The translations under genes and the position numbers were made by a program. DNA of 64,000 nucleotides. Source: Onthophagus taurus (lineage: Eukaryota > Arthropoda > Insecta > Coleoptera > Scarabaeidae). Below the pieces are notes generated by a model that ran no database searches, had not been told where the DNA came from, and saw only the letters and a list, made by a program, of their open reading frames with translations. The DNA is taken from positions 18,228,001-18,292,000 of the forward strand of contig NC_091976.1 in the NCBI RefSeq assembly GCF_036711975.1. The letters run 5' to 3'. This document shows positions 1 through 64,000 of this stretch, piece after piece (position 1 is the stretch's first letter; every line of letters begins with the position of its first letter).

Positions 1-802
1 TAATTTGGAGGTTGTTTATTATTGAAAATGAAGCGTTGCTGTGTAGCTATTATATTTTTTTAATAACTTCGTTAAAAGTTTCCAACAATATGAGATAAAA
101 AATAGAAATGTTATTAAGAGTAACAAAACGAATGAGGTAGAACACTTAAATATTACAAAGTTAATATGAAATAATTAATAACAGATATTTTTTGCTTTTA
201 TTGATAGTTATTATTAAACTCTGCTAGGTAACAACATTTATTGGTAACAAGGATCCACACCATTTAAGTTAATATGTTTGTGTTCATGGTGTCAAGTCGT
301 GGAATTAATTAAAAATATGCTTTTATCATATCATTATTCGTTAAAACTTTAAAACTGAATGTATATGAGCATTGAAGAAATTTGAGTGATCTCAAGAACG
401 AATTAGGATATCATGATGAAATAAGGAACATTTTAAAGCAAATTTAATGTTTTATATACAGTTTTTTTGTTTTTATGATTTTATGAACCCTACTCTCCGC
501 ATTTGATTAAACGAGATTTTAGATATTGTTTAATTCTTTACCATCTAATAATAAATTAATTGTAATGAAAAATGTATGGTGAGAAGATGATGTACAATAA
601 ACGATATATCAAAAATTTCATGTAGTGTGAATAATATTGGCAATGCTTTAGTACATGTTATGAGGGAACTTATTAAAAAATTACATTAAGAAACACATCT
701 TTTGTTAACTTATATATAACAGTTGTTTTACTCATAAATATCGGCAACTAATGCAAAAATGACAGCAGCTTTTGTGTATCTCGTCTGTTTAAGCAAGAAG
801 TA
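1..802. other. AT-rich DNA without recognised genes
   Basis: I see no open frame, repeat or motif here that I can support. The next element begins at 803. Confidence 0.5.
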
Positions 803-2180
803 TACAGGGTGTTAGGTAAACATGCGGCAAAAATTTAAGGGGTTATTCCTTGGACTATTCAAAGAATATTGTGTCCTATGATAATTTTTGAAAAACCCCT
901 TTGTTTCGAAGATACCGGGCGAACAAAATTTGCGACAACCATATTCGATATTTGTTGAAATTATTAATGTAAATAAAAGTATGGCGTACGTCAATGAGTT
1001 TATCAAGTACCTAAAAACGTCTCATCGATCGCATTTGTTTAGGTTGTGTGACGTTTGGCTGTTTGACGTGTCTTTAACAGTTAGTGTAGTACTTTATTGT
1101 GATTTATACGAACGCCGAGATAACTGACATGTATTTCATGTATGGACTTGCTGATGGCAATTCATCAGAAGCTATGATTGTACATTCAACGATTTCTTGC
1201 AAATCTGCGAAAGCATTCATAGACGTCTTCGTGAAACAGGCTCATTAAAACGAAGTAGAGGGCCAGGAAGATCAATGACTGCAAGAACGGTACAATTGGA
1301 ACAGAATGTGCTGGACATGATAGGGAAAGATCCTGGTAGTTCTACGCGAAGAATTACAAATACTTTGAATGTAAATCATTGAACAGTTTGGAAAATTCTG
1401 AAGGACAATTTGTTGTATCCACTACTACCTGTTGATTTTCCTCCACGTATTGCATTACGTCAATGGATATTGCATCCCGCTATTCCTGACACAGATTTTT
1501 TTTACCGATGAAGCCAGTTTCTCAAGAAATACAACAAGGAATTTCTTTCTAATTGGATCGGTATTTCTACCAGGAAGACTTGCTGGCGTGGTGTATACAT
1601 ATACTTTTTGGCAGAAACGCTGCCTGAGGTTCTGGAGGATGTACCATACGCGAAAAGAATTGCAATGTAGTTTACGCACGATTTCGCACCACCATATTTC
1701 AGTTTGGTTGCTCGTAATTTTTTAACAGCAACATACGGAAGTCGTTGGATTGGTGGACCACACGCATGGCCTACTCGATCCCCAGACATAAACCCCCTGG
1801 ATTATTTTTTCTGAGGATATCTGAAGTCATTAGTTTATGCTACTCCAGTGGAGAATTTTGACGATTTGCGAAATTGGATAATTGCTGGGTGTTAGAAATT
1901 AGAAACGGCCCTGGTGTGTTTGAAAGAGTTCGGCAGTCAATGACGAGAAGATTGAATACTTGTATTCAGGCTGGAGGAAGTCATTTCGAACATTTATTGT
2001 AGATTGAGCAACTTTACATGTACTTTTTAATAATAAAATGTTGTAACTGCCGCAAATTCTATCTTTTGTATCTTCGAAACAAAGGGGGTTTTCAAAAATT
2101 ATCGTGGGATACAATATTCTTAGAGTAGGCTAAGGAATAACCCCTTGAATTTTTGCCGCATGTTTACCTAACACCCTGTA
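803..2180 (+). mobile_element. Tc1/mariner-like DNA transposon with ~110-bp terminal inverted repeats
   Basis: The ends are long inverted repeats: ACAGGGTGTTAGGTAAACAT at the left (from 804) is matched by its reverse complement at the right (to 2179), and the match continues inward for about 110 bases with few differences. TA dinucleotides at 801-802 and 2181-2182 fit the TA target duplication of this superfamily. The interior holds a decayed transposase on the + strand. The element is full length (1,378 bp) but inactive. Confidence 0.88.
1127..2000 (+). pseudogene. Degenerate mariner/IS630-type transposase (HTH plus DDE domain)
   Basis: Translation of the + strand in changing frames gives the recognisable parts of an insect Tc1/mariner-type transposase. 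These are an N-terminal helix-turn-helix region (RRLRETGSLKRSRGPGR near 1218-1280, then a second helix block with STRRITNTLNVNH to 1380), the first catalytic aspartate in FTDEASF (about 1500-1520), and a C-terminal block (WPTRSPDINPLDYFF at about 1769-1812) holding the last acidic residue. There is a stop at 1381 (NH*TVW), at least two frameshifts and a stop after DYFF, so the copy is dead. The family assignment rests on motif order and on its position inside the inverted repeats at 803 and 2180. It cannot produce a transposase itself, although its ends could still be bound by one supplied from elsewhere. Confidence 0.8.
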
Positions 2181-2182
2181 TA

Positions 2183-3560
2183 AAGGATGAATTATTAATT
2201 ATCATGTTCACGGAGAATAATTTTATTCATACAAAAAATATTAGTATTTATTCTAGGTGAACTCCTTTACTTAGAATGTCATTCATAGATGTCCAGCCAA
2301 GTTTTCCTTCTCCAACATGTCCTTATAGTTTTTGAGCACAACCCTTACATGTTTGTATAGTTCAGTGAGACATTCTGCTGAATCTCTCACTGATTCGGCG
2401 TATCCTGATGGAATTGATGACACTGAGCCCACTATATACGTTTCCACAGAGTTTCATTCCCTTAAAGTGAGTCAATGCCGTGTGGTTTGCCGATAGTCAC
2501 CTGGAATAGTATTGGTTTGTATTGACATGTGTGTAGAATTTTAGTTATGTTTGCCTTCGTCAGCAATATCGTGGTGTATCTTAGCTTTGTAGTCAAACTC
2601 CTCTCATCAGTGAGACCAGACCTGTTCTCAGGGTCCAACAAGATCCAGAGATATTTTAGCTATGTAGTTATCTTTCTTCGACGTCTAAACCATCCTTGAC
2701 GTTTACCAAGTTTATGCAGTATTTTAACCAGCCAGAATTGGTTATGCTATAGCACGAATAATAAGAGGACAAGCATCCAACCAAGAACGTCGAAGTAATC
2801 TACGATGCAATCTTTGCAACCCACTATTTTTATAAAAATATCTAACAGCATCAGGACTTATATTGCTTCGTCCACTAGCGATCTCTAATGAAATAGATCA
2901 ACCTAAACCGTTAGCCCCTTTCAATGAACTAATTACATCACGACTAACTTCTAACGATTTAGCCCATATTTCTCAGAGTACAATAGCGATCAGAGACATT
3001 CAGCACTGGAGCCGGAGAGGTACGTCTCCGTCCAATTACCTATTAGCAATCAGCTAGATTACTTTTACCGAGATTGTTTCGTCATTATTCAACATGGATA
3101 CAATTAGGTCACGCTGAGATGAATAATTTGACCCATCAAGACTACTATTGCCTAAGCGATTGGCAAACTCTGATAAAGTGGATAAGGCTAAGACATCAAC
3201 CACACAAACGTTTCTGCACCGCAGCGTCCGTTACCTATAAAGTAAAGGATCGGATAGTTACGATCCAGATCTATGGGCTAGAGCAGTATAGTTGCAAACG
3301 CAACTATTCAATCTCAGTTAATAGGCTTGCAACACGCACACCTGATACCTCAAGCGAAAGACCAGCCGCTAATCCAGCCATTGCCCGATCATTAAGGTCG
3401 CTAACATTCATCAGTACAACATTCAGAGTACTGGCAGAAATTACCTTAAGTCAACTGTTGGGAATACTTGCAGCCGGTGCTCTATAATCGTACGATCAGT
3501 GCACTGGGCAGAAAGAATATTGCATGATATGCTTAGATAACCCTTAGAAATTCCCACCTA
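2183..3560. other. Unassigned region; possible decayed coding remnant at 2740-3500
   Basis: Between 2860 and 3490 the + strand has unusually few stops for such AT-rich DNA: the frame 2863-3057 is open for 64 codons and another from 3074 for 137 codons. Base composition is also slightly higher in GC than the flanks. No start codon, splice pattern or motif identifies a family. It could be an old gag-like, viral-derived or host exon remnant, or chance. A 64-codon open stretch also exists on the minus strand near 2465-2660. Confidence 0.3.
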
Positions 3561-6500
3561 AAAGTACCTAGGATTTTTATTTTTACTTACATAGTCGCAG
3601 GTGAATATAGTCATCGCATGTAGACTAAGTTTAGAATAAGTGTGGAAAAAGGTAACCAAAAAACTTAGGTGATTTATTCATGAGAACGCTATATAGATAA
3701 GATTTTAACAAGATAATTATTTGGGTTTGCCAGTCCTCAATTAGTTAAATCATAAAACCAAAAATAGTTCAACGGTAGTGGACCTCGCGAGAAACTTATG
3801 AGGTGTCACAACTATCCCTAAGTATTTGATCACCTTTTTGTTTGCACTAATACGGCCATTCAATTTTATTATTAGTTTCCTCAATATTTTTCCTTGAAAC
3901 AGTTTAGGTTGTAGTTAGATTTTAGTTGAAACAAGACAAGTCTAAATACAAAATCTAAATTCCTTAATGAGGCCCAACCTGACCCAACCAATCCTAAAGT
4001 CCAAAAACGAGTCCAGCTGAAAATTATAAATTCAGCTTTATTTCTATTAAACATCATAAATTAGCAACTTATACTCCAATCTCCACCAGTATACCAAGAC
4101 TATTTTTCTGATTTTATTAGACTACAAATAGGCTCATTTTGGTCTTGACATCTATAAAACACCTTTAAAGTCATAGTAACCTTACTTTTCCTTATTAAAT
4201 ACCTTTTTTCAAAGTGCTGTCTTAAATCGATAACTTAAAAGCTAATTACTTCTCAAATCATGTCTTCTCGTTTATTCCGATAAATCCGATGTCGGTTCTT
4301 CAACAGGATTCCACTCAAATCCTTGCATTTGTCTTCGAATTATTGGGATGAGATCAGTTGTTATGGTCAATTAATTCAATTTCCTCTTATATCATATGTA
4401 CTAATCGCTATATTAGTCAAAATCTTGAGATTTTCCTCATTTCTTATTATATTGTACATTAACATGTTGCTCATTTTGTCTCTTTGGCTACAAAATCTAT
4501 CATTCGTCATTTCATACTCTAGAAAGACATGTTCCGATATTTCAATCTGACCATGATAAACGTCAATGCCCCGTTATCATGCATATCATTTATGTTGTTT
4601 CCATTCTATCCTTCACACTAAGATGATCAGAAGTTCTCATCATATGTTCGAGGTCAGCCATCGTTTCTGCCACAAATTCAGTATGATTTCGACATCATCG
4701 CAAACGTTTTCTGTCTTTTGAAATATTACCTGGTTACCATTTAGAGGAATAGTGGTGGCATAGCGAGTCGTAATTTTGCCACCTCGCAGTTAATAACGCA
4801 AGTATCCAAGACACCCCACCGATTGTAAATATCATACTATGATAGTCGGATATTTTCCAAAAAATTCCCACTTCCTTCCTTTTCTGATTCCTGATAACTA
4901 TAGCTCTCTTATAGTTTTTCTACCATAATATCATGCTTCCATAATTTTCAAATCTTAAAAAATAGTAAAAATACTCATGTTGTAACCAACCATTTTAGAG
5001 CACCGCGACAGTTTTGATGCAGTTTTGATGTAATTCAAGTCAACTAGAATATTTCAGCTTTATTTTAAGCAAGTGTTGGTCAGTTTTGATATCATCAGTC
5101 TTTTCGAGTTTCTCGAAATTTTAAATTATCCAGGTCACACAGATCAAATCCCTTCATCAAAATCAACTTGCAACATAATAATTCTTTGAAAAGTGGTACT
5201 AGACCATTTGGTTGTAATATATCTGTACACAATATGATATTCCATGTTTACGAAATCAAGCAAGCATTTTGTAGACTAGATTACGAAATTAATTGTAATC
5301 ATACCTTATTATGATCTAAATAACCTGAAATAATTATTTTTTCTTGGATTGCTTTTTAGGTTATTAAATCTTTTCTATATATATAAAAAGAAGATGAAAA
5401 ATTCTCGATTCAATTAACTTTAACTTCCGGACATGAACTCCCCCACCCTCTTAATTCAATTGTAACCTTAGCTACCGGCGATGCACAATAAAACTTTGAT
5501 AGAATTATTGGCGTCCCCAACTTGGAATATACTGAGAGAGGCAGAAACTTTTCTCTCTTCTCACCACGCGACCCTAACGCAATTAATAACCGCTAACGAT
5601 CTTCGTGATTATCAATTAATCGGCGACCGTCGTTGAAACGTGTGTACGTGCTTGAGTATGGGAAAATGTTTTGCACGGTGACCACAGGCTATAACTATGC
5701 AACGAAGAAATACTTAACACAAAATGTACAGTAACGGAAATTTTTCTCCCCAAAGAAATGTAAATCAAAATTAATACGTCTTCGTTAAAAATTTTGTGAG
5801 AGAAAAATAGATAACTTACCGTGAGAAAAAAATATAATAAAAAAAGGTAAGGGATAGAACCTACCCTTAGGTGCATAAAAAAAGACTAAGTTTTGCATGA
5901 TCTACAACGGGATTTTTTAAGCAAATTCTATCGCGTACCTTCCGGAAGGTAAAAAACTATCACCCCTAGGATATTCAGGGTGTCTAGAATACTTGTGGGA
6001 AAAAGTTACCCCCCAGATTTTTTATTCATCACCGTGATTAAAGACGTTATTTATAATACTGTACAATGTAATATGTAAATTAGATCTAACCGAAACTTTG
6101 TGTAGTTAAAAAAAATGTATAAATTGAAAACAATGTATCAGGTTGACATTTTTTTTTAGTTGTTAGTTTTTTCTATTGTGTAACGGTCCCTGGGGTTGAA
6201 ATAAAAAAAATATTTAATTGCTGTTTAATTTGTATAATGTTATGGGATAAATCAGTTGTTGTTAACGGTTTTTAAATTTTTTTTGCTGTTTTTTTATGTA
6301 ACAGAATATTATATTTTTAATTTAAGAATTGTAATCTTTAATTTGAAATATTAATTGTTACTTAAATGATTAAACCATTTCTGAATTCAAAAATCTTTTA
6401 ATAAATAGGAATTAAGATTTATCAAAAACGAAATCTATTTTTATTTCTACTTAAAGAACTTAATATAACTAATTATCCCCTGTATGATTTGGCATGTGCT

Positions 6501-7380
6501 CAACTTAAAAAAAGGGTTTAAAAAACATTCAAGAAAAAAAAATAAATCATCAAAAATGTCCCCGCATAAAAAAACTGGCCTTTTTTGTGAGCACCTGGGC
6601 ACCCTGACCCTTTATTATTAGGCTAAGTATGCGGGTACAAAGGGGTGAAAAGGTCTGTCGACCGGCAAAGTGCCTGGTAGGAAGCAAAAAAAAGAGGAAG
6701 GTAGATACAAGACGATAAAATAAAAAAACGTCGGGCACGATTTCGCTCTATGTAAATAGTTTTTATGTTGCATCCGGTTCGATTTATTTTTCATCCACAT
6801 CAACCCTTTTTAAAAATCCATTAAACATTCTACATCGGTTTGTGCAGATTTAATTTATGATATAATTATTATTTACGTTCTTAAAAATAATGATATCGTT
6901 TTTAATGATCGATTTGCTTACATTGAAAAGTATATTGAAAGTGACGTGAAAAACATTTTAAAGGGTACTCGGCAAAAACAACGTTTTAATAAAAAAACAT
7001 TGTAATATTTGACAGAATTATTGAATTAGTTACCCCATTGTTTGAAAAACAACCACATCATCGCTCAAGAGTTTCAAAAATGATATTTCCAAACAGCACA
7101 ACTTACAAATGTGTTATTCAGTAACAATTATTAATAATAAATTATTTAGTTATCCAAAATTCTTCGGGCAAAATGGGACAAAATATGCTGCTTTTCAAAG
7201 AGCAGAAAGAAAACGCAATATGTATGATATACAAAATATTAGCTATCCCTGTTTTACAGCGTTAAGTAGAGATGTCCTTATTAATGAAAGAGAACAAAGA
7301 AAGAACAAATTTTTGCTTCCACCCTCAATAGCTTCAAATAAAACCCTCATTAGCTTTTTAACAAATTGTCATTTTTAGCA
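3561..7380. other. AT-rich DNA without recognised genes
   Basis: Scattered short open frames do not look coding. A TATATATATAAAAAG stretch near 5378-5391 precedes a mildly GC-richer block (5420-5640), which could be a promoter but has no linked coding exon that I can find. CAGGGTGTCTAGAA at about 5976 resembles one end of a Tc1/mariner-type element; no partner end was found. Confidence 0.35.
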
Positions 7381-7403
7381 AAACGTTACCAAAACTTACC
7401 TTG

Positions 7404-8515
7404 AAATTTAAATCAATGCAGTTGTCGTAATTATGATATTGAAGAAACGATTTATATACCAATTTAAAGCTGAGACCTTAACCTTTAAAATGATATATAA
7501 TAAGTAATATATTTGATATAAAAAGTTTTCAGATAAGAAGTAAAAAGTAAAACTCTATTTTTGGTTTGAAACGAAAATTGCAATATCAGCTTAAATCAAC
7601 TCGATATTTAAATCAATGCGGTTGCTATGATTATGATATTGAACAAAGGTTTTATATATCAAATTAAAGCTGGGATCTTAACCTTTAAAATGATATATAA
7701 TAAGTGATATATTTGATATCAAAAGTTTTGAGATAAAACGTAAAAAATAAAACTCTATTTTTGGTTTGAATCGAAAATTGCAAAATCACTAACTCATCTC
7801 GAAATTTAAATCAAGGCAGTTACTGTAATTATGATATTGAAGAAACGATTTATATATCTTAATCTTTAAAACGATATATAATAAGTAATATATTTGATAT
7901 AAAAAGTTGTCAGATAAGAAGTAAACAGTAAAACTCTATTTTTAGTTTGAAACGGAAATGACAAAATCAGTTTACACCAACTCGAAATTCAAATCAATGC
8001 TGTTGCTGTGATTATGATATTGAAGAAAGGACTTATATATCAAATTAAAGCTGAGATCTTATTCTTCAAAATGATATATAATAACTGATATACTTGATGT
8101 AAAAAAATTTGAGATAAATAATGAAAAGTAAAACTCTGTTTTTGGTTTAAATCGAAAATTACAAAATCACTTCAACTCAACTCGAAATTTAAATCAATGT
8201 AATTGCTGTGATTATGATATTGAAGAAACGATTCATATATCAAATTAAAGCTGGGATCTTAACCTTTAAAATGATATATAATAAGTGATATATTTGATAT
8301 AAAAAGTTTTGAGATAAGACATAAAAAGTAAAACTCTATTTTTGGTTTGAATCAAAAATTACAAAATCACTAATTCAACTCGAAACTTAAATCAATGCAG
8401 TTACTGTGGTTATGTTATTGAAGAAACGATTTGTATACCAAATTAAAGCTTGGATCTTAACCTTTAAAATGATATGTAGTAAGCAATATATTTGATATAA
8501 AAAGTTTTGAGACAA
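7404..8515. repeat. Tandem array of a ~198-bp unit, about 5.5 copies
   Basis: The landmark AAATCAATGC (or one mismatch) recurs at 7411, 7610, 7808, 7991, 8191 and 8389, giving spacings of 199, 198, 183, 200 and 198. Other landmarks (ATTATGATATTGAA, AATGATATATAATAAG, AAAACTCTATTTTTGGTTTGAA) recur in the same order in each unit. The 183-base unit has lost a short stretch in its centre. The array ends abruptly near 8515. This is a local satellite-like repeat with no coding content. Confidence 0.93.
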
Positions 8516-11500
8516 ATTCAGTATTACAGGCAACTATTAAGCTCATCGAATTATACAAGATAACAGCAATACTGTTAACAGTTTTCTGAAATAAAGTTTT
8601 GGAGCTAAATCGTACAATGAAGTAGAATTTGGATGCCATCTAGAAGTATTGACGGATTTAATTTTTGAATCTACCTATGCAGCTGAGAATAATGTGGAAT
8701 GTGAATATTTGAAAATACATACATGGAAAGTCAGCTAATTTTATATCAACTTGAAACGGGTATCAGATTATGGCGGTTTTGACTAAGTCAAGGTCATCAT
8801 AAAGTAGTTATAAAGTTATAGATTATTTGACTAATTAAGCCGAATTAAGCCGAAGTCGCTTGCGGCCGAGGTTTAATGAGTAAATATACATATATCAACC
8901 TAAAACTTGTCATCACATTATAACGCTTCGGCCTTGACTTTATCAGGTAGAGTAGTAGATTTTTTAACTAATTAAGATAACTAGCAGCAGAGCCTCAGTG
9001 ATCAAGTAAAATGTGAAACTGATTACCATATTCATGAATTTGATTTGACTATCTTGAAAATGTATTGTATCAACAGATTGGTATGAACATTCCATAGAAA
9101 CAAAATTTCAAAAACGTAGGTGCAATGGTACCAAGAAAACAGAGTGTTGCTTAACTAGTAGCGTTTTTAACTCACTGCTTTAAATTAGAACGAGAACTGC
9201 TGGAGATCTACTACTGAAAAATTGGCACAGTCACTTGATTCGAACAAAGTTGCTATTGTGCTGCTTACTCAAATACGTGTCGTGTAAATACTAAAGATGA
9301 GAGAGATGAGAGAGAGATATCATAAAGTTCAAGAAGACTTATGACAGCAATGTTTTTATGCGCATTATTATTCTTAGGTCGTATTTTTTAGAATAATTCA
9401 GAAGATTGAATTCTATCAGGAATGTTTATTAGAAAACGGCATTGAAATTTAAGTAGTTAATGTGTTCTATCTGATGAATATGTATTGTTTTGAGTACTGG
9501 AGTCATTCAGCTACAATTTACAGCCTTCTTAAATGAACTAATGTTTGTTCAAGAATCTCAGGTTGAGTTGAGTTTAGGTACTTTCAAGCCTGAATTTAAA
9601 CTTTGTATACACTGATGAACATTCTGATACAACTTTTCTGTTACGTAAATAAAATAACTGATTAAAATTCTTCTTATTACTTAGTTTACATGGATAGACT
9701 AAACGGTAAAGTAGACGCTTGAGTAGAGAGGAGCATGTTTACACGGTTTAAAGCACCATCGAGAAGATGTTAGAGAGCAGAGAAGTATTAGGACGGTTGG
9801 AATGGTCGAGTTTTTTCTTTTCGCCTTCAAGTTAAAACACAATAATAATATAATAACAACACTATTAATTGGAATATGAAACACGAAAGTCCAAAATTTG
9901 TGGAACTGTATCGTGATCATGAATGTTTATGGAACATAACGAATGTAAATAAGATAATGCAAGTAATGGGAAAGGAGGAATTTTGAGGATTTTGGATTAT
10001 TATTGAGAGATACAAAAAGTAATGAAAAGCGTTAAACCTGGATAATGTACCATGATGTATGTTACGATACATGACAACGAGCCAAATGCTCGTTTCATTG
10101 AACTTTATTGATTTTCTGTCGTCGTATGATTCCGTCATCAAGCATGAAACAGCACCTTCATGATAGAATTAATCTTTAAAGCAATTTATTTAGCAATAGT
10201 AAGTCTTGAAGTAAGGACCAACCAGTTATGGAGAGCTGAGGAAGCACGTGTTATTATAGAAACAGTTTTCACCTATACTACTATTGTTTTATCTAAATCT
10301 GGAAATCTATTGACCAGAATACCAAAAATGGTATTCGTGAGGATAACCTGGTTGCATTAGGTAAGGTTCCAGAGGGAAGAGATCGTCGCAAAGTAGGTAC
10401 CTGCTAGTAGGTATCAAACCATTTCTTATGGGTCTATAGAATGAACAGTTCTACAAAACTTTACTGACTCCTTTTGAACCTTTATGCCCAAGTACAGGTC
10501 ATATCTATAATGAGTAACCCCCATCAAAACAATATTTTTTGTGGAGTTGAGGATCCTAACCCAGAATTAGTCAATAAAGAAGTAAAGGAAAGAGAACTAA
10601 TTACAAGCAAACATAATCGAATGGTACAGAAACAACATTCACAAGAATATTTATAAACTCTAGTGTGCTGAGTAAGCCCAAACATCCAATATCTTAAAAT
10701 GGGAAAGCTGGATAGCCTTAATGTGCTGCCAAATATCCATATCTTCACTAAACATGAATACTCAATGAAGTAACCAAGACAGTGACAAAAAATGAAAATT
10801 GCCCTGAGCTTATTTATTTATAAATTAGAATTAAGAAACGATTCTAACATGAAAGATAAAATATTGTTTTGTGATTATCGAATGATTAGTTGTTTGTACT
10901 AATGAAGTAATCAGCAGGTAATCACTTTAAACATATTCCTTTGTTATTTTATAAATAATTTTATTACCGGAGGATATTTGAAAGTAATAACCCAAACAAA
11001 ATAAATCCATAAAATCTTAAATAATAAATCTTCATTATTCCAATCATCGGCATTTACCGATATCTCGTCATCGCTAAATATAAACTAAACTCTCATTACG
11101 GTTCGATCCGCAATTAGGACACCTTAGAACGTCGTTCTATCAAATTATCGCGGTCCAGAACCGTGTCTAATGTTTAATGCATTAGCCTATCGTCACGGGC
11201 ATCCACGACCCGTCATCCGTCACGTGTCCGGTGAGGCCTCACCAAGTCCCCCCTCAGGTGAAAGACCTCCGCGGAACCCTCAAGACCTATATACGCGCGA
11301 CCATAAATCACCGTAATTAAGCGGACCTTTCATTTTCGCGTTGCCGAAGACCGTTCCTTACAGCAACCAACGTCTTTGCTTGCTTTTTAGTCTTTTTGCA
11401 TTTTATCCCGAAGGAGCGATCATGCGAGTGGCTCGGTTACACCGACATGTCCTCTGACATGTCATCTGACTTCCGAAGATATCTACTGAGAAGACGACGA

Positions 11501-13420
11501 CTGTGCTTTCGTTCGTGACGTGTCAAACCACGTGAAGGTACTTTAACTCACTCGTGATCCATGGTTATCGAGTTTGTATTGAGTAACTTCCGAGATTGTT
11601 TTTAGTGTCTAACCGAATAATCAGTATTTTCTTCGCCACGTTATTGACTTAAACAAAAAATTTCAAACATTTTTGGATCAAAACTGAAGAGAATAGGGAA
11701 TTGAAAAAATTATTATCATTAGGTATTTTTGTGTTTATGATAGTATGTAAATATCGACCTAAAAGTCCGTTCACTTACGAAGATCACTTCGGTAAATGTG
11801 TTTCACCTTTTCAGGGCATCGAGTAATTGCTACGACCGCGACCTCACACCATTCTTGAGGCAGCGTATCTTGTACTGTTCAACACAGTACACAAGAAGGG
11901 AAACTAAAAACGACGACGCCAAGAAATACATTTATGAGTCGCTAATCGTTGACGTCGGAACGACGCTTTGTTGCTTTTTAGAAGACCATCGAGCAGACAA
12001 TGCGAGGGAGTTTTTATTTCCAACCAGAAACGGCTACGTATTCCTTCGACTATTTACCGCGCGCGGTACTCGTGCCAATAAAGCACCGGGCAATAAGGCA
12101 AGTGTGTAATGAATATGAATGTAACATTTGCCGAGCTGGCGTGTTCGACGAAGACCTCGTTATGTAACTGCCTCTTCGTCGCACCTTTCTATAACTTTAC
12201 CTCTGCCATTTCTCCTGTTAATTACCCATTTGTTGACTGTTGGGAGATGGTGAAAGCTAAAGCGTGGGGGTGACGTAAAATCATATAAGAAAACTAACGT
12301 TTCTCTTTTATTATTATTCATACATTTGTTTCAACTTTAAAATAGTAACCAGTTTATCTATTTTACAATGAAACAAAATTTCTAATAAATTAATATTAAA
12401 TATTTAAATATGCCTAAAAATAAAAAAAATCTTATTATCTAAAATATCGTGAAAACTATTTAAAACCATACTTTGGGGTGGACAAATTTATAAAATTTTT
12501 AAAAATTTGGGAAACGTTGAATAAATGAAAGAATGAAGGACAAACATCAATTTAGAAATATTAAAAATAAGTTTTAAAAATATATATAGAATGAATTGAT
12601 TTAAACGCTGATCTGACATGTTTTGCAATCTTGTTGTTGTATCTAGCTGTTGCTTTGTAATTTTTCGCCGAATCATGTTTTTCTTTTTTTGTTTCTTAGG
12701 TTAGTTAGAGCAGCTGTACTAACTAGTACAAGCTGGAACTCGCCTATTTTCTTTTGTATGTTTTTTTTTGTACAATTAAGCCTATTTTCTAATAAAGGCA
12801 TTTATTATTATTTGCAAATGGGGATCGTTAGGTTATATCGTAATACTCGCTACTCCGCAATAACCACTTTTTATTAACCTCAACTCTGGATAAAAATTAC
12901 ATGTGATATTAACACTTATTTTGTACATCTATTTCCAAAAACATGTGATTAATATTGAGAAACAATTGTCAACATATTAAAATTTGTACTGTGTGGTGTT
13001 TATGAATATTCAGTGAATACTGAAAGTCAGTTTTGATACTATCAATCGTTAACAATTTTTTAGAATAACTATTTTTTATAAATTTTTATTAGTACTAACT
13101 CCATTATTAGATCTAGAACTAGAAGCTTTGGAGCTTAACAGTGAATTAAAAAAAAAAGAGGCACGATTCGAATATCATGTTATAAGCTTCTTCGCAAACA
13201 AGTCTGATTATTATTACTATTTTTTTAGTAAAAAAATACCTATCTAACATAGTAATAAAAAAGAAAATCAATGACGCGTTAAAATGCAAAACCAGATGCC
13301 TATTTCACAAAAATTATTATCAAGAAATGACCTTTACAACAATAATACTTCAAAATATGTACTTCTTTTCCAGTTAAAATTAAAAGTAAGCCTTCTATAA
13401 CTGATTGAACAAGTCTATTC
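8516..13420. other. Unassigned DNA including a GC-richer block at 11,040-12,270
   Basis: Most of this stretch is AT-rich with no support for genes. The block 11,040-12,270 stands out for its GC content and CpG. Inside it, a polypyrimidine-CAG acceptor-like site at about 11,800-11,813 leads into a frame open to 12,109 (about 98 codons, no usable ATG), which could be an internal exon. No family was recognised. Short open frames at 10,160-10,360 and 10,474-10,656 look like chance. Confidence 0.3.
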
Positions 13421-13619
13421 ATGCTTATAAATCAGAATTTCTTGTTTTCTGAAATAAAAATCTCAAACATTTCTTCTAAGTCAAATATTTTACAGTTTTT
13501 CTGCTTTGATTTCCGTTTTAGTTCTCGTTTCTATCTTTTTTGTGTTCATTTTCATTATTATTTCAGTTCGAGTCTGTGGTTGTTACCGTTATTAATATAT
13601 CGCGGTGCAAAAATTTTTG

Positions 13620-13972
13620 ATATTATGTGGGAAAAGAAAGGACAAGGAAAATCTTGTCAACTCAGTATCTCGATTGGTTTGCTTTCAGAAGAAGCGCAAG
13701 AAACTCGGAATAAAGATCTTAGAAGGTATAGAGAGAACTTTTCAAGAAAAATGTCAAGAAGACACAATAATAGAAACATTTTAAACAGACTATTAATACT
13801 TTCAGAGCCAATAACATTATTTCATAGCAAGAAATCAAGAAATAATGCAGATTTTACTGAAGAATTTATAAGCCTTCTCTGCTTTGAAAACGATGAAGAA
13901 AGAAATGATTTCTTATCGTCAATTGCAACTAGTATTGAAATTGTAGAACACAGTCAAGACGAAGAAAAATAA
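13620..13972 (+). pseudogene. Repeat-borne protein fragment, C-terminal part, family uncharacterised
   Basis: A frame opening with ATG at 13,421 stays open to a TAA at 13,970-13,972, but only its second half looks like protein. From about 13,625 it is hydrophilic and contains SIGLLSEEAQETRNKDLRRY followed by FSRKMSRRHNNRNILNRLL. From memory this resembles the C-terminal part of multicopy, transposon-like uncharacterised insect proteins (pattern GQLSEEAQEARNKD...YR...H.RK.SR). The N-terminal 60 or so residues are low-complexity Phe/Ser and probably non-coding. The end is acidic (HSQDEEK). I infer a fragment of a mobile-element protein rather than a host gene. No inverted repeats or neighbouring domains were found to confirm this. 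Confidence 0.42.
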
Positions 13973-13979
13973 ATATAGG

Positions 13980-14730
13980 TATAAAAAATTTTTTAAAATA
14001 GTATGTTAAAACACTAAATTTGCTTATGGGTTAAAACATAATTTATGGTTATCATTGCATTATTAAACATTTGTCACAAATTAATACAGAAACTGAGAAT
14101 AGCGTAGTTTACTCTATTATTGCAAATAAAATAGTAACAGTATTTTTTTAACTGCTATTTTTTCGAAGACAGCTACTTGAAAAATACTTAGAATTTACGT
14201 GGAATCCATAAATGCATCAAAAAAATGGGGGTTCCTATTTTAAAATGTCAACTTAGGCATGGTATCTCAATTTTGGGACACCTGTATATTTCAATTTTAT
14301 CTAAAAAAAAAATAAATAAAAATTTTAAATTAAAAATATAACATAGATGTCTACAAATTCTTTTTTGCCTGCCTTTTTTCTGGAAGAATATCCCCCGAAT
14401 TTTTATCGAATTGATTCCATACTTCATGTACACAGTTATGTGTTATATATAAGTATACATACTTATTGTTAGGGTACATGAAATAAATGTACCATGTTTT
14501 CGGAGTTACATTAGCTTAAACATCCAATCCAACCCACAACATAACCTTTGTTTCGCTTTTATTTTCAAACATTCGTTTCAAAATCTTTTTTAAGCAGTGT
14601 TTATAGATGAAATAAATTCTAGCTAACCATTAAGGAGATATTATAATGGTATTAAACATTTTCAACTTTATTTAGTTGTAATTAGATTTTTGGCCAGATA
14701 TTCTTAACTTCCTAACACTGCGCGGTAGCT
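13980..14730. other. AT-rich DNA with a single mariner-type end
   Basis: TTTTGGGACACCTGTATATTT at about 14,270-14,290 reads on the minus strand as TATACAGGTGTCCC, a common end of insect mariner-type elements. No partner end was found. Otherwise there is nothing supportable. Confidence 0.35.
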
Positions 14731-14734
14731 TCAA

Positions 14735-15835
14735 ATTTGATGTAACTTAACTTGAAAAATTCTTTTGTAAGGTTTTATTTCTAATTCTTGCCCGTTTTGG
14801 AATAAACAACATTTTTCTTTAACCATACATTCAACTCTTTTTTCCCTGGAAAGCTTGTAACTTGGTATAAGCTAACCTGAAACGTTCCTTTATAACCTCA
14901 AAAAGCTTCATTTCTCAATTCCTGTTCGTTTAGGGAGTAAACATTTTTTTTGTCAACCTCAATTTCAAGAAACGTCAATTTGGCAATATCAAAAAATGTA
15001 TATGATATAAACTGTTTTCCCAAAATATATACTTAAAATTTGGTATAAGTTAACCTGAAACGTTCCTTTATAACCTCAAAAAGCTTCATTTCTTAATTCC
15101 TGTTCGTTTAGGGAGTAAACATTTTTTTTGTCAACCTCAATTTCAAGAAACATCAATTTGGCAATATTAAAACATTTATATGATATAAACTGTTTTCCCA
15201 AAATACTTAAAATTTGGTATAACCTAACCTGAAACGTTCCTTTATAACCTCAAAAAGCTTAATTTCTTAATTCTTGTACGATTAGGGAGTAAACGTATTT
15301 TTTGTCAACCTCAATTTCAAAAAACGTCTAATTGGCAATTTAAAGATTTGTATGATATAAACTGTTCGCCCGAATTACTTAAAATTTTATATAAGCTAAC
15401 CTGAAACGTTTCTTTATAACATCAAAAAGCTTCGTTTCTTAATTCCTGCCCGTTTTGCAGTAAATATTTTTTTTGCCAACCGCAATTTCAAGAAACTTCA
15501 CATTGGCAATTTTAAAGCATTTGTATGATATAAACTTTTTGATGGAATTACTTAAAATTTGGTATAAGCTAACCTGAAACGTTCGTTTATAACCTTAAAA
15601 AGTTGCATTTCTTAATTCCTCCCTGTTCTGCAGTAAACATTTTTTTTGTCAACCTCAACAAAAGTCAAATTGGCAAATTTTAAAAAGTGATATGATATAA
15701 ACTGTTCGTCCGAGTCACTTAAAATTTGGTATAACCTAACCTGAAACGTTCCTTTATAACCTCAAAAAGCTTCATTTCTTAATTCTTGCTCGTTTTGGAG
15801 AAAACAATATTTTGTTTAACCACACCTTTGTTCAT
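14735..15835. repeat. Tandem array of a ~172-bp unit, about 6 copies
   Basis: The landmark AACGTTCCTT (or a close variant) recurs at 14,881, 15,059, 15,233, 15,405, 15,578 and 15,745, giving spacings of 178, 174, 172, 173 and 167. Each unit runs TAACCTGAAACG, TTTATAACCTCAAAAAGCTT, TTTCTTAATTCCTG, GTAAAC, TTTTTTTGTCAACC, TTTGGCAAT and GATATAAACTGTT in that order. Partial, more diverged units flank both ends. No coding content. Confidence 0.92.
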
Positions 15836-18715
15836 AAAACTTCAGTTAGAAGTTTTGGTAGATTTTTATTGACTCGTGCTCCTTTGGTAAATGGAAGAAA
15901 TAACTCTCATTTCCAGAATCAAAGTGCTTTCAGCGTCATGTATTGAAGGCCCAACTTAATCATTGCACTTCCAAATTCTACAATATTTATCAACTCTCAG
16001 AGTTAATTCATTCATTATAATATCATCACCAAAATATGTCACAATTTTCGAAACAGCCTGTATCCTTATCGATACCATCTCTTAATTCACAAAAAAATAT
16101 GGGTGTAGAGGTAACGGTGCTATATTTACATAAAGTAACACCACAAAACTGGGCCATCAGATAAATTATACAAGATACCCACAAGATCCTGGTTTACTGG
16201 TTCGATTATTGTCTCAATGTCAACTTCGACACATGTTCTTATAGTTATTAGCTCATTCCTCTACCATCGAATTTTCAAGCAACTCTTAACATAACTTATA
16301 AATATGAGATGGATATTTATTTGATTATTATACAATTCATTATTTGTTTATAATTTATGTAATTTTCGAATTTAATTTTGTGGATTTGCTTTAAAACATT
16401 TATTGGTAATAAAATTTTTATGAAATTACTGAAGGATATGTTTAAAACGACTACCGATGATTGCTTCATTAGTAGAAGAAGCAAAACGTATGATTATGAT
16501 CGGCGCCCAATGAGAACGAACGAACAATTTTCGCGATTTACGAACCACAACTGACGCGTATGTATGTACAGAACGAGAGCTTTAAACCAGTACATCTTTT
16601 CTAAATTGGATATTCTGTCAACCTTGAAGGTCTTTTTTTTTATTGCCATTTTCACATTCCTATATCGACACGTCCTAAAACAAAATAAATATGTTTCCAC
16701 CATAAATATGTTCTAGTTAGTTTAACACGATTCTCCACATAAATTTAATTAACAAGATATCGAAAAAAATAGGGAGAGAGCTTTTATTTTATGTGAATAA
16801 AGGTTGAGTTGTTGGCCCGAAGCCGTTTAGCCTAAACGATATAAAAAGGCGTATAGTAGAAAAGTCGGATAAAAGTGGCTAAGGACAAAAGTGAGTACGT
16901 GACCCTCCAAATCGAACGAGGATCAAGAGATGGCCGCGGGACAACGCGTCACAATCCATTTATTAGATTGGCATGTGCGGTGACCAAAAGAATCTGTGGT
17001 ACTACCGCCTTCTTTTGCAGCTCGCCCCCGCATTTCATACCCAACCATCAACCATTCAACTCTTCTTCTTCGTATACTCTTCTTACAATGCAGGACAATA
17101 CTCGTTCTTGAGTCGGAGAGTATTTACCGTTGCTATTATGTCATAATGGAGGGTAATTGTAAAGGTATTGTGTCGGTTTGGTAACGATACATGACGTTAA
17201 TTAACGGGTTTTCAACTTTTTTCAACAAAAAAAGGTTTTTTTTATTTAAAGTAATAGAAGAGGATGGTGTTATTGAGTATAGATAGGATCTTCACTCGGA
17301 CAACTAGTACAATTATCCTTGTACGGACGGATGGCCGTTTAAGCGTAATTACTTACTTTAGAAAACAAGTCGAGTCCATTGTGCCCGGCAAAGAATCCGT
17401 TTAACACGGCGGAGGGCCTCTTTCACCTGTTCCCTGTGCGCGGTCGCGTCCCTGATAAATGTGCGAACCTTCCATAAACGTGTACGAACCCGCGCTGCGA
17501 CGCGACGCAGACGTAACAGGTCACGCAGCCGCTGCCCGCACCGCAAGAAATCCGGTACGTGAGCGTCAAAGCAAATAATTGAGTTTCTTATTGTTGGAAA
17601 TAAATGTCCATTGTCGCCTGAAGCTACCATGAGAAAGAACCGCCGGCCTTCCTGTTCGTAATCGTGCGAGAGTATCGATTGTTCTTTAGACTTCTTATAC
17701 TTTTCCAATGGTCAACTTTTCTTTATAACTTAGATTATTGCGGATAACTATTTTCATTGTTCTAAAAAGAATCATCTATTTCAATTGATTTACTCAATGA
17801 AGTTGTAAGAAAACTAATCGTACCAACAACAAGTTCAACGATTTATTATCAAACGTTTTTATTACCAATCATCATTGAAGGTTATTCTGAAGGTACGATG
17901 ACGTGTATTGTATTCATTAAGTTCCATCGCACTTAAATAAGGAGTCTCAAGATTCTTTTTTCATTCACTTTGTATTTCGTAAAACAATTTTCTTTTTAAA
18001 TCTTGGTAGTTAAAAAGATCACTAAATAATTTCATATAAATGTTTTCCAATAACACTTTATACGATTTAGCTTTATTATACTTAGATTTGTAATGTGATA
18101 TTTATTAAGGCCAAAACAACAAGGATACGTCGCTTAAGCACGTATTCGATGACAGCAACAAACTTTTATTCCTATTTTACCACCTACTTTACTTGCCGAT
18201 ACCTTCGTTGTTTTTGCAGTTCATGGATACTACTATTAAATATACAGGTGTCCCACCTAAGTTGCCTCGGTCCATAGTCGAATTATGATTGAGTTTTTTA
18301 AAAAATGTTTCAGATAAAAGTTGAATCGAATCATATTGTACATATTTTAAAATTAGTTTCAGTAATGGCAGACTTCCGCTTCTACCAGAAATGGATATCA
18401 ACTTTGTTATTTTAAATACAACACTCTGTATATTATTGCATTTTTGGATTCTTTGTGAAATTTCAATGGTACTTTGTTAAGGATATCTTAGATCTAACTG
18501 GTATCGTTTTTGAATTATATGACGATTTTCGAAAAAAATGACATTTGCAGTCTCTTATAAATTTGGTAATATTGCCGAAACTGTGAAAGCTAGAAAGATT
18601 TGGTTTTCTGTTTTGAACAATAAAGGAGCACACGTTTGCTAATAGAAAATTATGCATTTATATTACGGAGTTCTTAAGTAGGGATCTGTAATTTTCCAAC
18701 ATTTTAATCATGGAT
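15836..18715. other. Unassigned DNA with GC-richer, TATA-containing block at 16,795-17,720
   Basis: GATATAAAAAGGCG at about 16,839-16,852 is a good TATA-type motif and begins a GC-richer stretch with open frames on both strands (16,875-17,111 on +, 17,358-17,708 on -), neither with a proper ATG. The block at 17,370-17,560 is CpG-rich. It could be a promoter with a 5' exon, or conserved regulatory DNA. At 18,250-18,440, TATACAGGTGTCCCACC and ACACTCTGTATAT resemble the ends of a short Tc1/mariner-type MITE. Confidence 0.3.
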
Positions 18716-18763
18716 AACTTAATTTTTTAAATGGAACAATATACCAGTTTTTGCATAATTTGT
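18716..18763. repeat. Left 48-bp target-site duplication of the LINE
   Basis: The 48 bases here (AACTTAATTTTTTAAATGGA ... TTTGCATAATTTGT) recur without mismatch at 20,554-20,601, directly flanking the LINE insert. Confidence 0.95.
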
Positions 18764-20553
18764 ACTATCCCCACTTTTGTGGAACCTCACCCTGGATAGC
18801 CTCTTGAACCGCCTCGCCGAAGCCAACTTTATCACAGTTGGTTACGCAGATGATTTAACCATTCTCGTCAAAGGCAAGTATATAAACGTGCTGTTTGACA
18901 GGATGCAAGTAGCTCTCAAACTGATAGAGACTTGGTGTGACGAACAAAGACTCTCTGTGAATCCTAAGAAGACAGAGTTGATTCTTTTCACACGGATGAG
19001 GAAGGTTGGCAATCCCAGAATGCCATCCCTTGCTGATACTCCATTGGTATTGTCAAAAGAAGTTAAATATCTGGGCATCACACTTGACAATAAAATGACA
19101 TGGAGAGCCCACCTAGATAATAGAGTAAAAAAAGCGTACGTTGCATTCGGTCAATGCCGGAGGGCTATAGGTAAGACATGGGGTTTGTCACCCAGAAATG
19201 CCCTCTGGATTTACACGGCTGTAATCTGACCTATGCTTACTTATGGTGCAGTAATATGGTGGTCAAAGACCCTACAGTCTACATCCACTACTGCACTTAA
19301 TAAAGTACAGAGACTTGCGTGTTTGTACGTTACAGGTGCGCTGCGGACTACCCCCACTGCAGCCATGGAAAACATGTTAAACCTAACGCCACTTCATTTG
19401 TTCATCCAAGAGGTGGCATTGGTGACCATGACTCGACTGCGAGCAGCAGGAATTCTAATGGGTGAGAGAAATAGTAAAAATACCAATCTCTGGAATGAAA
19501 TGGTGGATTACTCACCAATTCTGGAGTGTGTAACGGACTTTACACCCCTACAACACATTTTTACGAAGAAATATCTCACCCACCCAAGCTCCACAGAAGT
19601 AGAGGTAAAAAACAGCCTTAAAATCTACACTGATGGTTCAAAGAGACGGGAAGGAGCTGGAGCCGGAGTCTTCTCGTACGATCTCCGACTCCACGTATCT
19701 GAACCTTTAGGTATAAGTACCACCGTCATACAGGCGGAGTTAATCGCCATACAACTTGCCGCTGACGTTATTGTCAGATCCAACTTGGTAGGTAAGACTT
19801 TTACAATTTATACTGACAGTAGACAAGCTATTTTAGCCCTGAGTAGAATAACAATTACCTCAGGACTTGTTATGGGTTGTCATCTGACATTGGAGAAGGC
19901 TGCAGTGCATAACTGTGTCATACTTCAATGGATAAAAGGACACTCGACTTGTTCAGGTAACAAGCACGCTGATAGGCTTGCCAAAAGGGCTGCCAAGCGA
20001 GCGCCATGTTCGCCTGAACCGATCCGTCCTGATCCCTGATCCGTCCTTATCAACTCAGATTGAGATAATTAAAGATTTTACCCACAAAAAGTTCATGAAC
20101 TGGTGGGATAGGGTTAAGGGTTGCCATCTGTCTAAGGAAGTATTACATTATCCTTCAGCAGAGGCAGCCTTGTCTTTCCTAAGGCTTGGTAGAAACGCTC
20201 TACGAACTGTAACGGGACTCGTCACGGGTCACTGTAAGGTAAACAAGCATCTTTATAACCTTAAGCTTACTGTTAGTCCTCTCTGTCGCCTCTGTAAAGA
20301 GAGCGAGGAGACGGTCCGACACATCTTGTGTGAATGCCCCACTCTGCAAGACCTCAGAATGAGAGACTTCGGAGAGGAATGGCCGACCACAGATGGCATC
20401 AGGAACACACCTCTGAGCTGTATCCTAGCCTTCGGAAATTCCTTAGGCTGGTTGATGTAGCCGGAGACAGTGTAGGAGGATGTACAAGGGGCCCGTTGGG
20501 GCCTAGGTGCTGTGTGCGTAGCATACCCTCCGCTTTCCTACATACATACATAC
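18764..20553 (+). mobile_element. 5'-truncated non-LTR retrotransposon (LINE) with RNase H domain
   Basis: The insert lies exactly between two identical 48-bp direct repeats and ends in CATACATACATAC, a short tandem-repeat tail instead of poly(A). It holds the 3' part of an ORF2-type polyprotein. The missing 5' end is the usual result of incomplete target-primed reverse transcription. The perfect 48-bp duplication points to a fairly recent insertion. RNase H together with RT suggests the I/LOA/R1/jockey group of insect LINEs; I cannot name the clade safely. Confidence 0.93.
18777..20460 (+). pseudogene. LINE ORF2 remnant: reverse transcriptase, RNase H and C-terminal Cys/His knuckle
   Basis: The frame from 18,777 reads through the RT palm (YADDLTILVKG, catalytic YADD at about 18,844-18,855) and thumb (KYLGITLDNKMTW). 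It meets an in-frame TGA at 19,227-19,229, where relatives usually have Arg (a CGA to TGA change is likely), then continues in the same frame to 20,039. That second part contains RNase H: YTDGSKRREGAGAGV, the QAEL glutamate, YTDSRQA, and WIKGHSTCSGNKHADRLAK. A frameshift near 20,000-20,039, next to a short repeated GATCC(C/G)T segment, moves the frame by one. The final part, to the stop at 20,458-20,460, includes the CRLCKESEETVRHILCECP knuckle typical of insect LINE C-termini. One stop and one frameshift make it inactive. Confidence 0.92.
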
Positions 20554-20601
20554 AACTTAATTTTTTAAATGGAACAATATACCAGTTTTTGCATAATTTG
20601 T
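20554..20601. repeat. Right 48-bp target-site duplication of the LINE
   Basis: Identical to 18,716-18,763. It begins immediately after the CATACATACATAC tail. Confidence 0.95.
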
Positions 20602-20774
20602 TTTTGATTTTTCAGTTTTTAACGATAGATAGTTAGGAACAAAGAAAAATAAGCTCAGGAAACGTGACCAATTTTTCAAGGATTTCAATAAAACAGCGTC
20701 CTTTTTTCTATACCAAGCTTTCGGAATCTTTTTTATCCCTTCATCAGAGTTACTGAACAAAAGAAAACAAGATA

Positions 20775-21561
20775 AAAAGATATTTAGGTTAACGATGATA
20801 TAATTTTATTATTCGCGATTGGTGCTACAAATGTTTCGACAGCCTAGCTGTCTTCTTCAGGCACGACGTCAGATATGTGGGGACCTTGTGAGATCTACAG
20901 GTAGGCAATGTTGAAACAGTTTTGTTAAACTTTTTAAAATCAAATGACAACAAAATAGTTAACATGTATCGGGTTATACTTTTAGAACTGTATGGATACA
21001 AAACTCATATCAGTCTCATCCACGAGAAAACGTTATTTTTCTCAAACCAAGTTAAATTTCAACGAGAACTCAAACTTATAAGAACACCATTTGTCCGTTA
21101 TAAAGATGGCTGAACGAAAAACCGGTTGTTTACATATATTTTTATTTTATTATATGAGAATATACGCTTCGTCGGCGATTGTTGACTAAATTCTTTATTA
21201 AAAATTAATAGAATATTTCCAGAAGTAAGAGTCCACAGTCCGTAGTAAAAGAGGATTAAAATCCTCTTTTACTTTGAAATTTAACTTGGTTTGAGAAAAA
21301 TAATGTTTTCTCGTGGATGAGACTGATATGAGTTTTGTATCCATACAGTTCTAAAAGTATAACCCGATACATGTTAACTATTTTGTTGTCATTTGATTGT
21401 AAAAAGTTTAAGAAAACTGTTTCAACATTGCCTACATGTAGATTTCACAAGGTCCCCACATATCTGACGTCGTGCCTGAAGAAGACAGCTAGGCTGTCGA
21501 AACATTTGTAGAACCAATTGCGAATAATAAAATTATATCATCGTTAACCTAAATATCTTTT
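20775..21561. mobile_element. Foldback/MITE-like element with ~290-bp inverted arms
   Basis: The left arm (20,775 to about 21,065) is matched in reverse complement by the right arm (about 21,273 to 21,561) with only scattered differences. The arms start AAAAGATATTTAGGTTAACG. TA dinucleotides flank both sides (20,773-20,774 and 21,562-21,563). The spacer of about 200 bp has no coding capacity. Each arm contains the block CCTGAAGAAGACAGC/TAGGCTGTCGAAAC, a stable hairpin discussed under findings. It is either a DNA-transposon MITE or inverted copies of a retroelement end. Confidence 0.85.
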
Positions 21562-21563
21562 TA

Positions 21564-22243
21564 ACTTACCTATAACGATGAGCATGGAAGCCATCATAGC
21601 CAAAAAAGAAAATAAGGCAATGAACAACAAAATTGATCTAAAATTAAATGAATCTACTTACAAATTTACATTTTATTGTTAACAAAGAACCAACTTTAAC
21701 TCCAAAGTAAACCGAACACGTTAAAATCTTTTATAAATCAAAATGGCTGTGACTTTGAAGAAGTCAAACGTTACAACTAAAGCGTTGAAAAATAAAAACC
21801 GCAGAATCTTGACTTGACATTTACACCAGTCACCCAACAATTTTCAAAAATGAAATACAAAACACGAAATTTAAAAATTATATAAGAAAGTTAAAAAGTA
21901 TAAAATTTTAAAACCTACGTTAATTGATAAACAATAATGTGTCTTTAGAAAAAAAGAGACGTTTCATTAACATTGGATTTATCTTGAAACTGCCAATTAT
22001 TGGATAAAAGGTAACTATAAATTGAGCTTAAATTATCGATATCAGTTCTAAAGTTGACGGATTTTATTTCTTTGTTAATATAGACCATCTCTAAAAATAT
22101 GGAGATACTTATTTCGCAGCGCCGGCCACCTTCCCCTCGCATTTGACCAGGCTTGGGACTGGCAGAAATAATACTGGCATGCTTAAAAAGTGACCAACAA
22201 AACACAACAAGACCAATGGAAACAAAACACAAATAAAAAAACA
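21564..22243. other. AT-rich DNA without recognised genes
   Basis: Nothing supportable was seen apart from a short GC-richer stretch at 22,115-22,160. Confidence 0.45.
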
Positions 22244-23323
22244 CTATTGCATTAAATGTGCAAAATATTGTCCGTTTTGTTCACTACATAATAGAAATCG
22301 TTTTTGTAAGGAGTTTTGAACATTTCTGTGCATTTCTGGTGTGATTTCTTGAAAAGCTCTTACAATGGATTGACGTATATTGTCAGGAGTAGTTGGTGAT
22401 GTCTCATAATTTATGAGTCATCACCAAAAAACCCAATAAAAACAATAAAAACAACCCCATAAAAAGAAATCGCAAATGGTAAGATCTGGCAATCTCGGAG
22501 GCCATCTAACAGGTCCTCTTCGTCTTGTCCAGCTATCTGGAAATTACACATTCAAATACCGACATACTTGGGCAGTATTGTGCGGTGGAGCACCATCGTG
22601 TTGGAACCACATCCACTGCGAATAGCTAGTGGAATATTTTCCAACAGAACGCCCAAATTATTTTCTAATAATTCTAAATAAATCCTACCCGTCAAAAAAC
22701 GTTGATTATGAAATAAAGGGCCTATGATATGCGTTCCAATGACACATACCCACACGTTCACTGACCACCTGTACTGACTATACGTTGCAAGGAATCGATG
22801 GGGGTTTGTTGTATTATAATAATAACAATTGTGACTTCGTAGCTTCGGTAGCTTCGTCCGAAAGCATCACTTGTTCGAAAAAATTCGCATCAAGATTAGT
22901 TCTTTCAATTAACCACTGACAGAATAACAGCTTGCTTTCGAAATCGCCTTCAGTAATTTCCTGGATCAACTAGATTCGACACGGATGATAATTATGTTTT
23001 CTTAAAATCCTGTGTACCGAAGATTTACTGATATTTGTCCTCCTACTCATTTCACGCACATTAGATTCTGCATTTTCTTACACAGCTAACAATACGTGCA
23101 ACTGGTTTTCATCCGTAACTACGGCGTTATTACGGTTGCGCTTAATACGTTTTACGGATCCAGTATTTGTAAGTCTTTCCAGTAAGGACAGAAATGCCCT
23201 CCTATTTGGATGCTTCCTATCTGGATGTTGTTGTGCGTAAACTCTTGACGCTAACAAAGCATTCTTGTTACATTCGCCGATGCTGAAAATCATATCTACT
23301 AATTCTTTACCCGTAAGTAACAT
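22244..23323 (-). pseudogene. Near full-length mariner-type (HTH + DDE) transposase pseudogene
   Basis: On the minus strand an ATG at 23,323 starts a typical N-terminal helix-turn-helix region (TGKELVDMIFSIGECNKNA, then HPDRKHPNRRAFLSLLERL), followed by a second HTH (SRRTNISKSSVHRILRKH). The catalytic core follows in shifting frames: LSDEAT (first Asp, about 22,860), WFQHDGAPPHNTAQV (second Asp, about 22,590) and RWPPRLPDLTICDFFLWG (third acidic residue, about 22,470). A C-terminal tail (NIRQSIVRAFQEITPEMHR, about 22,310-22,390) ends at a TAG at 22,244-22,246. All functional parts are present, but stops and frameshifts, plus a small A/C-rich insertion after FFLWG, break the gene. I did not find clear inverted repeats around it. 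Confidence 0.85.
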
Positions 23324-23351
23324 TTTTAATTATTATGTTATCAAATAATAC

Positions 23352-23390
23352 AGTAGAGCCTCCTTAATCCGAACTAATTGGGACCGATGT
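23352..23390. repeat. Isolated pogo/Tigger-like terminal repeat
   Basis: CAGTAGAGCCTCCTTAATCC followed by GAACTAATTGGGACCG resembles the ends of pogo/Tigger-type elements in insects (my recollection of that family). No partner end or transposase was found nearby, so it is a solo end or a small broken MITE. Confidence 0.5.
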
Positions 23391-23559
23391 TACACACCTC
23401 ACAAAATTATCAAACTTTATAAATATTTCCAAAGGGATCAGCTGGAACAAGAGGTAACCTCAACTCGTTACCGAAGTGTGCTTATTACATGTCTGCACCT
23501 AAGTTGTGCACTGTCTCTGAAACGCAATTTTTGCAAAATAAATATGGGAAAGATTTGAT

Positions 23560-24095
23560 TGGAAGATTTGGAAGAATCATCAAGACCTTATGGTAGAAGT
23601 AAGGGAATTGAAGACCTTTTCATTTTAACATGTTATACGAATAGGTCGTTGATACTATTAACGAGTATATAAATGAAGGAGATGCAAAAACAAAGAGGAG
23701 AAGTGATAAAAAATCCAGCAGTAGTAATAGATAACAATGACACAATGGGAGGTATTGATCGCGTAGATCAACACTTAGCTGAACATCCAACGAAAACGGT
23801 GCAAAAAGTACTACAAGAATATATTTTTAGAGAAGGAGGGGGAAAAACGCCACTGGAATATAGATGGATGTAAACAATTCCAACCTATATTCCAGTCAAT
23901 TCCATGATAATTCTGCATCCCTAACTAAGATGGGTCGACCTTCCAACGTTTTTCTTCCTCAGAGAAAATCAGAGAAAACTTAAAAAAAAAGAAAATCCCA
24001 CAAAAATTAGACGGAAAATACTATACCTTTGTTCGGACTGCGATGTGTCTCTATGTGTAATTCCATGTTCTCGTATGTATCATACTATAACCACC
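23560..24095 (+). pseudogene. piggyBac-type transposase, C-terminal fragment
   Basis: The + strand encodes VVIDNNDTMGGIDRVDQHLA (23,712-23,771), the conserved block around the last catalytic Asp of piggyBac transposases, continuing to about 23,870. After frame changes comes a cysteine-rich stretch, LCSDCDVSLCVIPCSRMYHT (about 24,030-24,089), which matches the C-terminal zinc-binding domain of the family in order and spacing. Upstream of 23,700, PYGRSKGIEDLFILTCYTNR is probably a degraded earlier part. The frame is broken several times. In intact members the protein cuts and pastes at TTAA sites; this copy is inactive. Confidence 0.8.
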
Positions 24096-24099
24096 ATTT

Positions 24100-25190
24100 A
24101 GACCTTCTGAGGATCTGGCGGGCAGCAAAATGTTTGTTTTTGTTATACTTACTTATTCTTTGTATTCGTTATATGTTATAAAAGCATAAATAAATGTTTG
24201 TAGTGCAATGATACTGTTTTCTTTTATAGCAGACGAGTTAACTCGTGATTTAGCATCAAGCAAACTTTGAATTTCTTTTTTTCACTAATTTAAACTTTTT
24301 TGAAAATCTGCCTATGGAACCCTATTTGCCTATCAAGAGACAACAAAGATATGATAACAAAAATTCGAACATTTTGGAACAGAAACCTGAAAATCCCAAC
24401 TAGAGTCTAATCTTAGATCCTCACCAAAAGGAACAGCATTAATTTGCACGGTTTAATGTACAATCAATCATGGTTGAATTGTTCGGTATAGTTCTCATGG
24501 TATTAAACCTCCGCTTAATACTTGATTAACTAGAAAAAAGCAGAGAGGCGAACTTTAACATCTTGAGTGGTCAAGCAAAGTATCTCCCAGATCACAATTA
24601 CAAGTGCAAATTCAATCCTGCAGAAAGCTATACTACCTCCAATCTAAATTCTTTTAGATATATAAGAAACTGCAGTCGCTGAGGCAATATGTGTCCTGAT
24701 GGTCTTAGAGTTTTTGTCAACGTACTTCCCATACAGCATGGCTTGATTATGACGACAGATCTCAGTGTAGAGCACTTTGGTGCTTGAAAATACCATGTCT
24801 TCTTGACTACGAAGGTGGATTCATGACCTCTTCACATCTGTACCAGATCATCAGGGATGCCCGAAATACTGTGTCATCTCGGAAATTTGAGGAATGGTCT
24901 AGAATTCAAGGAGGATTAATTGGAAAATCCAACTGAGAAGTGATGTGAATTGGCAAGAAAATGAGGGCGCATAGGAGATGGTTATCATAATCGTATAGAT
25001 ACAACAACTTTTCCACCCTGAGTGGTCGAGCAAAGTATCTCCTAGATTTTGATAATAAGTGGTGTGTCAGTCCTCCAGAATCCAATACAAGTTTCAATTT
25101 AAAGATCGAAGATAAAAACCGATCGTGTAGAAATTAAAGCTTCTCTAGGTCTTTTATACTAGCAACAGTATTTCGAGGCGGTTATCAAAG
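24100..25190. other. Between the piggyBac fragments; nothing identified
   Basis: Two related stretches, CTTTAACATCTTGAGTGGTCAAGCAAAGTATCTCC (24,554-24,588) and CTTTTCCACCCTGAGTGGTCGAGCAAAGTATCTCC (25,008-25,042), show an internal duplication about 454 bp apart. No coding assignment is possible. Confidence 0.4.
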
Positions 25191-25194
25191 CCTT

Positions 25195-25580
25195 GATGAT
25201 TTTTGGTCAACCGAAATATTCCGTATGGTGATGTTTAAAACAAAATTTAGATTCCTCCTCAGATACATTCGTTTTCATGAAAAAGCAACCGGATCTCAAA
25301 GGATTGCAACAGATAATTTCGCTACAGTAGGAGATATATTCACTTGCTTTGTGGAAAATTGTAAGTCTTGCTATCATTCTGGTCAAAATGTTACTGTCGA
25401 TGAAATGTTTCCAGAATTTCGAGGATGATATGGATTTAGAGAATACATTCCTTCAAAGTCATGTAAATATGGAATACAAGCGATGCTAAGGAATTCTTTA
25501 CATATAATATGGAAATTTATTTCAGCAACGTGAAGGGCCTTATAAACAGAACAATTCTGTCCATAGTGTAGTACTTAGAA
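25195..25580 (+). pseudogene. piggyBac-type transposase, central fragment
   Basis: From about 25,195 the + strand reads LDDFWSTEIFRMVMFKTKFR and then FLLRYIRFHEKATGSQR, ATDNFATVGDIF, NVTVDEMFPEFRG and FREYIPSKSCKYG. This is the DDE_Tnp_1_7 core around the first catalytic Asp (VDE motif at about 25,395-25,404). A TGA follows at 25,427-25,429, where relatives read on. Because this central part lies downstream of a C-terminal part on the same strand (23.6-24.1 kb), the two must come from different insertions or from a rearrangement. Confidence 0.82.
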
Positions 25581-26087
25581 TCAATTTTTGGAATTGGTAG
25601 AACTGGTGGAACCCAGAAATAATATAATTTTACAATAAGACAAAATCAGGGGAAAATTGATAAATTGTGTGCTACTTATAGTACAGCACGATCTACACGA
25701 AGATGACCAACGGTTAAATTTTACCACTCATTGAATGTGGCTGGCATTAACTCCAGATTAATTAATCGAGAACAAGATAAATTGTATGTCTAGACGAGAC
25801 TATTTAGAAAGCCTTGTATTAGCTTATTGCTAGATAAACCAAGTTGATGCTGGTAGATGAAAAACTTCTGAGGTTGGTATCAGTAGCGATCTAATCACAT
25901 GGATTACGGCTTAGTGTGACAAAGAACCCAGATGGATTCAATTATAGAATATGATTCAATGACAACTCCATCGACTTAAGTAGTCACCGCCAGCTATCAA
26001 TAGTAAGCAGGTATTCGGCATTCTGCAACAATTCATCAGATGAGGGCATCATATTGGTAATTACAAAACAAGAATAAAACAGTCTAA

Positions 26088-26228
26088 GCTCCCGTACTCT
26101 TCAACTTGATCGTGGATAAATTAATAAATGACGTGAATCTTGTTGGAAAGGATATCGAAAAAAAGCATGTTGGTGTCAAAATCAAAATCTCTAACAATAA
26201 CAAAGAAGAAGAACAAAAAGAGCTTTGA
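26088..26228 (+). pseudogene. LINE reverse transcriptase scrap
   Basis: APVLFNLIVDKLINDVNLVG at the start of this 46-codon frame resembles the conserved (L)SPxLFNLxxDxLI block of non-LTR reverse transcriptases. The rest is Lys/Glu-rich and uninformative. No flanking RT motifs were found in frame. Confidence 0.42.
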
Positions 26229-26299
26229 TATTAGGTTACCTGAGGGATATAATATGGCAAAATAAATGTATGTTTTATGAAATATGTTAGGACTAATAA

Positions 26300-29200
26300 T
26301 AAAGAAATGTCAAAAACTATATTAATGACGTACAAATATCGTATCAAGTTGAAATCTAAAGAAACTAAATTCTTTAAGATCTTTGAGTAGACTGGGCAGA
26401 ATTTTTATTAATTATTCCATCCTTCCTAATAAATATAATTTGTTAATTTTGTAACTAACCATCTTTAAGTCATCAGTTATATTGCTTAGAGTAAGCAAAA
26501 ACACAACATTATAGCTATAAAGTATATACAAGTGTTATTGAAAATAAACAGTACTGTTAATTGATTTTTTAATAGGTCATTGTCTACTTTTCCTCATTAA
26601 TTATTTTGATTGATTAATTTGACTTTAATATTTCCTAATTATTGGGAGTTGAGTTTTATTCCCGATTATAGTTAAATTTATGGTGTTCTCAAATAAGAAA
26701 AAAAATTACATTTCTTTAACTCCTTGAATCATTTCAAAAGTGTATAAAGTTTTGTGCAACACACATAAATTACTTTAACAACATTGTTCCGGTTTTGAAG
26801 TTAATTCCTACAGAGTCCGAAAAGGAAGTAATTAAAAACTGTTTGCGTGTTTCTTCGACGTAGGGGGACTCAGGTGGGATGATGATGTCCTCAGGTCAGG
26901 TCGGGTCAGTGGTCACTCCGTGAGAGCTCTCACACGGCTCCCATTGTTACGCATCCGCGTGCGCGAATCCCATTCGAACGTGGAAGAGGCCCCCATTGTG
27001 ATGAGCAAGGCGGCATGGGAATCGCGTCTCGTTCTTTCACTTCATCGTCGTCGGCGGTGAAGAGTTTGTGGAGGAAGAAGGCGACGGGAAAAATCCGGAG
27101 GATCCCTTTATTTAATGCCAAAGGCCGCAATTACCAGCCTAAATACCCGTTTTAGTGTGCACTCTCGGCCGTAATACGAGATAATGGCAATTATGAGACG
27201 CACTTGTTAATCGTTTGGGGCCGCTTGTTTGCACCGCGTGGCGCTTGTTTACGACCTTTATATGGTGGCGATTGCTGCTTGCTCTTTCAAGAGGGTCAAT
27301 GTGGACGCGAAGAAGCGTTTTATTGCTTTTGCAGATTTTTTTTGGTTTTCTAAAGCGATGTTAAGATTCCGTTAAGATTCTAGCGGATTAAGAAGATGTT
27401 CAAAAGATACTTATCGGAATTGTTAAGTAGATGTAGTTTAAATAAATCAATTAGAAACCATCGTAAATCAATGAGTGGACGTGATGGTTGTAATTAATGG
27501 TTGTATTCTAAACTTGGTTATAGTTTTTCTAATAGTAATGCTTTATGGTTCTATACATTAAAAGTGACTTAATTACTTTTCTTGTTAATAGTTGAAAAAA
27601 TCTTTAAAGTAAATAGAATTTTAATTGTAAAGAAGCTTTTGAAATAATATAATTAATTTTCTTTTTAGCTTAACTCTGTATCTTGAGCTAATATTTTAAT
27701 AAAAGAAGAAAAGCAAAACTAAAGAAAAAGCAATTACGAACGTTGGGTCTTCTTCGGTTTGGATCGGCGACTCCGGTAAGGCGCAGCTATAAAATTCTTT
27801 CCCGTATCTAACCCGACTGGCGTCTGTCTCGGAATTGATAGCGGGACGTCGGTAATCGATCGTTAAATAGTGCCCCTTGCGAAAGAATAAGTCGGATCCC
27901 GATCTCGCGCCGCCGTCAGCCCCGCGCGGATCCTTCGATTCAGCAACGATCCATCGATCTCTTGGGCGGTCTTTCTATCTATCGGGGCCTCTCTCGCATA
28001 GGCGTGAGACATTTCACGACGTTTGCGGACGTCGTCGTCGGGGTACGGACAACGATCGTAATCTGGTCGACGCCGACGACGTCGAATACGACGACGGACA
28101 CTTTTTAGACGACCTCACCAGATCAAACTTTCTAAAATCATACGAAATCGGGGTCTCTTCTATAATCGTGTGTACCAGAAATGACAAACGTTTCGAACAG
28201 CTTACAGAGATAAATCATCAAATTGCAAAATAAGGTTAACATTTTAGAGAATAATAGTTTTTATCAACATTTTCACTTTAATTACTAACACAATTAACGC
28301 AACAACCACAAGAACTACAACTAACTATAAAAGAAACTAAATCCCATATATTATTAAGTTCGTGAGAACAATACATTCCAACACAAATACCAACGTATCT
28401 GACCACAGAAACCATCCCCAATCGTAACGCACTGAGATATAGATTATAGAAATCTTAAGATAGCGATCTTTCGCAGGAAGTCTTCGAGGTTTCATGTGGT
28501 TTGTGCCATATCGAAACTATTTTATATAATTCATTTTCTACAATTTCAACCTTTCTCTCGTAAAAATAATCTCTAAATTAACCTAATTTGATAAATTGCT
28601 ATCCACCGCAATCTCTAACCTTCAATTTGAGGTATATTTTGTTTAATAACTATGTGAACTTTTTTGATGAGAACAGTCACAACCTATTTTTAATAAATTT
28701 TGTAATAAAATCATTTAGTCTTAATTTAGAAAATATTTCGTTTTTTAACTTAAAGTTAAAAAAGTTGGGTATAGTTTTTTAAAATGCACACTATTTTTCA
28801 GACATTCGATATACCATTCAATTAAATGCAAAAATAACTGGCTAAACTGTTCATCAAAGCCACAAACTTGAGATATGGTGTAGAAAAATGATCATTTCTT
28901 AGATAACAGTTTAACGATTTACAATGTTTGGTATAATGTGTCACACTTTTGCTGGGTGTAGTGTCAATATCGAACCCGACTGCCCCCCATGGAGAGAAAA
29001 CAAGAAAACTTTTTAAAATCACTCTATCTCAAACTTGGAAAAAACTCAGCGTGTTTAGACCGAAAGAAATAATCCAGTTTTGTTTGTATGGCAAAAATTG
29101 TCTTTATACATCATAACACATTTGAAAATTGTTGGAGTGTGATTTTTGCACAGTGCGATGAATATCATAGTGAGGAAAATCAAGAAACCGCAAGTAATAT

Positions 29201-29468
29201 GGTTAATGGTCGAGAAATCTGACGTACTCCATTTCTCTCCACCTCACCTTCTCGTGGTATACCTGTTTTAACAAACTAAGTTCTGCACAACAGCATTAGG
29301 AGTGGTTCTTTGCCTAGAGGTGTCGAACGAGGGTTTTGCAAAATTTGAAATCGTTTGCAAACCACACGTTTCTGACTTATAGAACTGTACCGTAGGTATC
29401 TGGTTCTCTGCAATGGGAGTAAAGAATACTATGTGGTAGAAACTTGTATGTGATAGATAACTTTGGCT

Positions 29469-29469
<1 letters not shown>
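26300..29469. other. Unassigned DNA with GC-richer blocks at 26,820-27,330 and 27,730-28,233
   Basis: Two CpG-rich blocks lie in otherwise AT-rich DNA. The second contains a + strand frame open from about 27,877 to a TAA at 28,231-28,233. It is rich in Arg and Asp (VDADDVEYDDGHFLDDL) and has coding-like composition but no ATG. It could be an internal exon or transcribed 5' region of an unseen gene. The first block contains TTTATATGGTGG (27,258-27,269) and no useful frame. Neither can be assigned. Confidence 0.3.
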
Positions 29470-29504
<35 letters not shown>

Positions 29505-29505
29505 T
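29470..29505. repeat. (TAA)n microsatellite, 3' tail of the minus-strand LINE
   Basis: A run of about eleven TAA units directly abuts the 3' end of the LINE remnant at 29,510-30,966. On the LINE's own strand it reads as a (TTA)n tail, which is how several insect LINE groups end. Confidence 0.75.
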
Positions 29506-29509
29506 TTAT

Positions 29510-30966
29510 TATCCCAACAGAAATTTGTTTTCCAAAAAGAGAGATAATATTATAAACAACATAATTAAGCCTAAGAACGTCCATTAATTGACATAATAAG
29601 AAGTAAATATATACAAACAAAAAGAAAAAGAAAGAAAACATATTCAATGAAAAATGAAAAATCAAATAACAACAATTTAACAAACTGCTAAGTTAAATAT
29701 CGAAGAATGATACACATTCGGTCGTATTAGCAGCTCGCATTAATTTGTTGAATGGGGAATTTAGTCCAATATTTGTGTGACCGTGATTGGTAGTAAAAAC
29801 ATTAAAATCAATTGCGACAAAACACCCGATGCAACCACCACACCCGACATCACATCCCGAACAAATCTTGCTGGCATACACTTCCTTCTGTCTTCAAGGC
29901 TCTGGAGTCCATAACGATGTGAGAGATATGGATAGTTCAATTCCCCTCGAGGCGGATAATGACCAAAGTCCAAGAAATGCATGAATCTAACAAATTTACG
30001 TTGTACCCTCTCGATGGTGGTGATGTACTTTAAATAAGATGGTGACCAAACAATACAGCAATATTCAAGTTTGCTTCTTACGAGTGTAAAGTAGAGTTTT
30101 ATTATTGTGTTTATATGAGCAAATTCCAAACTATTTCTCGTTATAAATCCAAGTGTTCTGAGGGCGTTCGTCGACGTCTTGTCAACATGTACATTGAAAG
30201 ACAAACCAGTGTCGAACCATACACCGAGATCCCTCACCACAGAAATGCGCGATAGGCAGTCAGTCCCAAGTTCATAATCAAAATTGATGGTGTTACGTTT
30301 CTGGCTATATGTCATTACCTGACATTTGGAAGTATTCAGAATCAATCTATTAGTAGTACACCACGAATAGATTTATTTAAGTCCAACTGAAGTGAAATGC
30401 AATCCTGTTCACTACCAATAGTAGTAAACAACTTCAGATCATCTGCGTACAATAGGGCATTGGTGCTAAAGCTCATTGGTAAGTCATTCACAAAAATATT
30501 GAACAGTAGAGGGCCAAGTATGGATCCTTGAGGTACGCCACTAGTAACGCTTATTTTTCTCGATTTTCTCGATACCAGCCAACTCGACGTATTGTCTTCG
30601 ATTTGACACATAGGATGACAGAAGCCGTATAAGAGAACAATCACACCCAAACTTCTCCAACTTTTCCGTCAACAAGAAGAGGTCTAAACAATCGAAGGCC
30701 CGTGAGAAATCCGTGTATATGACATCCACCTGTCCACGGCGATCTAGTGCCCTAGATACGTATTCGGTAAAACTCAACAGGTTAGTGGCTGTGGATCTAC
30801 CTTTGCAGAAACCATGTTGATGTTCAGACATTCGTGCTTTGGTGTAGAATTCCATCTTATCTATAGGATCAGAGTTTATTGATGGATGAGATAATACTTT
30901 GAGACATTGTAGAATTCGAGGAAGTATATGGCTTTTCAGCTGCATTGTACCAACGTTTCTCAACAT
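29510..30966 (-). pseudogene. Jockey/CR1-like LINE, reverse transcriptase remnant (5' truncated)
   Basis: Read on the minus strand, the order is SEHQHGFCKGRSTATNLLSF (about 30,800), YTDFSRAFDCLDLFLL (first catalytic Asp), SGVPQGSILGPLLFNIFVND (about 30,480-30,540) and LLYADDLKLF (YADD at about 30,440). Then come the thumb (VVRDLGVWFDTGLSFNVHVD) and a C-terminal block with RSKLEYCCIVWSPSYLKYI. There is no RNase H and no endonuclease, so only the RT part remains. The frame shifts near 30,560 and again near 30,350. A (TTA)n tail follows at the 3' end. The family call is firm as a LINE; the clade is a best guess. Confidence 0.88.
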
Positions 30967-30969
30967 GGT

Positions 30970-33829
30970 TATACTCTAGAAGATACACGGTAAATCGCTG
31001 GAAGTTCATGTACTGGGAGTTATGGGTTGGTACTGGTTAAGTTATGGGGATGCTGAATATAATCTAAATTCCAGAACCTAATTAATTACAGTTCATTTGC
31101 TCAACTTCTATCTTCCTTATTGGAATTCCTTCAGAATGATGTCTAATTTTTCGTTTTGTTCGCACTAGAATTCCGTTTCAGATGGTGTCACATCGAAGTG
31201 GGAAGTTGTTACACAAAATCATTACAATATGGTACAGTCTTCTTGTTTCATTATCACTGATTGCAGTTACTTACTGTATTAAGGCATAACAACAAGGAAA
31301 AGTTTTTTTTAGATAATTAAATTGTATCTTTTAAAATGTCTATTCAAGAAATGGTTATTTTTTTAATGTACCCCAATTAAGTTAATGTTCTTTAATGTTT
31401 ATACTTATTTGAGCAAACCGGTGTTACTGAATGTTGTCTATATGACCAACATCTAAAGATCAGCGCTGCGTGGTTGATTGAACGCATATTCTATTGGCGT
31501 TATCTTATGGAGTAGGAATCGATTAATTGTCGTTAAGTCTAAAACATTTTAATTGATTTTTGTTGAAGATATATTTATTTCTTTCTGTAAGAATAAGTAA
31601 TGACACTGCTAATAATTTACTCGGTAATCAGAAGGCCACGTGAATAGGATGTGATTAACGTCATCTAAGCGATTGCTCACGTACGGTCACATTGATGATG
31701 TTTCAGAGGTATTTTCTAGATTACCAGTTCTTCCCCAAGACTGATGTAGAAGTCTACTTCACTATGCTATTACTAATCGAAAATGTTAAGGTCTATCATC
31801 TTTTTAGCTCTAGGAGATTTAACATTAGTTTGTTAATCCTTAAGTATTTCCCTAAGTAGGAAATTTTTATTTCAGTAACTGCGAAGTTTATTCCTCTCAC
31901 TCTATTCCTCTACACTACGAATAGTGTAGTGAGTAAAAAATCTCGGTTTCAACCATTTATAACTTTAATACCTTACAACACATCTCTCTTCAATATTTAT
32001 ATTTTTATGCAAAAGATTAGGGCATTTCAAGTGAATTATCTAATTGTAAATACTCAGCGTTGTTATCCTTACTTTTCAGACATTAGACGCCATTAGAATT
32101 CACTTCAGCAATAACATTGAGTTGCTTTTAAACTTTCTCAAATCTTTCGCGATTAGCGTTATTAGTTTAGTGTGGACTTCATCCTTTCATTTTAATAGAA
32201 CAAATAAGTGTGTGTATCAGAAAAAATCAATACGTTTCCTTGACCCCGTCGGTACCTACTGGACGCATGCACGTCAAACACCACAATTAGTAAATGGGTG
32301 GGATTTGAGTCTGTTTACACTAATCTTTAATATATTCAGATCACTTATGTTCACTTACTTACGTAGCTTATTAAATAAGATATTAGTGGCTGTGTAATTG
32401 TGTGACACCAGATTCTGAAGAAACTGAAAGTTCTGAATATTCATCCGACAACTCTGACTTTGCAACCCAAAGATATTGTACCCGTTTCCATCTCTTATAT
32501 ATAAACTATATGACTTCAAGAAAGCTGTTCCAAATTTATTTAGACTTTGATTTGATGTTATAATAACAAAGCCTAAGATACATAGAAAGGGTGTACCAAA
32601 TCCATATTTGAAAAATGTTGACAAAACACCTTATTCAAGAGCATTGACAAATTAATTTCTTTGAAACCCATCAAGCTTTGAAACAACTGCTTGATGCGGA
32701 ACGGGGATATGTGTATGATTTAATTGTATATGAAGGAAGAAGATAATACTCAAGGACGAATCAATACTACCTTAGTTGTAACATCAACAATCTCTATGAT
32801 GCTGTGAACCCTGGTATAACGACATGAGTTATTTTTTATAAAGCATGAAGTAATAAGCATGGATGCTAGTTACTCCTCACGTAGAAAGACAATGAGGAAA
32901 TCTTTGATGTTAAAATGATTTGCTGGGCGAACTTATCAAATCATAAAATGGGTTGTTAGGACATTATTAGAAAGTCATAGAAGTGGACAAATGTATGTTC
33001 AAAAGTATTCACTAAATTTCTTATGATAGCTGTTGCTTGAATATTTTGAACGAATGCCATAGGCATAATATTGCTTTTAAAAGTAATATGTTTAATCAAG
33101 CATCAGGAGTCTGCTGGGTGTCCATTAAAAGTAATCAAAGAAACACTTATACACAGTGTGTTAAGTTGTTTTGTGTAAGTTATATTTTACCTATACAATA
33201 TCATTCGCAATTACAAAATTTTCTGTTGTAACTAGAGGCACGTTTTCATATTATCTGTTTTCTTCGATACAATGTCTAAAAATGAACATATCTCGAAATA
33301 GTTTAATGTTGGTAAATTATCAAAAACAGAAGAGTTACAAGTTAACATGACCATTTTTAGTGACTTGATATACGATAGTAAGACTTATTACCGAGATTAC
33401 TTGCGTTATAGACTTCCACTCATTGTGTTTCCTAGAACATTTTTTGGCATCTTCGTTTTTCCTAGTTTTTGCTTTTTCAATTATCATTGCACTTTGAAAT
33501 CAAGGTGTCTATGTAGATATGGATGAAGAAGTTTTTTTTCATAGCCTTCATCACTAACATAATCAAATCATCTCTTCAACATTATCATCGCTATCACCCA
33601 TACATTCTGAAGCACTATTTGTCTATTTACATCACACACCATGTCAGCATCCATAACAACTTTATCTGATGTTTCATTATTACAAGCTCAGCTATTTAAG
33701 GGAGCAATCTTAACCTAAATTAAACAATTTTATTTAATTTTTTTATACAATATTCTCATTAATTTCTATATACCAGGAATTTTATATAACTCGCAATACC
33801 TATAGTTACGAAACTACTATGCTCTTGCA
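30970..33829. other. AT-rich DNA; possible faint piggyBac traces
   Basis: No gene is supportable. A short frame around 32,660-32,745 (AERGYVYDLIVYEGRR) weakly recalls a piggyBac segment, but the following sequence gives no confirmation. Other open frames (32,122-32,397, 32,355-32,624, 33,037-33,231) look random. Confidence 0.3.
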
Positions 33830-34353
33830 TTGTCCCACATAAAATGCAACATAGCTTAATAGTCTAAACCCAAATGATTCTAGTTTTAGGTCTTTGTGTT
33901 AGTTCTAGTAATAGTGCTAGTGCAATACTTTAACTAACACTAGACCGAGAACTGGAAACATTCGGGTTTAGCCGCACGTCTCTCAGAACGGCTAACCCAA
34001 ATGATTCTAGTTTTAGGTATTGTGTTAGTTCTAGTGATTGTGCTAGTGTAAAACTAGAACTAACACCAGACCGAGAACTAGAAACATTCAGGTTTAGCCG
34101 CACGTTTCTCATGACTGCACTATCACCAGAACTAACACAAGAACTAGAACTAGAATCATTCGGGTTTAGCCGTCTTGAGAGACGTGCGGCTAAACCCGAA
34201 TGTTTCTAGCTCTCGGTTGAGTTTTAGTTCAATAAAAATATGCAACATATTGATATCTTGTGTTAACTAGCGCTACCTACCACTGTCACTAGAACTAACA
34301 TATTTGACTCAGAACAAGAAACATTCAGACATGTTGCATTTTATGTGGGACAA
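33830..34353. mobile_element. MITE with 23-bp terminal inverted repeats and internal palindromic subrepeats
   Basis: TTGTCCCACATAAAATGCAA at 33,830 is mirrored by TTGCATTTTATGTGGGACAA ending at 34,353; the full terminal repeat is 23 bp. The interior is built from several copies, in both orientations, of a segment of about 50 bp containing GAACTAACAC, CTAGAACTAG and CATTCGGGTTTAGCCGCACG. This gives a foldback structure. There is no coding capacity; an apparent 60-codon frame on the minus strand only mirrors the repetition. Confidence 0.85.
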
Positions 34354-34970
34354 AGTAAGTTGGTACCCCCTGGTTTCTATGGAAATATATTTTTGTGTAT
34401 TGCATGTTAAGTGAAATTAACTGTATTTACACTTAATCATAAAATAATAAAAATTAACATTAATTAATGTCATAAATCATTTCTTAATTCAATAACCGTA
34501 AACTCAAATTAATTTACAGTAATCTTCACTTCTTATTGAATTAAAATTTTTTACACATCTCTTGAAATATAGTTTTATAAATTCAATTTATGTTAATAAA
34601 CTTTTTTTTTAATTTACCGTTATTTACATTCGTTGATGGGCGTATAATGTCAATATTATGAAGAGTTCGCAAAGGATCATGACATCAACACACGTTCATG
34701 ATCTTGATAACAACCTGTACGGATAGTACAGAGATACCTCTGTGCTAATAATTATACACGGACATGTACCTACGAAGAAGAGAAGGTAAAAGTAGAAAAG
34801 GGAAGAAGAGAAATGCGTCTTGTGGAAAAGAGAAGAGATGATGACGATGAAGATTTGCGATAACAAGAGAAAGGCAAAACGTGAATCGAATGCGATTTGT
34901 GAATAATATATGCTTGTTGATAAATTGTAAAAAATGATTTATAACTAATAAAACAAATTAAAATTGGGTT
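34354..34970. other. AT-rich DNA with a purine-rich stretch
   Basis: At 34,776-34,850 a purine-rich stretch could encode a short Arg/Lys-rich peptide on the + strand (MYLRRREGKSRKGKKRNAS), ending in TGA. It has no promoter or signal peptide and I do not call it a gene. Nothing else was seen. Confidence 0.3.
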
Positions 34971-34973
34971 AAA

Positions 34974-34979
34974 TTTATT
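34974..34979 (-). terminator. Poly(A) signal AATAAA of the 35-kb peptide gene
   Basis: TTTATT on the + strand is AATAAA on the minus strand, 24 bases past the stop codon. Confidence 0.6.
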
Positions 34980-35002
34980 TTGTTATATTGTAGCATTTTA
35001 AA

Positions 35003-35342
35003 TTAAATCTCTTCGACAGGCGAACAATAACAATCCGGACAATAAATGATGTCACCCGTAATTGCTGCTTCTCCTTTCAGCGCAACTCTTTCTGTTAAAA
35101 TTACTTTTCCATTATTACAATTGCAAGGTGGGCAAGTGGAAGGTGGAGGAGGTGTAATTGTAACAAAATCGACAATCTCAGCTTTAACATCTCTTGTAAT
35201 TCGCTTTTCCCGAAGAGGATCTAAGATTTTTTTAATACAGTTATTATAAGAATATTATTATTACACGTGTTATTTATCACTTACCTGAAGCAACAATGTT
35301 GGTTAAACAAATTATTAGAACAATCGTGAGAAACAGCTTCAT
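35003..35342 (-). CDS. Small secreted cysteine-rich protein with twin CxxCxC motifs (91 aa, 2 exons)
   Basis: I reconstruct two exons: 35,285-35,342 and 35,003-35,220. The 64-bp intron has GTAAGT and ..TTAG borders and phase 1. The first exon encodes a classic signal peptide (MKLFLTIVLIICLTNIVAS). The mature part has a dibasic site shortly after the signal (REKR), a Pro-rich stretch (TPPPPSTCPPCNC) and a C-terminal CPDCYCSPVEEI, giving two CxxCxC motifs and six cysteines in all. Cleavage, secretion and disulfide or metal binding are inferred from these features. The start is the only ATG giving a signal peptide; a TATA box lies about 46 bp upstream and AATAAA follows the stop. Its exon 1 has the same 58-nt length and phase as five other genes in this cluster. 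No known family was recognised. Confidence 0.78.
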
Positions 35343-35387
35343 TTTGGTTACAAACTCGAAGTGACAAAGTTAATTTGTAGTGTGGAG

Positions 35388-35395
35388 TATTTATG
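35388..35395 (-). promoter_or_regulatory. TATA box of the 35-kb peptide gene
   Basis: CATAAATA on the minus strand, about 46 bp upstream of the start codon. This leaves a very short 5' UTR, as in the other cluster genes. Confidence 0.6.
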
Positions 35396-35704
35396 CAAGG
35401 TCATGCGGATCGTATGTATAACAGAAATGATAACAAAATGTACATTTCTAAATTTTATTGCTAATAACTCACGTTTCTCAAAAAATTCCTTTTAAAGCAT
35501 AACTTTTTCGTTTTTACTTTGTTTTAAAAATTTATTATTTAATAAATAATAATGTAAATAATAATATTACAAAAACAAAATAATTAATTATATACGAAAA
35601 TAATTGATTTAAATTCCTTTTTATGCGTAACACGCAAAGAATCGTTAAAATCATTAAAAGATGTTTTAAGAAATAGCAAACATAACCGATTTAATTAGGT
35701 TTAG

Positions 35705-35710
35705 TATAAA
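35705..35710 (+). promoter_or_regulatory. TATA box of the 35.7-kb peptide gene
   Basis: TATAAA, 36 bases before the ATG at 35,747. Confidence 0.65.
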
Positions 35711-35746
35711 GTGGTCTTAATACTAAAAAAATTTACTTTTTGTAAA

Positions 35747-36118
35747 ATGAGGTTTGAAATAATTGTTATATTTGTTTGTGTTATTGTTGGGCTTGCTACA
35801 GGTAGTTATTCTAAAAAAACGAAAAATTACTAAATAATTTTTATAAACTTAACTTTTTTTATGATAAGCTGCAACCCACAAGAAACATGCCGGTGTTAAA
35901 TCAGAGGAAGGGTCAACTCCTGCTCCTACTATTAAATGTAGTGCAGAGAACATCGATGCCATAGCAGGTAAACAACAAAAGGGTTTTATTTAATGTTCTT
36001 GATATACAGTATTCCATTTTGGTTTCCAGATGTTTTGAAAAAACTATGTGTGGCTGCTGCTGAAAGTACCGAAAAACGGCAAAAAATAAAAAACTTTTTA
36101 AATGGTAAGAAGTCCTAA
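35747..36118 (+). CDS. Small secreted peptide precursor, Lys-rich (80 aa, 3 exons)
   Basis: Exons are 35,747-35,801, 35,869-35,967 and 36,030-36,118. The introns (67 and 62 bp) have GT-AG borders and both are phase 1. Exon 1 encodes a signal peptide (MRFEIIVIFVCVIVGLAT). The mature part begins basic (AATHKKHAG), has a Glu/Ser/Thr/Pro linker, then a predicted amphipathic region with two cysteines (IKCSAENIDAIADVLKKLC) and a basic end (KRQKIKNFLNGKKS). If the last GT (36,103) is also used as a donor, the end would differ; reading on gives a natural stop within five codons, which I prefer. This is the only cluster member on the + strand, divergent from the 35.0-kb gene with about 400 bp between the start codons. 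Function unknown; general build is that of a secreted bioactive peptide. Confidence 0.72.
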
Positions 36119-36399
36119 TAACTATATGATGTTTTACATAATGATCTGATTTGATGATGATGTTGTTTAATTACTTTTAATGGATTATGATTGTTTATAT
36201 CTTTTGTTTGAAAATTTATTTGGTTTAACATATTATTTTTTGAAACGATGAGGTGAAATATACTTTAGAAATATGATTTTCTTGTTTGATTTATACATAT
36301 TCAAAAATTCCCTTGAATAATTTTTGACTAAAAAGTTTATGATTTTATTAGTTAAGTAACTTGTAAAAAAATTGAACTCAACATGAAAATAGTGACGAT

Positions 36400-37050
36400 A
36401 TCAATAAGCATTTTTTATGAACTTTAGGAATTGATTAAATCTGCGTAAAATTTTTTTTAAAACGTTTCTTTATTTTTTACGTGGAGTTTATGGAAAATAA
36501 GAGATTATTTATGACACATTAATTCTTCATTAAATTTGCTTTAAAATGTTCTTTATTTCATCATTTTGTTTCAATTCATTCTTGAGATATAGTTTAACAA
36601 AGAAATAAAAATTAAAAATCCTGTCAAAAAATCACAGCGACGTGGTTTATAGAAAATAAGAATATTATTTATTATCCTTTCTACATAAAATATGCTTTAA
36701 AATTTTCTTTAGTTCATCATTGTATCTCAACTGGTTCATGAGATACGATATTTTAAACTTTTACTGTTAACATTAATAACAATCAAATATGCATAGTTGA
36801 GTTCAATAAATCATAACAAGGAAATTTATGGAAACTAAGAAATTATTTCTGACACATTAAATTTTCAATGCATTTGCTTTATAATGTTGTTTAGTTTATC
36901 ATTATATCTCAATTGGTTTACGAGATACGATGTTTTATGTTTTTGTTCTTAAAATCTGCAACAATGAAATATGCAGAGTTGAGCTTCAAAAATTATGACA
37001 ACGAGGTTTATTGAAAATAAGATATTATTTATGGCAAGGATTTCAATAAA
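36400..37050. repeat. Tandem array of a ~180-bp unit, about 3.5 copies
   Basis: Landmarks TTTATGGAAAATAAGAGATTA (36,487) and related TTTATNGAAANTAAG sequences at 36,646, 36,825 and 37,007 give spacings of 159, 179 and 182. Shared internal blocks include TTTAGTTCATCATTNTATCTCAA and GAGATACGAT. A more diverged partial unit precedes the array. Confidence 0.82.
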
Positions 37051-37059
37051 ATGTGTCAA

Positions 37060-38740
37060 ATATGCTATGTAACAGTTATTGTGCCTAAAAGGGTTAATGC
37101 GCATTCAAAAGGTACGATTTTGAACTAATAATGCTCATGGAAAGGTGTGATCGGCATCTATTATACATCACTGAACAAGCATAAAACTTATTATATTTTG
37201 TTGAAGATCTACCCCTATCATATAAAATGTTATTGTCCCAAAAACGGTTGCAACGTGGTGAAACCCTACGATTAGGTAGATTATTCAAAGAGCAATATTT
37301 GCGTAAATGTGTGATCAATTGTTGAAAACACAGAATAATTCCAACGTTATTTAAATGTTGTTAAAGTATTAGAGAAAAGGTTAAAGGAAAATATTTTGGT
37401 TGAAATTTATAATATTGACTTTCTTAATTTTCCTATATTTTGACAAAACTCAAATTATTTCCAGAGGTACAACAAATAATTTCTTTGTGGAGTACATTTT
37501 CAGAAGTTTTATGGAAATTTCTGTTTATATGTTCCGTTTCTAATAATACTATAACATTTTACTAATTAATAATGATTCCGTGAAACCATGGATAAAAGTA
37601 TTTGATCAAAGACTACAACCAACCTGATAACGAATAACTACGGTATGAGCAACATGGAGCTCCAATTTTTTGAAGTTACCTTGCTGTAATTCACCGTCGA
37701 GGAGTTGATGGATCAGGAACTATACAACTACTACAAGGAGAAAATTCGGTCGGTATACATCAAGATCCAAAGATTGCAATGGGCAGAACATGTGGTCAGA
37801 ATGAAGCAGTGAAGGATACCAAATCAATTGCTTAACAGGAGGATATAAGGAACGAGAACTAGTAGAACGCAGAGAGAAAGATGAGACGGATAGGGACTCC
37901 AAAGATATGCTTGGAGACAAAAGTTGAAGGAGGTCAGGGACAAATAATGCTAATAAGTCTTTATCACATCATATCCAACTTTATTCATCAGGCTACATTC
38001 ATTTTATATGGATCCAAGAGATAAATCTGTTTGTGCAGTTGAACTTTGTTAATATTTTTTCCCATTCTTTCCTGGACATCTTCAATAACAGGTTTTGTAA
38101 GAAGTCGGCTGATGGCAATTAGGGTATGAATAATTGTTATAGTTTGTGCTTACTAATGAAAAAAACACAATTCAGATGGTAAAAGCAAAGCCTTTAAAAA
38201 TAGACCACGCGACTGCTATCAAAGATAATGATGTAAATACGAATACCAATGTTGTACCAATCATGAGATTGGTCATTAACATTATAGAGGGCGTTTGTTA
38301 AACAGATTTATTGTTATAAATTATAACACAACATTCAATGCGCTTATTTCGTTCATCATAAGCCAATCTTGAGATAATTGCAAATAGTATTGATTAATGT
38401 TCACATTCTTCCGGTAGCCATGTACATTTTTAAGGTTGACCGGTAAAAAATCTGGCATGTTAGAAAATGATAAGATTCTCAAAATACCAATAATTATTTC
38501 ATCTGATCTAAAAGCAATCTAAATACATGTTGATAGTTATTACTTTTATAAAATGGTAACATAAAGAAATGGAAATCGAATTTGGTCCAGCACAATTGTT
38601 CGATTTTTAACCATCATTACAATCTTTCGATTGAGGACTGCAATGTGCAATAACTCTAAAAATTCAATAAAATTAAAAGAAATCAATAAAATCTATTTAT
38701 TGGTATTGTTGTAAATAAAAGAAAATTTTGAAATGCAACC
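37060..38740. other. Intergenic DNA with a LINE scrap at ~37,690-37,950
   Basis: The + strand at 37,700-37,860 reads IKIQRLQWAEHVVRMKQ and then RIPNQLLNRRI, which resembles the 3' end of RTE-type LINE proteins (pattern RLRWAGHVxRM). The rest of the stretch shows nothing I can support. Confidence 0.4.
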
Positions 38741-38827
38741 CGATAATATTTATTAAGAGAAAAACCCCCTCACAACATTTATTACTGAATATAATACAAT
38801 ATAGCAAATCAGATTAAGTAGTGTTTC

Positions 38828-39278
38828 CTACATCTTTCCCTTTCCATGCTTTTTGGAATGCTTTTTAGAGTGAGTTCTCTTTTTCGCAGCGCCCTCTTCA
38901 ACTGGTATCTCAGTCACCTCTGAAAATATTTTTTTTATTTTAACTATTTCAATTACACGTTTATGTTTGAATTACTTATATCAGCAGAGCCATCTTGGGC
39001 GCCAAGCAAATCTGCTTCAAGCTTCTCACCAACATCACGTCTTACACGATATTCTCCAAGATCTGCATCTGTTTAGTAATAATTTTGAAATTTTTGTATA
39101 CACTAACTATATGTAATTACTTACCTCCACCGCTACCCATTGGATTTGCTAATTTAGAAAAAGTAAAAGTGTTAACAAAAAAATAGTAAATTTGAAACAT
39201 AGAAGATAAATTCAACTTACCAACAATTATTGCCGTGAACATGGCAAAAATCACAAAAAGAGTAACAATTAATTTCAT
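38828..39278 (-). CDS. Small secreted peptide with acidic middle and basic Lys/His tail (88 aa, 4 exons)
   Basis: Exons on the minus strand are 39,221-39,278, 39,125-39,148, 38,976-39,068 and 38,828-38,919. Introns are 72, 56 and 56 bp, all phase 1, with GT-AG borders (the last donor, GTAATT, is the weakest). The parts in order are a signal peptide (MKLIVTLFVIFAMFTAIIV), a Gly-rich link (NPMGSGGD), an Arg-Arg site (EYRVRRDVG), an acidic segment with EKLEADLLGAQDGSADI and VTEIPVEEG, and a strongly basic tail (AAKKRTHSKKHSKKHGKGKM). An acidic pro-part before a cationic end is common in secreted cationic peptides; that is inference. Exon number, phases, length and 3' flank (ATGCAACCC ... TATTTATTAA) match the 58.1-kb gene, so the two are paralogs. 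If intron 3 is retained, the protein stops ten codons after the end of exon 3. Confidence 0.75.
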
Positions 39279-39343
39279 TTTAATTCAATGTATCAACGTT
39301 ACAAGTAAAAAAACTATATGAATATGAAAAGTTTTGAGTTGGG

Positions 39344-39350
39344 TTTTATA
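39344..39350 (-). promoter_or_regulatory. TATA box of the 39-kb peptide gene
   Basis: TATAAAA on the minus strand (within GGTATAAAACCC), about 66 bp upstream of the ATG at 39,278. Confidence 0.62.
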
Positions 39351-39949
39351 CCTTCTTTACATCGCTAATGATATTGGAAATATGTGTAGACTATGTGTAT
39401 TAATCCTCTTAATTAAGTAAGAAAAATGCGTAAATGATACGATTTTGTTGAAGAAAACAGTAAAGAATTTTGTTTTTAGTTTTAAGTGGGTTAAAATGTT
39501 ATTTGTAAATGCAACGTAACGAAATTGGACTTAATATTATTATATAACTTTTTGCAATCAATTAAATTACTGTTGTAATAACTTAAACTCTGCATCGTTA
39601 AGATTAGTCAAGTATTGAACAGTTGATGATAGAACGCACCGTTAATAAAAAAAAACTCGATTCAATTAAAATTAGGCTATTGAGTATTGGTTAACGAAGA
39701 AGTGTTAAAACTCCAGTAAATATCGAGAAAACACCAATTGTATTCCAAATACCCCAAGAACATCGATTAGACGAGTTTCACAATAAGTCGAAACCAAAGA
39801 AGAGACTTTCTGGTAAATTGTTGTTTACGACTTACAGCCAATGAACGCCATTCCCATTGAATAGCATTACTGTTTTTACAACAACGTTACGGATACAATT
39901 ATTAAACAAGAATTTGTTGTGAATAATCAGTGGCGCAGTTAAACATTTA

Positions 39950-40780
39950 TTTGGATGGATTTGACTGATGGACTTGCATTTGAGAGAATGAAAATCCCCA
40001 TCACGAAAAGTTTCTTCACCCCAAATGAGATTGTTTGGGGCCCAATGTCATGTCGCGGAATATGTAATCGGTGCGATATTTTTTGATAGGATGAGATGTC
40101 AAAATTTTAGAAAAAAGTTCTTGTTGAAAAAAGCGACGAAAATATGTCGATAAGATGTGATACATACAAGACCGAGTACGACTCAAACAGAACAATAGAG
40201 ACTTTCAAATCCTGAAAGTTCCCTTCGGAGACCTTTTGAAAACTTGATCTGTTATTTCATATAGCTGGATTGGATCATTGGGACTATGTGGAGTACGAAC
40301 CACTAATTTCTGCTTTAAATACTCCACCATGTCTCTACCACCCCCAATTTTTTGCACAACATGCCAATCCACGACAAATAAACATTGGTATGTTACAGTT
40401 ATAACGACGACTAAAGGCAGTCGGGGAATAACACATGTTCAGCAATAATGTCTCTGAATACAGAGATGTTCTTCTTGATTTTCCTTACTAAAAGACACTT
40501 ATCACTGCTTGAGTTAAAACGCATTGTCGAATTCAATACATTAACTATTTCTTACAATGCTGCAGTATAAATAGGTTGTGTTATTTTGTGGTTAGAGTTT
40601 TCAATCCTATAGAGTGATTGCCTGATTTGTGGCTACTATGCTTTTTCGATTTTAAGTTTGTTGTATGTACTCCTCAACGTCGAAATTTCGAAGTACTTCA
40701 TCACAGGATTATTGTAACATACCTTGGAATTCAAACAATAAAAATTTACGTCATGGGTTAGAATAATGGCTATGTCATTC
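39950..40780 (+). pseudogene. Gene X remnant, copy 0 (unidentified, divergent partner of the peptide genes)
   Basis: This stretch shares two blocks with the later units. At 40,046-40,150 it can be read as QCHVAEYVIGAIFFDRMRCQ followed by NFRKKFLLKKA; the same block recurs at 47,214-47,320. At about 40,440-40,565 it matches blocks that in other copies read SEYRDDLLDYLPFLTKRHLS. Frames are broken. The 3' flank (40,618-40,765) is the same sequence that follows gene X at 43,700 and 53,570. I do not recognise the family. Confidence 0.35.
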
Positions 40781-41016
40781 TTTTGCGAACAAAGATCAGG
40801 ATATTGAAGAATTAAAATTTTATGTCATTGAGAGAATAAATTATACGACTTTTATAATTTTGATTTGTGGTCTTCATTTATTAAAAAAGTAACGTACAGA
40901 TATTGAATTCAAAACAATTAACACAAAGAATACAACTAAAAGCCGCAATATTGATTACCAAAATAAAACTTCATGCACTACACTTTTCAATAAACTGAAT
41001 ACAACCATGATTTTAA

Positions 41017-41355
41017 TTAGTGCTGCTTTTTACGTTTCTTGGTTGGACCACTTGCTCCCCCTTCAGATGGGGATTCAGATGCCATCACATCAGAACATAC
41101 TATATTGCACAATTTGTCCTTTATACCCTCCGCTATACCGAGTAGTCTCTTTTCTACAATATTAATACAATATTTTTTCTATTAACTTCAGCAATTGTAA
41201 TATTACTTACCTTCTTTGCCGTGCTTTGGAGTTGCTTATTTAGCGCAAATAAAATAAAGTTCAGTGTTTTTATTAAGTTTACATGAAATTTACTTACCAC
41301 CAATGATTGCTGCAAAAATTGCAAAAACCAAAAAAATAGTTATACTTAACTTCAT
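41017..41355 (-). CDS. Tandem secreted CX3C peptide, paralog A (72 aa, 3 exons)
   Basis: Exons on the minus strand are 41,298-41,355, 41,211-41,234 and 41,017-41,153, joined by 63- and 57-bp introns, both phase 1 with GTAAGT donors. The parts are a signal peptide (MKLSITIFLVFAIFAAIIG), a spacer (ATPKHGKEE), a Lys-Arg cleavage site and a mature region starting LLGIAEGIKDKLCNIVC. That region is an apparent amphipathic helix with cysteines in a CX3C spacing. A Ser/Gly/Pro-rich linker follows, then a basic tail (TKKRKKQH). This is the longest of the four tandem paralogs; B and C lost the linker. Processing at KR and secretion are inferred. A TATA box lies 77 bp upstream of the start. Divergent gene X remnants begin about 275 bp upstream on the other strand. 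Confidence 0.8.
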
Positions 41356-41431
41356 TTTTGATACTTTTTTTGCGATATCGACTTATGTTAAAGTAACTGA
41401 GTTACAATGATTAGAAGCTGTTTCAGTTTGA

Positions 41432-41440
41432 CTTTTATAG
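41432..41440 (-). promoter_or_regulatory. TATA box of paralog A, in a conserved promoter block
   Basis: CTATAAAAG on the minus strand. The surrounding ~130 bp (ATTTTGAAAGTATGCAAAGGACTCAATTAA and the TATA region) is repeated nearly unchanged before paralogs B, C and D. Confidence 0.7.
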
Positions 41441-41627
41441 GTATCTTTACGTAGTTAATGATTTTGAAAGTATGCAAAGGACTCAATTAATTTGTAATAA
41501 CATAGATAATAAAGTTATTGGATAATTAGTAAACAAATTAATTTTGAGTTATTTTAAGTGAAATTATAGATTACACGTGGCTATTTGGGTTTAGTTAAAT
41601 ATCCAAATAACTTGAAAAACAAAATGA

Positions 41628-43691
41628 CTTATTTTACATTTAACGATAATGAAGACGAAATTGTAATGAATGTCTCATTTCGACTTGAAATTGGAGGTTC
41701 GTTATTATTATGTAAAATAACATATTAATTATTTAGCTTGTGTTGAAAATGAAGATTATTTTTGTCCCAAAGAATATTGTAGAAAAAAAATTCAATTGAA
41801 ATCCTGAAGGAGCACTTCGGAGAGCGCATTATGGCTGCGGGGTACCCAGAGACCACTGGAATGGAAATAAGTTGGCCAGCATATCATCACATTTATTTTG
41901 GTGGGGCAATATTAAAGACAAAGATTATGACGATATCTTCATACTTCACCGGGTTTTGCAGAATTTTGCTCTTCACTTGCACTGTACTTGAATAATATTA
42001 TTCAAGTCAGTAGTTCTTGAAAACTTGATCTTTTATTTCATATAGCTCAATAATCGCATTTCATTGAAACCCATTTGGGATAATCATTATATCTGTGTGG
42101 AGCTCAAGACATCGATTTCTGCATTAAATTCTCTACAGTTTCTTAACCCAATTTCCCCCATGACAAACATGGGTAGAATGTTGGTAAGATAGCTTTATGG
42201 AAATTATAACGACGAGTAGGAGCTACTGGAAAATAACTCGAGAAATCACCAACCTCTTTGGGTAATGTAATAGACAATACTGGTGATATGTTTATTAATG
42301 AGGAGATGCAAATCCCTCTCGTCCCGATGGATATGATTTGATTAGGTTGGATTATTGGGACTGCTTTTAGTACAAAGCTCTGTTTTCTGCTTTAAATACT
42401 CCACCATCTCTTTAACATTTCCAATTTTTTGCACAACATGCCAATCCACGTCAAATAGACACTGGTCTGTTACAGTTATAGCGATGACTAGAGGCAGTCG
42501 GGGAATGACACATGTTCAATATTAATGTCTCTAAATACAGAGATGATCTTCTAGATTATCTATCTTTCCTTACTAAAAGAAACTTATCACTACCTGAGTT
42601 AAAACGCATTGGGGAATTCAACACATTCACGATTTCTTTCAATGCTGGAGTTTAAATGGGTTGTGTTACTTTGCTGGTGGATTTTTCAATCCTATACATA
42701 AACGATTTTCAACTGTTTGAGGAATAGGTTGGGTTGTTTATGGATAACATTTTATGCAAGAACCGGCTATCCTACATTATCCCCCTGATTTTGGGAAAAT
42801 ACTATCTTAAAATTCTTAAATGGAAAGCGGTAGCGTCCTGTATTCAACATGTTCAACAGAAAATGATCGTATAACATAAGTATGCTTAGAAGGGTAGAAA
42901 TGAGAACATTGAGCTCGATTATAGGAGTAACGTAACGTGATCAAAATATCATTAGAGTGACAAGATCAAGACAGGGCTGGAGAGACCATGTCGATAGAAT
43001 GGACGATAGTAGATGAGCGTAGTGAGCAATGGAAAAACAACCCACACCGAAAAAACTTCGTGGCTGACCATCTAACCAGTCTAACGGATGGGGATGAAAG
43101 TTGGACATCTGCATCTTAAGACTTTTAATAGTTTATAACAAACAACACTTAAATATGACTTTGTACTTGCAAAAAGATTTTGAAATTGTATTAATATATG
43201 GAGCCTAAAACGAATGTGATATCTCCAAAATCCTATTAACAAATTTATTCAGATTAGATCCGCTGAATGAAGCTGGTGTAACTGGAATTTCCTTCCATTC
43301 TGTTCCTAAAATTGTAATAATTTATACATTTGATCCTTATGAGTTTGACAATGCACAATTTTACGAAGAAATGACCTCTATAATTAATATTAATGCATTT
43401 GTAAAAATTATCCGCTTTATTGATAAATGTACATTTGATTTACATGGATTTTTAAATAAACATACCAGCATAGGTATATTGAAGCAAGGAATCCCTCATA
43501 TGACTGTAGAAGGACACACCTAGTATCCTAATAAAGTAATGTATCTATTAATATATAATAATTTGGGGATTTATTATTGTAATGGAAATCTATATGACGA
43601 AGGATATTTGAATATGTTAGAAAATACTATCAATTCGCTAATTTCTGAAGATCTGAAAATCAGTAGAAGGAAATATTCTTCTATAGCTTGA
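41628..43691 (+). pseudogene. Gene X remnant, copy 1 (unidentified; longest C-terminal part)
   Basis: The first block starts about 275 bp upstream of paralog A on the opposite strand (FTFNDNEDEIVMN at 41,640-41,678). Further blocks read NTGDMFINEEMQIPLVP (about 42,270-42,322) and, at about 42,580-42,620, a broken LPELKRI-like match. The final part, 43,218-43,691, is one frame of 158 codons with a single internal stop (TAG, 43,521-43,523), containing RLDPLNEAGVTGI, IIYTFDPYEFDNAQFYEEM and NMLENTINSLISEDLKISRR. So few stops in DNA this AT-rich means it was once coding. A LINE-like scrap (DHVDRMDDSR, about 42,980-43,010) interrupts it. I recognise no family; it may be a host gene or part of a mobile element that was duplicated along with the peptide genes. 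Confidence 0.45.
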
Positions 43692-43965
43692 ACCGATGGA
43701 GTGTTTGCCTGATTTGAGGCCACTATGTTTTTTTGATGGTTTAGTACTTCATCATAGGATTATTGTAACATACTTTACAATTCAAATAGTAAAAATGTAC
43801 GTCGTGGATTAGAATAATGATAATAATTTAATATACCATATTCGTTCGAATCTAAGACGCACTATTTTTGCTATACAGTATGTCCCCGGATCGAGTTACA
43901 AAGAGGAAACAAAAATTTATTACTGATTTTTCAAACTTATCTCAGCATAAATAATGCGTCGGATA

Positions 43966-44498
43966 CACACAGAGAAATATATTCTTGAACGAACATTATT
44001 ACTCTTGACTCAAGCTTATCATATTCTTATACATATATCCACAAGAAGATTATTTTGTTGAGTGAAGAAAAACCGCATATTCTCAAAGCAAGTATACAAA
44101 TATTCTTGATTCTCAAGAAAACGAATTCTTAGTAAAAGTAAATCAATAATCTTGAAAAAGAGTATCTTAGTGTTACGTCAACAACCCCATTTTCGTATCG
44201 AGAATAGATTTCTTAAGTCTTGAATAACGTATCTTTCTTTTTAGAAAAACTTATTCATGTAACAACAATCTTGTATAATTCTTCATTTGAGCATTATAAA
44301 TTATTGACGCAAGAATGGATTTTTTGGTACAAAAAATTGATATTCTTCGATACCAAGAATATGACATGCTTCATTCGATAATATTTCTATTCTTAAAACA
44401 AAAAAATATTTTTGTTTTAAGAGTGTCTTATACTTGTTTTTAAGAAATACGTTCAAGAATAAATTTTTCTTGAAAGTCAAGAATAATTTCCCTCAGTG
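43966..44498. mobile_element. Inner MITE inserted in the mariner's left inverted repeat
   Basis: The intact right arm of the mariner reads (in complement) GCGTCGGATATGTTCAAAC, while the left arm reads GCGTCGGATA, then 533 bp, then TATGTTCAAAC. So the insertion site and a TA duplication (43,964-43,965 and 44,499-44,500) are directly visible. The MITE ends are themselves inverted (CACACAGAGAAAT and ATTTCCCTCAGTG), followed by repeated ATTCTTGA blocks on both sides. Confidence 0.88.
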
Positions 44499-44796
44499 TA
44501 TGTTCAAACCACTAAATCGCACGAACTTTATATTCTAACTATAGAAGTTAACTAATTATTCCCATTTTTATATAAAAACTATACTTTTCCTAAACTAAAA
44601 ATTTTTCAAGTTCAATTTACGATATGTAACCATAAAAACCAATAAAATAAAAGTTACAACTTATGTTAGTGAAAAATAAACGGACAAATCAAATTAAAAT
44701 ATGGCTAATTGAATAAAATATTTTAAATGTAAATTTATGTAATAACACACTATGTAAGTAATAAATATTATTTATTTGTAAGTGAACAAATCCTCA

Positions 44797-45440
44797 TTCA
44801 AACAAATTCCCTCCCAATTCGACACACATTTGAAGATGAGTTCTAAATTCTTTATAAGAAGTACGAATTTCCGCCAGTGGTAGAGATTCTATCGCTTTAA
44901 TTACTCTTAGTTTTAATAGTTCTGCATCATCTTGTAATGGTTCACTGTAAACAATTTGTTTCAATCGTCCCCAAAAATAAAAATCCATAATTGTAAGATC
45001 AGGACTACGTGCTGGCCATCAAATAGGACCATTTCGTTCAATGCATTTTTGACGAAATTGTAAATTTAACCATTTGGCACAATGTGTGAATGGTAAGCTG
45101 GACAATTGTCTTGCTGAAAGTACATTGACCGTATAAAATTTAAGGGTAATTGGATTTACATCGCTCCAATACCGATAATGCTGGGAAGAAACAATGTCAT
45201 TTGTTGAAAAGCTATCTGAAAAGCAGCGTCTTCCTCATTTAGTCTCTTTGTCTGCCTCTTTATAATACAGAACCCGTTTCCAAATTTGTTTTCATCAGTT
45301 CGCGAGCCCCACATGAGATATTCTTGTGTCCGGATATTTTTGCTAGAATTTTTGTGTAACTACACGAAAACATGATTCACTAGTACCATAGTACAGTACT
45401 AAATAAATTCTCTCTTTCACGGTTAACTTCGCATTAAAAG
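44797..45440 (-). pseudogene. Internally deleted mariner-type transposase
   Basis: On the minus strand the C-terminal part is clear: WPARSPDLTIMDFYFWGRLK (about 44,960-45,018) with the last catalytic acidic residue, then IKAIESLPLAEIRTSYKEF and a stop after GGNLFE. Further upstream are a damaged KWLNLQFRQKCIERNGPI segment and, near 45,300-45,425, an N-terminal HTH trace (VKERIYLVLYYGTSESCFRVV). The middle, including the first two catalytic residues, is missing or unreadable, and there are stops. Lies inside the mariner element 43,874-45,710. Confidence 0.75.
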
Positions 45441-45794
45441 ACTTAATCTCACCAACATAAGTTGTAAGTTTTATGGTTTCTATGGTTACATATCATAAAT
45501 TGAAGTTCAATTTCAATTTTCAATTTAGAAAAAAGTCCAATTTTTACATAAAAATTGGAATAATTAGTTAACTTTTATAGTTAGAGTATAAAATTCATGC
45601 GATTTAGTAGTTTGAACATATCCGACGCATTATTTATGCTGAGATAAGTTTGAAAACTCAGTAACAAAAATTTTTTTCCTCTTTGTAACTCAATCCGAGG
45701 ACATACTGTATAATCGTTCATGGAAATGAGGTGCGTCTTACAATCGGGCGCGTCTTAGATTCGAACGAATTTTGAATATACAAAATGTTTGTGT

Positions 45795-46206
45795 CATTAT
45801 TGTGTAATAATAGTATATTATTCAACAAGCGTATAATGGCGGCTGTTACCCACGAAGAAGAAGTTGCAACACGAGCGAGCGAAGCGAGCGAGTGTTGTAA
45901 TCTGAGTGGGTAACATCCATTATACGCAAGTTGAATACTATACTTTATCTACAACTATTTAATTTTGAAAAAAAAATCAAAAAAACGAAAAAAAAATAAA
46001 CTTGATAGACATTTCAGACATAACCTCAATATAAGAAAGCTGTCATTTCTGTTAATATTTTATTTTTTGATTAGTAGGCAGTGTCAGAAGTGTGGAATAA
46101 TGGCCTCATTATTCAACACTTTGTCTGTCATGGGTAATGAGTGTCATTACCCGTCAAAAATCAATTGTATAACGAATAGATAATTCAATAGTTGTAGATA
46201 AAGTAA
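45795..46206. repeat. Palindromic element(s) with GAGCGAGCGAAGCGAGCGAG core
   Basis: Two hairpins are nested side by side. Between 45,815 and 45,943, GTATATTATTCAAC..GCGTATAATGG..TGTTACCCAC pairs with GTGGGTAACA..CCATTATACGC..GTTGAATACTATAC, with the GAGCGAGCGAAGCGAGCGAG block at the tip. Between 45,942 and 46,204, ACTTTATCTACAACTATT pairs with AATAGTTGTAGATAAAGT. They look like MITEs inserted in the outer element. Confidence 0.7.
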
Positions 46207-46532
46207 TTTATTTGTCATCTTTATTTTAATACGAATTTTTTTCTTCGATATAATCATTCAAAAGAATGGGGTGCGTCTTAGATTCGATCGAATACGGTAA
46301 TAATTTTGAAGGATTTAAATTTTATGTAATTGCAGAATAAATACGAGTTTTATAATTCTGATTTGTGGTCCTCATTTATTGAAAAAGTAACGTACAGATA
46401 TTGCTTTCAAAACAATTAAAACAAAGAATACAAATATAAGCCGCAATGTTGACTAACAAAATAAAACTACATGCGCTACACTTTTCAATAAACTGAATAC
46501 AACCATGGTGTATTCTACGTTTCTGGGCTGGA

Positions 46533-46822
46533 TCACTTCTTTTTTCCTCCCCCAGAACATACTATTTCGCAGAATTTCCCCCTTATATTCTCCGCTATAC
46601 CCAATAGTCTCTTTTCTACAATATTAATACAATATTTTTTTAAAACTATTAACCTCAGCAATTGTAATATTACTTACCTTCTTTGCCGTGCTTTGAAGTT
46701 GCTTATTTAGCATAAATAAAATAAAGTTCAGTACTTTTATTAACCTTAGATGAAATTAACTTACCACCAATGATTGCTGCAAAAATTGCAAAAATCAAAA
46801 AAAAAGTTATACTTAACTTCAT
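46533..46822 (-). CDS. Tandem secreted CX3C peptide, paralog B (54 aa, 3 exons)
   Basis: Exons on the minus strand are 46,765-46,822, 46,678-46,701 and 46,533-46,615, with introns of 63 and 62 bp, both phase 1. Signal peptide MKLSITFFLIFAIFAAIIG, spacer ATSKHGKEE, Lys-Arg site, then LLGIAENIRGKFCEIVC and a short basic end (SGGGKKK). Compared with paralog A, the linker and the distal basic tail are gone and a TGA at 46,533-46,535 ends the protein earlier; downstream sequence still resembles A's 3' end. The signal peptide and introns differ from A at only a few sites, while the mature segment has changed more. TATA box 68 bp upstream. Probably functional, as all splice sites and the CX3C core are kept. 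Confidence 0.78.
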
Positions 46823-46889
46823 TTTTGTTGCGATATCGACTTATGTTAAAGAAACTCAATATTAATGAATAGAAACGGTTTCATTTTGA

Positions 46890-46898
46890 CTTTTATAG
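46890..46898 (-). promoter_or_regulatory. TATA box of paralog B
   Basis: CTATAAAAG on the minus strand, in the same conserved promoter block as A, C and D. Confidence 0.68.
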
Positions 46899-47082
46899 GT
46901 TTCTTTACGTAGTTAATGATTTTGAAAGTATGCAGAGGACTCAATTAATTTGCAAAAAAACATGAATAATAACGTTGTTGATTGGGTAATTAGTAAACAA
47001 ATTTATTTTGTGGAATTATTGATTACACGTGGCTATTTCGGTTTAGTAAATATCCAAATAACTTAAAAAACGAATGGTTCAT

Positions 47083-47402
47083 TTTATATTTAACGATAAT
47101 GAAGACGAAATTGTAATGAATGCCTCATTTCGACTTGAACTTGAAGGTTTGTTATTACTATGTAAAATAATATATTAATTATTTTATTTGTGTTGAAAAG
47201 ATTATTTCTGTCCAATGTAATGTCGCGGAATACGTAATCTGTGCGATATTTTTTGAAGGGATGAGATGTCAAAATTTTAGAAAAGAAATTCAGTTGACTA
47301 AAAGATCTTGAAAAGATGTGATAGATGTAGGATCGAGCACGACCCGATAGAGTGTTTGAAATCCTGAAAGAACACATAGGAGAGCGCATTATGGCTGTGG
47401 GG
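47083..47402 (+). pseudogene. Gene X remnant, copy 2, 5' part (cut by the copia insertion)
   Basis: Starts about 260 bp upstream of paralog B with the shared block FNDNEDEIVMNASF, then QCNVAEYVICAIFFEGMRCQ (about 47,214-47,276). The sequence GAGAGCGCATTATGGCTG at 47,380-47,397 also occurs at 41,820-41,837. Here it stops against the LTR at 47,403. Confidence 0.4.
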
Positions 47403-47561
47403 TGTTGTAATTATTTATGCTCAGAGAGATCAAGATGCTCAAGATCTTTTTATGTTATATTATTTTATTGAAATATATTTTGTTTTTATAATATTGTACA
47501 TAACAACTGTAACTAACATTATATTATTAACGTCAACTATCTTGATAAACTAAATTCAACA
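47403..47561 (-). mobile_element. 3' LTR of a Ty1/copia-like element (159 bp)
   Basis: On the minus strand the LTR starts TGTTGAATTTAG directly after a purine tract (GAGGGAGGA, the usual plus-strand primer site) and ends ATAATTACAACA, giving TGTTG...CAACA ends. Short LTRs of this size are normal for copia-like elements. No 5' LTR is present. Confidence 0.75.
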
Positions 47562-47599
47562 TCCTCCCTCGATTACAACAGTATGAATTATCAGTAACG

Positions 47600-49060
47600 A
47601 TTGTAATCATTAATATTAAAACATTTTGGTTCTATGTTTAGTAAATAAATTTCTTGGTAGAGGTTTTGTTAGGATGTCTGCAACATTTTCAGCACTAGAT
47701 ACATATTGCATGTTAATAGTTTTGTTATTTATTAATTCTTTAAGAAAATAATTTCTGATATCAATATGTTTAGACCTCTGCGAATTTTCAAACGAATTAG
47801 CCATAAAAATTGTGCTTTTGTTGTCGCAGTACATAATTCCATTTGTTTATAACAATCACGCTATTGCTTGTTTTATGTAACTTATAATTAAGGCCTAAAT
47901 TCTTCGTTCCTTTTAAATATCGAAGAATTCTCTTCGCTGCTTTCCATATTTGGTTCTTTGCCCTGTTTAAATATCTGCTAAGAAAAGGTATTGAGAACAT
48001 AATAGCTAAATGTTTTGAGAAATTTATCTAATATATTTGTTTGATTTATATTTAAACTTTTATCTGTATGCATATTTTAATGTATTTAGCGTTTCTTCTA
48101 TATTTGTATCTTCTCCAATTATCAATAAATCATCAACATAAACTAAGAGCCATATTTTCTTATCAAAATATAAACAACAATCATAAAGTGATCGTTTCAA
48201 CTTATACTTTAAAACAACTTCGTCAAATTTTGTATTCCATGCTTTTGGAGATTCCCTCAGTCCAGGTACTTTGCTCGATTCAGTTTCAGGTACTTTGACG
48301 TTGATTCATAATCTTCTGGTTTGTATATATAAACCTCACTTTTGAGTATTCCGGTCAGGAAAGCTGTGGGTATATCCAATTGTCTGACATTCCATCCTTT
48401 TCTTATTACATGAGCCAACATTACTCTTATTGTACTTGTTCTTGCCACTGGGGCATATATAGATTTATAAATATCTTCTTCTTTTTGTTGTAATCCTCTA
48501 GCCACTAATCTTGCTTTATTTGTGCCATCTTCTTTTGTCTTGAATATCCATTTTGTTTCTATAGCTTACTTTCCTTCAGGTAGGTTGGTTTCTTCCCATG
48601 CTTTTAGTTTTTTAGTGAATTTAATTCCTTTTCTATTGCTTCTTTCCATTTTTGTTCTTTTACAGCCTCTTGAACTGTTTCAGGATCTTCAGTGTTTACA
48701 TTGAAACAATAAATATTGTATAATTCGTAATCTGAAAAATGTTTAGGTATTTTAACTTGTCGACCGGATTTAGTGCGTTTATTTTCTGTAACCTTCTCTT
48801 CTATATCTTCTTCTCTGTCGTCTGTCGTAGTTTCATTATCTTCATATTCAGTCAGGTTTTCTTCACTTTCCCTTTTTATTGTATCTACTTTTTCCCTTGA
48901 AACATCTAATTCTACAATTTGTTCATTATTACGAATCTTCTTCAAATCTACTAAGTTTTCATCAAATATCACATCTCTGTTAATTATTTCATTTGTTCGG
49001 AAATTCCATAATCTATAACCACCATTACAATATTTTTTTCTTTCTTAATCTTAAAAAATC
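47600..49060 (-). pseudogene. Ty1/copia-like polyprotein remnant: reverse transcriptase and RNase H
   Basis: In order on the minus strand: the integrase end (GGYRLWNFRTNEIINRDVIF, about 48,970-49,035), an acidic linker, the RT start (KEQKWKEAIEKELNSLKN), TKWIFKTKEDGTNKARLVARG, YAPVARTSTIR, RQLDIPTAFLTG, the catalytic LLVYVDDLLIIG (about 48,120-48,155), NQIWKAAKRILRYLKGTKNL, and RNase H (YCDNKSTIFMANSF, then SKHIDIRNYFLKE and VADILTKPL). This is the standard copia pol order. Several stops and frameshifts break it, and gag, protease and most of integrase are missing, so it is a 5'-deleted dead copy. It sits between the two halves of gene X copy 2. Confidence 0.9.
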
Positions 49061-49109
49061 CATGATTTAGAGGTATAATTTAATAATAAAGACAACTGTT
49101 GCTTTGAGA

Positions 49110-50625
49110 TTCAATTAGCATGCTTTGAGGTTCGAATGTTTTCAACAGCATTCTAACAATCATTACCGAAATTATACCTAACTACATTGGTTCGTTAAAC
49201 CGATGGATATGGTTGGGTTGTATCATTGGGACTCTGTGGAGTACAGGGCACTGACTTATATTTTAAATACTACACCATCTCTAATATTCCCAATTTTTTG
49301 CACTACATGCTAATTTACGACAAATAGACACTGGTCTGTTAAAGTTATAACGACGACTAGAAGCAGTCAGGAAATAACACATGTTCAGTAATAACGTCTC
49401 TGAATACAAAGATGATATTCTAGATTATCTACCTTTCCTTACTAAAAGACACTTATCACTACCTGAGTTAAAACGCATTGTGCAATTCAATACATTAACG
49501 ATTTGTTTCAATGCTGGAGAATAAATGGGTTGTGTTACTTTGCGGGTGGAGTTTTCAATCCTATACATAAATGATTTTCAACTGTTTGAGGAATGGGTTG
49601 ATGTTTATGGATAACATTTTATGCAAGGACTGACTATCCTTTCAATCCTACATTAACCTCCTGACCTTGCGAAAATACTGTCTCAAAATTCTTAAATGGA
49701 ATCGTTCTGTATTCAATATGTTCAACAGAAAATAATGGTATAACAAAAGTATGCTTAGAAGGGTAGAAATGAGAACATTGAGATCGATTGTATGTATAAG
49801 TAATGTTACGTGATCAAAATATCATTAGAGTGACAAGATCAAGACGATGCTGGATGTCAATAGAACGGAGGACAATAGATGAGCGTAGTGGGCAAAGGAA
49901 AAAAGCTCACATCGAAGAAACTTTCTGGTTGATCATCTAACGGATGGCATGAAAGTTGGACATCCGCATCTCAAGAATATATAATAAGACTTTGTCTTAA
50001 TGAAATAACAATAATGGTTTACAGTACTTGCAGAAAGATTTTGAAATTGTATTAATATATTTGGAGCCTAAAACGAATGTGCTCGAAATACCGCAATATT
50101 TAACGATAGGCATCCAGATAAGAACACATCTAGCAGATATCTCAAAAATTGTATTAACAAATTTACTCAGATTAGATCCGCTCATTCAAGCCGCTTAAGT
50201 GAAAGTGTTGGGTCCTTTGGGCATAAATCCTAATACTTCATTATGTGAGATTTCTGGATCAACTCAAATTTCCTTGGGTTCATAAATTGTTCATAAAATT
50301 ATAAAACTTTATACATTCGATCCTTATCGGTTGAAAATGCAAAATTTTTCGAAGAAATAATATAATAATGCATTTGTAAAAATTATCCGCTTTAGTGATA
50401 AATGTTCATTTGATTTACATGGATTTGTAAATAAACATACCAGCAGAAATTGAAGTAATGAAACCCTCATATTATGGCTGTAGAAGGACACACCCAGTAT
50501 GATAAAAAAATAATGTATCTATTAATATCTAATAATTTGGAGACCAAGTAATTGGTCTATTGTTTATTAATGGAAATCTTTATGACAAAGGATATGAGAA
50601 TATGTTCGAAAATACTAATGTACGT
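49110..50625 (+). pseudogene. Gene X remnant, copy 2, 3' part
   Basis: Resumes after the copia remnant with blocks shared by the other units. At 49,392-49,530 a single frame reads SNNVSEYKDDILDYLPFLTK and RHLSLPELKRIVQFNTLTIC. After one stop, the same frame reads VTLRVEFSILYINDFQLFEE up to about 49,610. At 50,070-50,200 it reads NVLEIPQYLTIGIQIRTHLA and then DISKIVLTNLLRLDPL, followed by GPLGINPNTSLCEISG. The last block is degraded. Several stops show it is dead. The protein family remains unknown to me. Confidence 0.42.
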
Positions 50626-50891
50626 CGTGGGTTAGAATAATGATAATAATTTAATATAATAATTTTGAAGGATTTAAATTTTATGTCATTGCAGAATAAA
50701 TACGACTTTTATAATTCTGATTTATGGTCCTCATTTATTGAAAAAGTAACGTACAGATATTGCTTTCAAAACAATTAAAACAAAGAATACAAATATAAGT
50801 CGCAATGTTGACTAATAAAATAAAACTACATGCGCTACACTTTTCAATAAACTGAATACAACCATGGTGTATTCTACGTTTCTGGGCTGGA

Positions 50892-51185
50892 TCACTTCCT
50901 TTTTCCTCCCCCAGAACATACTATGTCGCAGAATTTCCCCCTTATACTCTCCGCTATACCGAGTAGTCTCTTTTCTACAATATTAATACAATATTTTTTC
51001 TATTAACTTCAGCAATTGTAATATTACTTACCTTCTTTGCCGTGCTTTGGAGCTTGGTGCTTTGCTTATTTAGCACAAATAAAATAAAGTTCAGTACTTT
51101 TATTAACCTTAGATGAAATTAACTTACCACCAATGATTGCTGCAAAAATTGCAAGAACCAGAAAAATAGTTATACTTAACTTCAT
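50892..51185 (-). CDS. Tandem secreted CX3C peptide, paralog C (57 aa, 3 exons)
   Basis: Exons on the minus strand are 51,128-51,185, 51,032-51,064 and 50,892-50,974; introns 63 and 57 bp, both phase 1. Signal peptide MKLSITIFLVLAIFAAIIG. Exon 2 is 33 nt instead of 24 through an in-frame 9-bp duplication, so the spacer reads AKHQAPKHGKEE. Then Lys-Arg, LLGIAESIRGKFCDIVC and SGGGKRK before the TGA. It is closest to paralog B in exon 3, but its intron 2 is closer to A. The frame and all splice sites are intact. TATA box 70 bp upstream. Confidence 0.78.
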
Positions 51186-51254
51186 TTTTGGTACTTTTGT
51201 TGCGATATCGACGAAGTAACTGAATTTCAATGATTAGAAGCTGTTTCAGTTTTA

Positions 51255-51263
51255 CTTTTATAG
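51255..51263 (-). promoter_or_regulatory. TATA box of paralog C
   Basis: CTATAAAAG on the minus strand, in the shared promoter block. Confidence 0.68.
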
Positions 51264-51449
51264 GTTTCTTTACATAGTTAATGATTTTGAAAGTATGCAA
51301 AGGACTCAATTAATTTGTAATAGCATGAATAATAACGTTGTTGATTGGGTAATTAGTAAACAAATTCATTTTGTGTTATTTTGAGTGGAATTATTGATTA
51401 CACGTGGCTCATTATGTTTTTGGTTAAATTTCAAATAACTTAACAAACA

Positions 51450-53561
51450 AAATGTTTCATTTTACATTTAACGACAATGAAAGCGAAATTGTAATGAATA
51501 TGCCTCATTTCGACTTGAAATTCGTTGTTTTTTTAGTTATGTAATAAATAATACTGGTGATACACATGTTTATTAATGAGGAGATGCAAATTCCTCTCGT
51601 CCCAGAGCTGATGTTCTGAATTAGTAAATACAAAGGCAAGAACTCAATCTAAATTAGCAGTAATACCTAAACCTCTACAGGCATTGCAAGAACAAGTTAA
51701 GCAAAAATTATTTTAGTTTTGTTTTGGTTTTTGTAGCATGCTTTGGGGTTCGAATTTTTCAATAGCATTCTATAAACAATCATTAACGAAATTATACCTA
51801 ACTACACTGGTTCGTTAAATCGATGGATATGATTTGGTTAGGTTGGGTCATTGGAAATTAGTACAAAGTACTAATTTCTGCTATAAATAGTCCACCATCT
51901 CTCTAACATTTCCAATTTTTTACACAACATGCCAATCCACGACAAATAGACACTGATCTATTACAGTTATAGCGATGACTAGAAGCAGTCGGGAAATGAC
52001 ACATGTTCAGTAATAATGAATCTGAATACAGAGATGATATTCTAGTATCTAGATTATCTACCTTTCCTTACTACAAGACACTTATCACTACCTGAGTTAA
52101 AACGCATTGTGTAATACAATACATTAACGATTTCTTTCAATTCTGTAGAATAAGTGGGTTGGGTTACTTTGCGGGTGGAGGTTTCAATCCTATACACAAA
52201 TGATTTTCCAATGTTTGAGAAGTGGGTTGGGTTGTTAATGGATAACTTTTTATGCAAGAACTGACTCTCCTACATGAACCCCCTGAAATGAGAGCATTGA
52301 GATCGATTATAGGAGTAACGTTACGTGATCAAAATATCAGAAGAGGGACAAAAGAGCCCTTTGGAAGTCAGAGCAAGTCAATTTGGCAGGTCGGATGTTT
52401 TAGTATATTTAGCAACTATCAGATCTTTGGGGACTGCCGTCATTAACACAGGTCGATTTTTTTTAATATGGGGGTGGATAAAAGAGCTCTTAGGAAGTCA
52501 GAGCAAGTAAATCTCGCCACATTGACAGGTGGGATGTTTTAGTATATTTAGCAACTATCAGATCTTTGGGGCTGCCGTCGTTAACACAGGGCTATAATTT
52601 TTAATATGAGGGTAAGACTGCCTTTACAAAATCGGAGTAAGACAATTTATTTACGCTAATTTTTCAATTGTATTTATTGCTGTGTTTCAAATTGATCGAC
52701 CTTTGGAATCAATATAATCGTCGAATTTTCTGTAGTTTTGTTGCTTACAAATTAGAGCGTGTGAAACCGACTTCACTGTATACCCGGTGATCTCTCTGAA
52801 ATGGCGTGCTGTTGTCACAACCGGCAATGGCAATGGAAAAAACCCACATCGAAGAAAAACTTCCTGGCTGACCATCTAACAAACAACACTTAAATAAAAC
52901 TTTGTACTTGCAGAAAGATTTTGAAATTGTAAATTAATATATGGAGTCCAAAATGAATGTGCTCGAAATACCGCAATATTTAACGAAAGGCTAAGATGAG
53001 AACACATCTAACAGATATCTCAAAAATCCTATTAGCAAATTTACTCAGATTAGATCCGTTCAATGAAGTTACTCAAGTGAAAGTGTTGGGTTCTTTCGGC
53101 ATAAATCCCAATACTTCATTACGTAAGATTTCTGGTGTAACTCGAATTTTCTTGGGTTCTGTTGATAAAATTATAAAACTTTATACATTCGATCCTTATA
53201 TATTGAAAATACATAATTTTGCGTAGAAATTACCCCTATAATTAATAATAATGCATTTGTAAAAATTATCCGCTTTAGTCATAAATGTTCATTTCATTTA
53301 CATGGATTTGTAAATAAACATACCAGCAGATATTGAAGTAACGAAACCCTCATATGAGTGAAGATGGACAAACCTAGTATCCTAAAAAGTAATGTATCTA
53401 TTAATATCTAATAATTTGGGGACCAAGTAATATGTCCATTGTTTATTAATGGAAATCTATACGATGAAGGATATTTGAATATGTTAGAAAATACTATCAA
53501 TTCGCTAATTTCTGAAGATCTGAAAATCAATTGGAGGAGGGAATACCCTTCTATAGACTGA
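51450..53561 (+). pseudogene. Gene X remnant, copy 3
   Basis: Begins with ATG at 51,452 and reads MFHFTFNDNESEIVMNMPHF in one clean frame, the best-preserved start of the five copies. Then NTGDMFINEEMQIPLVPEL (about 51,562-51,610), a damaged copy of the SEYRDD..LPELKR block (52,010-52,115) and, from 52,996, a clean 76-codon frame (MRTHLTDISKILLANLLRLD, then GSFGINPNTSLRKISGVTRI and IIKLYTFDPYILK). The end block (NMLENTINSLISEDLKINWR) is at about 53,478-53,540. Two near-identical ~170-bp stretches at 52,336-52,600 (GAAGTCAGAGCAAGT...AGATCTTTGGGG) are a local direct duplication inside it. Confidence 0.42.
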
Positions 53562-53951
53562 ATCTATGGAGTGTTTGCCAGATTTGAGGCCACTATGCTT
53601 TTTCGATGATTTTATTTTAACATTGTTCTATTTACCCCTCAACCTCGAAATTTCGAAGTACTTCATCACAGGTTTATTGTAACAAACCTTGGAATTCAAA
53701 TAGTAAAAATGTACGTCGCGGGTTAAAATAATGGAAAAATAAATTATACGACTTTTATAATTCTAATTTGTGGTCCTCATTTATTAAAAAAGTAAAGTAC
53801 AGATATTGCTTTCAAAACAATTAAAACAAAGAATACAAATATAAGCCGCAATATTGATTAACAAAATAAAACTAGATGCGCTACACTTTCACAAAACTGA
53901 ATACAACCATGATTTTAATTAATGGTGTGTATTCTACGTTTCTGGGTTGGA

Positions 53952-54259
53952 TCACTTTCTTCTTCCTGCTCCTATGGGAAATACAGATGTCAGCACAGTA
54001 GAACATACTTTATCACAGATTTTCTTGTTTAAACCTCCGAATAGTCTCTTTTCTACAATATTAATACAATATTTTTTTAGAAATATTAACCTCAGCAATT
54101 GTAATATCACTTACCTTCTTTGCCATGGTTTGAAGTTGCTTATTTAGCACAAATAAAATAAATTTTAGTATTTTTATTAACCTTAGATCAAAATAACTTA
54201 CCACCAATAATTGCTGCAAAAATTGCAAAAACCAAAAAAATAATTATACTTATGTTCAT
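53952..54259 (-). CDS. Tandem secreted CX3C peptide, paralog D (60 aa, 3 exons)
   Basis: Exons on the minus strand are 54,202-54,259, 54,115-54,138 and 53,952-54,052; introns 63 and 62 bp, both phase 1. Signal peptide MNISIIIFLVFAIFAAIIG and spacer ATSNHGKEE are conserved, then Lys-Arg. The mature part differs strongly: LFGGLNKKICDKVC, followed by STVLTSVFPIGAGRRK. CX3C and the basic end are kept, while nearly all other residues changed. It also lost two codons in the helix region relative to A. This contrast between a frozen signal peptide and a changed mature peptide suggests diversifying selection. TATA box 78 bp upstream. Confidence 0.78.
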
Positions 54260-54335
54260 TTTCGATATTTTTGTTGCGAAATCGACTTATGTTAAAGTAA
54301 CTCAATTTTACTGATTAGAAGCTGTTTCATTTTGA

Positions 54336-54344
54336 CTTTTATAG
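54336..54344 (-). promoter_or_regulatory. TATA box of paralog D
   Basis: CTATAAAAG on the minus strand. Confidence 0.68.
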
Positions 54345-54532
54345 ATTTCTTTACGTAGATAATGATTTTGAAAGTATGCAAAGGACTCAATTTGTAATAA
54401 CATGGATAATAACGTTGTTGCTTGGTTAATTAACAAACAAATTAATTTTGCGTTATTTTGAGTGGAATGATAAATTATACGTGGCTATAGGTTTAGTCAA
54501 ACATCTAAATAACTTAAATAGCAAAATATTCC

Positions 54533-54645
54533 ATTTTACATTTAACGATAATGAAGACGAAATTGTAATGAATATGCCTTATTTCGACCTGAAATTGGAT
54601 GTTTGTTATTATTATGTAAAATAATATGTTAATTATTTTGTTTGT
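54533..54645 (+). pseudogene. Gene X remnant, copy 4 (first block only)
   Basis: The frame FHFTFNDNEDEIVMNMPYFD starts at about 54,530 but its ATG is ATA. It is open to a TAA after CYYYVK. The rest of gene X is absent; a LINE remnant begins at 54,651. Confidence 0.38.
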
Positions 54646-54650
54646 CTATT

Positions 54651-55720
54651 GAGTTGTTATTTCTTTCCACCTGAAACAATATTCACCTTCTCTCAATGTT
54701 TATTGTGGAGGCGTCTCGGTGATGCTCTTAATTTGGTCAAGCTATCTAGAAGGTGCTCTGCCACTGGGGCGTTTATCGTGGACCTTGTCCTGTGTCACTA
54801 ATTTTCCTGGATTGTTTCGTCTCATATTACTACATGCCCGAAATAGTAGCAGTAGCTCCGTGTGGGTAGGATCCGTCTCCAGCACTACATATCAAATGAG
54901 TCACTTCTGTGTTAGTTTGAAGTTCTGTTGGTCCATGAGTCTGCTGCTATAGAAATATCGGGAAAACCAGAGCTTTCATTAGTCGCACTTCCTCTTAAGG
55001 CCCGTACAGTCACGTTTAGTAATTTAGTCTAGTAGCGAGTAGCCACTTACCACTGGAACGTTTAGTAGATGGCAACTGTCCACATTTAATACGCTCAAGA
55101 CACTTCAGTGGTACTCAAGATGAACAGACGACGTCATCGCTCGCAATACAATTGCTAATTCACTAAACTAAATTTATGCGTTCGCAGGTGTTTAGTAAGT
55201 ACTATTAGGCAGTTGTGAGTAGTGGGGGTACGCTACTCGACCGAAAAAATAGAATCAAATGGATCTACTCGACTAAATCGTTTTAGTAAAGTACTCGACT
55301 AAATTGTACTGTCCGCACGTAGCGACTTACTAAGTTACTCGCTACTCGACTAAATTACTAAATGCGTCTGTACGGGCCTTTACTTGTTGTTTGTTTGTCT
55401 GTTAGTTGTGTTATGCGTTGCCTTATTTCTGGCTCATAAGTACCTTTATTGGAAATTAAAGATCAGAGATATTTGGAGAATATTGCTTCCGTCCACTATC
55501 ATTAGTTTAGTTTTAACGAGATTTATATCCAGCCTCAATGCGCGGCTTTCGTTAGTAATTAGTTGGAGTACTTCTGCCAACTCTATATCAACCTTGGCTA
55601 GTATACTTGTATCGCCAGTATAGCAGCAGTTGTTTACTTTTTTGCCTCCATGGTGGTACTCAATATCATCTTGTATTTTGTATTCACCATATGCCTGGAA
55701 CAAGCTGGGGGACTATACTA
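54651..55720 (-). mobile_element. Degenerate RTE-like LINE, 3' part, split by a MITE
   Basis: On the minus strand, 55,446-55,703 resembles the RT region after the catalytic Asp pair (CCYTGDTSILAKVDIELAEV, then NESRALRLDINLVKTKLMIV), and 54,710-54,840 reads NNPGKLVTQDKVHDKRPSGR followed by APSR*LDQI, the usual GRPxxRWxDQI end of such proteins. Between them sits the MITE at 54,998-55,379. The last ~175 bp recur at 60,535-60,712. Confidence 0.7.
54998..55379. mobile_element. PIF/Harbinger-type MITE with TTA target duplication
   Basis: Starts AGGCCCGTACAGTCACG and ends, in complement, AGGCCCGTACAGACGC; the inverted match continues through TTTAGTAATTTAGTC and AGTAGCGAGTA. TTA flanks both sides (54,995-54,997 and 55,380-55,382), the 3-bp TWA duplication typical of PIF/Harbinger elements. 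The interior is rich in TACTCGACTAAA-like subrepeats and is non-coding. Confidence 0.85.
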
Positions 55721-56243
55721 TCTTATTATACGCTTTTTTGGACGTTAAAGAGTCCAAAAGTAGTGTTTTCTAATTAAATTGTTTCGTCTTTCACTTTGTA
55801 CAAGTCTGAAATCAAATTTACTAAATATTAAATTGACGAGTTAAATTATCGTGATTTTTCTATCAGTTGTGTGGTTATCTGGTTCCTGTAACAAAGCCTG
55901 CTTGTTCTGGAAGGATTTAGTGTTCTAGATAATACTTTAGCTTTTGATCGATGATTGTCAACAGGACTTTCCTAGCATGACAGATGAGTGTTATGATTGA
56001 GTAATTTTTACATTTTTGTATAGAGTAACGATATAAATATCGATTGCCTCCAATCTGGTGAATGATTAGAGATATATAAATTAAGATCATAGACTAACAT
56101 TTAGTTACTCAACCTATCTCAAACAATCACCTTACTTATTGTTAGAGAATCTTAGAGGCTATCCACAAAGGGGTGGAATTTCATGGTCTTTTTGCTCATG
56201 ACAAGACTTTGATGTAGCTTGAAATTCCTAAAACTCCTTTTTA
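55721..56243. other. AT-rich DNA without recognised genes
   Basis: Probably more decayed LINE on the minus strand, but no motif can be supported. Confidence 0.35.
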
Positions 56244-57446
56244 TACAGAGTGAGTCAGAAAGAATGGAAAATCCGAATACCGGAGATACTAGACACCAAA
56301 ATATGATGATTTAATGTAACATCTCTTATACAAATGTCAGTGGTTTTCGAGACATAGGGTGTTGAAAGTTAAATTCTTATTTCGAAATTTCTTGATAATT
56401 TTGAAGGTTTTTGTACTATTAACATAAAATTTGGTAGTTTTATGTTTTCGAGCATGAGAAATACGAATTTGAAACTTGTTTTGTTATTGCTCGTAGAGGG
56501 CGCTAGATACACGCTGCTCGTTTGATAAATCAAATCATAAGTTTTTTGGCTCGACAGCTACGACCAATAAAAGCTGCAAATCACAAAGAGTATTCAATTT
56601 TACATAAAAAAGGTACTCTTATTGAAATTGTCTAAGTTTATCGGTGTTCGAATTATTTACTTTTAAATGTTTAAATGTATATTTTCTTCTAAAATATTTA
56701 TTTTTTAACACAAGTAAAGTTGGGTTATTTTTCCGCTTATGTTTCGACAATTGCCTGTTAATTTATTGTCAACATTGATCTAATTTCCGTGTGCAATAAT
56801 CATTTTTACCAACAATAAAGTTATTACCAATTTGAAAATGCCACAACATAATGAGTTTTTTAATAGTGAGAAATCCAGATTTAAGTCCACTGGATTTTTG
56901 AAAATGGTCACAATATTCTATTGTTATTAATTAATTGTTATTGTTATCGATTATTATCGTTACTAATTGTTATAGTTACTGCGTTATTGATTTTAAACGT
57001 TAACCTTAAAATTACTTTGAAACAATTAAAAGCAGATAACTTGGAAACCAGTAGACTTAGACAATGTAAGCAAGAGTACCCTTTTTGTGCAGAATTGAAA
57101 ACTCCTTCAGATTTCTGGTTCTAATTCACCATACCTCAACTTACAAAATAGTCATGACTTGATATCTCAAACGTAGTGTGTATCTAGCGCCCTCTACAAG
57201 TAATCACAAAACAAATATCAAATTCGTATTTCTCATGTTCGAAAACATCTAACTACCAAATTTTATGTTAATAGTACAAAAACCTTCAAAATTATCAAGA
57301 AATTTCGAAATAAAAATTTAACATTCAACACCCTGTGTATTAAAAACCACCGACATTTGTATAAGACATGTTAGGTTAAATCGTCATATTTTGGTGTCTA
57401 GTGTCTCCGGTATTCGGATTTCCCATTCTTTCTGACTCACCCTGTA
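56244..57446. mobile_element. Foldback Tc1/mariner-like element with ~280-400-bp inverted arms
   Basis: TACAGAGTGAGTCAGAAAGA at 56,244 is mirrored by TCTTTCTGACTCACCCTGTA ending at 57,446, and the inverted match runs through blocks such as CCGAATACCGGAGA, TTTTGGTGTCTAG, TCAAGAAATTTCGAAATAA and GAGGGCGCTAGATACAC, then more weakly to GTACTC..TTGTCTAAG. TA flanks both ends (56,242-56,243 and 57,447-57,448). No transposase can be read in the centre. Confidence 0.85.
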
Positions 57447-57879
57447 TATACATCATTTTTCTTTTCAGAGATAAATTGTTTTGAACGATCTAAAAAGGTA
57501 CTGTGAGTACTAGATTAGCAAATAAAATAAAATAATGTCATTTACAGCTGCATATTCAAGCATTTCAACATTACTATATTTGGAAGAGAGCTCATCAAGT
57601 ATCAGAAGTGCTTTCTGTCTTCATATATCTTCTAAATCAAAAGTTGTTGATTTTACGTAAGATGGTAAGGTACAAATCCTTTTGTCTATTGAATATTACT
57701 ACGAGAGAGATTTTGTATTTGAGGTAAAAACATTCTGCAAAGCGCATCATCATTTGTGGACAACTATATACAAGATGTCAAGTTTCATTATTATTTTATT
57801 AATTAAATTAAAAATAAAACAGACGTTTTTTATAAAGCAATCACACAATTTATTAACAAAGTACTTTATTTCGAAATCA

Positions 57880-57975
57880 AAAATGGGTTATACGCTCATG
57901 ATAGAAGGTCAAAGTAAATTGATTGAAAATTTATTGCCCACTTTTCCATTTCTTCATATGACTCCATATTTTTTT
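57880..57975 (-). pseudogene. Possible orphan last-exon remnant of a 58-kb-type peptide gene
   Basis: TGGAAAAGTGGGCAATAAAT and TTCAATCAATTTACTTTGACC on the minus strand align with the last codons and 3' UTR of the neighbouring gene (CCAAATATGGACAGTAAATC, TTCAATCGATTTATTATGACC at 58,100-58,150). No signal-peptide exon accompanies it, so it is probably a duplicated tail. Confidence 0.35.
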
Positions 57976-58030
57976 GATATGTATTTTTTAAATAAAACAC
58001 AGATAGTATTTTAAATGCAACCCCATATTA

Positions 58031-58036
58031 TTTATT
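58031..58036 (-). terminator. Poly(A) signal AATAAA of the 58-kb peptide gene
   Basis: TTTATT on the + strand, about 92 bp past the stop codon. The surrounding sequence matches the 3' flank of the 38.8-kb gene. Confidence 0.5.
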
Positions 58037-58127
58037 AATACTAAGAACAAAGCACTTTGTTTACAATTCGTATATAATTTGTAGCGCGGTCGTTGTCATC
58101 ATTGGTCATAATAAATCGATTGAAGAT

Positions 58128-58651
58128 TTACTGTCCATATTTGGCGTTTTTGCTTGAGTATTTTCTTTTTAATTTTGATTTTCTTTTTTTTTCAGCAGGA
58201 GGGGCCTCTTCTGGTTGTGGAAAAAATAATATAAATGTAATAATTTGATATAAAAAATGGCATTCATAGTTTGAAAATAAAGCATTACTTAAAATTAGAT
58301 TTTTAAATTAAACGATTACAAAATTATAACTAAACGATACCTAATGGAGCATCTTCAACAGCTTCTTCATTTTCACCTTCAGCAGCACGTACATGGCGAT
58401 GTCTCTGCTCAACTCCTAACAAATAAGGGCATAGTACAAACATAAAAAAATTGTTATATAATAAGTATCATTTTATAAATTTACAAACCTTTTGTTCCCG
58501 CATCCAAAGATTTTTCTGGGCTGTTCTCTGTTAATAACAAATTTTATGTTAGTTTTATTTCATTAATCAAACTTTGCTTACCCATGGAAATACATGCTGT
58601 TGTGAAGCCGAGAATAGAAAGAACAAGGAAGAATATTATACTGAACTTCAT
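58128..58651 (-). CDS. Small secreted peptide with acidic middle and Lys/Arg-rich tail (88 aa, 4 exons)
   Basis: Exons on the minus strand are 58,582-58,651, 58,489-58,527, 58,341-58,415 and 58,128-58,210. Introns are 54, 73 and 130 bp, all phase 1 with GT-AG borders. The order is a signal peptide (MKFSIIFFLVLSILGFTTAC), a polar link (ENSPEKSLDAGTKGVEQ), a basic RHRHVR, an acidic segment (AAEGENEEAVEDAPLEEAPP) and a strongly basic tail (AEKKRKSKLKRKY, ending in NAKYGQ). It shares four exons, phase-1 introns, length 88 and 3' flank with the 38.8-kb gene 19 kb away, though the proteins have diverged almost beyond recognition. Charge segregation fits a propeptide neutralising a cationic peptide; this is inference. 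TATA box 60 bp upstream. A truncated copy lies at 60.75-60.95 kb. Confidence 0.78.
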
Positions 58652-58710
58652 ATTGACTGTTATTGAAACTAAATTAATAGTTAATATGATTAACCAGATG
58701 TTGAGTAAAG

Positions 58711-58718
58711 CTTTTATA
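58711..58718 (-). promoter_or_regulatory. TATA box of the 58-kb peptide gene
   Basis: TATAAAAG on the minus strand, 60 bp upstream of the start codon. Confidence 0.65.
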
Positions 58719-58937
58719 CTAATCTAAAAGGTAATTTGAAATCGAAGGTATGTGAAAAACTTTAACTGGTCCTAATTAATTGCAGTTAATTATGTTGTTT
58801 TTAAGGAATAAATTAGTTTATTGGTGTATTTTAATCATTTTAAATAATAGATATATTGTGGGTTAAGTAATTGAAATACCAAGAAGGAATATTATTATTA
58901 TCCATAATGTTTTTCAACAACCTGTGGAAACAAAACA

Positions 58938-59085
58938 AAATGTTTCATTTTACATTTAACGATAATGAACACGAAATTGTAATGAATATGCTTCATTTCG
59001 ACTTGAAATTGGATGTTTGTTATTATTATGTAAAATAATATATTAATTATTTTGTTTGTGTTGAAAAGATTATTTTTGGTTAAAT
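58938..59085 (+). pseudogene. Gene X remnant, copy 5 (first block only)
   Basis: An ATG at 58,940 opens MFHFTFNDNEHEIVMNMLHF and continues to TAA after CYYYVK, the same first block found upstream of paralogs A-D. It lies about 290 bp upstream of the 58-kb gene on the opposite strand, so this gene shares the upstream arrangement of the tandem paralogs although its protein differs. Confidence 0.4.
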
Positions 59086-59216
59086 AAAAAATTAGTAGTA
59101 TAGACGCAATCAACAATATTTATTAATAGCATAAAATCACACCAACATTCTTTTTTGACAATTTGTCTTGTTCACATATATTGGTATATTGTATAAAATG
59201 TTTCTTAATGTACTAT

Positions 59217-60329
59217 TAGGGCTTGCAATACCGGACTAAAATCTCAATGCCGGTATTCAAATTTTTTAAAATCGGGATACCGGTATTAATACCGGTATTG
59301 CTATGAAAAAATTTACTCACTAAATTACAATCACTAAATATATCTAATTGTAAGATTTTTTCCCCTCTGCGACGTCACCTCTACTAACAACAGGTTAATT
59401 CCTACTATATTTTTAGAGTGGCAACAAAGCATAAGATACAGAATCTGAGAAGATAATCAAAAAATGGAAAGATATTAGGAATCTGTACAAAGTACCAATA
59501 AACTTAAAGGTCTAGATACCATTATTGTTTTGATGTCTTTCACTTGGTCCAAAGGTTCAACTTCACTACCACGTCAAAAAATGAAATTACACTTCATCAT
59601 CTGAAGCTCTGTGGAATTCTTTCGAATTCCTGCTTTGGAATTTTCTGGAAAGGTGCAGATTCAAGACAGAAACTTTAACATAATGGATCTTGGTAGTTTG
59701 TCAGACTTATCATACCATTGTTATACTTGGTGGGACACTACACGAATCAAACTCACCTGAAACACCATTATGAAGTAAAAACTCCACATCCAAAAATAGT
59801 TATATACAGAGGGTATTTTATTGTTGGCTTGGTATGACAAATTTATTAAACACGAACATTAAGTTGTCGTCATCAAAGGTTGAGTCTTCATTATCTTCAA
59901 CATTCTGTAAGAGTGCAAAATGATATTTCTTGTAGATGGTATTCACACTGATCAAAAAATGTTACTTGAAAAAATGAAGTTAGTAAGGACATAAGATAGA
60001 TAACAAATTTCTGTTTGGTCAACATCATTTTCCAGCACAGCTTTAAACACGGCCGTTTTCAATCGGTCGCCTTCGGCTAGCATTTTTTTAATGAAACGTC
60101 AAAAAATGTTACTTGACAATGTAAACTTAGAACGGACAGAAGATAGATAACAAACAAGAATCCTCTACGTCATTTTCCAGCACAACTTCAAACTAGCACG
60201 GCCGTTTTCGAAGACCTGGCCATCGAAGGCGCTAATTAAAGATAATACCGAAATACCGGTATTTTTCCATCGATACCGGTTTTTAATACCAGACAAAAAT
60301 TGTCCGGGATCCCGGTATTGCAAGCTCTA
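59217..60329. mobile_element. Non-autonomous hAT-like element with 8-bp target duplication
   Basis: Starts TAGGGCTTGCAATACCGG and ends CCGGTATTGCAAGCTCTA, matching the TAGRG...CYCTA ends of hAT elements. The 8 bp TGTACTAT are duplicated exactly on both sides (59,209-59,216 and 60,330-60,337). Subterminal ATACCGGTATT palindromes abound at both ends. The 1.1-kb interior has no readable transposase. It contains a direct repeat of about 140 bp (59,951-60,087 and 60,100-60,235, both with ATGTTACTTGA, AGATAGATAACAAA, CATTTTCCAGCAC and CGGCCGTTTTC). Confidence 0.9.
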
Positions 60330-60337
60330 TGTACTAT

Positions 60338-60534
60338 ATGCATAATTAAATAATAATTATTAATAATTCACCGCCTTGGAAAATTTCATAGATATTGATA
60401 ATAATTTTGATAAAGCTACTATCCATGACAACGAGGTTATATTAGGCAGTAAAGTTCTTCTGCCCTGTGGTGAGTGGTTCTTTCTCTAAGTCGATCTCCT
60501 CATTTCTGACTAATTGATTCGATGGTGTTTAAGT
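60338..60534. other. Short unassigned spacer
   Basis: Nothing recognised. Confidence 0.4.
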
Positions 60535-60712
60535 CCACTGAGTTGTTATTTGTTTCCACCTGAAACAATCTTCACCTTCTCTCAATGTTGATTGTAGAGG
60601 CATCTCGGTGATGCTCTTAATTTAGTCTAGTTGTCTAGAAGGTGCTCTGCCACTGGGGCGTTTATCGTGGGCCCTGTCCTGTGTTACTAATTTTTCCTGG
60701 ATTGTTTCGTTA
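60535..60712 (-). repeat. Second copy of the LINE 3' end seen at 54,651-54,830
   Basis: GAGTTGTTATTTGTTTCCAC through CTGGATTGTTTCGT repeats the 54.65-kb sequence with about 10% differences. It stops exactly where similarity to the 58-kb peptide gene begins. Confidence 0.8.
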
Positions 60713-60957
60713 AATTTTGTTTTTTAAATTAAACGATTAAAAAATTATAACTAAACGATACCTAATGCATCTTCAACAGCTTGTTGGTTTTCACCTTCAG
60801 CAAAGGTTTTTCTGGGCCGTTCTCTGTTAATAACAAATTTTGTGTTAGTTTTACTTCATTAATCAAACTTTGCTTACTCATGTAAATACATGCTGTTGTG
60901 AAGCCGAGAATAGAAAAAACAAGGAAGAATATTATACAGAATTTCATGTTGACTTTT
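60713..60957 (-). pseudogene. Truncated pseudogene of the 58-kb peptide gene
   Basis: The signal peptide exon is present (start ATG at 60,945-60,947; MKFCIIFFLVFSILGFTTAC) and differs from the 58-kb gene at few sites. Intron 1 is present and its donor context changed from ATGG to ATGA before GTAAGC. Exon 2 then runs directly into exon 3 (AGAAAAACC joined to TTTGCTGAAGGTG) because a deletion removed the end of exon 2, intron 2 and the start of exon 3, so the rest is out of frame and stops at CAT TAG. Exon 4 is absent. The conserved promoter with its TATA box is also missing. Similarity ends at 60,713, against a LINE fragment. Confidence 0.8.
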
Positions 60958-61188
60958 GTCTGTGAGACCTGCCAAAATCATTTTTTATTGTATCTTTACA
61001 AATATCTTTTTTAATTGATTTATTTTTTGGGTACCACTCTTATATTCACTAAATACATGTTTTTCTCTTTTATTTTTAATTTTATATTTTGTCGTTTAGT
61101 TATGAGAAGGGCTTTGGGCCTATTACACCTAACCCGTGGGTTCGTGTCGCTTTTTTTCCATCTAACTTTTTTTATCATAAATGATAGA

Positions 61189-61372
61189 TACAGGGTGGTC
61201 CATTTAACGTGAGACAAGTGATTATCTCGAAAACGGTTCATTTTACATAAAAATGAACCATATGAAAGTTGCTCTGTGTGAAGGGGTAAACCATATGACG
61301 ATAACATTTTTTAACCTTGATTTTCAAGGTTATATGAAGATCACGACCAATCTGTTAAATGGCACCCTATAT
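61189..61372. mobile_element. Small MITE with CAGGGTGGTCCATTTAAC ends (~183 bp)
   Basis: TACAGGGTGGTCCATTTAAC at 61,189 is mirrored by GTTAAATGGCACCCTATA near 61,371. Flanking TA fits a Tc1/mariner-type MITE. It is non-coding. Confidence 0.72.
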
Positions 61373-61854
61373 ATTTTATTGTAAAATCTGAACCTTTTCT
61401 GAAACTTCTTCAGAATCAATTAACTAACGTTTATAATCTAGCAAGAACAAATAAGATTTATGAATTTTTAAACATTTTCCTACTCGCTTCGATACATTGT
61501 CTTTAGTTCTTAATTCTTAGAATACCATTTAAGAATGCTCAACAAAAAAAAATCTAGAAGAGGTACATCGGGTGACCTGGCTCATCGGAAATACCTTTGG
61601 AAAGAGGTCTAAAAGGTTCCGACATTTCTTCGCCTTTGTCAATTTGATAATAGAATAACGCATAAAAAACAGGAGTTCGTGGAATTGCTTATGTCGGCAT
61701 TTTCAGAATATCGCTTTCAGAGATTTAATTGGTTGAATTGTTTTAAAATGTAACAGGTAAAACTAAATTTGCATAAAAACTGCTTGGCAACAAATTCTGA
61801 ATTCATTCCATCGTTTTACAGTAAGGCAAAGTGTTTAAACTAAGTCATTAAATC
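61373..61854. other. Unassigned DNA upstream of the transposase remnant
   Basis: Probably the 5' part of the mariner-type element whose coding region starts at 61,855. No inverted end was identified. Confidence 0.35.
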
Positions 61855-62340
61855 ATGGATACTCTAAGTGTGGCAGAAAAAGTAGAAATGATTTTTATTT
61901 ATGGAGAAAGTGGCAGAAAAGTTGCTGATAGTATAGCTTTGTATCGAGATCGTTTTTCTGATTGAAATACGCCTTCGAGAAGTAGCTTTTACAGAGTTGT
62001 GAATGATTTCACTAACACTGGAAATGTGGAATCAAGAAAAAGAACTCGGCGAGCAACTGTAAGTACGGAAGAAAAGGAAATTGCGGTATTAGCTAGCGTT
62101 GAGGTAAATCCTCAAGTTAGCACTCGACGACATGTAATTGACGCCGGAATATCGAAGACCAGCATTTTAAGAATATTAAAGCGCAACAAGTATCACCCAT
62201 ACCACATTTCATTGCATCATCAGCTTTATGGAGGTGATTTTGAAAATCGATTAATATTTTGTCAATGGGCAGAAGAACGAATGCGGTTGGACATCAAACT
62301 TATTAGAGAAGAATATTTGTTTCGAATAAAGTTAACCTAA
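61855..62340 (+). pseudogene. Mariner-type transposase, N-terminal part, copy 1
   Basis: An ATG at 61,855 reads DTLSVAEKVEMIFIYGESGR, the first HTH of insect mariner-type transposases, then meets a TGA at 61,963-61,965 (FSD*NTPSR). The same frame continues with VVNDFTNTGNVESRKRTRRA, STRRHVIDAGISKTSILRIL, NKYHPYHISL, GDFENRLIFCQWAEERM and ends at TAA 62,338-62,340. The DDE catalytic core is missing. Relative to copy 2, a 228-bp stretch is deleted after EEYL (junction at 62,319). Confidence 0.8.
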
Positions 62341-62632
62341 AGACAAAATTAAAGAAAAGGAATTATCACATCCGATGACAAGATTCCAGTTACCTCTCCT
62401 TGCGTCCTTCTGCCAGCCTTTCCAACCCTTGAGATGGAGGCTGGCCTTCATACCGGAGGTAAACTGATGCCATCGTTATTTCCTTAACCTGTCGATTAAT
62501 GGTGCACCGTACTCTAATCGACGTTACGTCTCGTTTTCGATTAAATGCTTGGACGGACATTCTTGATGATTGGTTACAAAACTTGGGGATAAAGGTAATT
62601 GGAGGTTTCACAAAATCTAGCGCTGAACCATT
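61987..62632 (+). repeat. Duplicated segment, copy 1
   Basis: From TTTTACAGAGTTGTGAATGA at 61,987 this segment matches 63,130 onward with about 97% identity by eye. The two copies are 1,143 bp apart at the start and 1,368 bp apart at the end because of the 228-bp difference and a 3-bp indel. Confidence 0.88.
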
Positions 62633-63129
62633 TGTTTGGCCACTTTCTTTGTAGGACTTGAATACCTTAGATATTTTTCATTGGGATGAAACATGCATGA
62701 TGATACCGATACAAAACATTCATCAGGAGCAAAGAGTGAGTATGGAGTGTTGAAACATTTAAAGCCGGAAGGCTGATATTAATGGAAATGGATGATATTA
62801 ATTTTTTTCTGAGCTTTTAGCAAGATTTCGGTTTTGCTTCTTCTTGCTTCTTTTGCAAGGTGATGTTTTTTTTTAAATTTTACTTTGCTTGTGGTGTTGG
62901 TATCACATTTTGAAAACTATATTTGTTTTTGTAACCATGCAAGTTCTGCAATTAAAATGAAAGTAATTTTATATCATCATTTTTCTTGATTCTCCTAAAT
63001 TTACTATCTCAATATTTATAATTCTGAACGAGTTGCGTTCTTCAATCAATCTATCTGTATACATATAGATAATGCACTGTACATTGTGCATTATGGGTAG
63101 TAAAAATTTTTTGCAATTTTGTGGTTACA
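62633..63129. other. Spacer between the duplicated segments
   Basis: No gene recognised. The first part should match sequence beyond the right edge of the window if the duplication is in tandem. Confidence 0.4.
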
Positions 63130-64000
63130 TTTTACAGAGTTGTGAATGATTTCACTAATACTGGAAATGTGGAATCAAGAAAAAGAACTCGGCGAGCAAC
63201 TGTAAGTACGGAAGAAAATGAAATTGCGGTATTAGCTAGCGTTGAGGTAAATCCTCAAGTTAGCACTCGACGACTTGTAATTGACGCCGGAATATCGAAG
63301 ACCAGCATTTTAAGAATATTAAAGCGCAACAAGTATCACCCATACTACATTTCATTGCGTCAGCTTTATGGAGGTGATTTTGAAAATCAATTAATATTTT
63401 GTCAATGGGCAGAAGAACGAATGCGGTTGGACAGCAAACTTATTAGAGAAGAATATTTGTCAGAAAATGAGACACTGGTGTAACGCTTGTCATTCTTCTT
63501 TCCATTAAATATATTATCGCTGATCTTCCTTAAAAAAACCGTTATTTAAAAAATTTATACTTTCGTATACTATTTGTATTTCCTCCAAAATAATTTACCA
63601 ACTTTGTTAGAAGATTGAGAATCTTAATATCTACGAAGAAATATGGTTTCAACAACATGGTTGCTCTTATGTCTTGCAAAAGGACTGTTTCGAATAAAGT
63701 TAACCTAAAGACAAAATTAGAGAAAAGGAATTATCACATCCGATGACAAGATTCCAGTTACCTCTTCTTGCGTCCTTCTGCCAGCCTTTCCAACCCTTGA
63801 GATGGAGGCTGGCCTTCATACGAGAGGTAAACTGATGCCATCGTTATTTCCTTAACCTGTCGATTGATGGTGCACCGTACTCTAATCGACTTTACGTCTC
63901 GTTTTGGATTAAATGCTTGGACGGACATTCTTGATGATTGGTTACAAAACTTGGGGACAAAGGCAATTGGAAGTTTAACAAAATCTAGCGCTGAACCATT
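63130..64000 (+). repeat. Duplicated segment, copy 2 (runs off the window)
   Basis: Matches 61,987-62,632 with a 228-bp extra stretch at about 63,460-63,687. It reaches the end of the window at GCTGAACCATT, so its true end is not visible. Confidence 0.86.
63139..63483 (+). pseudogene. Mariner-type transposase, N-terminal part, copy 2
   Basis: Reads VVNDFTNTGNVESRKRTRRA, STRRLVIDAGISKTSILRIL, GDFENQLIFCQWAEERM and then LSENETLV before TAA at 63,481-63,483. The first HTH and the start ATG are missing because the duplication begins inside the gene. The DDE core is absent, as in copy 1. Confidence 0.78.

Follow-up and report, generated by a model that had tools for sequence, protein, structure and literature searches.

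The question raised by this part of the genome of the dung beetle Onthophagus taurus is whether a 26-kb run of very short exons encodes a genuine family of secreted peptides and, if so, what these peptides might do. The analyzed window is a 64,000-nucleotide stretch of contig NC_091976.1 (positions 18,228,001 to 18,292,000, forward strand). One contig end carries a TTGGG telomere repeat, which has also been described for a lacewing (PMC12564400), and the protein of a neighbor gene matches O. taurus at 97%; a neuropteran source was dismissed in view of the O. taurus protein matches. Rebuilding of the gene models recovered, each at its place, all nine loci listed in an earlier sequence-only reading of this DNA. 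The count in its title, eight loci with seven intact, has to be revised to eight intact small gene models and one broken copy, as follows.

35342-35003, minus strand: g35m, 91 aa; exons 35342-35285 and 35220-35003; predicted signal peptide, KR site, two CxxCxC motifs
35747-36118, plus strand: g35p, 80 aa; exons 35747-35801, 35869-35967, and 36030-36118; two Cys
39278-38828, minus strand: g38, 88 aa; exons 39278-39221, 39148-39125, 39068-38976, and 38919-38828; RVRR site, Lys/His-rich tail
40800..54600, no strand assigned: tandem block of the four CX3C units with co-amplified flanks, start-to-start distances of 5.5, 4.4, and 3.1 kb
41355-41017, minus strand: g41 (CX3C gene 1), 72 aa; exons 41355-41298, 41234-41211, and 41153-41017
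46822-46533, minus strand: g46 (CX3C gene 2), 54 aa; exons 46822-46765, 46701-46678, and 46615-46533; C terminus GGGKKK
51185-50892, minus strand: g50 (CX3C gene 3), 57 aa; exons 51185-51128, 51064-51032, and 50974-50892; C terminus GGGKRK
54259-53952, minus strand: g54 (CX3C gene 4), 60 aa; exons 54259-54202, 54138-54115, and 54052-53952; C terminus GAGRRK
58651-58128, minus strand: g58, 88 aa; exons 58651-58582, 58527-58489, 58415-58341, and 58210-58128; acidic middle, Lys-rich tail
60947-60762, minus strand: g60, broken copy of g58, 93% alike over 157 nt

The tandem arrangement, the small gene size, a signal peptide (called from hydropathy), and an intron at the border between the signal and mature parts are all present. 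As previously claimed, the intact models encode 54 to 91 residues, and their introns are in phase 1 and 54 to 130 nt long; all 17 of these introns are of the GT-AG type, although the second donor of g58 (GTTTGT) is weak. The TATA box that had been reported for every intact gene is found as TATAAA in seven of the eight (at -42 in g35p, -72 in g38, and -67 in g58), the exception being g35m, which has CATAAATA at -53 and no TATAAA. The genes g35m and g35p form a divergent pair with start codons 404 bp apart. The genes g35p and g38 and exon 2 of g35m each map to a single place in their own genome. In g60, an internal deletion spans the second intron and the shifted frame runs into an early stop; neither the last exon alongside it nor the g58 promoter upstream of it could be recognized.

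Models assembled from such short exons could in principle be fortuitous. A scan of 264 kb for an ATG, a hydrophobic start, and a phase-1 donor, with a donor set that included the donor type of g35p (added after that donor was seen), returned 29 matches, 9 of them with an upstream TATAAA and 7 of these 9 within the cluster; the identical scan of ten order-2 Markov sequences gave 0 to 2 matches with TATAAA (mean, 0.7). Without the g35p donor type, there were eight matches with TATAAA, six of them in the cluster, versus 0 to 4 (mean, 1.1) in thirty Markov sequences. This enrichment, together with the models themselves, bears out the shared gene plan and the cluster of small predicted secreted-peptide genes. 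When random sequence was placed behind a signal exon, chains of ≥70, ≥80, or ≥88 residues arose in 8 to 47 of 400 trials, depending on donor strictness and length, so that the downstream exon chains of the single-copy genes, with an approximately 2 to 12% frequency by chance, are individually less secure. These trials, the presence of one broken locus among the nine in the window, and the dN/dS ratios near 1 described below are consistent with the absence of any functional family, i.e., with chance exon chains or decaying copies. Such an outcome is very improbable, given that the signal exon, the Cys pair, the KR site, and the reading frame are intact in all four CX3C copies, that the near noncoding DNA (promoter, introns, and 3' region) has diverged less than the far flanks in five of the six CX3C pairs (P < 0.05), and that an annotated member adjoins the cluster just beyond the window.

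65353-64652, minus strand: g65, beyond the window, 155 residues in five exons, with the same gene plan as in the cluster

This tenth gene was modeled before any database look-up and turned out to match the uncharacterized O. taurus protein LOC111424262 (nr) at equal length and with no gaps, with 150 of 155 residues (97%) alike, which supports the gene plan. Four of the five differences fall in its two Cys-bearing exons, which make up 86 of the 155 residues. LOC111424262, the counterpart of g65, is longer than the products of the eight cluster genes, has relatives in the protein collection only in O. taurus, and does not appear by name among the matches listed in the open-access literature. None of the four CX3C genes had a relative at an E value of ≤1 in that collection (43 candidates out of 5.8 billion proteins) or a further DNA copy in their own genome. 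The collection does include annotated O. taurus proteins, as two positive controls from this species were recovered. A protein search of the beetle's own genome with exon 3 of g41 did not find exon 3 of g54, so searches of this kind can miss diverged copies. The earlier suggestion that the locus may be unannotated thus applies to the four CX3C genes, which are absent from the protein collection, but not to the larger g65. This suggests that tiny genes with phase-1 exons can escape annotation despite an annotated larger relative next door. The cluster is very probably a real, lineage-restricted secreted family, placed on a chromosome of O. taurus, with four genes that look unannotated. This beetle is one of the leading model species in research on sexual selection and developmental plasticity.

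Comparisons with known families gave little that could be assigned. No Pfam family, including the antimicrobial and neuropeptide ones, scored above its cut-off for the cluster peptides: the Gastrin family reached 16.4 bits with g58 (cut-off, 22.2), and DUF1218 with g54 and DUF3679 with g35p also stayed below, as did all NCBIfam matches. In sequence searches of the PDB, g41 and g65 had only chance-level matches, and g35m had no match. The statement that the mature parts share little is mostly correct but slightly overstated: in alignments of 21 pairs against composition shuffles, g38 aligned with g41, g58, and g65 above most shuffles, its scores being reached by 3, 5, and 0 of 1,000 shuffles, respectively, where 3 to 5 per 1,000 is weak for 21 pairs.

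The four CX3C copies allow a closer look at how the mature parts change. Exon 2 has an indel of 9 nt, and the middle of exon 3 has indels of 9 and 27 nt, all of them multiples of three, whereas an indel in intron 2 measures 5 nt; another 27-nt gap, close to where exon 3 ends, comes only from the position at which each frame was cut. Divergence in the six pairs, which come from four genes and are not independent, was 0.05 to 0.10 in the near noncoding DNA, 0.12 to 0.18 in the far flanks, 0.04 to 0.12 in exons 1 and 2, and 0.06 to 0.31 in exon 3. Identity of exon 3 at aligned sites was 69 to 82% in five pairs and 94% in the sixth. Whole exon 3 exceeded the near noncoding DNA in five of the six pairs (P ≤ 0.013) and the far flanks in three. 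This excess is partly C-terminal, because the g41 frame continues into what is the 3' region of the other copies and the alignment there is doubtful. The safely aligned first 62 nt of exon 3 exceeded the promoter and introns in three of the six pairs (P < 0.05), all of which involve g54, and the far flanks in a single pair; the youngest pair, g46-g50, had no exon 3 excess. The dN/dS ratios were 0.5 to 1.2 in the mature part and 0.8 to 1.8 in its first 18 columns, values that come from few changes and carry no significance test; being near 1, they may leave room for relaxed constraint. The description of these genes as fast-evolving can be kept in the sense that the mature exon diverges at or somewhat above the background rate whereas the sequence around it is conserved, with an excess over the first 62 nt confined to half of the pairs. 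The mature parts of the cluster peptides are likely diversifying.

The promoters tie the CX3C genes to two of their neighbors.

41432..41474, minus strand: promoter element of g41, ending in TATAAAAG, with relatives before g46, g50, and g54 and partial relatives before g38 and g58

Promoter elements are thus common to six of the eight intact genes. Among 21 pairs of upstream regions, the scores of g38-g41, g41-g58, and g35m-g35p were reached by none of 300 shuffles; the last match was discarded because one AT-rich stretch (35487-35602) lies in both upstream regions, inverted in one relative to the other. An exact promoter pattern written from the genes matched only g38 and the four CX3C genes in 290.8 Mb, and a second one matched only g58 and the four CX3C genes. 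The g38 and g58 promoters were no more similar to each other than expected by chance (their score was reached by 70 of 300 shuffles), and g35m and g35p had no promoter element in common with the remaining genes. Several peptide classes with no obvious kinship (amidated CX3C peptides, Lys/His-rich peptides, Lys-rich tails, and perhaps CxxCxC peptides) could have descended from a single ancestral gene, the promoter and signal exon of which stayed fixed, through the swapping and rewriting of symmetric phase-1 exon cassettes. This is a speculative and rather unlikely scenario; if true, it would make the cluster a generator of secreted peptides in an animal that feeds on dung and would show that the gall-midge pattern, a conserved frame around a mature part that changes, does not depend on a plant host.

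As for function, the earlier reading named venom, saliva effectors, and antimicrobial and seminal peptides with no evidence to choose among them; the best explanation appears to be that of processed seminal peptides. The genes are predicted to encode secreted prepropeptides from which cuts at Lys-Arg would release short peptides, each CX3C peptide with one putative disulfide and three of them, ending in Gly-Lys/Arg, with predicted C-terminal amidation. Duplication and phase-1 exon cassettes would let the mature exon change without altering the signal exon or the promoter, so that a set of changing ligands could come from a single gland. Dibasic processing is reasonably probable: every intact model has a KR or RR, but these proteins are rich in Lys and Arg, and in g35p the sole KR lies close to the C terminus. 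A role in the male accessory gland is put forward tentatively, from dung-beetle biology, as nothing in this sequence analysis points specifically to male tissue. According to the available part of a study of the dung beetle Catharsius molossus, 33 of its 45 highest-expressed accessory-gland genes are secretory, and 22 of these 33 are without counterparts in other insects (PMC8382682).

The precursor anatomy of g46, g50, and g54, with a signal peptide, a short propeptide, a KR cut, and an amidated peptide of 20 to 26 residues with one disulfide, is also that of peptide hormones or neuropeptides. In insect neuropeptides, the mature parts are as a rule better conserved than the sequence around them, whereas those of the cluster are not, and the subthreshold Pfam scores extend to the neuropeptide families; this assignment is very unlikely.

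Defence is the main rival to processed seminal peptides, although still a doubtful one: in an animal living in dung, a barrier tissue or the fat body could secrete antimicrobial or antifungal peptides, the Lys/His-rich pieces of which would act as histatin-type metal-binding or membrane-active peptides. It would account for the His/Lys-rich segments in g35p, the mature part of which begins with His-Lys (ATHKKH), in g38, and in g65 outside the window (2, 3, and 13 His, respectively), for the basic tails, and for the tandem turnover, which is common among defence peptides. AlphaFold2 also placed a helix over residues 4 to 26 of the g41 mature piece, at a low-confidence mean pLDDT of 62.9 (57.7, also low, in a second model). 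Against it, the predicted CX3C mature peptides have a net charge of only -1 to +2 and hydrophobic moments that are reached by 9 to 28% of shuffles, unlike linear cationic amphipathic antimicrobial peptides, and the Pfam antimicrobial families all fell below cut-off. Upstream regions contained no strict kB sites (0 of 9; background, 3% of 600-bp stretches), a single loose one (1 of 9; background, 14%), and no excess of GATA sites, which may be taken as weak evidence against defence.

A maternal, salivary, or gut secretion that works in the manner of the gall-midge SSSGP proteins but acts on dung microbes, in the conditioning of brood balls, or in digestion is improbable. It would draw on the tandem layout, which resembles that of the Hessian-fly gene family SSSGP-1, and on a similar, milder divergence pattern, as far as the available text on that family goes (PMC2955719), but here no host plant is involved. 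A venom role was set aside because the nearest named match is from a dung beetle; to our knowledge, no dung beetle is venomous.

Among known systems, coprisin-type beetle peptides and the insect CS-alpha-beta defensins are small, secreted, and Cys-bearing, as are some of the cluster peptides, but the defensin Cys pattern (six Cys, C..CXXXC..C..CXC) was found in 0 of 10 sequences. The pea aphid KQY/KHI effectors, as presented in the accessible portion of their description, similarly keep the signal-coding region conserved and build their diverged parts from miniature exons, but two of these genes are 45.7 and 21.8 kb long and have 37 and 10 exons, respectively, compared to 0.3 to 0.7 kb and 2 to 5 exons in the cluster, g65 included (PMC7495047). 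The accessory-gland novelties of C. molossus, a dung beetle that the available part of the paper assigns to the same subfamily, are likewise secreted and lineage restricted; that set was defined by expression, whereas the cluster is known here from sequence alone (PMC8382682). The genes of SSSGP-1 and other Hessian-fly SSSGP families share with the cluster the tandem layout, the short signal exon, and the intron at the signal/mature border and, with the CX3C genes, the lineage restriction (available text of PMC2955719). The other SSSGP trait, a promoter, intron, and 3' region that are more conserved than the mature part, appears among the CX3C genes in five of six pairs over whole exon 3 but, over its safely aligned first 62 nt, in three. 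The cluster differs in the insect order, the lack of a host plant, its several phase-1 exons, its Lys-Arg and Gly-Lys/Arg sites, and a much milder divergence, with a core excess only in the g54 pairs. The SSSGP authors, in the same text, thought that the pattern of a constant frame with a changing mature part might be linked to host-plant change (PMC2955719). The likeness appears to be real but milder, and a milder form of the gall-midge pattern in a dung beetle, for which the sister genomes of O. sagittarius and Digitonthophagus gazella have been published (available part of PMC10942260), would separate that pattern from plant parasitism.

Splice-site modelling across the window rebuilt eight intact gene models and one broken copy. 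The intact genes are a pair at about 35 kb (g35m on the reverse strand, g35p on the forward strand) and six on the reverse strand at about 38, 41, 46, 50, 54 and 58 kb (g38 to g58). All eight models have a hydrophobic start, and 17 of 17 introns are in phase 1, with GT-AG ends and lengths of 54-130 nt, which bears out the sequence-only reading of a small secreted-peptide gene cluster on one plan. That reading had also placed a TATA box before every intact gene; TATAAA lies at -42 to -84 in seven of the eight, but in g35m it is replaced by CATAAATA at -53. The genes g35m and g35p point away from each other, and the 404 bp that separate their start codons (35343-35746) contain an AT-rich imperfect inverted repeat. 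The two genes may have a two-way promoter in common.

Signal-like phase-1 first exons preceded by TATAAA numbered nine in a scan of 264 kb, seven of them inside the cluster; ten Markov sequences gave 0-2 apiece. Since the donor type of g35p had been added to the scan for that gene, a second count dropped it and gave eight such exons, six in the cluster, versus 0-4 in each of thirty Markov sequences. Random sequence yields exon chains of comparable length in 8-47 of 400 trials. The assignment of g35m and g35p to the cluster comes from position and gene plan only, with no comparative support beyond it.

The same scan supplied the first exon (at 65353, reverse strand) of a tenth locus, g65, so that the earlier count of nine was slightly too low:

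64652-65353 in window coordinates, beyond the window (about 18292652-18293353 of the contig), reverse strand: g65, five exons, 155 aa

This gene has TATATAA at -56 and no TATAAA, its introns are all phase 1, and its His/Lys-rich protein carries a CX3CX3C motif after KR sites. The five-exon model was built before the annotated O. taurus protein LOC111424262 was met, to which it is identical at 150 of 155 residues (97%), at equal length and without gaps. No other result supports the reality of the gene plan as well as this agreement, yet it is a single check. Four of the five differing residues fall in the two exons with Cys residues, together 86 of the 155 residues; this is no more than a hint. 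The neighbour g65 is thus annotated, and the suggestion that the locus might be unannotated is supported only for the four CX3C genes (g41, g46, g50 and g54), which had no match at E<=1 among 5.8 billion proteins, O. taurus records included (43 candidates scored; of the eight intact models these four, and not g35m, g35p, g38 or g58, served as queries). This suggests that the four are absent from that annotation, and their transcripts may still have been seen.

The CX3C genes are tandem duplicates. A stop-ridden gene remnant is co-amplified with their units (about 40270-40480, 42350-43700, 49220-50600 and 51840-53600). The promoters of g38 and g58 each resemble that of g41, which joins both genes to the CX3C set, with scores reached by none of 300 shuffles in either case; g38 and g58 promoters show no match to each other above chance (70 of 300). 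The mature part of g38 is weakly similar to that of g41 (3 of 1,000 shuffles reach the score) and the mature part of g58 resembles that of g38 (5 of 1,000); because 21 pairs were compared in each test, promoter and mature-part alike, these mature-part scores are suggestive only. Exact patterns written from these promoters match, genome-wide, either only g38 plus the four CX3C genes or only g58 plus the same four; matches within the cluster are by construction, and the result is the absence elsewhere in the 290.8 Mb searched (33 contigs, the window lying on one of 35.0 Mb). No shuffle in 1,000 reached the score of g65 against g38, but that alignment lies in a Lys/His repeat, which shuffling does not imitate. 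Searches of the same genome with the CX3C first exon plus promoter, exon 3 of g41, the last exon of g65, exon 2 of g35m, g58, g35p and g38 found nothing outside the cluster, within a limited reach: the g41 exon 3 query missed g54, and the first exon plus promoter did not return g38.

The four CX3C genes were compared part by part in all six pairs. Differences amount to 0.04-0.12 in exons 1 and 2, 0.05-0.10 in the promoter, introns and 3' region, 0.12-0.18 in flanks further out, and 0.06-0.31 in exon 3, the mature exon. Divergence in exon 3 is higher than in the near noncoding parts for five of six pairs (p<=0.013) and higher than in the far flanks for three (p<0.05); the near noncoding parts differ less than the far flanks in five. 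A stricter count, confined to the safely aligned first 62 nt of exon 3, exceeds promoter plus introns (p<0.05) in three of six pairs, all involving g54 (p 0.037, 0.0015 and 0.0069), and the far flanks in one of six. Both counts indicate that the gene frame is held, by either constraint or gene conversion, and that the mature exon evolves roughly as fast as the background or a little faster, the bulk of the rewriting sitting in g54 and in the C-terminal ends. The dN/dS values (0.5-1.2 over the mature part, 0.8-1.8 over its first 18 columns) rest on few changes and do not prove positive selection.

Several other elements surround the genes. Between g54 and g58 lies a possible foldback or miniature transposon:

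56230-56515 and 57175-57460: inverted repeat, arms of 286 nt, 90% complementary, 659 nt apart

Two open frames (61966-62337 and 63073-63480), near-identical over long parts, resemble mariner-type transposase, and those at 18759-20460 resemble LINE reverse transcriptase and RNase H. Outside the window, 84782-86491 is one long DUF229-family open frame with a weaker sulfatase score, and several methyltransferase-like frames stand in tandem at 98445-117001, from about 33 kb past g65. For one of them, at about 116-117 kb, a gene model with one guessed junction agrees at 222 of 230 residues with a juvenile hormone acid O-methyltransferase-like protein of O. taurus. Another large contig includes, at C1:21445288-21449628, mitochondrial COX1/COX2 sequence that reads open under table 5 and lies beside a LINE-like frame; it reflects either insertion into the nuclear genome or an assembly join. 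At its left end (bases 1-600), the contig containing the window carries (AACCC)n from about base 220, the TTGGG telomere type that one study gives for O. taurus from database search (PMC8233369); the last 601 bases at the right end contain no such array.

Every intact model contains at least one KR or RR, pairs that arise easily in Lys/Arg-rich proteins. The C-termini of g46, g50 and g54 consist of Gly followed by three Lys/Arg residues, an ending that gives a C-terminal amide in known prohormones. A cut after EEKR would release from these three precursors peptides of about 20-26 residues, each containing a single CX3C pair. In g41, structure prediction gives a helix for the equivalent stretch, with low to moderate confidence. 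A defence role is a serious rival among possible functions. The predicted CX3C peptides are near neutral and no more amphipathic than shuffles, properties that argue against their being membrane-active antimicrobial peptides of the classical type. A seminal role is tentatively favoured, by analogy, because dung-beetle accessory glands express many lineage-restricted secreted genes, including 22 of 33 secretory genes in Catharsius molossus, according to one study (PMC8382682). An array of changing small secreted peptides is a known kind of system; the family itself appears new.
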